This document shows positions 1-64,000 of a stretch of 64,000 nucleotides of DNA, one piece after another (within the stretch, counting starts at the first letter, position 1; the number at the start of each line of letters is the position of its first letter). Source of the stretch: Heliocidaris erythrogramma (lineage: Eukaryota; Echinodermata; Echinoidea; Camarodonta; Echinometridae); assembly GCA_025617745.1 (NCBI GenBank), contig CM046869.1, forward strand, positions 17,996,994-18,060,993. The letters run 5' to 3'. The position numbers were made by a program, and so were the translations under genes. The notes under the pieces were generated by a model. It was not told the DNA's origin. It did no database searches and was given only the letters and a program-made list of their open reading frames with translations.

Positions 1-707
1 TAAACGTATAATGTAAGTTTTAAAATCTTGTCTGCAAAATGACTTGGGTAAAAATCTATTTATAATGTAGCAAAATATTCAAACTATGATATCTTTTTGC
101 CTGAAACCTTCCAGTATTTTTTAATGGGAATGTGATTTCAACTGAATACATATTTTGTATGTCTCTACAATCTTTCAAGAGACAGCCTTATATATCCAGA
201 TTAAATCAAATTTCCAGGCCAAACAACGCTGAGAAAGCTCACGGTTCAGCATGTGGTTAGTCCTGAAAAGGATTGTTGAGTATAAAGAAGAATAAAGTGG
301 AGAAAATTAAGACAAGAAGAAATGGAAAGACAAGATAGAAAGTAAGAGAACGTAGAAGTAATCTTTCTTGAAAAGGACTGTAAACCAGATGAGAAGGCTG
401 AGAGTGGAGAAGACTCAACATATTGGTTAGGTTACTGTCCGTCATCAACAAGCATTGAAAATTTATGTAAATACTTTTTTCAATTATGATTGTTCACTCT
501 TCCAGTTTAAGCAAACAAAATGAAATGTCACTATATTATAGGCTCGCTTCAGTGCTCCTTTTTTAAGTATTGGTTATATCTTTCAATGACTTTTGTACTC
601 TGGGCATAATATATCTTGATCTCTCAGACAGGGCACCATCAACTCAAATTCTTAACACAATCAGTTTTAAATTGCTGAGAAAGTTCTACTATCATTCAGA
701 AGTCAAG
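1..707. other. 5' flank of gene A, no gene seen
   Basis: AT-rich sequence upstream of the first signal-peptide exon. No open frame here looks like a known protein and no clear TATA box stands at a convincing distance from the ATG at 708. The 5' untranslated region of gene A probably lies in the last one to two hundred bases. Confidence 0.5.
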
Positions 708-774
708 ATGAAGTGTCTCTCTGTGATTTTTATCATTTCTTTGATCCTTGTAGCTGGTTTTCTGGATGAAACAG
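708..774 (+). CDS. gene A exon 1: signal peptide of a small secreted basic peptide
   Basis: The exon runs from ATG to a donor (ACAG|GTGAGA) and codes 22 residues plus the first base of the next codon, so the intron is phase 1. The peptide, MKCLSVIFIISLILVAGFLD then ET, has a long hydrophobic core typical of a secretory signal. It aligns without gaps with exon 1 of gene B at 15313: same length, same intron phase, shared ILVAG and the same ET at the donor. I take the two as paralogues. I do not recognise the family. The product should enter the secretory pathway, with cleavage near the end of the core. An antimicrobial or signalling peptide is possible, but that is inference from size and charge only. 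Confidence 0.6.
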
Positions 775-860
775 GTGAGATATAATTCCTTTTAAATTAA
801 AAATGCCAGAACTCAAATTTTCACCAGTCTATATCTCTGATTCTTCTGTTTCCATTTCAG

Positions 861-904
861 AAGAGTTCACTCTGTATAGAAGGTATAAGACATTACTGTC
901 CTAA
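861..904 (+). CDS. gene A exon-2-like copy a (possible alternative last exon)
   Basis: A good acceptor (tttccatttcag) at 851-860 is followed by a frame that joins exon 1 in phase 1 and reads EEFTLYRRYKTLLS then stop (TAA 902-904). The first part resembles exon 2 of gene B (EGFRYKK), including the bases GTATAAGA. Use as a last exon would give a 36-residue precursor with a tiny basic tail. A donor-like AG|GTATAA at 882/883 would instead make a 22-nt microexon that joins the copy at 3447 in an open frame. Either use is unproven and it may be a decayed duplicate. Confidence 0.33.
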
Positions 905-1141
905 GATTTCAAAATCACTCCCTAATTTGTTGAAAACAAGCTGATTTACACAATCAAACCCCTAATAAATTTAAAAACAAGGAAAATGTATATTGCATGA
1001 TACCAATATTAGTACCATTTCAAGGAGACTCCTAGGTAAAATACTGTTTAATTACAGCATTTCAAGGAGGAATTCGGAAAGAACTTGAAAATATGTACCC
1101 ATACTTTCCATACTGCAGATATTTTTCTCCAAAACACACCT

Positions 1142-1738
1142 TTAAAGGGAAATCCAACCATAATGGCAAGTTGCTCTGAATGAAAGAGGAAAAATCAGAG
1201 AAGCAGATTGGTGAAAGTTTGAACGAAATCGGACAAACAATAATAAAGTTATGAATTTTTGAAAGTTGTAACCACTATACATATAGGGATTTCAAATTGA
1301 CCGAATAGGTAACATCACTGTGATGTAGTTGCGGACAACTCCCTCATTCGCTCCAACACACAAAATGACTAAAATATCATTTTTTTTTCAAAATGTATTA
1401 CTCAGAAGCATTATTTTCTTTCATGAGGACCTATAACAATATGCTATCTCCAATATATTTTGAGTACTGACCCGAGGGTAAAGGCGCTTCGGAGAAAACC
1501 GCAAATTAATGATATTTTGTGTACGACAAACGGGAGAGCTGTCCACAAGTATGTCGAAGTATATCGACTCAGCAAATTGCTAACTTGAGATTCACATAGA
1601 TGTAGTGATCTCATTTTTCAAACATTTATAACTTTCTTATACCTTGCGCGATTTCTCTCAAACTTTCACGATCCTGTTTTTCTTATTTTCCTGCTTTCTC
1701 ACAAATCAACTTATCACCAAGGTTGGATTGCCCTTTAA
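1142..1738. mobile_element. TTAA-flanked MITE (family T1), copy 1
   Basis: The termini AGGGAAATCCAACC (left) and GGTTGGATTGCCCT (right) are inverted repeats, directly flanked by TTAA at 1142-1145 and 1735-1738. The body is about 590 bp without coding capacity. A close relative sits at 32432-33023 inside a LINE and a more diverged one at 4472-5149. The TTAA target duplication is the hallmark of piggyBac-type transposition. Confidence 0.8.
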
Positions 1739-1829
1739 GATTTGATTTCACGGATGTGTTAGCCTGAAACACAGAGAATTTAAAAAGACCTCTTTCTCCA
1801 TGGATTTTGGAACAGTCATTCATGACTAT

Positions 1830-1903
1830 ACATTTTGAAGATGAGAGAACATTCAGGTTTTCCTTCTTGGGTAACTTGCTATCAAGATTTGACTGCCCTT
1901 TAA
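1830..1903. repeat. Solo end fragment of the T1 MITE
   Basis: The stretch ending GACTGCCCTTTAA repeats, in degraded form, the right end of the adjacent T1 element. It is probably a remnant of a second insertion. Confidence 0.45.
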
Positions 1904-2504
1904 TATGGACAATAAAATGAATCTGAATCAATGAACTATATTAGCATCACTCTGCTCCACACTCGGTATGGCCTTCTCAAGGGGAGGAGTAAGCGTGGAG
2001 TGAGTCCTGACCAGCAGTGGATTCTCTGTAATATGCAAGGTGTCCGCACAAGGTGTCAGATCAAAATAATTTTTCATAGGTACCTATATGTTTTGTGACA
2101 AAAACATCACTAAAGATGGGAATAAGGGGACGATCTACATGTAAAACAAGCACAAACTCTTGCAAGTCATAACACACAACACAGTGTATGAATAGTATGA
2201 CCAAGGAGATTGACTGTTGACTGCACTCTATCTACACCCTGTGCAGGCTCCTGCATGGCACAGCCTGATACTGACAAAGTTACAGCCAGATCTACTGACA
2301 AAGTACGCTCAAGGCTTCGTGAAATTTTGTCAAAATAAGAGTCTGTAACTGCAGACAAGCAAGATCTAGCATGCAACTCTGGAAACAAATGCATGTAACA
2401 TACAAAGATATGAAAGGTAGCTTATTGGGTGAGGATTGAGTCAGAAGCATAGCTCAGTGGGGACCGGCTGCAGACCAAGCATGAATGTAAAAGTATATAT
2501 CGTC

Positions 2505-2567
2505 TGTTGAGAGCCAGAAGGGTGTTAACTCTGTGTGAGAGTATAGGAGTCAAAGCCCTTCTGGCTC
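2505..2567. repeat. Short hairpin repeat (GAGCCAGAAGGG / CCCTTCTGGCTC)
   Basis: Perfect 12-bp inverted ends enclose about 33 bp. A relative with the same layout (CTGTTCAGAGTCAGAATGGC ... CTTTTGGCTCTCAACAG) is at 59493-59557, so this is a dispersed family of about 65 bp. Confidence 0.55.
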
Positions 2568-2647
2568 CAAACATGCAATATATGAGATTCCTTCTCAATT
2601 TACTAGTTCCTTAATCTTATTATTTGTTTGGTGCTTTCACATTGCAG

Positions 2648-2721
2648 AAGGAACAACAAAAAGAATGTTCAGACGTAGGCATTATACTGTCAGAAAAACA
2701 AACCTACAGGAGATGGACGTG
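2648..2721 (+). CDS. gene A exon 2 (copy b): basic peptide segment
   Basis: The acceptor tttcacattgcag precedes 2648 and the donor GTG|GTAAGA follows 2721. Joined to exon 1 the frame gives E then GTTKRMFRRRHYTVRKTN and LQEMDV: 25 residues, strongly basic, with KR, RRR and RK pairs. It has the same place, size (74 against 75 nt) and character as exon 2 of gene B, which reads EGFRYKKPSYRRRGQPSS. The exon ends in phase 0, unlike phase 1 in gene B, so the 3' parts of the two genes have diverged. The dibasic sites could be cut by prohormone convertases, or the basic patch could be the active part. This is the best candidate for the functional exon 2. Confidence 0.5.
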
Positions 2722-3446
2722 GTAAGATTTTATCATATTCACCAAACTTCTCTATTTACCTATTCATTATATATATTTACAACTATATATATCGCTAAAG
2801 TCTACATTAGGTCGACAGTTTTTATCTTACTTCTGTGCTCAACTGTCCACCTAATGTACCTACTGTCTACCTATAAATGTAGGGGTGCTATTATGATGAA
2901 ATAAACTGCATTGTTGTGTGTCCAGTTGTTTCCAGAATCTAGATTTTGAAAAAATACCAATGTGATGACTCTATATGGTCAGACTTCATTGAAATACCAT
3001 TCCTCTAGTGAACTTACAATCTTATATTATGTGGTCTCAAAGTTCATTGTAAACGATAAATTTTATATATTCATCATTATAGACCTAACTGCTTCCCATT
3101 GTAACACTACATTATGATTTTCATTTCTCTTTACAAAATGTCACCTCTCAAGATGAATGACGAACACCAGCTTGGTGAGACGGATTGGAAGAAAAAATAA
3201 ACTCCACAAGAAAACGTGTGCAGCTTCGAGATATTGGATCTCCCAAGTCATTAAAAATTTTCTAAAACGTAGCATAATAATGAAATAATGTTCAAAAGTT
3301 GAGGAATGCAGCTCCTTTGTCATTATGCTTATGCCTAGCTTAAATGATAGAAATCTCCTTTTTTCTCTTACAAGTGATAGCAGGGGTATTGATACATGGC
3401 CAAGATGGAGGGTTAGAATAAATCATATAAGTCATTTTCATTTCAG

Positions 3447-3520
3447 TAAAAAGAAATACAAAGATGTGACAATGAAATTACTTTGGGCCTCTGTCAGAAA
3501 AAGACAAATTTCTAATTCAG
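3447..3520 (+). pseudogene. gene A exon-2-like copy c
   Basis: A strong acceptor (cattttcatttcag) and a donor (TTCAG|GTAATA) bound exactly 74 nt, the size of copy b. The stretch CTCTGTCAGAAAAAGACAAA matches TACTGTCAGAAAAACAAA of copy b, so the two are duplicates. In phase 1 or phase 0 the frame stops at once or within eight codons. Only phase 2 is open (KKKYKDVTMKLLWASVRKR...). It could be read only after the 22-nt microexon form of copy a, so it is either a dead copy or an alternative exon. Confidence 0.4.
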
Positions 3521-4470
3521 GTAATACATATACAAGAACAAAAACGAAATGATACAACTATAGAAAGAAACAAGATTATTTAGGTAGATCTAATATCAGA
3601 CATTATTTGGAAAACAGAAAGTTTCCTTTCGGTAAATTTTTTAGCCCAAATATTGGGAAAAAATCAAAGTGATTTTTGAGTGATGTTTTTGCGCATCAAC
3701 AAAATTTCTGAGTATTTCTTTGTTGTTTTTTAAATCAGCAATTTCAATCGTGCCAACCCTGGTGATTTCATTATCCCTCATTAAGATACACTTTTCTGGT
3801 TATTGATGTACTATTCAACTTTTTTTAAATGCTAAAATATCAGAAAGGTGACAGAAAGCAAGATTATATACTTGGCAACAATGATATGGAATCCTTTCAA
3901 AATTTATCCTTTGGTTGAAAGAAATAATATCTGTGATTTTACGATTTTTTTTGCAATCATTTATGAATAGAATTATTACTAGTCCCATTAAAACATTAAA
4001 ATGAAGGGGGAGAAAGACATGTTTATTGGGAACATTTTAATCTCTGACATTTCTACCTGGCACTGTTAGTGTCAAGCCATGCTTTGAGTACTGTATCATA
4101 ACTTCAAACAGAAGAATTGGTATGACCTAAAGAAGACTATGCCATGGAGTATTCCAGATGGAATCCATTGGAAATTTTTATTAAATATAAAAATGAAACC
4201 CTTTCCTTTTTAACAAACTGTAATCATTCATTAGCTTGGGTAGCATAATTTTGTTGTTATTTTTTTATTTTCTATGCCTCTCATTGACCCTTCTCATAAC
4301 ATCAAAATAAAGATGTAGCTTCGGTGATTGGAATAAAATCAACTTTTGACTTTGTAAATGAAATCATTGTTGTTAGAAATAGCTCTTTAGCGTGTGTGGG
4401 GTGCATTCGTAGGTGGGGTAAGGTGCGGGTGTATGGTGTGCAGTAGTTGTATGTGTATATGTGTGGAAGT
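3521..4470. other. No gene seen
   Basis: AT-rich intergenic or intronic DNA. It has a TG/GTGTGTATG-rich stretch at 4392-4470 and no open frame with recognisable protein character. Confidence 0.5.
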
Positions 4471-4471
4471 G

Positions 4472-5149
4472 TTAAAAGGCAATCCAACCTATGGACAAGA
4501 CAATGCGTTTGAAAGCAGAAAAAATGAAAGAAACAGGGTGGTGAAAGTTTGAAAGAATAATAAGAAAGTTATGAATGCTTAAAAAATGAGATCAGTAAAT
4601 CCATGCGAATCTCAAATTGGCAATTTGGTCTATTGATTTGTTTAAAGTACACTAAATTGTCATTAATTTTTGTTTTTCTCCTAATCAGCTTCCCGCAAGT
4701 TTGCCATCAAGTGGGTAACAAGCTTTCCATGAACTTGCAGCTAATTTCCATATCTGGTACAAAAGGAACTAGCAGCAAGCTTGCCAATAAACAAGCCAAA
4801 ATTCCCTCAGGGCAGCTAAAATACTTGAAATATATTGTAGATAGCAAAATTATACATTTAGGTTCTCCGAAAAGAAAAAGATCATCCCATAATATTTTTT
4901 TAAAAATTGACATTTTTATAGTCACTTTGTGTGTTGGAACATATGGGAAAGTTGTCTGCCGCTACATCACAGTGACAATACCCATTAGGCTAATTTGAAA
5001 ATTCCCATATGAATAATAATTACTACTTTCAAATATTCACAATTTTCATATTGCTTGTCCAATTTCATTCAAACTATCACCAAAGTGCTTCTCTGATTTT
5101 TCTACTTTCTTTCACAGCAACTTGCCATTAAGTTCGGATTTCCCTTTTA
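4472..5149. mobile_element. TTAA MITE (family T1), copy 2, diverged
   Basis: It starts TTAA then AAGGCAATCCAACC and ends GTTCGGATTTCCCTTTTA, the inverted form of the same terminus with a decayed right TTAA. Internal stretches match the copies at 1142 and 32432. The 131-residue open frame at 4603-4998 lies wholly inside it and looks accidental. Confidence 0.65.
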
Positions 5150-5209
5150 TTGGGCTTTTTTTTGTTTCATCTTTTGCATCTGGTCTAATATTCAGTAACC
5201 CTGTGTGTG

Positions 5210-5550
5210 TTAACCCCTTTACCATCAGGTTTTTTATAGGATCAAATGGATATTTTTAGACCAAGAATGCAAGACCAAATGGGTAATGATTAGACTATAT
5301 ATGAAACGGTCCAAAAGGCATTTAGACAAACTGACAAATGAACAAATTAACAGTAGATGAAATTGTTGTGCGGCTGGCAGAAGGGCGTAAGCGTGTTGCG
5401 CCGTTCTGATAAATGCAGATGTCCACTATTGTGTTAAGCAGAAGGGTGCTAGCAATTAAAGTGTACTAATCACCTAAAAAAATAATTTGTGTATGGCTAG
5501 AAGGTATAAAATCAACCTCAAACAACTTTACCTGGCATGCTATGGGTTAA
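5210..5550. mobile_element. Possible TTAA-flanked element
   Basis: TTAA at 5210-5213 is followed by CCCCTTTACCATCAGG. The other end reads CCTGGCATGCTATGGG then TTAA at 5547-5550. The terminal repeats are imperfect, so this is a weaker case than the T1 family. Confidence 0.4.
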
Positions 5551-5986
5551 TAGTAAAGGAGTATGAAGAAAATAAAAGATAAAAGAAAAGTGTACACACG
5601 GAACCCAACTCAGCAAGAGCATACGGGTCCGTCGACTAGCCTAATCACAAATTGCTTTTTCGTTTATTGCGAGTATATTTAAACATGAAATATCTCTTTA
5701 TAGAACTAATATTTTAGTATCTTAATATTTTTTGGTGATTCGTGGTACCTTTAAATATTCATAACTTCAAAAATATCTACTTATTTGATACAAAACTAGT
5801 CAAATCAGGTAGATACCATCCCTTTTCATTTTTTCATTATTTATAAAGTGAGAAATCCCTGTCATGTTTGAAAAATGGTGTAATTACACTTAAAGAGCAA
5901 ACAAAATCTTAGAAGTGCATTACCACAAAATTTCCTTCATGGCATGCATGGATGTGAACGACCTTCTGCTAGCCACACAACAAACA

Positions 5987-6125
5987 GGGGACTGTTTCAT
6001 AAAACTTGCCATCAATGACAAGATGCAATAACTGTTAAAAGCTACTGAAATCCTTGCATCTGATTGGCTGAAAGCAAATTTGTTGGTAGTAAATCACTGA
6101 CAAGACACTTGATGAAGTGCCCCCC
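5987..6125. mobile_element. Short MITE (GGGG-CTGTTTCATAA family), copy 1
   Basis: About 140 bp from GGGGACTGTTTCATAAAACTT to a degraded inverted end (GATGAAGTGCCCCC). It shares its middle (GCATCTGATTGGCTG, TTACTACC) with the better preserved copy at 50746-50882. Confidence 0.55.
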
Positions 6126-7192
6126 TGATGATTAGAATTATGACAGAGAAACTGGGTTTACACCATGAAATATGATAAGACGAATTGGGTTTGGACCAAT
6201 TGGCATTGAACCAATTGGCATTGGTCCAAATGGCAATTTGCCAATCAAACTACTGATCACATGATGGAATATCAATAGATTATCTCTATTCATTTTATTT
6301 TTTAATATCCTCTTTGAATCGCTGATCTACACAGTATAATATCTTATTCAAGAACGCACCCTTTTATGGTTCAGCGCACTGAACAAAAAAAATGGGCGTA
6401 GTCTCGCCTTACTGATGACAATTACTGCACTTTAGACCCTACTGTCGGGAGCTTTTTAGTAATAAAAGAAGTAATTGATTTATTCAAAACATTCCAAACC
6501 ACTGGAAAGATTCAGCCCAAGATATGATCTTCTGTGTTAATAAAAAAATTTGCCTCTTGTATTTGTTTGTTTCTGAGTGCATGTAAATGTACATGTACGC
6601 ACTTGGTACAAACCATCAAACCCATGCATTAAAAAAAATGTTTTTGAGAAGAAAAACAGTGTCACCAAGTGTTTAATTTCATTGGTTATCTTGGTAATTT
6701 TTTTTTAAAGTTGAATGGACATTTTTTCATAGAACAAGAGTCATAGGTAGTACCTTTAATCAAAAGTATAGTTATTGTTATTGATATCAATGAGAAAGGA
6801 CTACACATTGTAGTGCACCAATCACTTAACTGCTAAAATGCACAAAATATCATTACCACTTCGATCCGCAATCAATGCAGACATCTCGACCCGCTACCAG
6901 AGGACTCGCAAGCTACATGTAGGGTCCACACTTAGTCTGGACTGGAGGTGGATTCTCCATAGTATATGAACAGTTCTAAAAAGGTAGCATGATTTGAGTT
7001 CTGGATTGGATGGGTAGCTATCAGTCTGGACTAGGTCAGGACACAACCTTCTTTGGCAGTGTTTATGAAATCGATACTACATAAATGTAGGAGCAACCAA
7101 GTGCTTCGTATCACACACAATTTGCGCTGCGCAGTCCACCACCATGCATTGTTGTTATTACATGTATTGTACGGTGCTTTGGTCTAATGCAG
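6126..7192. other. No gene seen; probable last intron of gene A
   Basis: It contains an imperfect ATTGG/CCAATTGG cluster at 6185-6245 and otherwise ordinary AT-rich DNA. If the last exon of gene A is at 7193, this is intronic. Confidence 0.4.
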
Positions 7193-7252
7193 GTGTCATT
7201 TCAAGCCAAAGCAGTTAAAGCTGAAGCAACAACAGAAACAACAGTTGCGTAG
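7193..7252 (+). CDS. gene A possible last exon
   Basis: After an acceptor (ggtctaatgcag) the frame that fits the phase-0 end of the exon at 2648-2721 is open for 19 codons, VSFQAKAVKAEATTETTVA, then TAG at 7250-7252. AATAAA follows 170 bp on. The predicted whole precursor would be 66 residues. It has no clear similarity to the last exon of gene B and the pyrimidine tract is only moderate, so this is a phase-consistent guess rather than a demonstrated exon. Confidence 0.3.
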   Translation: MSFQAKAVKAEATTETTVA

Positions 7253-7422
7253 TTGAACGGCATAACAGAAATTGTGTCGCACAATTCACCCCCTCCCCCA
7301 AACACTTTTGGGATGGAAAACCCTTATCAGCAAGAATGGGGTGTCAAGAATGTTGTTTTTCATAGGGGGTCCATTAAAGTCTACCGTAAAACTAAGACAC
7401 ATATATCTCACTCGGTGTAAGA

Positions 7423-7428
7423 AATAAA
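7423..7428 (+). terminator. Possible polyadenylation signal of gene A
   Basis: AATAAA 170 bp after the putative stop at 7250-7252. This hexamer is frequent by chance in such AT-rich DNA. Confidence 0.25.
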
Positions 7429-7429
7429 A

Positions 7430-9110
7430 AGAATATTATTATAACTCTGATCAGACTGAGGTTTTTACATTATAAACTGAAATTTTGGAGCCCCTCTTAT
7501 AACCGAGAGTCATGAATCATTAATGACACTGGATAGCAAAAAGTTGGCAGAAATGACAAGTGTGATGAAAAATGGTATTGTTAAATTCTGAATTAATGAC
7601 CGATACACACAGATTTTGTAGCATTGTTTTTTGCAAAGAGTGAAAATCTTATTCACTATTCAGAGCATTATTTTAAGAATAGTATTCAATGAAATGTCAT
7701 AAATATTCCAAATAAATTTCACACCCTTTAACTTTACAAAGTGAAAACATCAGTCTGATATGATTTTCAACTTTTTAAATTATTTTCAATCAAAAGTGTC
7801 AAATAATTTTTTTAAAACCTAGTATTAAATAAAATATACATGTATTGAAGTGAAAGAAAAGAAATTCAAGTCACAGTAGACAAAATTACACCTAAGTATG
7901 GGTCAGCAATCTAAGTTAATATCCGTCTTATGATTGTTGGTGAAAAACCACTTGTTTGGAAGTATGAGGACATCACTGAACAGTTTTTATAATATCTCGG
8001 TGGTGAAAAGAACAGTTAAGACACCATTGATAATATACACTAATAATTATCCCTCAAAAGATAAGTTCCAAAAGCTTTTCACCATGCTACATGTATTTGG
8101 ATATGAAAATAATGCTAATTGCCAACCTATAACACTCGGGGTTTGCAAGGTGAAAAATAATGTCATTCGTATAATCTGATTACCACTATAAAGATCTGTG
8201 AGTGGAGGATATTTCACATACTTTCGCCATGTTGTTTCAAGTAACAAGAAACTGCACTCCAAGAGCATTAACAATATGGATCAATCTTCTTTGTACAAAG
8301 GACCATATGATGTACAGCTATGGGAACGTGCAACTCTTTCTCCAGATACCCTGGCTCAGTTCCATTTTCGATTCTGTACCTATTTTTCTGTTCGCTTGAC
8401 AATTCAAAGAAACAAATAATACATGTATTGTTATACACACGTACACATAGTTTGGCCTTGCTCTGGTGGTAGAGATTAGCTTTGCAAGTCATTTCCAGTT
8501 TTTTTCATTGGCCCAATTCACACACACACAAAGAGTTTAGTTACGCGCATTCACACTAAGGAAAAAATTATACTAACCATGCTAACCACCAAGCACAGCA
8601 ATCTCATCAGCCGCCTTCTAGCCATTTTCAGAGGGCTCGAGCGACCAACATATTTTGTTAATCTTTTTCTTTCTCTATGAACTTCTTTATTTTTATATTC
8701 TTTCCTCTTCTCTTTCTATCATTCCTTGTGTTTCTTTGTTTTTACTTTTTTTTAAAGCTTCTGACCTCGGTCAAAACAGTGATGTTCAAATCTCAATTAC
8801 TCTGACTGTGAGAATGCCCCTATTGTGTATACTTGTTTTCAGCACTTCTGACAGATGAATTATGCCTGCACCCAGCCACAACCATGGTGCTTGTTTGTTG
8901 TGACATGCATAGATGTACTTATTACTTCAAAAAATCATAGGAAAAAAAGTTCATTATAATCATATGCAGATCTAGAATTCTGTGATGGAAGGGGGGGGGG
9001 GGGAATGGAGTCACAAGTCTAAAATATCTGACAAGCAAAAAATAATAACGGTAGATCAAGGGAGACAAAAAAATGAGTCTTTATAGGTAGTTGCAAGTAT
9101 ATAGATTAAT
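7430..9110. other. No gene seen
   Basis: AT-rich DNA with a CA-rich patch near 8520 and a G run at 8991-9003. The overlapping 60-80-residue open frames at 7934-8492 on both strands show no domain or motif and look accidental. Confidence 0.5.
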
Positions 9111-9487
9111 TTAACCCTTTCAGGACATGAATTATTTAAGAGCTAAATTAATCACATTTTGTTTTTCAAATTGGCAACAAAAATAATTTTCTTTTAATGC
9201 TACATGGTTCTAATAAAATGTAATGTCTTTGAAAACAACATGCATGGTTTGTCGAAAAGTGGAAAATATTGCCAATTTCGACATAAAACAATGATTTTGA
9301 ACCTCCCAATGTATTTCCAATTTAAGGACTTTAAGGACTTTAAGGCTTATTTTCTTTTTTAAAATTCCGGGCATCAAACGCAATATGGTCATGCAACAAA
9401 AATGCCTCTGGTATATTTTTTAGGGCTGTAAATCAAAAGTTATTGAGCCAAACCACAAAATTTGGTCAATTGTCTTGAAAGGGTTAA
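9111..9487. mobile_element. TTAA-flanked MITE (CCCTTTCAGGACA ends), copy 1
   Basis: TTAA then CCCTTTCAGGACA at the left, TTGTCTTGAAAGGG then TTAA at the right. CCC...GGG ends with TTAA duplications fit the piggyBac superfamily. A second copy at 43741-44157 shares the body (TGCTACATGGTTCTAATAAA, AAAGTTATTGAGCCAAACCA). Confidence 0.8.
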
Positions 9488-9781
9488 AAAATGTTTCAAT
9501 GGAAACACTTCAATGGAGACAAAAATGGGGTTTTTAGTTATATAGTCTGTAACTCTGGTGTGCTCTCTATCAATTCAGAGAAAATATAGCACTATCACAA
9601 GCTTTTTCTACTGACAAAGAATTATTTTGCCGAACAGTGACCATAATGCGAATAGTGCAAAAGGGACTAAAAATCATGGGTATTTCCACTGAGCATTAAT
9701 CAGAAATGGCCTCCACTTGGCAGTTATCGGGTTATTCTCCTGAAGACAATCGGAACAGTCAGAATGGAGAACCGAAACTAG

Positions 9782-10459
9782 ATGAATTCCCAACTGCACG
9801 CATTCGAAATTTATGCCCTCAGCCCAGTGAATGTGGGCTTGTGGTACAGTGCAACTTCATACAAGATTGGGCTCATTAGAAACTTAGTGTGCCGCGCCCT
9901 TAAGATTTGCTCCGAGTGCAAATTAGCTCCCGAAATCGCTAAAATCACAACTATTCTCCTTGACAATGGTTACCCTGAGCATTTTATATCTCGCACCATA
10001 ACACGGACGCTGGAGGCACAATCCAAATCTGACACCAGATTTGGTCCTGCCAAATGCCCTGTGTATCTCAAACTACCCTGGAGGGGTAAGGTATCTGACA
10101 AATACGCCAGTCAGATCAAACACGCAGTGTCACGTTGCTATTATGTGGTCTCGACACACATTGTGTTTTCTACAAACAGGATGCTACTGTCAACTAGCAA
10201 GGATGTACTACCCACCCCCCACTTGAGTAATGTTATTTACCAATTTCAGTGCCGGTGCGATGCCAGGTACGTGGGCCGCACTTCTCAGCGGTTGGCTGAT
10301 CGCATTAAACAACACGTCCCCTCGACTATTCGGAACCGTACAACTAATCAGCGCACGCAGTCCGTCCGTGCCTGCAAATCTGAAATGCACGCTAACAGAC
10401 CAAAGATAGCCAAATGCGATTCAGCGATTGGTCTCCATTTACTGAACAATCCAGCTTGA
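9782..10459 (+). CDS. Penelope-like retroelement fragment: RT thumb/linker and GIY-YIG endonuclease
   Basis: A 225-residue open frame without the reverse-transcriptase palm. Residues 22-80 (YKIGLIRNLVCRALKICS, LLDNGYPEHFI) match the region after the RT palm of Penelope-like elements. Residues 92-105 hold a PVYLKLPWRG motif, and 151-180 a GIY-YIG module with VIYQ, RYVGRTSQRL and DRIKQHVP. In the family this nuclease nicks DNA for target-primed reverse transcription. The first 20 residues look unrelated and may be flank. The palm and its catalytic aspartates are absent, so the copy is 5'-truncated and inactive, although its reading frame is unusually clean for a relic. A second fragment of this class lies at 21250-21880. 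Confidence 0.85.
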   Translation: MNSQLHAFEIYALSPVNVGLWYSATSYKIGLIRNLVCRALKICSECKLAPEIAKITTILLDNGYPEHFISRTITRTLEAQSKSDTRFGPAKCPVYLKLPWRGKVSDKYASQIKHAVSRCYYVVSTHIVFSTNRMLLSTSKDVLPTPHLSNVIYQFQCRCDARYVGRTSQRLADRIKQHVPSTIRNRTTNQRTQSVRACKSEMHANRPKIAKCDSAIGLHLLNNPA

Positions 10460-11052
10460 GCACAAAGCTATGCCGACGATCAATTCTCAATTATGATTTC
10501 CACACAAAAATCAGAATGAATGTGACATGCATTATTAGCACACCATATGATGAAAATAAGGACCCCAAAGTGTTCACTGACATCTAATGAAAAAATTGAA
10601 TTATAAGAAAAACATAAAAGTGTCTAAAAAAAGAGACATTTCAAAAATTCAAATGTGAAAAACAAAAAATTAAGGCTATTACAGGGCTTCACACAAACTC
10701 TTTTGCCAGGGGACCTGCCCAACCCCAAGATCTTAATATTTTTGATATTTTGTGGGTACAGGGAAAAAAATTAAATTGAAATAAGAAATATGAAAGGAAC
10801 TGCATATATTCAACAGCAGTCAACTATTGATCCATTTGATGGGCTCAATTGTTATCTTAAATTGTCACTTGTCATTCAATCTACAAAGTAAAAAAGTATA
10901 AAAGAAAAAAGGGGTTTAAGTGGCTCTTTTAATGTTTCGTATCATTGTGGGTGTGTGTGCATGAGAGTGTAAGGTTTGGTGTAGGCTTGGATGTGCATAT
11001 GTGTTTTATTAAAGAGTCTAACTTTGCCTTTTATACCATTCACAAACAAATA
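10460..11052. other. No gene seen
   Basis: AT-rich DNA downstream of the Penelope-like frame, with oligo-A stretches. Nothing is recognisable up to the Tc1 element. Confidence 0.5.
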
Positions 11053-11871
11053 TACACTAAAGGAAAAAAGAAACTTATAAAAGTTCAAGAGATCACCAAA
11101 TTAAATTCTCTGCATGGAAATGTACCAAATTTGGATATAATGTTGATTCAATGCATGGCTTTAAATGACAGTCAATAACAAAAAGTTTTCTTCAATGCCA
11201 CAAAAGAAATGTGCACTGAAGCAAAGGACTCTCTAATCCCCAAGTCACAAAGACAAACTGCAGCCTTGTACACCATATGCATGTCAATGAATGAAACAAA
11301 AGAATTTCAAAAGGGATTTGCAAGTTCATATCCAAACAGATTAATAGCCAGTATGTCCACCTCTAGCTTGCTGGCAAGCTGTACACCGTCTTCGCATGCT
11401 TCCGATCAGATTCGCGATGGTAGCCTGGGGAACATTGTTCCATTCCTCTTGCAGTGCTGCAATGAGCGTCTCCCTATTGATGGGTTGATTGTCACGCCTT
11501 GACACACGTCGACCAAGCTCTTCCCAGAGATGTTCAATTGGGGAAAGGTCTGGTGAACGGGCGAACCATGGCAGAACATCAATATCCTCTTGCTCGAGGG
11601 GTGCAAATCCCTTTTGAAATTCTTTTGTTTCATTCATTGACATGCATATGGTGTACAAGACTGCAGTTTATCTTTGTGACTTTGGGATTAGAGAGTCCTT
11701 TGTTTCAGTGCACATTTCTTTTGTGGCATTGAAGAAAACTTTTTGTTATTGACTGTCATTTAAAGCCATGCATTGAATCAACATTATATCCAAATTTGGT
11801 ACATTTCCATGCAGAGAATTTAATTTGGTGATCTCTTGAACTTTTATAAGTTTCTTTTTTCCTTTAGTGTA
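11053..11871. mobile_element. Tc1-like foldback element with 268-bp terminal inverted repeats
   Basis: Arms at 11055-11322 and 11602-11869 are nearly identical inverted copies starting CACTAAAGGAAAAAAGAAAC, each bounded by TA (11053-11054 and 11870-11871), the Tc1/mariner target duplication. The 280 bp between the arms, plus the inner end of the right arm, code the C-terminal part of a transposase on the minus strand. The arms therefore extend into former coding sequence. The element looks like a deletion derivative that folded back on the transposase 3' end and cannot move itself. Confidence 0.85.
11341..11658 (-). pseudogene. Tc1-family transposase, C-terminal fragment
   Basis: 105 residues on the minus strand. 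They contain LPWFARSPDLSPIEHLWEEL, the signature around the last catalytic acidic residue of Tc1 transposases (the E of HLWEEL region), followed by GRRVSRR, ALQEEWNNVPQ, LIGSMRRRCTACQQARGGHT and a stop. The DNA-binding domain and first two catalytic aspartates are missing. The first 19 residues come from the arm of the inverted repeat and are not native transposase. Confidence 0.85.
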
Positions 11872-12777
11872 GTACACTATCACACCACTGTAGTTCTTCT
11901 CATACCTTAGAAATAAAATAAGTGTTTTGAAATCGCAGAAGTACATATAATTTACATTTCATTTTTTTTGGGGGGGAGTCTAAATTTGGTAAGAATTGTA
12001 CGATGAATGTATCATCAAATATTATATGTAGTATTCAAATAAATGATGATAAGTAAAGTGTTTCCATAACTGAAATTTCTTCATTTAAGCAGCTCAGTGA
12101 GGCATTTACTGAGGACTCCTCCCCCGAAGGTCAGGCAGCCAAGGCTGTTGAGAACAGCTCCGACTAACAGCGCCGTCATGACGGAGTATTGGCAAAATAG
12201 AGAATAATTTCGTCAGTTTTGAACTAAATACAGAATAAATAGGGACAAACAAAGTCCAAAAATACAGTTTCTGACATTTTTTTGTTCTGAAAAATGTCAC
12301 TCACGACCAAAATCAACCCGAGGAATTAGGGGTGAGCTCTGCGAAACCGCAAGTCATGCAGTCATTTGAGTGTATGCGGAGCACATACAAATGCATCGCA
12401 GTACGGTGGGTACCACTCCTAGAACTGCCACGGGATACTTATCACAAAATAATGTGAGACGAATACCACAGACTTCTAATGAGTCGGCAGTAAGTAACGG
12501 ACATACCCCTGTCCTAATTCAGTAATTGCTTTCTTAGAGGGTTCCCCCCGGTGAGAGAAGTGCGATAAACTCTCAAACTGAGGCTTTGTTTGTTTTATTT
12601 TTTAAAGAAAGAAAAGAAAAAGGGGAAAAAAGATCGTATTTTTATAGACAATATCGTATTGTCGTATTTTACTTTTTTTATCGTACAAAATAATAAAGTT
12701 TGGCATTTTTTCTGGGAAACAGAAAAACGGAGTACTCCGTTTTTTGGCCTCTTAAAAATGTTAAAAACTGAGAAATT
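11872..12777. other. No gene seen; GC-richer block at 12110-12560
   Basis: The part at 12110-12560 is less AT-rich than its surroundings (CTCCTCCCCCGAAGG, GCGGAGCACATACAAATGC). It shows no open coding frame, tRNA or snRNA that I can identify. It may be the end of an unrecognised repeat. Confidence 0.4.
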
Positions 12778-13145
12778 GGCAGGTATGAAATTGGCCTCTG
12801 TGACCTTTGACCTTTGACCTACGTACCTCACAATCTAATCAGATCGTTTTCCTTTAATGATACATACTAGCACCTAATTTGAAGTTCATACCTCATATGG
12901 ATCTTGAGTTATCGCGAGAACGAGGCTAACACCTGAAATTTCAGAAATTAGCCTCTGTTGACTTTGACCTTTGACCTACGTACCCAAAAATCTAATCAGA
13001 TCGTCTTCCTATGGTGATACATACTAGCACCAAGTTTGAAGTTCATACCTCATGTGGTTCTTGAGTTATCGCTAGAACAAGAAAGGGGGACGGACGGACG
13101 GACGGATGGACGGATGGATGGACGCATGGACAGACATATGGACAT
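12778..13145. repeat. Two tandem ~150-bp units ending in a (GGAC)n tail
   Basis: Units starting GCCTCTGT..ACTTTGACC and containing GATACATACTAGCACC and GAAGTTCATACCTCAT recur at about 12796-12929 and 12953-13084. They are followed by GGACGGACGGACGGAT repeats to 13140. The microsatellite tail suggests the 3' end of a retroelement. The TGACCTTTGACCT direct repeats resemble nuclear-receptor half sites, probably by coincidence. Confidence 0.6.
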
Positions 13146-13984
13146 ACAGTAACAGAGCCTGGGAAAAGTACTGGTCCAACTCGGCAATGAAAATAATGGA
13201 ATCAAAAGATGGGAATAGTTTAAAGAATCAAAAAAAGAATCAAAAGAATCAATTTGAAATGCTAGTTCTACTTCATTAAATTTGACATTTACAAAAGTTT
13301 CAGCTCAGTGCATCCATAGAGTACATGTGGAGGCGCAAGGCCAAATCGGCATTGAAAATTATGGAATCCAGGGATAAGAAGAATTCACTTCACTTCTTAT
13401 TTTGAAAGGTTTCTCTTTTAACAAAAGACAGAACAAGAAAGAGAGAATAAAGAGGACTTGTTGTTTCCACATTATTTCATTTGATACATAAGGCACTGCA
13501 CATACTGTATACCTGGTAGCTTATTCTTTCATACTACACTCTGATCCATTGCATTTCACTTTCTGAACAAAGAAAGAGAAAATAAACAGGACTCAGTGTA
13601 CCGTAACAGAGCCTGTGAACAGTACTGGTCCCACTCGGCAATGAAAATAATGGAATCAAGAGATGAGAATAGCTCAAAGAATCAAACTTCATAATTTGAA
13701 ATGCTACTTCTACTTCATTAAATTTGACATTTACAAAAGTTTCAGCTCAGTGCATCCATAGAGTACATGTGGAGGCACAAGGCCAAATCGGCATTGAAAA
13801 TTATGGAATCCAGCATGGGCATCAATCCTCACAGGAATTCTATTCAAGTGGGGGGGGGGACACCCTATTGTTGCATCCAGGTGTGTCCCCACCCCCCCAC
13901 CCCCTTATCAAGGGATAAGAAGAATTCACTGCACTTCTTATTTTGAAAGTTTACTGTTTTAACAAAAGACAGAACAAGAAATAG

Positions 13985-14253
13985 ACACTATGAACACTAT
14001 GACAAAGAGTGCGGACAAAATATTACAGCTCCTCATGGTACCCTCCACAATTGCTCTGGTAGACAAAAGAACATCCCTTCATTGCTATTATGTAAAATAA
14101 GTAGCACAGCTGAATATGCATGTGTCACCTGTTCTACATATTTTTACATAATAGCAATGAAGGAATGTTCTTTGGTCTACCAGAGCAATTGCGGAAGGTA
14201 CAATGAGGAGCTGTATATTTTGTCCGCTTCTTTGTTCGCCATGTTCATAGTGA
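13985..14253. mobile_element. MITE with ~90-bp inverted ends
   Basis: The left end CACTATGAACACTATGAC with GCGGACAAAATAT and CAGCTCCTCATGGTACC is mirrored at the right (GAGGAGCTGTATATTTTGTC, GTTCATAGTG). A long internal hairpin reads AATAGCAATGAAGGAATGTTC. The truncated twin at 14813-14970 shows that the element was present before the 808-bp duplication. Confidence 0.7.
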
Positions 14254-14812
14254 GAGAATAAACAGGACTCACGTTGTTTCCACATTATTTCACTTGATAC
14301 ATTTAAGGCACTGCACATCCTGTAAAGCTTATTCTTTCATACTACACTCTGATCCATTGCATTTCTCTTTCTGAACAAAGAAAGAGAAAATAAACAGGAC
14401 TCAGTGTACCGTAACAGAGCCTGTGAACAGTACTGGTCCCACTCGGCAATGAAAATAATGGAATCAAGAGATGAGAATAGCTCAAAGTATCAAACTTCAT
14501 AATTTGAAATGCTACTTCTACTTCATTAAATTTGACATTTACAAAAGTTTCAGCTCAGTGCATCCATAGAGTACATGTGGAGGCACAAGGCCAAATCGGC
14601 ATTGAAAATTATGGAATCCAGCATGGGCATCAATCCTCACAGGAATTCTATTCAAGTGGGGGGGGGGGGGACATCCTATTGTTGCATCCAGGTGTGTCCC
14701 CACCCCCCCCCCCCCCCCCCCACCCCCCACTTATCAAGGGATAAGAAGAATTCACTGCACTTCTTATTTTGAAAGTTTACTGTTTTAACAAAAGACAGAA
14801 CAAGAAATAGAC

Positions 14813-14970
14813 ACTATGAACACTATGACAAAGAGTGCGGACAAAATATACAGCTCCTCATGGTACCCTCCACAATTGCTCTGGTAGACAAAAGAACATC
14901 CCTTCATTGCTATTATGTAAAATAAGTAGCACAGCTGAATATGCATGTGACACCTGTTCTACATATTTTT
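14813..14970. mobile_element. Truncated copy of the 13985 MITE
   Basis: Identical in layout to the left half of the element at 13985-14253, then breaks at CTACATATTTTTAC into the next array unit. The break marks a recombination or deletion junction. Confidence 0.65.
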
Positions 14971-15190
14971 ACTTCTTAATTTGAAATGCTACTTCTACTT
15001 CATTAAATTTGACATTTACAAAAGTTTCAGCTCAGTGCATTCATAGACTACATGTGGAGGCACAAAGCCAAATCGGCATTGAAAATTATGGAATTCCAGG
15101 GATAAGAAGAATTCACTTCACTTCTTATTTTGAAAGGTTTCTGTTTTAACAAAAGACAGAACAAGAAAGAGAGAAAACACAGGACTTGTT

Positions 15191-15312
15191 GTTTCCACAT
15201 TATTTCATTTGATACATAAGGCACTGCACATACTCTATAGCTCATTCTCTCATATTGCACTCTGATCCATTGCATTTCACTTTCTGGAGAAATAATCAAA
15301 CGCTGATTCAAA
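15191..15312 (+). promoter_or_regulatory. Proximal upstream region of gene B
   Basis: It runs from GTTTCCACATTATTTCA to the ATG at 15313. CATACTCTATAGCTC near 15230 is a weak TATA-like site. The segment 15191-15286 has two closely similar copies upstream, at 13463 and 14276. They carry CTGTATACCTGG and CTGTAAAGC at the same place and have no exon behind them. Confidence 0.4.
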
Positions 15313-15379
15313 ATGCAGCATCTTTGGGTGACTTTGCTGATTTCGTTCATCCTTGTTGCTGGGCTTTCAACTGAAACAG
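15313..15379 (+). CDS. gene B exon 1: signal peptide of a small secreted basic peptide
   Basis: ATG to a donor (ACAG|GTAAGAG) gives 22 residues, MQHLWVTLLISFILVAGLST then ET, plus one base (phase 1). The hydrophobic core LLISFILVAG is a clear secretory signal, and cleavage after GLS or nearby would fit. The exon is identical in length and phase to gene A exon 1 and about half the residues match. Spliced with 18427-18501 and 19521-19663 it gives a 94-residue precursor, all introns phase 1. The family is not one I recognise. It differs from the echinoid defence families I know by name (185/333 proteins, strongylocins, centrocins), chiefly in lacking their cysteine or repeat patterns. Confidence 0.65.
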
Positions 15380-16195
15380 GTAAGAGCCACCCAAAAACTA
15401 TGACTTTTTCATATGACTGTCTCAGGGAATTTTTCCTAGATCTAGCTTATATATGAGCCCCTACAACCAACAGCTAGGAAATTCTTTACATCATTCAAAG
15501 AAAAGTATTCTCAGTTTATCATCCATACATACACTGTAGAATTTTGCCAAAAATATATTTTCATGCGAGCGACAAAATTGAATATTCAAGAAACTTGTAC
15601 ACTGTACATAATAAATAGGGAAACGTTGAGACATTTCATATGACAAACTGCTTTGGCACAGCACAACTTGCAAGGGATTGTGCAATAGAATTTTGTTTTT
15701 TAATTTTTAAATTATGCATATTCTCCATGGTGAAACCGAGATCACTATAGTTTTTTTTTAAGGGGGCGGGGGTGTTGTTAATTTCTCATTTGTTATGCTT
15801 ATGCCAAAGGGGCCGAAGTGTGGGGTTTTTTTTCTCACTGTCCATCACTTTTCCTTTTTTAATCTACATCTATTAAAGTCAATTACTTTCATTCAAACAA
15901 TCTCTTATATGTTCTTCTCTTAATTAAAAGACAATAAACAAATTCAGTGACACATATGTCAAAATATTAGATGTTTCATGACACTGTTACAATATCTGCC
16001 CATTCCCCCCCCCCCCCCCCCCCCCGCTATAAAAGACTGATTTGAACAATCCAAGCAATAATTACTAATTGGTGTAACAGAGGAAAATAAGATGATATGA
16101 TTTTCAAGAACCAGTGAGGTACAAATACTAGCTTCCCAGAATTTTTTTTTTCTTTTTATTGACTATGCAACAGTAACTGAGTGGGGGTTAACCTC
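15380..16195 (+). other. gene B intron 1, first part
   Basis: Non-coding, AT-rich, with a long C run at 16006-16025. The open frame at 15491-15685 on the other strand has no protein character. Confidence 0.5.
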
Positions 16196-16428
16196 GCTAG
16201 TCATAAGGTCCACTTATTCATAAGGACCGCTATCCATAAAGCATGACTAAATGAATAACGGTCCTTGTGAATAGCGAGCAAATCATAGACAAATTACCTT
16301 GCTATTCATAAGGACCTCCATTCATAAGGACCACTATTCATAATTATTCATAAGGACCGCTATTCATAACGTGTGTTAAATGAATAGCGGTCTTCTATGA
16401 ATAGCCGTCCTTATGAAGAGGGAACGGA
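16196..16428. repeat. Cluster of short TTCATAAGGACCGCTA motifs in both orientations
   Basis: About ten copies of ATTCATAAGGACC(G/A)CT or its complement (AATAGCGGTCCTTATGAA) are packed in 230 bp, some direct, some inverted and several imperfect. They lie in intron 1 of gene B. The motif does not match a transposon end that I know. It could be a decayed minisatellite or an array of protein-binding sites. Confidence 0.7.
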
Positions 16429-16604
16429 CCCGCTGAATGATCCCTGTATGAAGCCAAAGGGAATGAGAGAATTCAGTAGTCAAAGGATTAAAAACTATCA
16501 TCTGCCTTGTCTTTATCAACCATATTTTAGTATGACATAACTCCATTTTTTTCTACTTTGCTCTTTCATTTCCATAATGTAGAAATAATACAATAATAAT
16601 CATT

Positions 16605-16958
16605 GGCGGATCCAGGGGGGGGGCACAGCCGGCCCGTGCCCCCCCCCCTTTTGGAAGAGAAGTATGATTTTTTACCATAGACGATCTGCCATTTTGTGTA
16701 TTGTGCCCCCCCTTTTAGAGTGAAGACCTTTTTTTCTTTTTTTTTTTTTTTTGCTTGTCAGGGAATTATGGAGGGAAACTGGACCCCATAACCCGTTACT
16801 AAGCGATTTTGGAAGGTTTGGCAATTTTTTTTTTGTCCCCCCCCCCCCCCCCCACTGAGCGACTTTTCGAGAAGCTGACGAGACCAAAAAAATACGGGTG
16901 TACCTTTTCACAAACTTTCATTTTTGTGCCCCCTCTTTTACTAAATCCTGGATCCGCC
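16605..16958. mobile_element. GGCGGATCCAGG-ended inverted-repeat element with G/C runs
   Basis: Starts GGCGGATCCAGGGGG, ends CCTGGATCCGCC, with long G, C and T runs inside and a repeated GTGCCCCCC motif. Related architecture (GGCGTATCCAGG) appears at 31151 and 36228, and CCGTACGCAG with a G run at 29784. Confidence 0.65.
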
Positions 16959-17030
16959 CCTGATAATAATGATAAAATATTATATCATTGTGGATCATAT
17001 TAAATGCTGTATAAATCAAAACTTTCATTA

Positions 17031-17160
17031 TGAAGAAGAAGAAAAAGATGAAGGAGGAGGAAGAGGAGGAAGAGGAAGAAGAGGAAGAAGAAGAGAGGAA
17101 GGAGATGAAAAATAAGAAAAAATAAGAAAGAACAAGAAGATAAAGAAAAAGAATAATATG
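17031..17160. repeat. Purine tract (GAA/GGA)n
   Basis: An almost unbroken run of A and G on the + strand, mainly GAAGAA, GGAGGA and AAGAAAAAG. The opposite-strand open frame of serines, leucines and prolines is a by-product. Confidence 0.85.
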
Positions 17161-17254
17161 GTCTTATATACCCAGGTAAGCTCAGTATTAATACTACTCT
17201 TCCTGCAGGCCTTGCAATTATTACCCCAGCATTGCCATGTAGCCATTTAATACA

Positions 17255-17580
17255 CCTGGGGGTGTTCCATAAAGTTGTTCGTTAAGTTCGGCAAGATTTT
17301 AAAGAACGACTTTAATATGAAGTGCCAGAAAGGATGACCAAAGTTTTTCCTGATGGTTTAAAGTGTGATTGTATTTCCTATAACCTCAATTAAATTATGG
17401 CAAAAAATATACTTTGCATTAGAAATGTTTGTCATAATAAGAATGCTAATATACATCTGCACAGTTCAACTTTAGTTGATGCAGTAAAAAATGGCTGAGC
17501 ATTCCATTAGGCTTGTCATATCCAAGTCATTCGTAAAGTCATGCGTAACTTTACGAACAGCTTTATGAAACACCCCCTAG
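17255..17580. mobile_element. MITE with CTGGGGGTGTTCCATAAAG ends
   Basis: The left end CTGGGGGTGTTCCATAAAGT and the right end CTTTATGAAACACCCCCTAG are inverted, extending about 30 bp with TGTTCGT(T/A)AAGTT. The body is non-coding. Confidence 0.7.
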
Positions 17581-17689
17581 GGTCAAGACTTGAGAGGGAG
17601 AAATATGGTAACAAAACCTTGTTCAAGAATGTTAGCAATCGAGCAATGATGGAACCCAGGGCCTCTCGTATGAGGGTCAAGCGCCTGCC

Positions 17690-18302
17690 TTAAAGGCCAA
17701 GTCCACCCTAACAAAAAGTTTATTTGAATAAATAGAGAAAAATCCAACAAGCATAACACTGAAAATTTCATCAAAATAGGATGTAAAATAAGAAAGTTAT
17801 GGTATTTTAAAGTTTCGCTTAATTTTTGCAAAACAGTTATATGCACATCCTGCTCAGTATGCAAATGAGGGAACCAGTGACGTCACCCACTCACTATTTC
17901 TTTTTTATTTTATTATATGTGAAATATAGAATATTTTAATTTCTGCAGATTTCACAATTAGGAAGCTCTCATTGAATTGTGTATAGGTTGCAACAATAGC
18001 AATTACACATGTTCAGCGAGGAATCAAACCTTGTTTCACATTATAACAAGGAAAAATTAAAATATTTTGTATTTCATGTAATAAAATACAAAAGAAATAG
18101 TGAGTGGGTGACGTCACTGGTTCCCTCATTTGCATACTGAGGAGGATGTGCATACAACTGTATTGCGAAATTAAGCAAAACTTAAAATACCATAACTTTC
18201 TTATTTTACATCCTATTTTGATGAAATTTTCAGTGTTATGCTTGTTGGATTTTTCTCTATTTATTCAAATCAACTTTTTGTTAGGGTGGACTTGGCCTTT
18301 AA
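17690..18302. mobile_element. TTAA-flanked foldback element in gene B intron 1
   Basis: The body at 17694-18298 starts AGGCCAAGTCCACCCTAAC and ends with its complement, flanked by TTAA (17690-17693 and 18299-18302). The arms, about 240 bp each, are highly similar along their length (17694-17940 and about 18050-18298) with only about 110 bp between. An intron transcript would fold into a long hairpin. Open frames at 17583-17864 and 18104-18379 share a peptide because they sit in opposite arms; neither is a gene. Confidence 0.85.
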
Positions 18303-18426
18303 TATACCACATGGCTCCTATTGATTACAATGTGGCAATAATTAAATGCCACAGCAACTATAACAGAGAAAGCTACTAAAACATGCCACTTCTCACTGAT
18401 GCATTCTTCAACTGTCTCTTTTTCAG

Positions 18427-18501
18427 AGGGTTTCAGGTATAAGAAGCCTTCTTATCGCCGCAGGGGACAACCTAGTTCAGCAAGAATTGTACCACTAAGA
18501 G
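18427..18501 (+). CDS. gene B exon 2: basic peptide segment
   Basis: The acceptor caactgtctctttttcag precedes 18427 and the donor AGAG|GTATGT follows 18501. In frame with exon 1 it codes E, then GFRYKKPSYRRRGQPSSARI and VPLR, and ends one base into a codon (phase 1). It carries nine basic residues, no acidic one after the first and no cysteine. KK and RRR could be processing sites. The intron-exon design, two phase-1 introns around a 25-residue block, makes it a symmetrical exon that can be duplicated or skipped without breaking the frame. That fits the tandem copies seen at gene A. Confidence 0.65.
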
Positions 18502-18920
18502 GTATGTATGGTTTTATCACAATGTAAAAATGCAAATAGGGCAATTTCAAAGTAAAACCCACTGCATACTATACCATCCAAATACAATATCAGGCTGTGA
18601 ATATGAAACTTCAAACCTGTAAAATCTTCCCGATATCACTAAAAATATATTTTCACGAGAGCTACAAAAATCAATAAATATTAGAGAAAAACGTAATTGA
18701 TCTTGATATGCATAGTAATGGTAGGACACTAATTTGAAAAAATACTTCATAAATATACTGCTGCACAGGAAGAGTTCTAAGTTATTTAACAAAAAAAAAC
18801 AATTTTTTGTAATTTTTAAACACGTCCTGTTGCTTGAAGTGTGCATATGTTTCATAACCAATCCAGGATCACATTTTTTTTTTGGGGGGGGAGGGATCTT
18901 AATAAATATATGCATATGTT

Positions 18921-19110
18921 TATAGTATCTCTCTCTCTCTCTTTATCTCTTTATCTTTCCTTCTCCATATCTCATCTCTATTTTCTCTTTCTCTTTATTT
19001 CCCTCTTTCTACTGAAGCCTCCTTTTGATCATCTCTTTACTATCACTTGTTTCAAATTTACTTTCTCCCTTCATCTCTCTCTCTCTGAGTTTCCTACCTT
19101 CACCTTTCTG
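18921..19110. repeat. CT-rich simple sequence in gene B intron 2
   Basis: CTCTCTCT and TTCTCTTTC runs produce serine/leucine/phenylalanine-rich open frames on the + strand that are not genes. A G run follows at 19185-19199. Confidence 0.7.
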
Positions 19111-19520
19111 GCTTCCATCTTGTGTTCTGTTCTTCCTCCTAGGTTTATGCAAAAAGTCAAACAATTTAACCCCTTTCATGCCATTGGGGGGGGGGGGGCG
19201 GCAAGGCCTGTAGAAGTGATGAATGTTGTGTTTGGACAAGGAATGGCAACCTTTTGCTTCCTGAAACAGATATGAGGATCATTTCCTTGGAAATGTATTA
19301 TGCTTAATTAAATCTTTTAATGAAACAAAGCATTAAAAGTCACAATCTGACTACTGGAAGTTCATTCATTTATATATATCAATTGTTCAAAAACTTGGTG
19401 GCACAAAAGAAGTTAATAATCACATTAGTGCCCCCAGTACGGAAAATAAATATTTCTTTTTCTTTTGCACCCAGTGGGCAATACCTACAATGCAATCTTC
19501 ACTTTTTCTTTTTTCCTTAG

Positions 19521-19663
19521 AGCAAGATGTCGCCCCTAAAAAGAACAGTGGAGGAAGTCATGCTCTGGAACCCGCTTATGGAGCAGCTAAAGGAGAACCG
19601 AACGCGACGGGCTACTCATTTGTCAAATCTATCCTAGTTGACGTTTGTCCAATAACATTTTAA
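19521..19663 (+). CDS. gene B exon 3: C-terminal part and stop
   Basis: The pyrimidine-rich acceptor tttttcttttttccttag is followed by a phase-1 frame of 47 codons to TAA (19661-19663). It reads E, QDVAPKKNSGGSHALEPAYG, AAKGEPNATGYSFVKSIL, VDVCPITF. NAT is a potential N-glycosylation site and there is a single cysteine near the end. Compared with exon 2 it is less basic and richer in G, A and S. The stretch is GC-richer than its AT-rich surroundings, as expected of coding DNA. The precursor totals 94 residues, about 70 after signal removal. No nearby AATAAA is clear; the first good one is near 20490. Confidence 0.6.
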
Positions 19664-19974
19664 AATTGGATTTTTCTGAGAACAAGTTAATGATTAATTT
19701 TTTTTTCTTTTAAAATTTACATCCAAGCAGGTTGGAATGTCATGTAAAATTACGTTACCATTTGGAAAACAGATGTATCTTTTATTTTCTAAATATACCA
19801 AAGCCTCACTAATAAGCACTTTTGTACATATACCTACCTTAGATTGTTTTAATTGTTTGGACATTTTTGGCCCTTTTTCAGGAAGGTAGTTTAAATCTAA
19901 ACATGGGTCTACACTATCGACTTACTAGTGGCAGCCAAAATGAAAATGAAAAATGACAAACATAAAAAGATCAT
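19664..19974. other. Probable 3' UTR or flank of gene B
   Basis: AT-rich with TTTTTTTTCTTTT stretches and no recognisable gene. Confidence 0.4.
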
Positions 19975-20200
19975 TCAAATCATAGGGTATAGTGATTCAT
20001 TCTTGACTCTAAATCAAAAGGCTGAGAGTTTGAATCCCTGTTTGTTGCAAATGTCTTCAGACAAGGCATTTCATCTACAATTGTCTCTCACCACCAAGGT
20101 GTTAAATGGATACCTGGCAGGGTTTTTTCCTTTAAAGAAACTGGGCACTGATAACGGCAGCCAGAGCTAAACACGACCCCTTTGACATCACTAGGGGATG
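19975..20200 (+). mobile_element. tRNA-derived SINE-like repeat
   Basis: GAGAGTTTGAATCCCTG at 20023 resembles a pol III B box with a tRNA-like head before it (GGGTATAGTGATTCATTCTT). It is followed by CAAGGCATTTCATCTACA and CACCAAGGTGTTAAATGGATACCTGGCAGG, a core found in many invertebrate SINEs. A minus-strand relative is at 45085-45235. Confidence 0.55.
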
Positions 20201-20289
20201 TTATATCGTAATGTGTATACATACAAGAACGGCTGATTACTATCATTTTTATTCTGATCCTTTTTGCAGCCAATAGTAAATCAGTGGTA

Positions 20290-21170
20290 GAGACAACTGG
20301 CAGCTTCTATCGTCTGTATGTTGTACATATAGGAGCGAGCAAATCTGAAAAAAAAAATTTTTTTTCTTTCTCAAACCTGACTTTTACGGAGAAACAACAT
20401 GGCACATGGGAGATCTTTTAAGTGGCACGTAAAGAGTAAGAAGAAACTTGAAGTGTGAGAAAAAAAATGAAAACGGATAACATTGAAAATAAAAGTGAGT
20501 TCCTTCCAAAAGACTAACAACTCACCTCATCTTTGTGTTTTTCATATCTTGTCTTTTTCTTGGCATCAAATGTACCATCAAGCTCCAACTGTGCTGCGAG
20601 CATGTTTCAGAACTATAGGGAAGAAGGATAAGCCAGAATTATTCTAGTACTCATAAATAGCGTTAGTGAAACACTTCAAAATTATAGCTGAATCACCCAA
20701 TACATCAGAATCAAAATTAGTCAAAATATATAGCTAGTAAGCACTGTTACATTTGTATTATTTATCATCTTGTACCACACTACATCCATTTAAATGTATG
20801 GTTAGTGTTTTCATAAGTTTTAAATGATTTTTTTTTTTTATTACTTTTTTCATAGATGCTATCTCAATAAAAATCTGATTTTTTAAGCTTTAGAATGAAA
20901 CTGAATGTCTTCGAATATTTTATTGAAGCATTTTATGTATGAAGTAGAAATATGCAGATAAGTCATGCATATTCAGTGTTACTAATTTGCACCATTTTTA
21001 TGTCATCTATAGTTCTTTTCAATTTGAAATCTTATAATACTTATAATTTGCCTGAAGAAGCCATATACATGTAAAGGGGATTTGAATTTGCATCAAGTTT
21101 TTTGGTCAGAATAGTTTGCCATTTTACAAGTGGGAATAATGATTACTATTTTAGCAAATTATAATATATG
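20290..21170. other. No gene seen
   Basis: AT-rich intergenic DNA with A/T runs near 20347 and 20829. No coding frame or repeat family recognised. Confidence 0.5.
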
Positions 21171-21204
21171 TTATATATATATATATATATATATTATTAT
21201 ATTA
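21171..21204. repeat. (AT)n microsatellite
   Basis: TATATATATATATATATAT followed by ATTATTATATTATA. Confidence 0.9.
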
Positions 21205-21249
21205 TAAAGATAGTGTTCTGCGTCGGTTTAGGTAAACTATAAATAGAAA

Positions 21250-21880
21250 AGACAAATATAAATCAAAAAACCGTAGAGATGTCAATTATCTGATATTTCG
21301 GGCATAGCCCTTTGTCAAGGAATGACAAATTTATTAAGCGTCGAGCAACAATAAGGGCAAATAAAAGACGCGCAAAATGGTCGCGTAGAAAATAGTAAGA
21401 ACGCGCCAGAAGTGACGTAACAATACATCAAGAGAAAGAAGAAGAGCTAAGAGAGAGAAAAGAAAAGAGAGGGAAAGAGAAAGGGACAAGAAAAAGAAAA
21501 AGATAAGAAAATAAAGAAAGAAAATTACATGATGGGAAATGAGCGGAAAGAAACATTAATTCCTCTTGGTTGGAGGCAGCCAAGGCGAAAAATCATACGT
21601 TCCTCTTCCTGCTTGCGTAGCTGGTCGGAGCTGAAAGAACTGCGTACTATGCACACTTCAAAGTTCTGGATGTCGTGGTTGTGTGAGTTAAAGTGAGCAG
21701 CCACAGGTAATCCAGGCGTGTTGAGTCGTATGGACCTCAAATGCTCTGTCACACGATCAGCTAGTCGGCGCTTAGTTTCTCCTATGTAGAGCTGAAGACA
21801 CTGGGTGCAATGGATAGCATAAATGCAATCATCCGTCGTGCAGGAGAACTATCCATGGATGGCCCATTGAGACTTTGGAC
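21250..21880 (-). mobile_element. Penelope-like element fragment: GIY-YIG domain and 3' end
   Basis: On the minus strand, from about 21838 down to 21525, the frame reads CIYAIHCTQCLQLYIGETKR, RLADRVTEHLRSIR, then PVAAHFNSHNHDIQNF and ERMIFRLGCLQPRGIN. This is the GIY-YIG endonuclease and C-terminal tail of a Penelope-like element, with LYIG as the YIG half. A stop lies just upstream (TAG in the rc of 21850-21856). Downstream on that strand, GACAAAGGGCTATGCCCGAA (rc of 21295-21318) resembles the usual 3' untranslated motif of this class. The RT domain is absent, so it is a truncated relic. Confidence 0.8.
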
Positions 21881-21899
21881 CCCTAATGGTGGTAGTGGC

Positions 21900-23055
21900 A
21901 GTGGTGACTTTGCAGGTGTTGCATCTGGGTCTGCAACAGGGATAGGTACAGCTCTGGGAGAGGTCAGGAGTAGTAGGCATTCGGGAAGATACCAAGGCTT
22001 GTCGCAACGATATATATATACACATATGCATTAAAAGAAATGATCAAGGCAGTTTTGTTTTCTAGTGATAAAGATGCATTTGGGAACAATTTTACTCCGA
22101 TTTAATTAGTCTTAATATAAAAGTTTGGCACATAAAGCCTATCTGGCAGAGTCCTCAGACCAAATGCATGATGAATATCATTTCTCTTAAAATTTTTGAA
22201 ATATTTCATCATCTTTAAACAATAAATATATATAAGAAGCAAATCAGAAGTACTCAAAATAAAGATACAGAACAGGCAAAGTCCAGTAGTGCTCTGATTA
22301 CGGCTGGCAGGCTCCTCTCTTCAAGGTGACAAAATATCTTCAGATAAGCCTGTACATGTATGATGGGGAGCCCTATGCAGAGCTGCCAACCTCTGGCCAA
22401 ACTATTTCGTACATGACAAGCTGAAAAATCGTATTTTGCCAATGAAATTCACAATTTTTTGCAAGACGCCAAATACCAAATTTTTAAACTGCAAGTGCAA
22501 CTGCCGCCAAAATTGTTAGATCTAAAAATGTCCTAGAATTACTCTTCCTGACACCCCAACAATTTTTATTGAACATGATCTAGATCTATAAATATAAAAC
22601 AACGGCTTGAAACTCACATCCCACTACGGCAAGGCTCCACATATTGCCGCCTTGCACCAAGTGGCAGCTGCCGCGCCGCACCGCTTGCAGGGCTAGGCTG
22701 GCCAGCTTCGCCTAGTGCCTCGGTGTGTAAGAGCAGCTGCACCGCTTGAGCTAGAATTTTGCGTGTGCGGTGAAAGTAAAAGTGTGTGTACGTTCGCAGC
22801 CTCTTTTCTGTACATACTTTAAGTACATACACAGTGCGGAGTTCAGGAACAGCGAAAATACAATATATTTTTTTTCCTGTGAATTCATACTTTTTGGATG
22901 GGTTTTCATATCAAATACAAATTTTTTGTAACAGATGGCAGCACTGCCCGTGTCTGCACACATAAGATTTGGCCTGAAAATGAACAAGGATTTCTTTAAT
23001 ATTCCTCTAAAAGTCTAATGCTTTGTTAGTTGGTTTGTCGGTATCGACATATCAT
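21900..23055. other. No gene seen
   Basis: GC-richer patch at 22620-22760 (CTGCCGCGCCGCACCGCTTGC) without a convincing frame. The rest is AT-rich, with fragments such as GGAGCCCTATGCAGAGCTGCC that look like old repeats. Confidence 0.45.
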
Positions 23056-23060
23056 CTCTT

Positions 23061-23129
23061 AGGTTTTTTTTACCTTGCACGTGTAACTTGTATATATACG
23101 AGTTACACATGCAAGGTAAAAAAAAACCT
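23061..23129. repeat. 69-bp hairpin
   Basis: AGGTTTTTTTTACCTTGCA, CGTGTAACT, a TATATATA loop region and their complement form a stem of about 30 bp with one or two mismatches. The structure is small and could fold in RNA. No related copy was found in the window. Confidence 0.75.
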
Positions 23130-23473
23130 GATCACACCTGCCAATTTTCTTTTTTATTCATTCAATTTGTACAATCTTAGTTTATCCTGGAAGGTAACCC
23201 CTATAGCAAACTCTGAGGGTGGTTTGCATGGCTCACATTATGTGGGATATGGTGATATTTAGATCGTTTTTTTTGTTGATATCCCCCTCCACGAAAGGTG
23301 GATATTATCAGTAGCCTGGTTAGATACACAGTGGGCTAGTGGTCGATACGCATTGGCATTGATCTTGTTCTTGTAGAAATAATCCCTGATGCAGCTGACA
23401 TACGAAGCTATACTGGGATGACTGAAATTGTGTGTCAGGAGAAGGTGGCATTGTGTATATACATATGACTCAC

Positions 23474-24030
23474 TTATTTACAATAAAGATGTGAAAAGGC
23501 GACCTGGTGCAAGTAAAAACAGCATGGATCCTCTTGTAGTGTGGTGGATCCAACAGGAGGCTGCATAGATCTAAGGATAGGTAAAGCAGCTCCCCTGAAG
23601 GATGTTGGGTCCACGGTCATTACGACATGCCCCGGAAGGTGGTTCCACAGTCTTATGGCTCTTGGGTAAAATGAGTACTTGTAAGAGTCGATGGTTGACT
23701 TAGGCACTTTGTACTTGAGTTCATGATCTTGTCTGCCAATATAGCTAGCTGGGATTTTTCTGGTGGGAAGTGTAACTTGACAATATGGTGATGAATCTTG
23801 GCGAAGAGTACACATTGAGCAAGGAGGCAACGAGAGCGGAGACTGTCCCAGCCCAGTGCTGATACTAGGGCTGTAGAAGATGTTGGTCTGAAGTCACTTT
23901 GGACGAGCTGCTGACTTCTGCACTTGCTCAAGTAAGTTAATATTGGAAACTGTGTATGGGTTCCTAGTCTCCGAGCCGTTGTGGGCGGACTAGAGAAGTG
24001 TATGCCCTGGCTTTTACTTCCTGGGAGCAT
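23474..24030 (-). mobile_element. LINE fragment, C-terminal part of the RT protein
   Basis: Two overlapping minus-strand frames separated by one frameshift near 23760 read LGWDSLRSRCLLAQCVLFAK with KIHHHIV, then HELKYKVPKSTIDSYKYSFY and PRAIRLWNHLP. These are typical of the post-RT tail of CR1/Jockey-like LINE proteins. The catalytic RT core is missing and the open frames continue by chance into flank. Confidence 0.75.
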
Positions 24031-24071
24031 GGAAACAAGGTTGCTGGTGTGTTTTGAAGAAGAGCAACTAG

Positions 24072-24470
24072 ACTGAGGAAGTTGAATATCCCTACCTTAG
24101 CTTACAGGAGGGCTCGAGGCGATATGATTGAAACGTACAAGATTTTTAATAAATACGATTCTGATGTAACGCCAAATCTTTTAATTACAATCCAGAGATC
24201 AGACAAGAGGACATAGTATTAGTAATAGTAAAATATTTATTCCCAGGACCAAAACTCAGAGATACAAAAATTCTATGTACGAATACGTAAACCATGGAAT
24301 AATCTTCACGACACCATTACTGCCCCGAGTGTGCAGTTTTGAAGTAGCTTTGGACAGGTGCTGGAAATATCCCATTAACTTGCGATTATGAATCGCCTGC
24401 ACCAGGAAACGATCCAGCCATCTTGAAAAGGAAGAAGAACTTGGAACTGAATATAGAGGCGTAGTGCCTG
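24072..24470 (+). mobile_element. LINE fragment, C-terminal part, opposite orientation
   Basis: The + strand frame LRKLNIPTLAYRRARGDMIE, TYKIFNKYDSDVTPNL, then with breaks PRTKTQRYKNSMYEYVN and LDRCWKY, matches the C-terminal tail of a CR1-like LINE protein different from the one at 23474. It is broken by stops and one or more frameshifts. It ends at the edge of the palindrome cluster. Confidence 0.7.
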
Positions 24471-24501
24471 TGTTCAGTATCTTCTCCAGGGCCTAGGTAT
24501 C

Positions 24502-24627
24502 CTTAGACCGAAAATTCTGTCTCTCGTTCGTTAGCCTCTTATTTGGATAGGGTCGGCTCTTCAAGTGAAGAGCCGACCCTATCCAAATAAGAGGTTTACG
24601 AACGAGAGACAGAATTTTCGGTCTAAG
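24502..24627. repeat. 126-bp palindrome
   Basis: Arms 24502-24563 and 24566-24627 are inverted copies with very few mismatches around the two bases AG. The outer half (TAGACCGAAA..TTCTGTCTC, GCCTCTTATTTGG, TAGGGTCGGCT) is a diverged copy of the ends of the large palindrome next door. Confidence 0.9.
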
Positions 24628-24639
24628 TAAGGTATCCCT

Positions 24640-25561
24640 TAGACCGAAATTTTCTGTCTCCAGTACGTTAGCCTCTTATTTGGGTAGGGTCGGCTACTAC
24701 TTGGAGACAGAAGCCGTCCTATCACTTTGCTGTGCAAAATTTGTCTATGGCGTTGTGCCTGCTGGAACAGTAGGAAAAAATCATTTTTCCTCTGTATTTT
24801 TTTTTAAATAATCATAAGGCCTAGGCTCTAATTCATATACTTAATCTGTTCAACATACCAATTTGACTTTATGATCCATTTAATGCTCCTTTTTCATGTA
24901 ATTCATGGTCCAAGGTCTTCTCCGTTCGAAAATCCTGCAGCCGTATTCAAACCGTTACCCGAGCTGAATGACGATGACTTCATCCGTTCTAGTCTCGTAC
25001 AAGGCAAAATGATTATGAAGGAAAAAATACGATAAATTCATTACGAACTCGTGCACATTGATTTCAAAACGGTTATTTCTTTAACACTAAATATCAGTTT
25101 TTTTTACTGTTTAGTGTTAAAGAAATAACCGTTTTGAAATCAATGTGCACGAGTTCGTAATGAATTTATCGTATTTTTTCCTTCATAATCATTTTGCCTT
25201 GTACGAGACTAGAACGGATGAAGTCATCGTCATTCAGCTCGGGTAACGGTTTGAATACGGCTGCAGGATTTTCGAACGGAGAAGACCTTGGACCATGAAT
25301 TACATGAAAAAGGAGCATTAAATGGATCATAAAGTCAAATTGGTATGTTGAACAGATTAAGTATATGAATTAGAGCCTAGGCCTTATGATTATTTTTTTT
25401 AAAATACAGAGGAAAAATGATTTTTTCCTACTGTTCCAGCAGGCACAACGCCATAGACAAATTTTGCACAGCAAAGTGATAGGACGGCTTCTGTCTCCAA
25501 GTAGTAGCCGACCCTACCCAAATAAGAGGCTAACGTACTGGAGACAGAAAATTTCGGTCTA
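24640..25561. repeat. 922-bp near-perfect palindrome
   Basis: Left arm from 24640, right arm to 25561, axis between 25100 and 25101. The arms, about 450 bp each, read as identical inverted copies by eye. Exceptions are an 18-bp centre (TATCAGTTTTTTTTACTG) and a 12-bp A/T tract (T9A3 at 24797-24808; T8A4 in the right arm). Its ends share sequence with the 126-bp palindrome. It resembles a foldback element or a very recent inverted duplication; a chimeric read or assembly join could also create it. Open frames in it have no protein character. Confidence 0.92.
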
Positions 25562-25683
25562 GGTATCCCTAGGTCTAGGACTTGGTTCAAGGTTGTGAAA
25601 ATATAAAAATGTTTCTCTGACGACGGCCAGAGCATTCTGACCGGAACGTGGAGTTATTCCAACTAACATGGTTGTTCCGCAAA

Positions 25684-26250
25684 CCACTCATAGCTACATT
25701 CCTATACTTCGTGTGTATAATGTAGGCAGTCATACACCTCATCTTTTTAAAACACCACTGCACAAAAGTCACCAATATTCACTCAAAATCGGCATTTAAT
25801 TTTCAAAAACCGACCCCAAAATATCCAAGAAATACAATAAATTCAACTCACCAATGTTGGAAAAGATATTTACAAAAACGAAATCCGTAATTTACTGTTG
25901 ATTCTCGCGAAACGAGCTATCGGAGTCATTGTGTACATTTCCTGGTCGCCGCGGGCGCTGACATCTCCCCAAAAGAGTTTTGTCCTCAAAAATTCGGTCC
26001 CTATGGCGTACACGGAAAAGTTCCGATTTTCTGTGTGCGCGATCGTAAAGATCGATGTGCCCTTGCGATCCCGAGTTTCTTCGTAGACAAAAATTATATT
26101 GGCCGATTTTAGTCTAAGACATCGGCAGTTTGTAAACAACACGCGATCGCGAAACAAATCGGCGGGGATTTCTCCGGTTTTGGACAAGATTTTGACTTTG
26201 GATTTTGCTGTAAATATCAAAAGTTCTTCCTAACGGCCATTTGAGGTAGG
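25684..26250. mobile_element. ACTCATAGC-ended element, copy 1 (right end missing)
   Basis: It starts CACTCATAGCTACATTCCTA and carries GGCAGTCATACACCTC, CACCACTGCACAAAAGTCAC and a distinctive GC-richer block (TCGCGAAACGAGCTATCGGA, GGTCGCCGCGGGCGCTGAC). The block is open on the minus strand for 116 codons. Copies are at 40299-41018, 41019-41590 and 42338-42993. The last shows the complete inverted ends. Confidence 0.8.
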
Positions 26251-27300
26251 AGTGAGATTTTTAAGGGCTGAATTTGAAAGCAAGTATTTAAAATATTTAT
26301 CTTATTTTCCCCCCCATACCTCTAGTACATGCGACAGAAAATACCAACTATTTTACAGTAATGTACCCGTGAGTGGTTGTACCGCAAACCTTTTTGCTGA
26401 ATTACAACTTCACCATGCAAACCTTCAAATCCTAAAAAATATTTGACTTTGATAAAATTTTGATTGAAATAAAACAAATTTTCAACATTAACACTTTGAT
26501 AAAGATGAATCATGGAAAGTTTGTTCGTTGCGTGTTTTGTTTTAATCAGAATCGCGCAGTTACGCGTGTGCACAGCTCGCAGACAAGGGCACTGTATACT
26601 CTGTACTGTAGCGAGTGGCGTCGTCAGGCGGTTTATACTTATAGACCGAACCACCGCCAGACATGAATTTCAATATGTGGGACAACGTCGTAGAAATGTC
26701 GATCTTCTACATTAATTACCCAAATTTACAAATTATTCTACTATTCATCTGGTTTCTAACGATCTACCCACTTATTCAGAATAAACTTGGGACATATATA
26801 CAGTTTCATGTATAAAATTTACTATATTAACACAAAATAACAAATTACCTTCGTGTTTTGCATAACAACGGCAAGCCCCGCTGACTAGTCTTACAAAATT
26901 CGTTATTGTTTATTTCTCAGTATAATTACATTTTGGGGGCGTTTTTATATACCTGTTGGAAACCCTTGTGTAAGATACTCAAGTTGTGTTTTCCAAACAA
27001 AAAAATCTGTAAAGTTGAATAATAAAACTTTTGAATACACAGGAATTCAAAAGAATATTAAATTTAGCTATATAGAAAGACTATCAATAGAAATAGGACA
27101 CGCACACCCACCCTCACACACATTGATTTGTGGGGAACTGTATTGTTTTTTCCTATTGTATTTTGTACCCCGCAAGCATGACGGAATAAAGGCCATGGTG
27201 CTCTTTTGTTCTCTGTACCCCCACAAATGAATCTATGTAAACACACACACACACAGCTTTACATGGCTTTACTTCCGAGGACAAGTATTGTTCCTCTATT
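26251..27300. other. No gene seen
   Basis: AT-rich DNA. The overlapping frames at 26322-26715 on both strands have no recognisable domain. Confidence 0.5.
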
Positions 27301-27303
27301 GTT

Positions 27304-27807
27304 CCGGGGGGGGGGGGGGGCACTCGGATATATGGGTGTACACATGCGTGTCCATGGGTTTTCAAAATACCCCCTAAACAGGTTTTATACTTGGATGAAA
27401 AAAGACCCCTAAACGACGATTTTTGCGTGGTTTTTCATCATCCAACCCCCCCTAATCAGGTTTGACTTAAACTCTCCGCTCCCGATTCTCCTCTTTTTTT
27501 GCATCATCTGCATGCACTGCCGCGCGCCACTCCCTGAACTGAAATCGGGCTGTAAATCCCCGTGAAAATCCCTTAAAATATCAGAAAATGTCCCATTTAC
27601 ATATTGGTGCCAAAGTGAAAAATATACCCCCTAAACGCGTTCTGCCAGATTAGTCAAAAGCACCCCTTTTTGTTGAAAATCAGCGTTTTTGGACCCCTTA
27701 ACGCGTAACGCGCGTTACGCGTTCCACTTGAAAAAAGACCCCTTTTTACGCGTTTTCTTGGACGCGTATGTGTACACCCATATATCTGAGTGCCCCCCCC
27801 CCCCCCG
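27304..27807. mobile_element. Poly-G-ended inverted-repeat element
   Basis: The left end is CC, a long G run, GCACTCGGATATATGGGTGT and ACACATGCGTG. The right end is its complement (ACACCCATATATCTGAGTGC then a C run and GGG). The middle contains several CCCCTAAAC(A/G)(G/C) and AAAAGACCCC words and CGCGTAACGCGCGTTACGCG. It has no coding frame of note. Confidence 0.8.
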
Positions 27808-27960
27808 GGTATTGTTCCTCCGTCCTCGGACAGTCGACGGAATAAGGCACAAATTCATTGTTCGACGTTCGAGGACTATTGTCCGGCTTCCGAGGACCAT
27901 TGTTCTCATGATTTTTTTTTGTTCTGTCCGAAAATGTCCTCGGACATACGGCTAAACACG

Positions 27961-28003
<43 letters not shown>
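27961..28003. repeat. (CA)n microsatellite
   Basis: CACACACACACACACACACA repeated without interruption over about 40 bp. The opposite strand gives a meaningless Cys-Val open frame. Confidence 0.95.
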
Positions 28004-28005
<2 letters not shown>

Positions 28006-28041
28006 GCGATATTTATTCACCCAAAAATCTTATTGCAGCCT

Positions 28042-28095
28042 GGGCCCTCTTGCATAAAAAGTTGCATTTAATCGCAACTCTTATGGCAATCCGGC
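28042..28095. mobile_element. Partial GGGCCCTCTTGCATAAAAAG MITE
   Basis: Matches one end of the complete element at 55438-55584; the other end is absent. Confidence 0.5.
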
Positions 28096-28099
28096 CTGC

Positions 28100-29659
28100 A
28101 CTAGTGTGGAATATATTATTTTACCTCCAATCACATCTAGGGCTGCCGGGAAATCTCCATCGTCGATACGGAATATATCCCACTATTTGACCCAATTGAA
28201 AATAATCAGGTGTTCGATCCATAATACCAGTGCTGTGCACATGATACACAAATCATATTATTATACTGATTTATGTTTGAAAATATTTAATTTTTATTTC
28301 AATCTTTAAGAAATCTATGATCTAAGATCATCCAAGAAATACTTAATATTAACCAAATAGGCAATCATTGTTGCCTTCATAAATCATTGTAGCCAATTTG
28401 TGGGGGGGGGGGGACAAATGGTTCCCTTCGCCCCATTGCCCCTCAGTGCCCCTAGGTGCAAAGTGCAGGACTGTCATCATTAGTATAGGCCTATCGGTCT
28501 ATGCAAGAATTACTAAGACTGCATAATCATGTCAAAAAGAAAATTGTTAATCAAAACACAACGTGTCCAAAATTCTGTTTGCTGGTGTTAATGACATCAC
28601 AAATTATTTGCTGGTGATAATGACCCCACAAATAAAATTATTATTAAGAAATTTAGAAGTATATTTTATCATTACTAAAAGATTGATCAAAGAAACTTAA
28701 AACATACTGAACGCTGTTCTGCAATGCTGCCCGTCCCCCAAACCCGACGCAAATAAGGGCCCGGATAATGACTTGGCTCGGACATGGCTTCTCAACATTA
28801 TTTTTTAATAAAACAATACACATCATAATGTTCGGGCGTAAGCCTTATCCCTCCTTGGTAACTTCGAAACAGTCCAAACTTCCTCGGCTATCGCCTAGGG
28901 TATATTCGGACTTTTCCAAAGTTACCTTGTGTTGATAATCCATACACTAACGCCCTCATACGGTATTATTTGTATACTCCGGTGCGGGGATCGCGACCCC
29001 CCCCCCCCCCCCCCCCCCGGCTTAGGCCCACTGGTTTTGTGACCATGTATGGTCCGTGGTGTGAGCAATGCTTCGTCCCTTTGTATTTCCTGAAAAAGTG
29101 ATGAAATATGTACAAAAACATCAATTTTTATGGAGGAAATTTCAAAAACAAAATTATGATGGTGACCCCTGGCCCCCCATAAAATGAGTCTAGTGATATT
29201 CATTCCGATTCAACGGACTGCACTGACGCCCATTTAGCCTACTATGTTAATGCGTGCTGGCACCGAAAATATTTTAATACCTACCAGCTCAGCTTCCTCA
29301 AATGCTTTTGCCCATTATGGGGTGTTATAAATCAAAGTATCGTACAAAATAGGAAAATAACATAAAATAAATCAATAGAATATTAAATGAGTTAGATCTA
29401 CTGGGGAAATGAGCATGTTTTATGATATCTTATTACGAAAGTTGGCAGAACAAGATATAATTGTGATCCAAAGTGCGATGTCGTTCGAAGTTTTTAGCGG
29501 CTATTGCAAAATGTTTTTCAGTGGACATGAGTTTGGATAGTTTAGGTTTGGAAATTATTTGGAATAAGCAGCGCGGATTATTTACAGCTTCCGTTTTCTT
29601 TTTGTGTCATCAACGGTCGGAAAAAATTAAGACCCTTATAGATTATTTTGTTTGTTTAT
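28100..29659. other. No gene seen
   Basis: Ordinary intergenic DNA with a G run at 28403-28413 and a C run at 28997-29018. The frame at 29473-29667 shows no motif. Confidence 0.5.
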
Positions 29660-30080
29660 TTGGTTGATGGAATGATCATTGATCCATTTATTCACCCAGT
29701 GATTGAATGAGTGAGTGAGTTGATGCGTTAATTAACTGATTATTTTAATTGCTTGCTTGCCTGATTGGTTCGCTGGTTGCTAGGCCGTACGCAGCGGGGG
29801 GGGGGGGGGGAGATTTCAAAATCATACTTTTTTTAAATAGGGTTTTAGACTTTTAAATGATCCAATAATAAAAAGCGATCATCTTGCCCCCCCAGGAAAA
29901 AATTTCTGCGTACCGATTTGTTCGCTGGTTGCTTGGTTTGTTGCCTGGTTGGTTGCTTGGATGGTTGCTGATTGGTTGGTTGGTTGGTTGATTGACTGAT
30001 TGATCGATTTATTGACTGACTGACTGACTGATTGATTGCTTGATTGATCGGTTGAAGAAAATGAGAGAGTGAATGAGTGA
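29660..30080. repeat. TTGATTGGTTGGT-type degenerate simple repeat
   Basis: Tetranucleotide-like words (GATT, GGTT, GACT, GAGT) fill the segment, e.g. TTGGTTGGTTGGTTGATTGA and GACTGACTGACTGATTGATT. It is interrupted by the element at 29784-29915. Confidence 0.8.
29784..29915. mobile_element. CCGTACGCAG-ended element with a G run
   Basis: GGCCGTACGCAG with a G run at the left and CTGCGTACCG at the right form an inverted pair. GTTCGCTGGTTGCT occurs on both sides, as expected if it landed in a repeat or duplicated its target. Confidence 0.55.
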
Positions 30081-30974
30081 ATGGGCTATCAATAATATAT
30101 AGGCCTACACTAACCGAATTCTTAACTTTACCCTTAACTAAATAGGCCTTGACCTAAACCTAATCTCAACTCTAATCCATTGGCATACTGGTGGGGGAGG
30201 GCTTGGGGGCTGCAGCATAATTATGTCTGAGCACCACATAGGCGGATGCTCCCATCCCCTATATTAAGAAAAAAACGAACATGAAACAAACATTAAAGAA
30301 GGCCGACGCCACCTACTCCTAGAACGCCTGATTGCCAGGGCTGACAGGAGTCCTGAGAGTAAGTTCCTGGGAAAAGAATTTGTCAGGAAAACCCCAACCC
30401 CTGATGATACTGGATCTGTCCTTGTATGTGCTCGTAAATTTAGATGCGTTTTTATAAAAGTACAAATAGAGCAACTTACAAAATAACCTTACAAAACTCT
30501 ACGGGGAAAAAATCCGTAGAAATCAGTGCCTTACACATCGTGAGGTAGAGATCGATGGCCTTACACCTATCGATCTCTACCAAAGACTTTTAATAGTATC
30601 AAGACAGATTACTCTCACCTACTTCCGTAGTACATTTTGCAGGCGTAAATTGCTGTGTTAAAAAACAAGACTCGGAAAAATACGTTCGCCATAGGTATAT
30701 AACACGTGAAAAGATGTCTCATTTTTTTGTTGATATTTCATATCTTCTTTTTCAAGTCTGATTTTGCACGAGAGAAAGGATGGATAGTTCAAAACACATT
30801 TCTTGAACGTTTATTGTCAATAAATGCCGATATGAATCCCCGGGATGCTAAATTTTTTTTCCCACGAACTTTTTGTCCCTGTCCTCCCTGGCGCATGCGC
30901 ACCTGATCCTTTCCGATCTAAATCAATTTCGCAATCATAGGGTTTATTCCGTAAGCGATATAGACGGTCGCTAC
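30081..30974. other. No gene seen; small hairpin at 30541-30583
   Basis: GGTAGAGATCGAT and ATCGATCTCTACC form a 13-bp stem with a loop of about 12 bases. The rest is non-coding. Confidence 0.45.
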
Positions 30975-31080
30975 CAGCGTCATGCTGTGGCGAGATGCGT
31001 TAGCCCTCGGGCATTTAACCGGAGGTATGTGGGTTCGACTCTCAGTTTGGACATTACGAAGAAAAACGTCTTGTATTTTT
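30975..31080 (+). mobile_element. tRNA-derived SINE fragment
   Basis: TGTGGCGAGATGCGTTAGCC resembles an A box and GGTTCGACTCTC a B box, about 40 bp apart, followed by a short tail with GAAGAAAAACG. It does not fold into a complete tRNA. Confidence 0.5.
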
Positions 31081-31150
31081 TTATTACTAAAAGTATATCC
31101 AACTCCAAGCACTGTAGGGCTATTTCAAAGTTGCGCATGCGTCAAGGACC

Positions 31151-31284
31151 AGTGGCGTATCCAGGATTTCCCAATAGGGGGGGGGGGGGGGGGGCCAGGA
31201 GGATTCTCTTTTTTTTTTGCTAGTTTTTTTTTTTTTACGACGGCCAATAGGCCCCTGAAGGACGACAGTGACAAAAGTTCGTGG
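31151..31284. mobile_element. GGCGTATCCAGG element end with a G run
   Basis: AGTGGCGTATCCAGGATTTC then a long G run, as in the elements at 16605 and 36228. It grades into the tandem repeat that follows, so the repeat may be part of the element. Confidence 0.5.
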
Positions 31285-31779
31285 GAAAAGAAAGTTCGCC
31301 CCCGGGATCATACTTGCTTTTTAAGAGTCATCTACCATATAGGGTTAACACATGAAACATGGATTTTAAGAATGATTATAGTTCCTCTAGTATTACCTTG
31401 AATTTAGTGTAAATGTGGCTTACATGTAATTTGAGACTCTGAAAGAGCTTAATGAAGGCTCAAAAAGTGGAAGGGACCCCGCGTAAATCCCGGGGATTCA
31501 TGCTTTTGACCAAAAAAGTCTCACCTGCCATAGGTTTTACACGCGAAAACAAGGAATTTTAGGATGATTATGATTCCCATAATTTTAATTTGAAAATATA
31601 AACAAATATGATTGACATGTAATTTGAGGCTTTGAAAAAGCTTAGTGAAGGCTAAAAAAAAAATGAAAAGACCCCACGTAAATCCCGGGGAATATGCACC
31701 TGCCATAGGTTTACCTGAAATTTAAAGCTCTGCAAAGGTATAATTAAGGATCGATGAGTCCAGTAAACCCCGCATAAAT
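31285..31779. repeat. ~190-bp tandem repeat, left block
   Basis: Units contain CCCCGGGAATATGCA or a variant, CCATAGGTT.ACAC, GAAAACA, a TGATTATAATTCCC.TAG.ATT stretch and CCCCGCATAAAT. About two and a half units lie here. The array resumes at 35315 after the LINE. Confidence 0.75.
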
Positions 31780-32109
31780 GAATGAATGAATGAATGAATT
31801 AGTTTATTACCAAATCACAATGATACATACATCTTGGAAAAATCACAATAACGTCTTGGTAAAGGGAGCTAACAAATAGCATATGCTAATCGAGGTTAGC
31901 CCCGTAAAATTGATTACATAAATCAATAGTTAGCAAATTAATTGAAAATGTACATCTCATATATATTCTGTTTTTTAAATAACACATATACATTATTTAC
32001 AATCAATAAAAGTAGTAATAACAGTACAACAAATAATGAGAACAATAATAACGAATATCAAGTGAGCTTAAAATAAATAAAATGAATGATAATCATCTTC
32101 ATGAACATT

Positions 32110-32430
32110 CTAAAATTGATTTTCAAGTTGGTATTCTCCAATTAAGTATTCTTGTAATGCCCGTCCAAAACTTCTGCGACCGGTTATATTCCTTAATTCT
32201 TTTGGCAAATTATTCCATATAACAGGTCCTGAATATGAAATCGATTGTTTACCCAGATTCGTATTACTGATTGAAAAATTCAAATTAGATTTCTCTATGT
32301 TTCTTGTATGATAAGGGTGATCTAGTACTGAAAAATAATCAGATAAAATATGAGGCAGACGGTTATACATTATATTATCATGCATAAAAATACCAGTCAC
32401 ATAGCGATATTCTTTGAAAATATCTAGCAC
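32110..32430 (-). pseudogene. LINE C-terminal tail
   Basis: LDIFKEYRYVTGIFMHDNIM, YHTRNIEKSNL, SISYSGPVIWNNLPKELRNI and SFGRALQEYLI are typical of the conserved tail after the RT domain in Jockey/CR1-like LINEs. The stop lies at about 32110. It is separated from the RT only by the inserted MITE. Confidence 0.85.
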
Positions 32431-32431
32431 T

Positions 32432-33023
32432 TTAAAGGGAAATCCAACCTTAATAGCAAGTTGCTTTGAAAGAAAGAGGAAAAATCAGAGAAGCAGTTTG
32501 GTGAAAGTTTAAACGAAATCGGACAAGCAATAAGAAAGTTATGAATTTTTGAAAGTTGTAATCACTATACCTATGGGAATTTCAAATTGGCCGAATAGGT
32601 AATGTCACTGTGATGTAGCTGTGGACAACTCCTCCATTCGCTCCAACACATAAAATGACTAAAATGTCACTTTTTTCAAAATGTTTTAATTATTAGGATC
32701 GTTTTCTTTCATGAGGACCTATAACAATATGCTATCTCCAATATATTTTGAGTACTGCCCCGAGGGTAAAGGTGCTTCGGAGAAAACCGCAAATTAATGA
32801 TAAATTTGTGTACGACAAATGGGAGAGTTGTCCACAAGTATGTCACAATCGACTCACGAAATTGCCAATTTGAGATTCGCATAGATGTAGTGATCTCATT
32901 TTTCAAACATCCATAACTTTCTTATTCCTTGTCCGATTTCTTTCAAAATTTCACCATCCTGTTTTTCTTATTTTTCTGCTTTCACACAAATCAACTTATT
33001 ACCAAGGTTGGATTGCCCTTTAA
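32432..33023. mobile_element. TTAA MITE (family T1), copy 3, inserted in the LINE
   Basis: The body at 32436-33019 with TTAA on each side matches the copy at 1142 nearly throughout. If the body and one TTAA are removed, the LINE frame runs on from the RT tail into LKVLDIFKEY. This confirms the TTAA duplication and the order of events. Confidence 0.92.
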
Positions 33024-33025
33024 GA

Positions 33026-34200
33026 TCATAAAATAAGAGCACCAGGAGCAGAGTGATATCTCGAACCTTTGAAAGCAATTACTCTGGCCATTCGTTTCTG
33101 AAGCATTAGGACAGGATTCAGAGTCGTCTTACATGTAGCACCCCAAACTTCTAATCCATACGTTATATGGGGTAAAATAAAAGAATTATATAACATGAGC
33201 ATTATTTTTCTTGACACGAAGTGTCTTAATCTATACAATATTCCAATCTTTTTACTTAGTACATTGCATACATTATCGATATGTTTCTTCCAGGTCAAAT
33301 TTTTGTCTATACGAATTCCAAGGAACGCTGTTGACTCAACTGACTCTAAAATGGTTTCATTAATGAGCAATTGACCTGAAATTGAGAAATGTCTTCGTCG
33401 ATTTTTAAATAACATGTAATTAGTTTTTTCGTATTTATTGTAAGTTTGTTTGAGTTGCACCAATCTGTAACAGCTTTCAGGTTACGGTTAACTTCTGATA
33501 AATCAATATTACGTTCATCATGCTTAGAGATTAGAATCATCGGCAAATAATCGAAAATTGAAATAATTTGATGAATTTGGTAGGTCATTAATATAGACAA
33601 GAAATAATGTCGGGCCTAACACCGAGCCCTGGGGGACGCCGTATGAAATAGATTTATAATCAGATTTCACACAGTCGTAAGTTACAAATTCTTAAACCAC
33701 TCTAACACTATTCCCCGAATTCCGTAATGCTCCAGTTTTTTGAAAATAATAGAGTGTTTAATTGTATCGAAGGCCTTAGCAAAATCGATAAATACTCCTA
33801 CTGTCAATCTCCCTTCATCAGTAGATTGAGTAATTTGATTGATCAAGTTTATAAGCGACAGTTTTGTACTATATCCATGTCTAAATCCATACTGATGATT
33901 ATATAATATTTCTTTTTGCTCTAAGAATTTCACCACTCGAATATTTACAAGTTTTTCAAACAATTTATCCACAACTGGTAAAATTGATATGGGCCTATAG
34001 TTACCCGGCAAACTTTTGTCTCCTTTTTTAAATACAGGCACAACTCTCGCTATTTTTAATTTATCCGGGAAGATGCCCGTTGTGAATGATAGGTTTAATA
34101 TAATTATGCGCGAGTGGTTGACAAACATAGTTCTGTGCATATACTAATAGCCGAACTGATAAATCATCATAACCACTGGCCTTAGACTGATCAAGGTTAC
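33026..34200 (-). pseudogene. LINE reverse transcriptase, broken
   Basis: In minus order the sequence shows DQSKASGYDDLS, VVPVFKKGDKSLPGNYRPIS, QYGFRHGYST and GVFIDFAKAFDTIKHSI with the first catalytic aspartate. A disrupted stretch follows, in which the FADD catalytic box is visible at 33536-33547 in another frame. Then come NLKAVTDWCNSNKLTINTKK, FLGIRIDKNLTWKKHI and ILPHITYGLEVWG. Frames change near 33682, 33600 and 33400 and a stop follows the FADD box. Confidence 0.88.
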
Positions 34201-34683
34201 TTATCACTTATTTTACTTCATAACTTGTTACCGGAAGAAAAAAGAATGTTTCGTTCTGGTACGAACCTAAATACCTATTATAATCAATGTCTGTATATTC
34301 TATTTTACTTGCCAGATTTTTCCCCAATATTTGCGAAAAAATCGTTGAAAACATTTGCAATATCTTCTGATGAAGAAACCTCAACAGTTGATCCATCAGA
34401 TTTGTTTTTAACGAGTTTGTGAAATTTACCATCAGTTTTTGCTGAACTTTTTTTATTCAGGAGTTCATTAATGTGCTCCCATGTTTTTTTCGAATTCTCT
34501 TTATGTCGTTCAAATTGTTGATTATAATATGTTTGCTTTGCCGTTCTGCGAACTGTGGTTAGGACGTTTCTATATCTGTTATACTTTCCAAGAACCTCGT
34601 CATTATATTTAGTCTTGATTACTTGAGAATTTTTTTTGTGTTTTCTTAATATTGAGCGCTTAATAGCACGTGTAATCCAAGGT

Positions 34684-35314
34684 TTATTTCTTTAATTTAA
34701 TATTTTTGGTTTCGATAGGTACATGTTTGCCACATACATATAAAAACTGCCGAAGAAAAATATTGTATGCTTCATTTGGGTCAGAGCATATGAGCACATC
34801 CAGCCATTCTTTATTAATTAAATCATTACAAAAAGAATCCAATGAAAAATTGCGAAAGTTTCTGCATGTCACTTTCTTCATGGCCGGTTTAATACGCTTA
34901 AAATTCTCAAAAACAGCGTACACCGGAAAATGATCAGAAACATCAACCTCAATACACCCCGCCCTAATAGGATAGGAGGAAATATTAGTGTAAAAATGGT
35001 CAATTAGAGATGAATTTCTGTTGGTAATCCTTGTCGGATTTGTAATTAGTTGACGTAAACCATAACTTTGTGGCATGCGTAAAAATTCCCAGATTCTTTC
35101 ATTATTAGCAAAGAGATTAATATTAAAAATCTCCAACAACAACTCAAGGGTTTCTATCTATATTCATATTTTGTAAAAGACTATTTAAGTTATCACTAAA
35201 TTCTTCAAAGTTGCTTTCTGGTTTTCTATATATTACACCAAAAATAATGGGTATTTTCTGAATAAAAATCTTTAGCCACATGGATTCAGCGTTATGCAAC
35301 GATAAACTAGGAAT
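34684..35314 (-). pseudogene. LINE endonuclease, 5'-truncated
   Basis: MWLKIFIQKIPIIFGVIYRK gives the middle of an APE-type endonuclease. It continues with YGLRQLITNPTRITNRNSSL, IDHFYTN and EVDVSDHFPVYAVF, the C-terminal SDH motif with its catalytic histidine. A frameshift lies near 35143. The N-terminal metal-binding half is missing. The first 15 codons of the open frame that reaches 35353 belong to the flanking tandem repeat. Confidence 0.85.
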
Positions 35315-35725
35315 ACCCGGGAATATGCATGTTTTTGGCCTTCCAGCTCCCATAGGTTAACAATTGAAAACAGGGGTTTTGAAATGATTTTAATTCCCCT
35401 AGTATTTATTTGAAATTATGAAAAATGTAATTTACATGAAATTTAAAGCTCGGAAATGGTATAATTAAGGCTCGAGGAGTTCAATAAACCCCGCATAAAT
35501 CCCCGGGAATATGCATGCTTTTGGCCTTCCATCTCCCATAGGTTAACACATGAAAACAGGGGTTTTGAAATGATTTTAATTCCCCTAGTATTTATTTGAA
35601 ATTATGAAAAATGTAATTTACATGAAATTTAAAGCTCTGAAAGGGTATAATTAAGGCTCGATGCATGAGTCCAATAAACCCCGCACAAATCCCCGGGAAT
35701 ATGCATGATTTTTTTCGCCAGCCCT
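35315..35725. repeat. ~190-bp tandem repeat, right block
   Basis: Two close units carry CCCGGGAATATGCATG, CCATAGGTTAACA, GAAAACAGGGGTTTTGAAAT and CCCCGCA(T/C)AAAT. They are more alike than the units of the left block. Confidence 0.85.
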
Positions 35726-36227
35726 CCAAAAGTTGCTCTGTCATGGATGTGAAGAATGGGATTGCATAGTGTTGATGGTCGATCTCATTAAATTGAAAGA
35801 TTGGGGGAAAAAACAATAAGGGATCATTATTTTGTCCTCATTTCTGTTGGCGTAATTTTTACAGATCGGTTGTAAGAGAGAATAAGAGAATAAGAGAGCA
35901 TGAGAAAATGAAAGCATGTGAGAGTGGGATGGGGGGGGGGGGGGAGACAAAGAGAGCTGGGGCAAAAGGAATGGAATTCCTATTCCAAAGACAGAAAAGG
36001 ACTGGTAAAGGACTGGTAATAAATAAATTATATCATCAGCTGCTATTGTTGGTTACTAGTTAATTCAATTCAAAATACGGAGGACGTGTTCCCCCTTTTC
36101 GTACATTCGGTAGCCATTAGGCCCTATTGCGTTGGTGAGGGTTTCGGAGCAAGCCCCTATACTGTTTTCTTCGCCTGTCGTCTCAAATTGCTACAGCAGA
36201 ATATTACAAATAACTTAAGTTATTTAT
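35726..36227. other. No gene seen
   Basis: Includes an AGAGAATAAGAGAG-rich patch and a G run at 35931-35944. Confidence 0.5.
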
Positions 36228-36458
36228 ATTGGTGGCGTATACAGGAATACAGGGGGGAGGCTCACGAACAATTCTATTCTGAATTTTCGGACAAGCAAGG
36301 AAAAGAAAGTTATCACATTTTTCAGGTTCCTTCTGTGTCGGGGGTGAGGGGTGTGGGGTACACATTTCCTTTCATTCGATGTGTAACTAAGATAATGTCA
36401 GATTTGGCTTTGGCTGGCAAATAGGGGCACGTGCATTCCTGGATACGCTACCAATAAA
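36228..36458. mobile_element. GGTGGCGTATACAGG-ended element
   Basis: The left GGTGGCGTATACAGGAATAC and the right GCATTCCTGGATACGCTACC are inverted, with a short G run inside. Same class as 16605 and 31151. Confidence 0.65.
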
Positions 36459-36646
36459 ACTAAGAAAATCTTGGATACACCACTCCTAATTAATCTTTAT
36501 ATTTATAATTATAAGGAAGCCTTTTTCTTTCTTGACTTTTAACAGAATAAGGCCAATAAATTTACATTATAGGTCTATAATCCCTATAACATAATTTCCA
36601 TAAATCATATCAAATGAAATATTCTGATTTAGAAAATAAAGATTAT

Positions 36647-37312
36647 ACAGTCTTAGAAAAAAAGGTTTGTTTGAGCACCTTTAAAAGGTGCTATATTTGC
36701 CACACCAGTGCCACCCTTTAGGGTGTCCCTATATTGAAAAGGTTTTCATCGACACCTTTAAAGGTGCTCATCACGAAAAAAAAAATGAATGAATAGTTTT
36801 AAGACGTGTATCAATCAGATATGATTATTTACGTCTGTGTGGACCGACCTTTAACGTCACCATCCGAAAGACGTGACTGGGGCTCGAACCCGCACCCCAA
36901 GTCAATTTGTAACTGCCCCGTCAGCTTAGTTTACAGGCGCACGCCACAACGCCCAGAGCACTGGCAAAGAGCTAGCCTACTCTTGAGCAATATTTTATCG
37001 TCCTTCGAAAAAAATACAATATATCCATAGTAACTGAAATCAATAAATTATAACAACATGCAATAGAACACATTTATACAATTTGTATCAAACCAAAGTA
37101 TTTTGAAAATGACGAATGTAGATAGATATTATCGTGGACATGTTTAAATAATATCTACAGATTATGATAAAGACTAATACGCATAACAAAAGGTGGAGAA
37201 ATCTAAGCTCAATGGCTAAGGTCCTTTTAATGGAACTTGTAGACACCTTTTCAATCCGGCACCAGTTTGGAGCTAATGAGTACCCCATAAGCACCATTTT
37301 TTCTAAGAGTGT
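36647..37312. mobile_element. MITE with ACA(G/C)TCTTAGAAAAAA ends
   Basis: ACAGTCTTAGAAAAAAAGGT at the left and ACCATTTTTTCTAAGAGTGT at the right are inverted. Internal CACCTTTAAAAGGTGC-type palindromes recur near 36680 and 36750. The middle holds a SINE-like insertion. Confidence 0.65.
36835..36965 (-). mobile_element. tRNA-derived SINE
   Basis: On the minus strand, GTGGCGTGCGCCTGTAAACT is followed by GGTGCGGGTTCGAGCCCCAG (B box GGTTCGAGCCC). Then comes CTTTCGGATGGTGACGTTAA, which resembles a conserved SINE core with GACGTTAAA. The resemblance to a tRNA T-arm on its own does not make it a working tRNA gene. Confidence 0.6.
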
Positions 37313-38599
37313 AGCATTTTATTATAATTTTTTTTTTTACTTTTCTCGATATTCCCATCAGATATCGCAGTGTTTGCTCATATAGAGCTTAATATCAGGG
37401 GACATGTTTGGACCCCCCCCCCCCCCATCACATAAATATTAATAGAAATTTCACAGCAAATAGCTTTAACAACAATACAAATCTCTCTTAGCTCCCCCTC
37501 CCAACTCTCTCCCTCTCCTCCCTGGTGCAGTTAGAGTTGATTCCTATCTGTTTGGGACATAAGTTTGTATTTGAAGGGACAATATCAAGATTATGCCCTT
37601 TACGGCTTTACCAAAAAAAAAAAAGAAAAATGAAGAAAATACAAAATACAAACATCTTGATAAAGACTATAACCTTTCCCTCTCGGCCGATCGACATGTA
37701 CCACAATATATACGCGTGGTCTATTTCGGGACTGAGCACTCTTCGTATTTATACTCTTTGGCTCTACCCAGGTATTTTTAATGATACATCGCAGATGGCG
37801 ACTCACATTCTTTTTAACCCGTTGACTACTGAATTATCTCATTCACATCAGCTTAATACGGGGACCGTCCGGCTCCCGTATGCGATGGGTTAAGACCGGC
37901 TGTTGAGATAATATTATATACAAAAGTCATGTTAGGAACGTTTACAGGGAGGCCCTCAACAGTTTGCAAAATATTTCCTTCAAAAGAAAAAGATTCTCAT
38001 ATTTTAAAACATTTTGTATTAAGAAAAGAAAAAGAAAAGTTCTATAACAATAATTTTGTAGAAACAGTTTATGACAAACTTCCCAATAGGCAAGATAGGT
38101 CTGATGCATACCCCCCCCCCCCCCAAAAAAAAGTCCCACTTCGTTCCATGAATTCGCCGACCCGGCGTCACCATCCCTCCCCCCCCCCCCCCCCCCCTTC
38201 TTCCCCATTCTGTTATTTTTGAAATCACGTGGTATATACACATTTGGGAAACATACCAAAGCGAAGCAAATGAAAACACAAAACAAATAAAATCTTTTTT
38301 TTTAATTTAAAATCCAAACAAATAATTGGGCATCAAAAACAAAACCACATATAAAAATGTGAAAGCCTATTAAATCAAACCAAACAAAAAAAAAGTTTTG
38401 TAAAAAACTTGTGAGGCGTAGCTCCCTATATAAACATAACATAACATAAGTCAACAAATCGAATACATCATAGAAAGAAAGCAAAACAAACCAGAAAGCA
38501 GACAAAAACAACAACAAACACCAGCAAACATAGGCTACGGGGGGGGGGGGGGGGGTAATGGCAAATGTACATCATTAGATTATGGGTTATCATGAATAC
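37313..38599. other. No gene seen; several C/G runs
   Basis: C runs at 37412-37426, 38110-38124 and 38178-38197, a G run at 38540-38555. The long G/C-run frames at 37929-38286 are artefacts of these runs. Confidence 0.5.
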
Positions 38600-39140
38600 G
38601 AATCAATATATAATTTCTTCAACTTTGCTTTAAATGAATTAATAGTAGTAGAACTTATACATCGTCTGTAAGATTGTTCCATAGTCGTGGACCACAGTGT
38701 CTGACAGAATTAAGTACCGTAGTGACTGAGTTTGAACTTTAGAATAATGAAATTTATTACTTGAGCGAGTGTTGTGGTAGTGAATGAATTTATTGATAAC
38801 GAACATTTCGGAAATGTTGCTATAGGAATAATATTATGAACTGTGCGAAACATTAAAGTGCTATTTGGAATGTGTTTATATTATAAATATTCAAGGTTTC
38901 TAGAGAAGAAATAAACGGACGTGAATGAGCTCTAAATGATGAATTTGTGCAAATTCTTAATAATTTCTTTGGTAGTTTATGTAAGGGTTCCAATTTGGTT
39001 ATACCTTCATTCACCCAAATAATATTACAATATTGCAGATGTGGCAAGGTGAGGCAATTATACAACATAAGTAACTCCTTTTCTGGCAAAATTAAACGAA
39101 ATTTACCAACAGTTTTGGAAACCTTATTTACAACGGTAGA
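38600..39140 (-). mobile_element. LINE RT C-terminal fragment
   Basis: Minus-strand frame LLMLYNCLTLPHLQYCNIIW with KLEPLHKLPKKLLRICTNSS and ISSLETLNIYNINTFQIA matches the end of the RT and thumb of Jockey/RTE-like LINEs. A degraded tail (RSSNKFHYSKVQTQSLRY) follows downstream in another frame. Confidence 0.75.
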
Positions 39141-39171
39141 ACGATGTTCTTCTTCTTATTCCCCCTTTTTT

Positions 39172-39202
39172 TCTTTCTTCTTCTTCTTCTTCTTCTTCTT
39201 CT
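39172..39202. repeat. (TTC)n microsatellite
   Basis: TTCTTCTTCTTCTTCTTCTT. Confidence 0.95.
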
Positions 39203-40298
39203 ATAAAGTGGGATCGCAAGCCACAACCTATATATCCTACCGCCTTATCTGCGACTTCTCGATCCCGCACCCACACCAGTGCATAATACTAAAAGTGTTT
39301 TAAAGTGCCTAATTTTAATTTACCAAAAGTAGGGAAAATATCGCAGGAATTTGCTTTCTGAAAGTATAAATCTTGGAAATCAACTTTCTTTCATAGCGCC
39401 ATCCCTCGCCTTATATAGATATAGCTAGCCTCATAATGAGCATGAGATGATTTATTAAAAGGAATACCTAGCGCACTGTACTATGACTGTACATATACTA
39501 GTATACCACCGTTTACACGTTACCCGCTATATTTCGCGTGCGCGCGTGTGTACGTACGTACGTGTATACCGTACCGTATACCGAATTGTATTTGCATATG
39601 AATGCATATATGCAGCAGCGGACGAGTGTTGTTGTCCTTGCTCAAGCGCTGGATAATTTGACGAAGTTTTCGTCTGATTAAGTGGTTCTTTGGATAACCT
39701 CTCTTCGAGCTTTGTAGGTAGGTTGGAAATAAGAAATTCATGATTGTATTTACACCTAATGTTGATGTTTTTATGAACGTGCACAGGCAAAGGTACAGTT
39801 TACAACCTCAGAATCAGATGGAGATCGTACCGGGCTTGCTGTAGTTCACTGCAGATACCGTATAGCTGCAGCTGCACTGCCCAGCGCGGCGGCGTTGGTA
39901 GCCCTGGACCTAGCGCTGGCACTCCATGGCAAATGCGTCTACATCATACATGTACAACACGTTTCATCGTGACATGTTGATACATCATCACGATCATGAC
40001 GATCATCATCATGATGTTAGTATAAATAACCTAGCATTGGTGTGAGTGATGTTGATTGGGCTTTGGGACCAAAAAGCCTTTCATTTCATTTGGCAGGGTC
40101 ATGAGTAGAGACGATATTCAATCAAACATTAAAATTTAAAATATAATAAAAATAAATTCAAAATTCAAGGTAACATAGACATGGTAGGCCTACATTGGTA
40201 GATAGAAAAAAGTAGAATGATTAAACAAATGAGACTGACTCTCACTCTCAGTCTGAGAGGCAAACAATTATTTATATAACGGGCCAGGGATGTAAATT
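39203..40298. other. No gene seen; GC-richer patch at 39860-39930
   Basis: CAGCTGCACTGCCCAGCGCG is unusual for the window but I find no frame with protein character around it. ACGTACGTACG and ATCATCATGATG patches also occur. Confidence 0.45.
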
Positions 40299-41018
40299 CC
40301 ACTCATAGCTACATTCCTATACTTCGTGTGTATAATGTCTTGTCTTGTCTTGTCTTTCCTTTGACGCCCACAATCAATGAGTTGATTATTATGGCATTTT
40401 AGGTGTAGATCTAGACCAAACTTGTCCCGTCCTGCATTGTCCCATCCGGTAATGACTTCTTTTTTTTTTTAGCATATTTTTTTGTTCTTTATGATAAAAA
40501 GGTGTTGTTGAAGGTAGGCAGTCATACACCTCAACTTTTTAAAACACCACTGCACAAAAGTCACACTCAAAATCGGCATTTAATTTACAAAAACCGACCA
40601 CTAAATATCCAAGAAATACAATAAATTCAACTCACCGATGTTGGAAAAGATATTTCCAAAAATCAAATCCGTAATTTACTGTTGATTCTCGCGAAACGAG
40701 CTATCGGAGTCATTGTGTACATTTCCTGGTCGCCGCGGGCGCTGACATCTCCCCAAAAGAGTTTTGTCCTTAAAAATTCGGTCCCTATGTGGCATACACG
40801 GAAAGTCCTGATTTTCTGTGTGCGCGATGTGCGCTTGCGATCCCGAGTTTCTTCGTGGACAAAAATTTTATTGGCCGATTTTAGTCTAAGACATCGGCAG
40901 TATATAAACAACACGCGATCGCGAAACAAATCGGCGGGGATTTCTCCGGTTTTGGACAAGATTTTGACTTTGGATTTTGCTGAAAATATCAAAAGTTCTT
41001 CCTAACAGCCATTTGAGG
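40299..41018. mobile_element. ACTCATAGC-ended element, copy 2, interrupted
   Basis: Matches copy 1 (25684) along its length. It is split by about 176 bp of unrelated sequence at 40339-40514, which begins CTTGTCTTGTCTTGTCTTTC. The minus-strand open frame (109 codons) corresponds to the 116-codon frame of copy 1, kept open despite indels. Confidence 0.8.
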
Positions 41019-41590
41019 CACTCATAGCTACATTCCTATACTTCGTGTGTATAATGTAGGCAGTCATACACCTCATCTTTTTAAAACACCACTGCACAAA
41101 AGTCACCAATATTCACTCAAAATCGGCATTTAATTTTCAAAAACCGACCCCAAAATATCCAAGAAATACAATAAATTCAACTCACCAATGTTGGAAAAGA
41201 TATTTCCAAAAATGAAATCCGTAATTTACTGTTGATTCTCGCGAAACGAGCTATCGGAGTCATTGTGTACATTTCCTGGTCGCCGCGGGCGCTGACATCT
41301 CCCCAAAAGAGTTTTGTCCTCAAAAATTCGGTCCCTATGGCGTACACGGATCAGGAAATGTACACAATGACTCCGAAACCCTGTTTCGCCAGAATCGCCA
41401 GTAAATTACGGATTTCATTTTTGGAATTATCTTTTCCAACATTTATTGTATTATGTTGGGGTCGGTTTTTGTAAATTAAATACCGATTTTGAATGAATGT
41501 TAGTGACTTTTGTGCAGTGATGTTTGAAAAAGTTGAGGTGTATGACTGCCTAGATTCTACACACGGAGTATAGTCAGGTAGCTGGCTATA
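41019..41590. mobile_element. ACTCATAGC-ended element, copy 3
   Basis: Directly abuts copy 2 head to tail. Its middle is rearranged: after GGCGTACACGGATCAGGAAA the sequence returns as an inverted copy (GACTTTTGTGCAGTGATGTT ... GTGTATGACTGCC), so the element ends in its own complement. Confidence 0.75.
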
Positions 41591-41598
41591 AACTCGGC

Positions 41599-41649
41599 AC
41601 TTTGGACAACTTGGCCCCGCCAAAAATTAGGTGCCAAGTTGTCCAAAGG
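41599..41649. repeat. Hairpin CTTTGGACAACTTGG / CCAAGTTGTCCAAAG
   Basis: Perfect 15-bp arms around about 20 bases. It resembles the ends of a small element. Confidence 0.6.
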
Positions 41650-42031
41650 GGTGTGAATCGATCGAAGATTGCGTCGCGAACCTGTTGAAGAATGTTTGTG
41701 TTGAATGCAAAATAATTACAATGTTTTCCACTGTGATTTCATTTCAACTGTTGCAATTAAGTATTAATCTTACCATACTGTTTTTTTTTTCAAGTGTAAC
41801 CACAAAGAAATGTTTTGAAATCTGAAATGTTTTAAAAGTGACGATTACGTCATATTTATGCAATCTCGGGGGCCGACACTGAACAAAGGTCGGGTATTTT
41901 GCTTGAAATTCACATTTTATCAATTCTAAAACTAGGATAATTCCTCGAAAATGTGTGATTTTAGAATCTTGAATCAAATAAATGTAACAAAGTATGAATT
42001 TATGCCTTTGTCATCTAATGAACAAGAAACT

Positions 42032-42285
42032 TGTGGTCATATCTCGGCCCATGGCCTGGCACTGGCACAGGCAGGGGCCGAGTTGTCGTCTTTCATTGTG
42101 AAATCTGACAATTTTTTTTTATTGCAAGGGTAAAAAATGTGAAAGTAGTCATAATGTCAAAAACTTTTTGAATACATTTCAACTACTTAAACCCTTGCAA
42201 AAAAAAAAAATCAGATTTCACAATGAAAGATGACAACTCGGCCCCTGCCAGTGCCAGGCCAGGGGCCAAGATATGACCGTTAAAT
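42032..42285. repeat. Foldback repeat with ~110-bp arms
   Basis: GGCCGAGTTGTCGTCTTTCA with TGTGAAATCTGA is mirrored by TCAGATTTCACAATGAAAGA with CAACTCGGCCCC, including a TATC.CGGCCCATGGCCTGG outer part. The arms differ by scattered substitutions. Confidence 0.8.
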
Positions 42286-42337
42286 GGCCGTTAGGAAGAA
42301 CTTTTGATATTCAGCTTTTAAAAATCTCACTCCTACC

Positions 42338-42993
42338 ACTCATAGCGACTTTACTATACTTCGTTTGTAGAATCTACATGTAGGCAGTCATACACCTCGA
42401 CTTTTTCAAACACCACTGCGCAAAAGTCACCAACATTCACTTAAAATCGGCATTTAATTTACAAAAACTGATCCAACATATCCATGAAATACAATAAATT
42501 CAACTCACTGATGTTGGAAAAGATCATTCCAAAAATTAAATCTGTAATTTACTGGCGATTCTGGCGAAAAAGGGTTTCGGGGTCATTGTGTACATTTCCT
42601 GATCACTGTGAGCGCTGACATCTCCCCAAAAGAATTTTGTTGTTAAAAATTTGGTCCCTATCGCATACAGTAGACGGAAAAGTCCTGATTTTCTGTGTGC
42701 ACGATCGTAGAGATCAATGTGCGCAAGCAATACCAAGTTTCTTTGTGGACAAAATTTTATTTACCGATTTTAGTCTAAGACAATGAAAACAACACGCCAT
42801 CACAAAAAAAATTGGCAGGGCTTTCTTCGGTTTGGGACGTGATATTGACTTTGGATTTTGCTGGAAATACCAAAAGTTCTTCCTATTTTGAGTGAATGTT
42901 GGTGACTTTTGTGCAGTGGTGTTTGTAAAAGTTACGTGTACATGTATGACTGCCTAGATTCTACACACGAAGTATAGTAAAGTCGCTATGAGT
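42338..42993. mobile_element. ACTCATAGC-ended element, complete copy 4
   Basis: The left end ACTCATAGCGACTTTACTAT and the right end ATAGTAAAGTCGCTATGAGT are exact complements. The terminal repeats continue for about 100 bp (GGCAGTCATACA, CACCACTGCGCAAAAGTCAC). The coding-like block is decayed here (66 codons remain open at 42536-42736 on the minus strand). Confidence 0.88.
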
Positions 42994-43317
42994 GATACAT
43001 GTGCCATCTCAATGCTAAACCCCAAGATTGTTGTGCGGGCAGATGTCGGGGTGGAAAGATCCTACTACTACTACTACTGTTGTTGTAGGTCTACTGGTGT
43101 AGGGCAGTATGTTGCCATGATCGAGCATTCTTTCATATATTTACACTGAAATTCACTGGCAATTGTGGATGGAATACCAAATGATCTCATACAAACATCT
43201 TTTGATACAAGGAGAACAATAAGAAACTAGTCTAGAGTCTATACTTAGATCTAACAAGTAACATGTTTCTTTCTAATTTCTTTTTTGCTACCAAACTGCA
43301 AAATAAGTACATGGATC

Positions 43318-43637
43318 CGGGCTAACTCAGCACTGGGGCGAACTCGGCCTTGGCAGAAAATCGTGGCTGAGTGAGCCCAGAGAGTTGAATTGATCGCAAA
43401 TACTTGTGTTGAATTTCGCAAATTAATTACACATTTCAAAACATTTAAATTCAAAATTATTTGATATCAATGTGTAAAATGAATAGCAAAGAAGTAATGT
43501 TGAAAATTTCAAGAAGTAAAATTATACACATCATGAAAATTTATGGCTAAAAAATGGTACAGTGCATAGCGTACACTTCAAACTCGTGAAAAATAGTCAC
43601 CGCGCAGTGCAGAGTTCGCCCTAGTGCCGAGTGACCC
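43318..43637. mobile_element. Inverted-repeat element with GCACTGGGGCGAACTC ends
   Basis: Left GCTAACTCAGCACTGGGGCG with AACTC, right GAGTTCGCCCTAGTGCCGAG with TGACC. About 320 bp, non-coding. Confidence 0.65.
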
Positions 43638-43740
43638 CAAGTACATGTACTAAAAAAGTATGGATCGTAGATACATCTATGTACCAGTACCATTATAATC
43701 TTAACTTCACATTGATAAATGAGTGAGTAGATTCTAGTTC

Positions 43741-44157
43741 TTAACCCTTTCACGACAGGATTTATTTAAGGGCTAAATTTGTCACATTTTGTTCTCCAAA
43801 TTGGCAACAATAATATTTTTCTTTTAATGCTACATGGTTCTAATAAAGTGTAATGTCTTTAAAAACAACATACATGGTTAAAAACTCTATCGAAAAGGTG
43901 AAAAATTTGCCAAATTTTACAAAAAACAATGATTTTTAACCTTTCAATGTGTTGCCAATTTAAGGATTTTAAAGCTTATTCTCATTTTAAATATTCCTTC
44001 CATCAAACACAATATAGTCATGCAACAAAATTGGACATAGTGTGTGCATAAATTTTTGCTCTTTCTACTCAATCATCTGAATATATTTTTTAGAGCTCTG
44101 AATCAAAAGTTATTGAGCCAAACCACAAAATGTGGTAAATTGTCTGGAAAGAGTTAA
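43741..44157. mobile_element. TTAA-flanked MITE (CCCTTTCAGGACA ends), copy 2
   Basis: TTAA then CCCTTTCACGACAGG at the left, TTGTCTGGAAAGAG then TTAA at the right. It aligns with 9111-9487 and has a longer middle. Confidence 0.78.
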
Positions 44158-45084
44158 TCATTGTCATGAATTCAAAGCACAAAAGCACCATGCCATCTTC
44201 TTCATTCTCCTTATTTTTAACATGCAAAATAACAAGTAAAAGTAGAAATGTTGGCTTACATGCAACTACAGAAAACCCTACCACATATAGGGTTCATGTG
44301 CAAACAGCGCTCAAAATACACGGAGCAACAGGCGATTCGCCTCCATAATGTACAAAATCGCATCCGTGAATAATATCACAAGTGCGATATATTTAGTTTG
44401 AAATCGCCCCCGTCAAATTTTCCTGTAGATTAACACCAGAAACCACAACTTCGGTTCTGTAACTTTTAAATTTATCATTTATTCTCCATATTAGTAAATG
44501 ATTTTGATAAATGAGAATATCAATCAATACCAATCAAACTTGCGGCCATGTCCGGCTCGGCCCAAGGTATGATCATAGGTAAGCCTGTATGCTGTCAGGA
44601 TGCCTAATGCTATTGTTGTTGGTTAATATCCTTTTATACCCAAGATCTCAACCTCTGTAATATGAAAATTTCTTAACAATTTAGACATTATGAGAGATAA
44701 AAGCCTTTTTTTCCTCCCTTATTCGAAAGTGAAATTACCATAAATTTGAACAATAAAGTATGACGGCCAGAAAAATGTGTTAACATTTCCTCTTTTTTTT
44801 TTTAACACTAAGGATACATGTAGATCTACTATTTTTTTATGTTTTCAATATTGCAACATCAGCATGAGCCACCATAGTATGCATGAGGAAAGAATGCAAA
44901 ATAAACATGGTTTTATACCCTTGGCTTGAAATAATGGTAATAAACACAACATCACCCTTGTCCTAGCCTCACCTGGATTTACCTTGTACCTCAATTTTCT
45001 TCTGAATTGGGTGAGACATTTCTCAATATTAATACTCAGTCATCTGAAATGGGGCAGTTGTTTCATGAAACAGAGCCCAGGAAT
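44158..45084. other. No gene seen
   Basis: AT-rich DNA without recognisable frames. Confidence 0.5.
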
Positions 45085-45235
45085 TTATTTCTACCAGGTA
45101 CCCATTTCCTCTTCCTGGGTGGAAAGTGGCAAATGTAGATTAATACAGGCGAGGACATGAAGCGATGGCCTGAACACCACTCGAGTCAAATGCCTTAGCC
45201 TCCAGACTACAACAACTTTTTGAAATTTGGTTTGT
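45085..45235 (-). mobile_element. SINE-like repeat
   Basis: The minus strand shows GTCTGGAGGCTAAGGCATTT, CATTTGCCACTTTCCACCCA and GGAAATGGGTACCTGGTAGA, the same core order as the repeat at 19975. The tRNA-like head is poorly kept. Confidence 0.55.
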
Positions 45236-46628
45236 AGTGCCAGTAGTCTACAGTTTTGTAAGTTACAGTATGGAAATTTTGAGACTGTCTTACATGTATA
45301 CATATGTAAATGTATCTCTTGAATCAATTGTCGGATTAAAAATTATTGGTGCTCGATGTACTCATTAGGATTTTTTATAAGTTTTTCAGAATGTGAAGTT
45401 ACGGATCTAATATTGAACTCCTTAAAAAAAATTGAGGTGTCTACAAAGTTTGGAGATGCCATTGCGTACTTCAACCTCTCTTCACAAGAAAAACAAAAAT
45501 ACTACATATACATGTAAGTATGCTATGACTGAGCTGCTTTGGCCAAGTTCACAGTCACTGCTTCGATGTTGGATGTGAAACAGAAGGGCGCCAAAATCAA
45601 TTGGTAGACCAGTGCGGCTGAAAGGACATGCTGGTTCCTGGCCATAGGTATTAGTCTTCGGAGTCCCTGCTGTTGCCCCATGCTGGCTGGCAATGCATCG
45701 CAAATTGCTTGATTGAATGCCGCTGACCCAACCGTCTTAGAACGTCATCCTGGCTTTCTCTCTTTTTATTTTGTTCATTTTGCCACTTCTGTCATTTGGA
45801 GTTCCAATATCAAGGCCCATTTTTATCAGCTGGTTATAGGAAATTGGACCTGCTGTGATTATTCTGGCCTTGAAGATTTCCTTGCAATTAGTTTTGATGC
45901 AATGTTTAAAAACTGCAATATTGTAGCAAACTCATGTCTGTTTTAATAGATCATATGTTTGCAGGAAGCATGTATTACATGTACATTTAATGATTCTTCT
46001 GAGATTCAAGCAAGTTACAGTATGTTTTTAATCCTTCTTTACTTGGCAGGGTAGAGAAATCTAGCCTCAATATATGTATTACATTATCCTTTATTAAATT
46101 TCAATTAGAACATTAAGACTCAAAGAATGTCTTCTTGTTTTCCTGGTCATAATAAAGAAAAAAAGTTTTAAAGGAGGAGTCTGTTAATATTAAAGAAATT
46201 GGTTAGCATGTATATATGTTATCTTAAACACTACCGAAAAAAAAAATTAATTAAATTAATTGAATTTACTACATGTATGCCTTGTTTCTTATGAAGTAAG
46301 TATCCTCTTCTTAATAAAATATATAAATTTTATTTTGTTTTTGTTTCTTTTATCATCCCATCCAGGCATTATACAGATCTTTGCAAGCTTGTTGAGACAT
46401 CTTGAGGAATTTTCATAGGAAATTCTCTTATCAATTCACATTTCAATGCTGCTTCTTGATCTTCTAATTGATGTTCTTCTGCCAAGTTGTTACATAAGCA
46501 GGATTTTTTTTTTCCATCAGATGAATATTGGCCTGCGTTGTATTGGATGGTGATTGGAGAACGTACAATGATACGTAGCAGTTTGAAAATAATCAATATA
46601 AAACGTACAAATCAGCTTTCAGTCATTG
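45236..46628. other. No gene identified; GC-richer block at 45530-45740
   Basis: The block is open in two minus-strand frames (one reads NQAICDALPASMGQQQGLRR and on). I recognise no family and see no convincing splice sites. It could be an old repeat or an unidentified exon. Confidence 0.4.
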
Positions 46629-46636
46629 TATAAATA
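46629..46636 (+). promoter_or_regulatory. TATA box upstream of the TGFBR3 signal exon
   Basis: TATAAATA about 370 bp before the first ATG of the exon at 46999. It would place the start of transcription near 46660 and leave a 5' leader of about 340 bp. The position is plausible but unproven. Confidence 0.4.
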
Positions 46637-46998
46637 GTGGAGTGGTGCATTTGTGCACATAACTATTGTTCCAGAATTCTATTTTGGAGTCACTTTCTGT
46701 GGGGGACTTTTCCGCTATGAAGTTTGAAGACATATCTTCAACGTCTACATAAACCATACTACTGTGCGTATGTTTTTTTTTTTTTCAAACTCAGTAATAA
46801 CAAACTGAAAGGGTAGACCTGCCCAAAATATGATTTTTATTGCTGTTGTCAAGCAATTGAGTCTATGAGAAGAAGCGGAAAGTCTTCCCATAGTCCTGTG
46901 CCTACCTGGGTTGGAAGTTTAGAAATTGTTTCATCTTGGACATACCCGATGTGTCATATTATTGCCTCGTGACCTTTGACCCAATAGTTCAGAAGAGA

Positions 46999-47065
46999 AT
47001 GACAAATATGAAGTGGACACTGGAGATTTTGGGCCTATTTTTCTTCTGCTTGTCATACAGCAAAG
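46999..47065 (+). CDS. TGFBR3: Candidate first exon of TGFBR3-like gene (signal peptide)
   Basis: Two in-frame ATGs (46999 and 47008, both with A at -3) lead into MKWTLEILGLFFFCLSYSK and one further base before a consensus donor (AAAG|GTGAGTAA). The hydrophobic core LEILGLFFFCL is a secretory signal. The phase-1 end joins 52598 exactly in frame, making GTT at the junction and continuing LATIPQSC. The intron would be 5.5 kb. The link to the 52598 exon is inferred from phase and order. Alternatively this is an exon of another gene, and the ATG at 52525 is the true start. Confidence 0.5.
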
Positions 47066-47388
47066 GTGAGTAATTCTAAGTTTGTATTTTGTCTGTTTGT
47101 TTGTTTTGTTTTCTTTTTTGTATTATCCAGTAATAAAGGCCTACATTTATTGTTCATGTCAGTTTCAGTCAAAAGTGATGTAGAACCAAGTTTGTTATTT
47201 ATCTGTTTGTTTGTTTCTTTCCTTTCTTTTTTCTTTTTTTTTAAACACTTATCCAAGAATGTACATGTAGGCCTACATGTATTGTATGTGTCAGTTTCAA
47301 TCAAAAGTGCTGTAGAACTAAGTTTTCAATAAAGAAATGAAAATTGTGCATCCCACTTTTTGCAATAGGTCCGGCGCCCTAAAGCTCA
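47066..47388 (+). other. TGFBR3 intron 1, start: two tandem diverged units
   Basis: TTTGTTTG(T)TTT..TTTTCTTTTTT with ATTGTTCATGTCAGTTTCAGTCAAAAGTG occurs twice, about 125 bp apart (47080-47190 and 47192-47320). The resulting frames on both strands are not genes. Confidence 0.6.
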
Positions 47389-47618
47389 GGGGTGGTATTC
47401 TGAGATTTATTTTATCTTGATTTTAGTGAAATAATTTTAATTGTCATAACAAAATGTACGCTTGTGGCGTATCATTGGTTAATGACTGCGCAAAAGTGGC
47501 TGTGTACGCGGAATTCATCTGCGCAAACACCAATGAAATTTTGCAATTTGAAAGTTGTTATGACAATTAAAATCTTTTCACTAAATTCAAGATAAAATAA
47601 ATCTCAGAATACCACCCC
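47389..47618. mobile_element. MITE with GGGGTGGTATTCTGAGA ends
   Basis: GGGGTGGTATTCTGAGATTTATTTTATCTTGA and its complement at the right end, with TTAGTGAAA.GATTTTAATTGTCATAACAA continuing the arms to about 75 bp each. Confidence 0.85.
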
Positions 47619-49839
47619 AGTTTTCCGACTGTTGTATTCAACTAATTTTACAATCTCAAATGTACATGTAGGCTACATAATGGCAGTATAATACACTGTA
47701 GCATGGTTACATTTAGTTAGGATAGGATAGTTAAAATGTAGCTTACTCATTGATGATGTGGCTGTATGAATACAATTTGATATTGAAGAAAAATGGGAAA
47801 AATGAATGGTTGTCTACATTTTCACCTCAGGGGGAAATTAAACATTTACAACCAACTGTTGGGTAATGCACATTCAGTGATAAATATAGACATGTACTAC
47901 CTTGTATTTGTACGCAATAGAGAGTTAATATTTACTCAGTAACCTCAATTTATAATCAGGAGAGGAATACTGTTAAATTTTCCAATTCAAATATTTTTCA
48001 TCAGATGCAACATGTACATGTAATGTGTTTTTTATGCAGATCTGCATCTCAGACTTTTTTGTTGTTGAATGGCAATGCTGCAGTTTTAATTCCTGTTTGT
48101 TTGTGCACACTGCCGTATCTTGTTTTTTAACTCATACTCTGCCAAGATTTTTAGCTCTCTTCAAAATTTTACTAATATGTAATTTCAGTGCTTACTTTTC
48201 AAATGTCTCCGCATCAGTAACTATCTTTTATTTCACAAAATATTGTGTACATAACTTGTAGGAAATGTATTACCATTTCTTATGATACCAAACATTATTA
48301 CTTTACCCAACTTTATGCATAAGAATTATTGAAAATTACATTTGAGTTTCGTTTTTGTCCATTATTTTTTGGTTTCTTATTTGTTTCTTATTTGTTTCTT
48401 ATTTGTTTACTATTGTTTAATGTTGAAATAAGGTAATATCTTTTTCAAAATCTGCAATTTTCTCTGATAATTTCTATGGTAGCATAATTATAATCATATA
48501 TTTAGAATGCTTGATTTATGCTCAAATTTTGATATACATTGACCACCATATACCTTTCCTTTGGTCTAGCAATTGGTGAATGAAAATGACAAGTCTATCT
48601 GTCACATCGGCACTGAACGAGATATAGAATATACATGTACATGTACATGTAGTTCTGTTACAAACTTAAATGTTTTTAACACAATGCTTTATTCTTAAGT
48701 CCAAAGGGAAACCTGTCTGAAACATGCCAATACAGGCATACATGTACTCTACAAAATTCATGCATGCCATCAGGCCTCTTGTAATTAGTATAGTAGCATG
48801 CATACACAGTAGTAGGTACATTGTACATACACCCCTGTACAATGTGTTATATGGGTGTATTGGTGTACATGAGTGCCAGCGTTCATTGACTGCTACAGTC
48901 ATAGCCACAAATGAGAAAGTGTGTGGCCTGAGCACGATCATGTGCATCCTTGCATCGAACATACATGAGAGACAAAAAAAAACCCAACACAACCTGCGGT
49001 TCTTAACCGTTGCTTATCCATGCTTTTTTCATGGCCGCAACGCGCAGAGGTGTCGTACCAATTGGATTGTTCGCGGAGGAGAACAGGTGTAGAGAAAGCG
49101 TGAATCGGCAATCAATAATGATCACCGCATAGCTATGAAAACATTGTCATTTCTTTTGTAGGCCCCTCCAATTAAGAACCTACAGTGTGTAAATGCAAGA
49201 TAGAATGACTGTTTTGCAGATACTGTATGGTTTTCATAATTTGCTGTCATAAGGCTGCATGTAGTACCGTACATATAATTCTACTCATTTTGTATAGACT
49301 ATACATATATATGTAATACGTATATTTTTTCTGCATTTTTAATTACCCTGATCAAGTTACATGTACATGTAGGCCGCTGCATGTCTACACATGTACATGT
49401 ACATGGAGTTTCTGTAGCTCTTCCAAGCTTCAACTACATGGAGAGCTTTTGAAAAAAAAATTAAAGTTCTGGAAAAAACGGACAAATTTTTAGAATTTTT
49501 CTGTTTGGAAATCTCTCTTTGTGTAGAAAATCCCCCAAAAGAGAGCTCTCTTGTGAAGTTGTTTTTAAAACTTTTTTGCATTTAAATGATTGTATTCCTT
49601 GTGTCACAACCCTTCAAAATCAAAAGGTCTGAATTATGTAGAATCTGACTGATTTTTAATACCAGTTTTTCCTCACAATGGTCTTCCAATGTGGCTTCAG
49701 TCCCGCCTGATTACAATTTTATTAGTACATTGTGTTTTTGGTTAGACGTTGACCCCTACATGTAGGTTTCTAAAGACAGCTACATTTACGTGTACATGTA
49801 GACAGAAATCAAAGTAACCAAGATGATACAGCACTAGAA
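47619..49839 (+). other. TGFBR3 intron 1, no gene seen
   Basis: AT-rich, with many ACATGTACATGT words (e.g. 48635-48655, 49360-49405) and a TTATTTGTTTC repeat at 48375-48405. The two opposite frames at 48666-49092 overlap fully and show no domain. Confidence 0.5.
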
Positions 49840-50100
49840 TATGCTGCCTGCTAGGTACCTATTTGATATGATATGATATGATTTATTTACCAATAACAAG
49901 ATACAATGCATTATGATATTTACAATATATACAGGAAACCATTACCGGTATATAAGTAGATCATGGTAAAAACAAGAAAAAGAATGGTAAAATGGAACCA
50001 GAAAATAGCACCAGTGCTAGTCATGTCCGACCCCGGTTACACCTGGGTTGAGAGAGACAAATGTAGATAAACTGCCATGTCCAAGTATACACCTTTTTGA
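49840..50100. mobile_element. SINE-like repeat split by a LINE 3' end
   Basis: CTGCCTGCTAGGTACCTATT and TTACACCTGGGTTGAGAGAG with CAAATGTAGATAAACTG are parts of the SINE core seen at 19975 and 45085. Between them, 49862-50011 begins with GATATGATATGATATGATTT and ATTTACCAATAACAAGATAC, like the microsatellite-tailed 3' end of a LINE. Confidence 0.5.
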
Positions 50101-50603
50101 TTAAGAGTTATGTGAATGTACCACGATACCACGATGTTCCCACTTACTTAAACCCCTTTTGTATCAAAATGAGATAATGATGGAACACAGATTTTGTCTA
50201 CAGTGTACATCACTGATCTAAAAATCTGTTCTGATGTTTTGACATCATATCCTCCAAAAATGCATTTAGTTTTCAAAAGTTAGCTTTAACAGAGTGCCGC
50301 AGTTACCATACTACTCAGAAATTGTTCCAAAAAAAAAGAAGTGCTAAGTGTTTACAGCTACTTGTGATTTCAATGATCTAAACAAACCCTGGTATTTACC
50401 GTCTATTTTGTGAGCTCTGTGTATCCCCTTCCCTAATTTAATTTCCTCTTTACATTTCCCAAAGCAATGCTTATCGTCTGCTGGTTTGATTTGTTGTCTG
50501 GCTGGGGACTTTGGTGCAAAACGTGTCCACTTTCCAAGGTTTTATTGAAATATATTCAAAGCTAAATAGCTAATCTTGAGTTGTGGTAATGGATTTACAT
50601 TTT

Positions 50604-50899
50604 TAAAGATAAAGTTGAGTTCTGGTCATGATATCATTTTGGTGATTCCAAAACCTTACAGCATATACCAATTCTTATGTGCTATATAATCAACCTTTCC
50701 CAATTGCTTTGAGACAGTTTCTTTCACGATTTAATATCATGACCAGGGGAGCGTTTCATGAAGTGTTTTGTCAGTGATTTTTACCGACAAATTTGCTCTC
50801 TGCCAATCAGACGCAAGGATTTCAGTAGCTTATAACAGTTGTCGGTAAAAATCACAGACAAAACACTTATGAAACGCTCCCCAGAACTTGAAGATAAAC
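50604..50899. mobile_element. MITE with AAGTTGAGTTCTGGTCATG ends (family G1), with nested insertion
   Basis: AAAGATAAAGTTGAGTTCTG at the left and a matching inverted end at the right, which is split by the element at 50746-50882. Other copies lie at 55040, 58621 and 63351. Confidence 0.75.
50746..50882. mobile_element. Short MITE (GGGGAGCGTTTCATGAAG ends) nested in the G1 element
   Basis: GGGGAGCGTTTCATGAAGTG and CACTTATGAAACGCTCCCC are inverted, with TTTGTC..GTGATTTTTACCGACAA continuing the arms. It sits inside the right terminal repeat of the outer element, so it arrived later. Related to 5987-6125. Confidence 0.85.
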
Positions 50900-52524
50900 C
50901 TCTTTTGTGAATTCGGGCCTTTGTACATGTAGCTACATGTAGAGATCACTTGTTACACATGTAGAAACTCAATTTCCTTATACATGTATTTCTTTCCTTA
51001 TTATTCAGCTACATAATTGGAGGATTAATGAGACCCATTCAGGTTCTTTTTAATCATATTCATAAATTTTGGCAGATGTAATTTCTTTATCATTCAGTGT
51101 AAGTTTCTATTACCTCAGAGATAATCTGAATACATTTAACCTGAACGAATCTGTTATGGAATGCACTGACGGAAATTATTATGATATCCAGCAAATTATT
51201 AAGAGAAACAATATGATGCTATATTGTTCTTATTGGTTAATCCTGGTATCCCCAAAACCAAATATTTGCCACTTGTCAAAGCTCAAAAACAGTCAAGTAG
51301 CAGAGGGAGTCCGGTGCACATGACATGGGCCCCAAAATCTTTAACTGATTTTTTTCTTCTTCTGATTTTATTAAAAACAACTTGAGATGATTAATTCTAA
51401 ATGCAACTATGAGCTGTTTGGGCCTCATCTTTTTTTTTTCCATCTTCCTCATTTGCTTGAAACCTTTCTCCTCCAGCAAATCCCAAGCTCCCTGACTCTT
51501 TCAGGGAGCATGAATCATGTTAGTATGCATGTCATGGTTCACTGCTAACCATTGGCATAACATACAGACACTGTCGCCGGCACCTGCTACGCGGCGGATG
51601 TCTTGTGAGGGAAAAAAAACTGATTAATCATGTCTCAAATGCAGACATATATTATTTCAATGCCATGTTCACTGGTTCTGGGATAGTAAAGGTAAATCCA
51701 GGGTTAGTCATAGCAGCATAGATTTCAATTTAAAGGGAGTGCCAGAAGTGGAATTGGTAGGATAATGAACGTCTTGTCAAACCATCACTTCCAAGAGAAA
51801 TCAAGATCCTTTTAAGACGTACATGTACAACGTACATGTACAGAGTATAAATCTAGGGGGTGGATTCTGAAGTGAAATTGTTAGAAAAATGAATGTCTTG
51901 TTGAACCATTGATTTCCAAAGAAATCTTTTTTGTACATGTAAGTTTCTTAAAGAGAATTATGCCATAGAGTACATGTACATGTAGTCTAACATACATGTG
52001 TAGTCCTAAACATACTATACAGATGCTGCTCACAGCTCCTGTTTTTACGGAATTTGAATTTTGAAGTAAATATTGCCTTGTGCTTTCTTGACAAAATGAC
52101 TCGTAATTCGGTAATCAACATAAAACATAAGTTATACAAATATACAATATATATATATACAAAATATACCGTAGAATTCAGAATTGAAGAAAAGGAAATG
52201 TAAAAATTTATAGATTAGGTTCTATATGTATAATCCTAGATACAAAGTGATGTTATTCAATATAATCTTCATTTCATTTCATCTATTGTTACTAAAATTT
52301 TTATGCTTTGAATATACAAGAATAAAACGAACAATACAGTACAGTACATGTATTTATTTAAAAAGCATAGTTTCTGGTAAAAAATATGCCCCAGTTTACA
52401 TATCCTACGCTTGCATGTTATTACATATTTCTGACATGCAAATTGGAAATATAATTTACAATGTTTTTTAAGAAGAAAAATATTACAAAACTATGCATTT
52501 ATAGTTTGAAAATATATTATTAAA
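50900..52524 (+). other. TGFBR3 intron 1, end part, no gene seen
   Basis: AT-rich with further ACATGTACATGT words (51822-51842, 51970-51985). The 51069-51323 frame is not recognisable. Confidence 0.5.
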
Positions 52525-52597
52525 ATGGTATGCTTGAATTCCACGAAATATTGTCAATTTTATTTGCTCGTGATTTTCTTGGCCATCTACCCTGCAG

Positions 52598-52911
52598 TTC
52601 TAGCGACAATCCCGCAGTCCTGCAACACCCAGACAGCATATACCTCCCCCTTTGTCCAAGCCTTCACGTCTGACGAGGCGACGATATCGGGGTGCTCCGC
52701 CCAGGTCGACGAGACCTCGAGAGAGGTACACGTCATTAATGTCAAGTCGACAGAGGAGGATCTCTTGCATACCAATCAGGTGATGACCTTGAACATCGGG
52801 CCAAGGTCGTTGCATATGAGGACGACGCTGGTGGTGTTGAATTCGGTGCATCCCGTGACGTGGAAGCTGGTGACGCAGCACGATGTTGGGCCATTGCTCT
52901 TCCAATTTGTG
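52598..52911 (+). CDS. TGFBR3: TGFBR3 (betaglycan)-like orphan-domain exon
   Basis: A strong acceptor (ttggccatctaccctgcag) and a donor (TTTGTG|GTAAGT) bound 314 nt, phase 1 in and phase 0 out. The frame reads VLATIPQSC, then two cysteines 36 residues or so apart, SREVHVINVKSTEEDLLHTN, QVMTLNIGPRSLHMRTTLVV and LNSVHPVTWKLVTQHDVGPL. The order EVHV(I/L)N, V.L.(I/L)P, H....VV(F/V)LNS.HP(V/L).W.L matches the N-terminal half of the first betaglycan/endoglin orphan domain. That domain binds TGF-beta ligands outside the cell in a type I membrane co-receptor. The exon is clearly GC-richer than its flanks. The frame is also open upstream to an ATG at 52525, giving another signal-like start (CQFYLLVIFLAIYPAVLA). 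That stretch overlaps the acceptor's pyrimidine tract, which itself tends to encode hydrophobic residues. Confidence 0.8.
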
Positions 52912-55039
52912 GTAAGTTTTCATGCAATGTTTTTTGCACACCACATTGGTATCGAGGTCGATAGGCAGTTTTGTGAAACATGCTCCTACAACAATTGTTC
53001 GGAGGTACATATATGTTTTTTACAGTACTGTAACTTAAACTCTGACCAAACTCTATACCTAACACAGCCTAACCTAAATTTAATTGCAACCATAACCCTG
53101 ACTATATCTTTGACAAAGTTACATGTAAGCACGGAACACTTGTTGCACAAGCATACATCTGCGCATCTTTTTATGTACTTTAGAGAAGAATATATAAAAT
53201 GTGGGGCCTGCATAGGCCATGTTATTGTGCTGAGCATACTTTATTTATATGTATTTGAAGAAAAGAAAAACCTTTTAAACATCAGTGATATATACATGTC
53301 AAAAGAAGAAAGAGGTAAAGAGAGAAAGGGAGAGAAGAGGAGAGTAGGTGTGAATGGAGATAAGAAGATGTGCTAAACTGTACAGCATGAGGAAATATCT
53401 AGGCATCCAATTTTCCCATGCATTTATTATTACACATCCCAAATCCACCTTTTCGCCAATTACCTTTTAACCTTGCAAAGCCCACAGGCTCTCCAACCAG
53501 TGTCACAGATTGGTTGGTTCAGGGGCTGCATTTGTTATTCTTCCTCACATTGGCAACAAAGCCACCGCAATACTAACCACTCATTCACTCCCCCATCATC
53601 TCTCCCATTGCCTACTTCTGCACATGAATGAGCCCTATACAGGGGCGATTTGAATACCCCTTTGTGACTCGATTAAATTAATGGCTCCAATATGGGCTCC
53701 CCTGCTCAATGGGCAATCAGCAGCAGACAACAGCCCTCTGATGCCTCCACATGATACGCAGGCCGACCTTGTAAGACAACTATTTCCTGGGCTCTATTGA
53801 AGCCTGAACAGAAGCCTAAATTGCCTGTTGGGAGAGGTATAATGAAAGAGGGAATGAAAAAAAGGAGAACCCAAAGCTCTCTCTCTTTGTCAGGCTGGTT
53901 TGTGCTACTTCTGCTTGATTTCATTCTGTTGAATAGAGCAAGAAGCTGATGACGACCTTAGCCTACCTTTCAGCGACATTGTCTTGCTTTCTCCGCTCAT
54001 TTTTCCCTAGCAAGGAATCTCAATAACAGCGAGAAGATCTATTAATTTAACTAACCTAAACGGAATGTTTATGTTATGTGTAGGCCTATATGCATGTACT
54101 GTACCCCCTTCTTGCGATTAAAAAGAAACTCTCGTTTTAAAAGGACTTTGGTTAACTGTTCAACAACAACATGTAGGCCTATATCTGCAAACCTGTAAAT
54201 ACATGTGTACATGTATGCCCTTGACTATAACATACATGTGGAGATGAGACTTGTTTCTAAAGCATGTGCATGCACTTGTACATTGTTCATGTATATTTTA
54301 ATAGGCGTAATAGCAGGGAACACATCATGTATTAGGAAGGAAATGATTTTTTTCTCCTGATTTGATACATTGTATATTATAAACATTTATAGTTAATGTG
54401 TCTGTAGGCCTACACAATTTTGGAATAGATGCAAATATACATGTAGGCCTACAGCATTTACATGAAAATCAAGTTACACATTGGATTTACATTCCTAAAT
54501 GCAATGTATACTGTATTTATTCACACCTACATTGTACATGTATATAACAGTGTATAGGCCCTACTTATTATTAGGCTTAGGGACACATGGTGTATATACA
54601 TGTAGATGTGTGTGCAGCTGGAATCAGGAATCAGGATTTAGAAAATACATACATAGAAGTCTTGTATTACAGATAATGTGCAATTATAAATTTCTAATCG
54701 CTTATTCAAAGAAGAATAGTACATGTAGCTCTTCTTGGCAGTTTCATTGAGCAACAAACTGATTTTCTATACAGACCTTAATAGGTAGGGGATGACCTTA
54801 ATAGGTAGGGGATAACCAATCTCCACTGACAAAGAAAGCGCAGGCCTATTGTATTGTTCTGGAATCTGGCTTAGGGATAAGAAGTAAGGGATAATAAAAG
54901 AAAGAGCCACTTCATCCATCATTGCAGGCATGAGGGGATTAGGTTAGAATAGAATTTCTTGTGTGTACATTCTATGTACACATTCATCTGTATGGTAAAG
55001 TTTATGTATGAACTTGGTAATTTACATGTATCATTACTT
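52912..55039 (+). other. TGFBR3 intron 2, no further exon seen
   Basis: The open frame continues past the donor to 53376 but loses all resemblance to the family, as expected for intron. ACATGTA and TAGGCCTA words are frequent. A 17-bp duplication (CTTAATAGGTAGGGGAT) is at 54777-54812. Confidence 0.5.
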
Positions 55040-55605
55040 AAAGATTAAGTTGAATTCTGGTCTTAAGATTAAATTGTGAAAGGAACAGTCTAGAAGTTAT
55101 TCAGTGAAGGCTTATTACATGTATGTAGTAGACTTAGGAACAATGATTGTATACTTTGAGGTTTTGGAATCCTCAAAATTATAAGAAATTCAATCAGTCT
55201 TGCTAACAATCACATGTGGTATGTATTGTAAAGCACTGGTTATGGGACTAGAGTATATCAAGTTGGCATGAAAAGTTAGTCCAAAGTTTGAAACTATTTA
55301 AATACAAGTCATATTTTTAATATAAGTGCATTTGAAGAGCAATCCCTTTCCAGGGGACATTGCTACTGTGATATTTTTCCACATGGAAATGAAAAAATTA
55401 GTAAGCTTACAAATTATCTTTCACCTTTACAAGATCTGGGCCCTTTTGCATAAAAAGTTGCTATTAAACGCCACTAAAAAAAGTAACGCAACTTGATTTT
55501 CAACCAATCAGGATCGACTTTTTTGGACTTGCGTTAAAATTTTCTGAGTTGCGATTAAACGTAACTTTTTATGCAAGAGGGCCCTGAACCTTCTTTAAGT
55601 GTACA
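55040..55605. mobile_element. G1 MITE copy, with nested insertion near its right end
   Basis: AAAGATTAAGTTGAATTCTG starts it. GGTTTTGGAATCCTCAAAAT and CATTTGAAGAGCAATCCCTT with CAGGGGACATT are shared with 58621 and 63351. The right end (TTTCACCTTTACAAGATCT ... GAACCTTCTTTAA) is split by 55438-55584. Confidence 0.7.
55438..55584. mobile_element. MITE with GGGCCCTTTTGCATAAAAAG ends, nested
   Basis: GGGCCCTTTTGCATAAAAAGTTGC and its complement GTAACTTTTTATGCAAGAGGGCCC bound about 147 bp. The middle holds CAACCAATCAGGATCG. A partial copy is at 28042. Confidence 0.85.
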
Positions 55606-57012
55606 TGCAGGATAAAAGGGCATTCTACATGTATGTCATAACACACAGCCCCCTGACAGAATAGATTGATATGCACTGTAGAAGGCTTAATATAAGGATT
55701 AACACAGACCTGATGGATAATACCATTCGGTATTGCTCTTCTTTTGAAATATGTTCTGTTTGTTGACACTCTGCGAATTATTATTCCTCATGATGAATTA
55801 GTCTATTAAAGGTAATCTACAGTAAATCCCCCATTAACCTTTAAAGTTAATTTTTATGATAGCGTAGATTAAGCATAGATCAATGTTTACATGTAGAAGA
55901 TGTTGACCTAAATTGTTATAGTCCACTAATGTTTGCTTTTTTCCTACCATTAGTCATATTCTTGGAAATAGATGTCAGATAAAAGATACATGTAGGTCTT
56001 GTTTTTCTTAAACCCTTTACATGTAAGTAGACAAATAAGTATATCATTCAAAATATTTACCAAACTTGCTAGCATGGCCCCCTTCCCCCAAAGATCATCC
56101 TGTTGAATCAAAAAGACATTTCATATGTACATGTACCAGGGAAGTGCATGTACTCTATTGCCTTTTCCCTGAAGTTATAAAGCGTGGCACAGTCGCATTG
56201 CTTCATATTTTATATCTGAATATATCTACCATATGTACAAACGATGTATGGCACTTAGAAACATTTTTTAGAAAATACCACATTAGACTCCGGTAGTTGA
56301 ATTGCTGATAGATTTACATACAAACTTTACGTCCACTTTTTCTCAAAATTGATTTATTGTGTATTTAGATTAGACTACATTTAACAATAAATGTCCCTCC
56401 TGCATATTTATCTCAACTAGTATCATATTGACCTTATTTTTATAGGTCTTTAGTTAAGTACTCAATCATTTGCGATTGTGACCACAATTGTTCTTGGATG
56501 GCTGTATTCACCTTGAAAAGGAAGGGAAATTGCAGGTCAAATGATATTGAGAATGGGCCATTACAAGTGCAGTGTCAAACATTGCAGGGGGTAGCGAGTC
56601 AAAGTACAGTTACTGTTATTATAACCACTTCCTTTTTATGATGTATACATGTGCTATGTAGGTAAAGAGGAACAAATTTAGGATTTCATCAATGATTGAA
56701 AAGGGTGAAATTGGGTTGAAATCTTTGTATTTTACTATGGTTGGCAATGTATGTGTAGGCCTACATATATGTAAGCAGCATCACACCATTGGTTAGTCTG
56801 TCAGTACAGACTGTTTCAAGAGTACAGGGAAAAAAACAAGAACTTTTTGTGTGCTTGAAACTTTGGAAATTTGTGAGTTGTCCAAATTTGCAAAAGTTTT
56901 ATGTCGTAAAATTATTGAATTGTTCCTTCATGTGAGAAAGGATTTGTGAATGTAGCCAGGCATGGAAGTTTATAATAGTTTTACAGGAGTCACTTGTACT
57001 GTTTTCATATCA
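55606..57012 (+). other. TGFBR3 intron 2, no gene seen
   Basis: AT-rich with TAGGCCTACATATATG-type words. The frame at 56066-56296 has no motif. Confidence 0.5.
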
Positions 57013-57775
57013 GGGGTAGAAGTGGTCTTAGTCTGGACTTAACCGTGACTAAGCCGTGATACCAAAGCTAATACGAAAGCTATCAGGACTAAAAGCCAAC
57101 TTCTCAAACCACTTCTCGAGCAGGGTTAAGTCCCGACTAAGCCCTGACCGGAAGTGGGTTGAATCGTAAATACCGAATATCAACGCTAAAGTGTCATTCC
57201 CACGTTATCTTGCTTTTTTTTTTCAAATCATAAATGGTATTTTTGTGATAAAGCCTCTGATGATGATGATTACGGCTTGCTGATACAGCTCTACTGATTT
57301 TCAATAAATAGAGAGATTCGCAATATTTACAGTACTTGTACATGTAAATGTACCGGTTGAGTGTAATTAATGATCATTTTTACTATCCCTCGATTTAGAA
57401 TATAGGTTTATATTTGTCATATAAATATAATATAATATAATATAATATAATATAATTGTGTATCAACATTGATTGCGAATGATCCATAATAAAATGAAAT
57501 TGAGAGGTTTATCATTATCTGTATCATTATTTTGCAATTGACAGTACGACGAATCTACTTACAACAAGTTTGTACTCACTCAAATTTGGCGCGATATAAA
57601 TAGCGCGGGAGTAGGAGAGGGAAGAGACCGCAGAAACCATGGAAACAAGTGCGCATATTAAGCAGATGGGGTGCGGTCTTGCTGCTGTAATATGAAAGCT
57701 ATCAGGTTTTATAGAAGTGGATCTACATGTATTGACCCCCGACTAAGCCCCGACTCGGCCCGCTTTGGCAGTAAA
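57013..57775. repeat. Repeat rich in GACTAAGCC(C/G)(C/T)GA words
   Basis: GACTTAACCGTGACTAAGCC, CGACTAAGCCCTGACC and CCCGACTAAGCCCCGACTCG occur at 57040, 57130 and 57735, with AAGCTATCAGG and AGAAGTGG at both ends. It looks like an inverted element of about 760 bp with decayed arms. A (TATAA)n run lies at 57420-57455. Confidence 0.5.
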
Positions 57776-57939
57776 CATGAAAACGGTATAACATGTAATA
57801 CATTTATTATACTGCAAATGCACTGAAGTAATATTTACTTGAAATTCTCACTTTTAAGATTTCATTGTTTGCGTGGTATCATGGATTCTTAATTTTCTCA
57901 AATGTCATTTTTCTGCAGAGTTTGATGCATCGTTAAAAT

Positions 57940-58550
57940 TTCCTCATGGCATTGTCAAAGTGTAGAAGCCCAGAAGGTATCACTCTCTCACCAATACTGT
58001 TTTGGAATGCAGGACGTGCTGGAGAAATGATCAAGATGACTATTTAGGGCTTTTTATATGATTAATAGTCAAATCATCGGCTTGCCGGTCATTATCATGC
58101 TCAGATGGTATGGGTTTGGCACGTGTGGCATGCAGGCTAAAGAGGTACATGCAGACCTAATAGCCTAAGAGACTCGTAATTATAAAGAAACGTATAAGGC
58201 TTCATAGTAAAGCTAAAGGAGTGTACAAACTACAACATAAAGTTATAAATACGATACTCGTATGATAGCATGTTCAACTACAAGGGGATGTTGATCCTTT
58301 ATTGAGTTTGTTATACATGTACATGTATGACGTTTCTTACGATGTTCAGACTATGAAAATATAATACTTATCATATAGGATTCTCTTAGCCATGCAATGA
58401 ATTTAGGTAGTATGAACAGATTCCTGATAAAATACTAAATAGTCATCTTGATCATTTCTCCAGCACGTCCTGCATTCCAAAACAGTACGGCTTGATATTG
58501 CTTGGCAGTGATACCTTCTACACTTTCACAATGCCACAAGGACATTCTAA
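57940..58550. repeat. Foldback repeat with ~110-bp arms
   Basis: TCATGGCATTGTCAAAGTGT, AGAAGGTATCACT, CTGTTTTGGAATGCAGGACG and GCTGGAGAAATGATCAAGAT on the left are mirrored at 58433-58546. The arms enclose about 385 bp of unrelated sequence. Confidence 0.85.
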
Positions 58551-58620
58551 AATTCAGAGAAACTAGTAAAATAGTGTAAAGTCACAAACTTTCATGACCT
58601 AAAAAGCTTTCAAAAATCTT

Positions 58621-59028
58621 TAAAGAAATGGTTGAGTTCTGGTGAAGATGAAAAATAATTTGTGAGCTTTTGTCTTCCTTTTTAATGTCATTTTGGAAGG
58701 ACATCATATATCAGAAATGTCCCCTGAAAAGGATTGCCTTTCAAATGCCCTGGTATTTGAAATAAGACAAGAAATAGCTGTAATGTGTGGACCAAACTGT
58801 GTGTGTCATCGCATATATTCAGTACATGTATACCCATTGCTGTGTGCAGTGCATGTGACTTTCTTCAAGTTTAAGTCAATTTCCTATCATTTCGATGATT
58901 CCAAAACCTCATAATAAAATAACAAATTCTTGTGTACTACATTTAAACAACCAATCCTACCGGTAATTGCTTTCAGACAGTTTCTTTCATGATGTAATCC
59001 CATGACCACAACCCGACTTTATATTTAA
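58621..59028. mobile_element. G1 MITE, inverted copy
   Basis: Both ends show the G1 terminus (GGTTGAGTTCTGGTGAA; ATGACCACAACCCGACTTTA). The middle matches 63351-63728 in reverse complement (TGTCCCCTGAAAAGGATTGC, GATTCCAAAACCTCA). Confidence 0.8.
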
Positions 59029-59044
59029 ACGGATACGCCACCAG

Positions 59045-59257
59045 GCGGCCGTAGGAAAGTCAGGATTGCGTAAGCCCCATTCACTCGTACATAAGTATGT
59101 GCATCGAAAGCGTCCGTCGGACTACTGGGATTACAATTTCGGAATGCACGAAGCCGACCGAATCTGGCACGAGAGCTCGAGCTCAGGCGGAGCGTGCATG
59201 TTGCGCGGCCACCAGTCTGTCCGGAGTTTGCTCCCCGCGGGGCAACGGCATGATCAG
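59045..59257 (+). CDS. GC-rich candidate exon, phase 0 to phase 0
   Basis: Between an AG (ccaccag) and a consensus donor (ATCAG|GTAACG) lie 213 nt, 71 codons without a stop: KPHSLVHKYVHRKRPSDYWD, YNFGMHEADRIWHESSSSGG, ACMLRGHQSVRSLLPAGQRH. The GC content is far above the surroundings and the phase fits the phase-0 end of the TGFBR3 exon at 52911. But the acceptor lacks a pyrimidine tract (a MITE ends about 16 bp upstream) and I see no match to the betaglycan sequence expected next. It may be a real exon of this or another gene, or a GC-rich island. Confidence 0.35.
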
Positions 59258-59492
59258 GTAACGATCACGGTGCCCTCTCGCGGGATTTAAAAATGTCCAC
59301 AATCTGCAGTTGAATATCCCTTTAACAGCGGTCCTTTTCGGAGCAAGACCGCAAAAATTTGTTGTTGTAATTCAATCTTTTCCATTTTCAGGACATGAAA
59401 CTTTAGCGAATCTGGACCATTTACATGTATGAAATTTTGGAAATTTGAAGCATGTGGAAGATTCAGGTTCACAGTATAAATGTAAACATCAT

Positions 59493-59557
59493 CTGTTCAG
59501 AGTCAGAATGGCGTTAACTGTATCGATATGAACTTATGTCCTTTTGGCTCTCAACAG
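59493..59557. repeat. Short hairpin repeat, second copy
   Basis: CTGTTCAGAGTCAGAATGGC and GTCCTTTTGGCTCTCAACAG, related to 2505-2567. Confidence 0.55.
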
Positions 59558-60384
59558 ATTATGTAGTTTCTTTCATTATTAAATATTTCTGCAAGTACTC
59601 TCTTAAAGGTAATGTTTAATTTTGGTAAGCCCTCAAAAACTTTTCATCACATTTATTGCAGTTTTGTTGATAAATAGCAAGACATTAGCAATACAAAGAT
59701 GCTGTGAAGATTTCATTTCCTAAAGTTTCATATTAAACAAATGAGAGGCAAACAATAATTTAGATGCAGGATCAGGGATATAAACTCCCAAACTTCAGCA
59801 TGCACTATATACACACGAGTTGAAAACCTACACAAAGTGACACACATGCTATCTCCATGCAAAGCCTCGAGATTGAGGTGCGGAGAGCTGTCGGGGTGGA
59901 AAGGTCTTAGCGTAGGGCAGTATATTGCCATGCTCTAGCATTCCTTGAATATATTTACTGTAAAATTCACTGGAAATCATTGATGGAATGCCAAATGATC
60001 TCGTACAAACATCTTTCTATATACGGAAAACAACAGACTATATTTAACACTTTCTTTCCAATTTCCTTTTTGCTACCTAAACCGTACATGAGCTTTAACC
60101 CCCCTCCCCTCCCCCCCCCCAAAAAAAAAGAGATGGCTCTGTTTGCCAGAATAACTGTAGAAGCACTTGATACATTATACATGTACATGTATCTCTACCC
60201 CACCCCTTGCTACCCATTACTTCACAGCATATTTCAGTTTCTTTTATTTTCCTTTCAATGAGGTTTGCGAATCTTTGAGCAGCTTGCTTTCTGCAGAAAA
60301 GAGGCATTGTGGGACCCATTTAGAGCAGAAATGATTCGTAAGTGTCAAGATTTTTATTGATCACTTGAGCTGAATGGTTTGGGT
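59558..60384 (+). other. TGFBR3 intron, no gene seen
   Basis: Contains a C-run/A-run junction at 60101-60130 that produces spurious frames on both strands. Confidence 0.5.
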
Positions 60385-60481
60385 ACTGGCCCTGATCCTG
60401 ATTCATATGCTGCATAAATCCACAAGCTCATGCTCCAATGAATCCTTTTTCATTTCTCTCTCTATTATTTCTTTCTCTATT

Positions 60482-60512
<31 letters not shown>

Positions 60513-61317
60513 ATCTTTATCTCTCTTTCTCATTGTAGTCTGTGAGAAGAGACTATACAGTATACTGATCCTGATTCAAACCCTACATAAATCCACAAGC
60601 TCATGCTCCAATGAATCCTTTTCTCTTTCTCTCTATATTATTTCTCAGTTTATTTTGTTCTTTCTCTCTCTCTCTCTCTATCCTATGCCTCTCTGTGTGT
60701 CTCTCCAATGAATCTGTTTCTATTTCTCTTTTTATTTCTCAATTTCTTTCTCTCTCTCTATATTTGCCTCTTTGCCCCTCTTTCTCTCTGTCTCTCTCTC
60801 TCTGTCGCTCTCTGTCTCTTTCTATCTGTAGTCTGTAAGAACGGACTACTGTAAATGCTGTTATTTTCATGCGATTAAATTTTCGCGCTGAGCGACCCCA
60901 CACAGATTCGCGGGTTCTTAAATTCGCGCTGCACAATTACTCGCTCATATTTACACACGCAGTCCATCCAAATGCATACGGCATGTGCAACTACCAGTAC
61001 ACACACACACACGCGCTCGAAAATGAATTGTACACACACACACACACACACACATTAATGTGCTGAAGCGCGCAATTCACACTGCATAGGAAACCATGCT
61101 AATATTTTCACAAGTTCTAGATTTCGCTCTTGCCGAAAATGGCGCAAAACCTACGAAAATGAATGTATCGTGTAAATTTCCACGTTTACAATATACATTT
61201 TGGTAATTCTTGCACTGATCCTGATTCAACTGCTGCATAAATCCACAAGATCGTGCTTCATTGAATCCTTATTTACCTCCTATTTCTCTCTCAATCTTTC
61301 TCCCTCTTTTCCCCCTT

Positions 61318-61348
<31 letters not shown>

Positions 61349-61430
61349 ATTCTCTCTGTCTCTCTCTCTCACTCTCTCATTCTCTCTCTCTCACTCTCTC
61401 ATTCTCCCTGTAGTCTGTAGGAGCAGATGA
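60385..61430. repeat. Three dispersed-tandem units with (CT)n cores
   Basis: CTGATCCTGATTCA, TGCATAAATCCACAAGCTCA and GCTCCAATGAATCC, followed by a long CTCTCT run and GTAGTCTGT, occur at about 60389, 60563 and 61217. A (CA)n run is at 61035-61053. Serine/leucine frames here are artefacts. Confidence 0.85.
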
Positions 61431-61584
61431 AAGAGACCATTTTCATAAATGTATAATAAAGATAATCTTTCAGTTTTGCACTAGTGAAATTACCTATCAA
61501 GAGCAACTAGCTTCAATTACTATGTAGTCGCAGTATCCGTAATGAACACTTTAGGCCTACATGAACATGTAAATAAGTACCTGT

Positions 61585-61826
61585 ACACTGTAAAAAAAAT
61601 GTTGAGTAAACATGGTAATTTTGCATCTGGCTTACTTTTCAGCAAATACATGTATATTCGCCTAATTGGGCTAAGTTAGGCTCAACTTATACTATAGTAA
61701 AAGCCAAGTAGATCGTTATTGGGGAGAAATGTTACATAATTTGGGCACAATATTGCCCCAGAGTTGGTTGGACATATAATTACCCTCATATTGGCTAAGT
61801 TTTACCTAACATTTTTATTACAGTGT
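61585..61826. mobile_element. MITE with ACACTGTAAAAAAAATGTT ends
   Basis: ACACTGTAAAAAAAATGTTGAG at the left and CTAACATTTTTATTACAGTGT at the right are inverted, about 240 bp, non-coding. ACACTGTAAAAA ends are common to several animal MITE families. Confidence 0.75.
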
Positions 61827-63350
61827 ACTGTATATATGCATTTATGATACATTGTGGGATTCATGTACATATACCTGTAGTTATGCCATCAAGGATATAA
61901 ATTAGAAAAGTTCTTGTATTTTTCAATCTGTACAGTCATTTACTTTTTTCTTGAAACTTTCAAATCTGCTTTTACTATCCATTGCAATAGAGGCCTACAT
62001 GTACAACATGCAAGATTATGTAATGATGGTATTAATGACTTTAACACTGATTAGTAGCTTAAAAGCAGTAGGCAGTAATCAATCTCAAATAAGCTAGCTC
62101 TATCCATTAGGACTTTGAATAACTTTGAGGAGCTATGATAAGGATTACATAATGAGAGATATAATGTAATCTCCCTGTTTATAGGTCTATTGATTTTTTT
62201 AATGACTTCAAACACACAGTATGTTAATGTAGTAGCAGGAGGGGCATTAAAGCTGATGTCATCAGCCTGTGTACACATCATGTATATGTGGACTTCACAA
62301 AACACACAATTGGCATGGTTTGGTGTAATGGTTGGATTTTTTTTTCTTTTTCATATAAACCCAAGGGACATCATGATCATGAATTATCAAATAAAGCCAT
62401 CCATTTAATTGAAGGGCCTACTAACATGTACATGTATATGTTTTTTGGGTGCGTTTATGCTTACTTTTGAAGGCAGAATGAGCGTTTTGAAATGCTCATT
62501 GTAAACACAGTTCCACAGGGTACTGTTTATGCTTCCCTTCTCCAGGTGAATTCAGGTTCTGCAGCTGGATTTGCAGACCTGCATTGTGCATGCTATGTTG
62601 ACCCCGGGAGGGCAGGTCAAGTTGGGGGGTGCGCTTTTTCGAAACTGTATGAAACTGTATGTATATTCAAAGAGAATATGTTGATTGTATAATTTGTGTT
62701 TCATGGAATCGTCAATAAAGATCATTGAAAAAAAAAATACTGTGATATTATCGTGTCGCGATCTCGCACTCGACTATCGTCTTTCTCGGTCTCGATTTAC
62801 TGTTATGATTTCAGCTATTTACGTCTATTATTCCAGTTATTACGTCCATGGACTTCCTACCATGGTGGGAAAAGTGAAAGCCGACCAACACTTCACTGAC
62901 CGGGTACAAGTAATTACAACTGGCAATTTCGCACATCTCTCAACTCAACATTACGTTAAAATAGATTTACATGTACCACAAAATATTGGTTCGATATAAA
63001 ACAGAAATCTACTTTTATTCTGTTGATTTTGTCCATAAATGCACCATTATTTCACATAAAATGAGTTCAAGAAATTTCAAGAAATCCCCCCCCCCCCCCT
63101 TTGAAGATGTAGCTTTTCTGAGGAGGATTTTTTTTTTTTTTGGAGGGGTTGGGGTAATTGTCCCTAGGTGGTTAGGAGTTGGTTTTCTAATGGGGGAGGG
63201 GGGCATTTTCCTAAGAAGTACTTTTCCAGGGGGTACACGCACTCGGTAATTTGAAATACTCTATATATCTACAATACAATAGAGAATTCAATACCTAAAA
63301 GATATTTTTGAGTCATGTTTGCTACTGTGTTTCATAGTAGGTCCAAGGTT
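61827..63350 (+). other. TGFBR3 intron, no exon identified
   Basis: A GC-richer segment at 62540-62640 (GTGAATTCAGGTTCTGCAGC ...) is open for a while but has no recognisable protein character. C/G/T runs lie at 63086-63160. Confidence 0.45.
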
Positions 63351-63728
63351 TAAAGATAAAGTTGAGTTCTGGTCATGCAGTTACATTGTAAAAGAAACTG
63401 TCTCAAAGCAATTGGGAAAGGTTGACCATGTCTACAATACATGGGTGTATACTGTAAGGTTTTGGAATCCTCAAAATGATAGGAAATTAACCCAATCTCG
63501 CTGAAACCCACATGCACTTCACACAGAAATGGGTATATGGGACTGCACGCACATGTGGCATGAGAATTCTGCCCAAGCACTTCAACTCTCTTTCATCATC
63601 TTTTGGAACATGAGGGCATTTGAAGAGCAATCCTTTTCAGGGGACATTTCTTCTATGATGTTCTTCCAAACTGACATGAAAAGAAAGAAAAAGCTCACAA
63701 ATTAGCTTTCACCTTTACCAGAACTCAA
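63351..63728. mobile_element. G1 MITE, most complete copy
   Basis: TAAAGATAAAGTTGAGTTCT with GGTCATG at the left and CTTTACCAGAACTCAAG at the right. The body carries CTCAAAGCAATTGGGAAAGG, GGTTTTGGAATCCTCAAAAT and GAGCAATCCTTTTCAGGGGA. Confidence 0.8.
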
Positions 63729-64000
63729 GCAACCTTCTCTTTGGTTTCAATGCAGTTCCTGTTCTTCATTGCTGATACCAAGAAGAGGGCCATATGATAT
63801 TTGTACTCCAGTTTTAGTTTCCTGCTTCTTTGAAGACCAAAGGATGTGTTTATTTGGACGATGATAGCTCATAACAGTGGGTGGTATAAAGGTTAATAGC
63901 TTCAAATTACATAGATCATGCCAATAGCAAGCAGGGTTGGTAATTTTTTTAATTTAATCATGAATTCAATTCTCGATTTATAACAATAAAAATTTGTTTT
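63729..64000 (+). other. No gene confirmed at window end
   Basis: A good acceptor-like site (cttctctttggtttcaatgcag) ends at 63755. The phase-0 frame after it stops after 13 codons, so I do not call an exon. Confidence 0.4.

Follow-up and report, generated by a model that had tools for sequence, protein, structure and literature searches.

The window, by which we mean the whole 64,000-nucleotide stretch of DNA analysed here, carries two predicted genes for small secreted basic peptides, A and B, on its forward strand. Gene A, present as copy A3, opens with a predicted signal-peptide exon of 22 codons plus one base (MKCLSVIFIISLILVAGFLDET; 708..774, + strand), which ends in phase 1 before GTGAG (donor GGTGAG) and is identical in copies A1, A2 and A3. 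Its second exon (EGTTKRMFRRRHYTVRKTNLQEMDV; 2648..2721, +), which reads EGLTKGMFRRRHYTGTVRKTNLKETDV in copies A1 and A2, starts at 2648 after the acceptor CACATTGCAG and ends in phase 0 at GTG|GTAAGA. The first-pass annotation had placed these two exons correctly but had missed a probable third (3153..3200, +), which encodes MNDEHQLGETDWKKK and a stop, follows the acceptor CTCTCAAG and is homologous to exon 3 of a neighbouring gene type, C. A2 and A3 do not differ in this exon or in the bases close to it, and the acceptor used by C, 18 bases upstream of A's, is AC and not AG in all three A copies.

Gene B likewise opens with 22 codons plus one base encoding a putative signal peptide (MQHLWVTLLISFILVAGLSTET; 15313..15379, +), ending in phase 1 before GTAAG (donor GGTAAG). 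Of the 67 bases in exon 1, 47 are the same in A and B, compared with 11/60, 17/60, 18/63 and 16/60 in four flanking bins, which bears out the shared signal exon that had been proposed for the two genes. Exon 2 of B (EGFRYKKPSYRRRGQPSSARIVPLR; 18427..18501, +) ends in phase 1 at GAG|GTATGT, with weaker possible donors 4, 9 and 22 bases downstream, and exon 3 had been drawn in phase 1 at 19521..19663 (+) as EQDVAPKKNSGG...VCPITF. Upstream of the gene lies a broken tandem array with a spacing of ~808 bases (13145..15295, no strand assigned), made of repeats of the DNA just 5' of gene B and ending 17 bases before its ATG; the last ~96 bases of the array have two extra copies, at 13472 and 14285, which are 85-86% identical.

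Both signal exons of the proposed pair and their splice sites were confirmed, but they do not form a lone pair, as at least 12 such exons exist. The 12 found, all of 22 codons and followed by an intron in phase 1 (12/12 places), lie on two chromosomes: eight inside 111 kb of C17 (types D, C, A and B) and four on C9 (three of type E and one of type F), types D and F being known from exon 1 alone. On C17, where recent tandem duplication has enlarged the family, three tandem units of ~19 kb each hold one C gene and one A gene. Positions 1..10495 of the window (no strand assigned) are the right-hand part of the third unit, the C gene of which falls outside the window on its left side; numbered as in the window, this gene runs from -4306 to -2640, with predicted joins -4240/-3708 and -3620/-2711. 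A model of exon 1, which was built from D, C, A, B and E members and shows only how far these stand out, found eight places at 57-78 bits in the 264 kb searched, the next best reaching 11.3; the F signal exon, left out of model building, scored 43.7 bits. Genome-wide, a pattern built without E recovered the E type, with 11 matches against 0 for the reversed pattern. One pattern match, on chromosome C3, was rejected, having neither a signal-like frame nor a match to the exon-1 model.

Genome-wide protein searches point, if weakly, to kinship between the sets on the two chromosomes. With E as query, 9 of the 12 matches were E's own exons and two of the other three were C genes (E 1.64); with C, nine of 12 were its own exons and the remaining three were E genes (E 6.3). 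Taken singly, neither value reaches significance; the point in favour of kinship is that each search finds the other type. A protein search with B matched only B's own three exons, and when B exon 1 and the DNA upstream of it were searched as nucleotides, nothing matched but the gene itself and two repeats upstream. Taken as a family of small secreted basic peptides, the set is almost certainly real, a judgement that the indel check described below lowered very slightly.

The anatomy is best seen in C, A and E, which read as three exons (a signal exon, a cysteine-free basic exon and a short C-terminal exon) and would give precursors of 75 aa (C), 62-64 aa (A) and 72-74 aa (E). Coding exons span 48-143 bases and introns ~0.4-3 kb; we infer all splice joins, like the function discussed below, from sequence. 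By eye, the signal exons combine a basic start (in most of them) and a hydrophobic core with VAG, VAS or LAA, and the 22 residues mostly end in DET. No cysteine follows the signal in C, A1, A3, E1, E2 or E3, and one does in B in the frame first drawn. Exon 2 has a net charge of +3 to +7, and exon 3 of +1 in C, -1 in A and -2 in E, while in C and A exon 2 itself has an acidic end (ETKEEEMAV and LQEMDV, respectively). Exon 2 of E, EAITSSRRRRRRRWYAKASVEPL, is also basic and in phase 1; it ends in phase 1, and on entering exon 3 E departs from the A/C frame. A promoter motif scan found no motif common to all six upstream regions.

One can ask whether most of this set is dead or non-coding, with duplicated signal exons followed by chance readings. 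The A copies lack the acceptor used by C, the exon 3 frame of B is at odds with the phase of its exon 2, and none of the exon 2 candidates for D was accepted, since they lay in long retroelement-like frames or were unlike the family. Against this, C, A and E are open from the first exon to the third, with GT and AG at the splice sites, A and C are ~80% identical from ~104 bases upstream through exon 1, and an AATAAA stands ~210-350 bases past the stop in C, A and E. Indels initially seemed to favour coding as well: the three distinct coding indels that separate near-identical copies all have lengths divisible by three, compared with 5 of 35 indels in the noncoding DNA nearby (P 0.007). However, two of the three fall in trinucleotide repeats of E (CGT and AGG runs), which change by threes anyway, and the remaining one alone gives P 0.17, which leaves the indels as thin evidence that the exons are coding. 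Overall, we consider a mostly dead set improbable.

Between types, the signal exon is far better kept than the basic exon. Pairs of exon 2 are at best weakly alike (E-A P 0.03, C-A P 0.04, the other four pairs 0.13-0.94), and the tails of C and A resemble each other, with P 0.0005 when the KMSPLK-bearing stretch of A is taken and P 0.0025 when its predicted tail is. Between copies, eight of nine coding substitutions change an amino acid, a non-significant proportion (P 0.33, assuming 76% nonsynonymous sites), and exons changed no faster than their flanks in C2/C3 or E1/E3 (P 1 and 1); all three C2/C3 changes fall in the signal exon and none in the basic exon. Exon 2 of A2/A3 has 5 changes in 74 sites compared with ~9/420 nearby (P 0.04), but the differing patch extends into the intron, and gene conversion may explain the excess.

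The tail of gene B deserves separate treatment. As drawn, a clean precursor of 94 residues carrying an NAT and a single cysteine is not supported: 18427-18501 and 19521-19663 do join to 94 aa, but the frame of exon 3, and with it the NAT and the cysteine, is doubtful. Read in that frame, the tail shows no resemblance to the tails of four relatives (P 0.42-0.88), whereas another frame, SKMSPLKRTVEEV..., with a stop at 19635-19637, resembles the C tail. This KMSPLK frame gives P 0.007 against C and P 0.012 against the A stretch containing KMSPLK, and the 18 bases of KMSPLK differ between B and A at five sites, all of them third codon positions. Gene B may use one of the weaker donors (18506 or 18524) together with the second acceptor AG, so that exon 3 starts at 19523 with a tail in the frame of the family, KMSPLKRTVEEV..., an arrangement to which we give somewhat less than an even chance. 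It needs TAT|GTATGG or AAT|GTAAAA, both weaker-looking than GAG|GTATGT, and the resulting tail is unlike A's own predicted tail (P 0.92) and that of E (P 0.20). In addition, E, like B, has an exon 2 ending in phase 1 and leaves the A/C frame at exon 3, so B may have shifted likewise. Comparison of the B exon 3 region with E gave chance matches of short length and a single match of 52 bases, which lies well past B's stop.

Two functions had been suggested for these genes, defence and a peptide hormone, of which defence fits better and the hormone less well, because the basic segment varies between types, its charge is kept and there is no repeated or shared peptide. Echinoderm neuropeptide precursors are likewise secreted and carry basic residues, and what defines them is the conserved peptides lying between their cleavage sites. 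Hormone or neuropeptide precursors cleaved at KK, RR or RRR would account for the basic clusters of C, A, B and E, and the RFGR of C could in principle yield an amidated RF end. However, these clusters form the body of the peptide instead of spacers, and RFGR occurs, among C, A, B and E, in C only. Within precursors no peptide occurs more than once and, in a comparison limited to these paralogues, none is common to the four types past the signal exon and the one or two residues that follow it. A hormone role is, in our estimate, slightly less probable than a mostly dead set.

The impression that no known family can be assigned is upheld, with no Pfam family above cut-off and no matching PDB chain. 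The Pfam scan, which covered C, A and B, returned none for C or for B in both frames, and values of 0.046 and 0.073 for gene A, below the curated cut-offs; a PDB profile search with C, A and B gave nothing at E up to 10, and six protein fragments had no match in the main texts of the papers searched. Among sea urchin peptides, centrocins likewise come from short precursors that have a signal peptide, and their antimicrobial chain is cationic, but they are described as disulphide-linked heavy and light chains with a 20-residue signal, a 30-residue prosequence and a 24-residue interchain, and at 119 and 121 aa are longer than C, A and E, which have 62-75 aa and no cysteine after the signal (PMC4805251). 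Strongylocins are similar in having a cationic mature peptide and, in EeStrongylocin 2, a 22-residue signal, yet have six cysteines in three disulphides where C, A and E have none (PMC4805251, PMC11767717). The holothuroidins of sea cucumbers are also small cationic peptides, described as alpha-helical, a likeness by description only (PMC11767717).

The closest layout is that of the myticalins, linear cationic antimicrobial peptides of Mytilus mussels. As described, they too combine a signal, a cysteine-free cationic segment and a C-terminal extension, have their coding sequence interrupted by a phase-one intron, occur in tandem clusters with several subfamilies and are lineage-restricted (PMC12294457). 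They belong to another phylum, and the likeness is one of layout, by description. Their coding sequence sits in exons 2 and 3, behind a 5'UTR exon (PMC12294457), where the genes here have two coding introns. Their extension is anionic and of low complexity (PMC12294457), where the C-terminal exon here is about neutral, so that any anionic extension is weak, the acidic end of exon 2 in C and A notwithstanding. This layout is one point in favour of a defence role. A point against it is the lack of a conserved dibasic site to free the peptide: myticalins have one before the extension (PMC12294457), and none is conserved here where the basic part ends (alignment of C, A3, A1 and B; E by eye).

On balance, the proposal of genes that share a signal exon and encode small, basic, secreted peptides is supported, though not that of B as a clean precursor, and we favour lineage-specific, linear, cysteine-free, arginine-rich secreted peptides, for which host defence is the likeliest role, at about an even chance. 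Under this model, the signal would be cut after VAG, VAS or LAA, an acidic spacer and acidic stretches past the basic run would keep the precursor quiet, and the freed basic peptide would act on microbes, by binding either their negatively charged membranes or targets within the cell. The set would diversify through duplication, gene conversion and splice-site changes, in which case some copies, perhaps B, may be dying. The same anatomy (signal, variable basic part, tandem expansion) would also fit fast-evolving secreted basic peptides that act in gamete or egg-jelly interaction, bind the egg coat or package acidic polymers; nothing specific favours such roles, and we regard them as unlikely, if less so than a hormone or a dead set. 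In its fullest form, the defence reading is of an undescribed, actively duplicating sea urchin family in which the 22-codon signal is fixed, the basic exon varies by in-frame indels and substitutions and the frame of the tail differs between subfamilies by shifts of splice phase; this we put forward tentatively, with less assurance than the alternative join in B.

A review of echinoderm antimicrobial peptides counts few of them: 17 peptides, drawn from six species and placed in five families. Those it names from sea urchins and sea stars are cysteine-based (PMC11767717). If the genes described here serve defence, a cysteine-free, tandemly duplicating set would widen that list, and its near-identical copies would offer a case for following change between duplicates. 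Annotation pipelines probably miss such genes, given their short exons, introns of ~0.4-3 kb and lack of a known domain. Separately, the evidence supports an echinoderm, probably a sea urchin, as the source of this genome: it matches the Pfam bindin family at E 2.1e-68, a match found in 0 of 14 control genomes, and bindin points to sea urchins.

Our re-reading of the sequence located the signal exons, phase-1 donors and downstream acceptors of two genes for small secreted basic peptides, A and B, exactly where the first-pass annotation had placed them in the window (C17:17996994-18060993, plus strand; C17 is contig CM046869.1 of a 1.064 Gb assembly in 26 contigs). Exon 1 of A and exon 1 of B are identical at 47 of 67 bases, as against only 18–29% in four flanking bins. 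The observation is real, but the family is wider than reported and the tail of B is less secure. Both signal exons stand; that they form a lone pair does not, since more 22-codon exons were found leftward and on contig C9. In searching for further members, we added 100 kb on each side and combined a screen for signal-like phase-1 exons of 16–31 codons with tblastn. The additional 22-codon exons on C17 all lie left of the window genes and, like those genes, on the plus strand (negative coordinates count leftward from the window start). The screen and tblastn placed C-type exon 1 (MQRLIVILIISMILVASLLDET) at -42907 and -4306, a variant of it (MQRDIAILIISMILVASLLDET) at -23818, and A-type exon 1 at -37867, -17923 and 708; exon 1 of B is at 15313 and a divergent exon 1, D (MRKLILMLLISMLLVAEFVDGT), at -95918. 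Self-comparison revealed three units of ~19 kb, with aligned pieces 92–99% identical and one C and one A gene per unit. A sequence-only exon-1 model built from types D, C, A, B and E recovered all eight of these C17 places in 264 kb at 57–78 bits, the next match scoring 11.3 bits. Taken as a whole, this is very probably a genuine gene family, the thinness of the indel evidence (below) lowering confidence slightly.

A degenerate DNA pattern derived from the C17 genes gave 11 matches genome-wide and none when reversed: seven C17 genes (B was missed because it is too divergent), three previously unseen C9 places and a single match on contig C3, which was rejected as a family member. The C9 places, E1–E3, encode MKRLFVVLLISLILAAEFLDET in 22 codons ending in phase 1, as on C17. 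With a second pattern we obtained 11 matches (reversed control, 1): nine fall on known places, one on D (one mismatch) and one on a new C9 place, F (two mismatches). F lies ~17 kb from E2 on the same strand; its 120 bases read MQRLCVLVLISVLLVAEFLDKS, with the phase-1 donor GTAAGC, and it scores 43.7 bits with the exon-1 model though it was no part of the model's input. D and F are known from exon 1 alone. Genome-wide protein searches point the same way: E recovered its own exons (9 of 12 matches), the C genes (2, E 1.64) and one weak match elsewhere containing a stop, C recovered its own exons (9 of 12) and the E genes (3, E 6.3), neither cross-match being significant alone, and B matched nothing beyond itself. 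E1–E3 lie at most 3.7 Mb apart, on both strands, and are ~99% identical in substitutions across ~4 kb, a near-identity that reflects either large duplications of recent date or an artefact of the assembly.

The gene models are predicted, with every exon join read from the DNA. Exon 2 of C would be EGGMSIGARRPRRIRFGRIIRETKEEEMAV, preceded by CATTCCAG and ending in phase 0 at GTG|GTAAGA, and exon 3 would be KISPLKMKLKDENKLGEKAFEEN followed by a stop and preceded by TTCAG, giving a precursor of 75 aa. Exon 2 of A agrees with its earlier description and ends in phase 0. A and C have homologous third exons, but in all three A copies the two bases preceding exon 3 are AC, not AG; the next AG, CTCTCAAG, leaves in-frame MNDEHQLGETDWKKK and then a stop, for a predicted precursor of 62 aa (64 aa in A1 and A2). 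In E, exon 2 would be EAITSSRRRRRRRWYAKASVEPL in E1 and EAITSSRRRRRRSRWYAKASVEPL in E2 and E3, with the phase-1 donor GTAAGT, and exon 3 ENGAYMNYKAVGETGGALHSNIGNIEL then stop, preceded by CTTTGTTCAG, with one extra G in E3; the putative precursors have 72, 73 and 74 aa.

The 94-aa product described for B is indeed what the strong sites 18501/19521 give, but its tail frame is unlike the tails of four relatives (P 0.42–0.88). Another frame of B exon 3, SKMSPLKRTVEEVMLWNPLMEQLKENRTRRATHLSNLS, resembles the C tail (shuffle P 0.007) and an A stretch containing KMSPLK (P 0.012), a stretch that precedes A's predicted acceptor; it shows no likeness to A's predicted tail (P 0.92) or to the E tail (P 0.20). 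The KMSPLK codons of B and A have five differences, all at third positions. In B, frame SKMSPLKRTVEEVMLWNPLMEQLKENRTRRATHLSNLS is reachable only via weaker-looking donors plus the second AG of the acceptor. As a counterpoint, E too has a phase-1 exon 2 end and departs from the A/C frame where exon 3 begins. Neither AATAAA nor ATTAAA occurs in the first 600 bases past the B stop, the first being 824 bases on. B may have a shifted frame, different splicing or decay, and its NAT site and cysteine should not be relied on for now.

Evidence on translation comes from comparing near-identical copies. Three distinct indels, of 6, 3 and 3 bases, fall in coding sequence and are all multiples of three, whereas in noncoding neighbours the proportions are 2/17 (E1/E3), 2/11 (A2/A3) and 1/7 (gene copies C2/C3); for the pairs combined, one-sided Fisher P is 0.007, or 0.17 without the two E indels. 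The result is less telling than it seems because both E indels sit in CGT or AGG repeats, where changes in steps of three occur in any case. The sum excludes E1/E2 (6/23 in threes) and E2/E3 (6/11), the latter the pair least favourable to a coding reading, because the same events would be counted twice. Substitutions number 5/189, 3/228 and 1/220 at coding sites in A2/A3, C2/C3 and E1/E3, and 23/3650, 27/2069 and 35/3926 outside them. By eye, eight of the nine coding substitutions alter the amino acid (P 0.33, not significant), five in A exon 2 and three in the C2 signal exon. A exon 2 differs at 5/74 bases versus about 9/420 in nearby intron DNA (P 0.04), but the entire patch around it differs, so conversion between A copies is possible. 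The C and A tails are alike (P 0.0005 including KMSPLK, 0.0025 with A's predicted tail), but the DNA similarity extends into the 3' flank.

Exon 2 carries a net charge of +3 to +7, and no cysteine follows the signal in C, A or E. Nine signal residues up to A16, ET, EG, two arginines and one glutamate are invariant in C, A3 (the window copy of A), A1 and B; in E, EG is replaced by EA. Antimicrobial peptide families typically occur as tandem copies that pair a constant signal with a basic segment that varies, and a defence function is our leading reading, about as likely as not. B had earlier been assigned to no known peptide family, and a Pfam scan of C, A and B bears this out for B in either frame; it gave no family for C and two matches for A (0.046 and 0.073) short of curated cut-offs. 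A C/A/B profile matched no PDB chain, and six fragments of the proteins were absent from the main texts of the papers searched. Among the published families considered, the nearest likeness is to mussel myticalins, which combine a signal, a cysteine-free cationic peptide and an anionic extension, and have a phase-one intron, clustered subfamilies and many pseudogenes (PMC12294457). Their conserved dibasic site is missing in the sea urchin family, which is therefore not filed as myticalin, though by analogy it may work in a myticalin-like way. Nor is it a strongylocin or centrocin family, because both need cysteines (PMC4805251; PMC11767717).

Upstream of B, a broken tandem array (13145-15295, ~808-base spacing) repeats DNA adjoining the B start; the last ~96 bases of that DNA occur in three copies, and the array stops 17 bases before the B ATG and holds no coding exon copy. 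Inverted repeats at 17690-18302, in B intron 1 before exon 2, have arms of 126 bases (98% complementary) and 96 bases (94%), and related DNA adjoins gene D. A GIY-YIG-like frame at 9782-10459 (plus strand; 3.4e-4, just under cut-off), present again in neighbouring tandem units, and a reverse-transcriptase fragment at 33682-34143 (minus strand; Pfam RVT_1, 5.6e-16) are mobile-element remains. Another phase-1 exon resembling a signal exon, MTNMKWTLEILGLFFFCLSYSK, lies at 46999 (plus strand) and has the donor GGTGAGTA; the family's exon-1 model does not match it. Two places to the left of the window, at distances of ~54 kb and ~62 kb, carry frame EGGKYKGKEITHFIKKAYPLDRPSCTSYQT, the nearer with exon-like phase-1 splice sites; the frame is linked to no signal exon. 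Bindin is a sea urchin sperm protein with sea star relatives; pieces of its gene are at C18:1368883-1370212 (Pfam PF02084, two genome matches, E 2.1e-68 and 4.0e-8; 0 of 14 control genomes), which supports an echinoderm source and makes a sea urchin likely. The open frame at 52510-53373 (plus strand) is similar to transforming growth factor beta receptor type 3 (betaglycan; PDB chain 7lbg_D, E 3.6e-7) and is part of a neighbouring gene.
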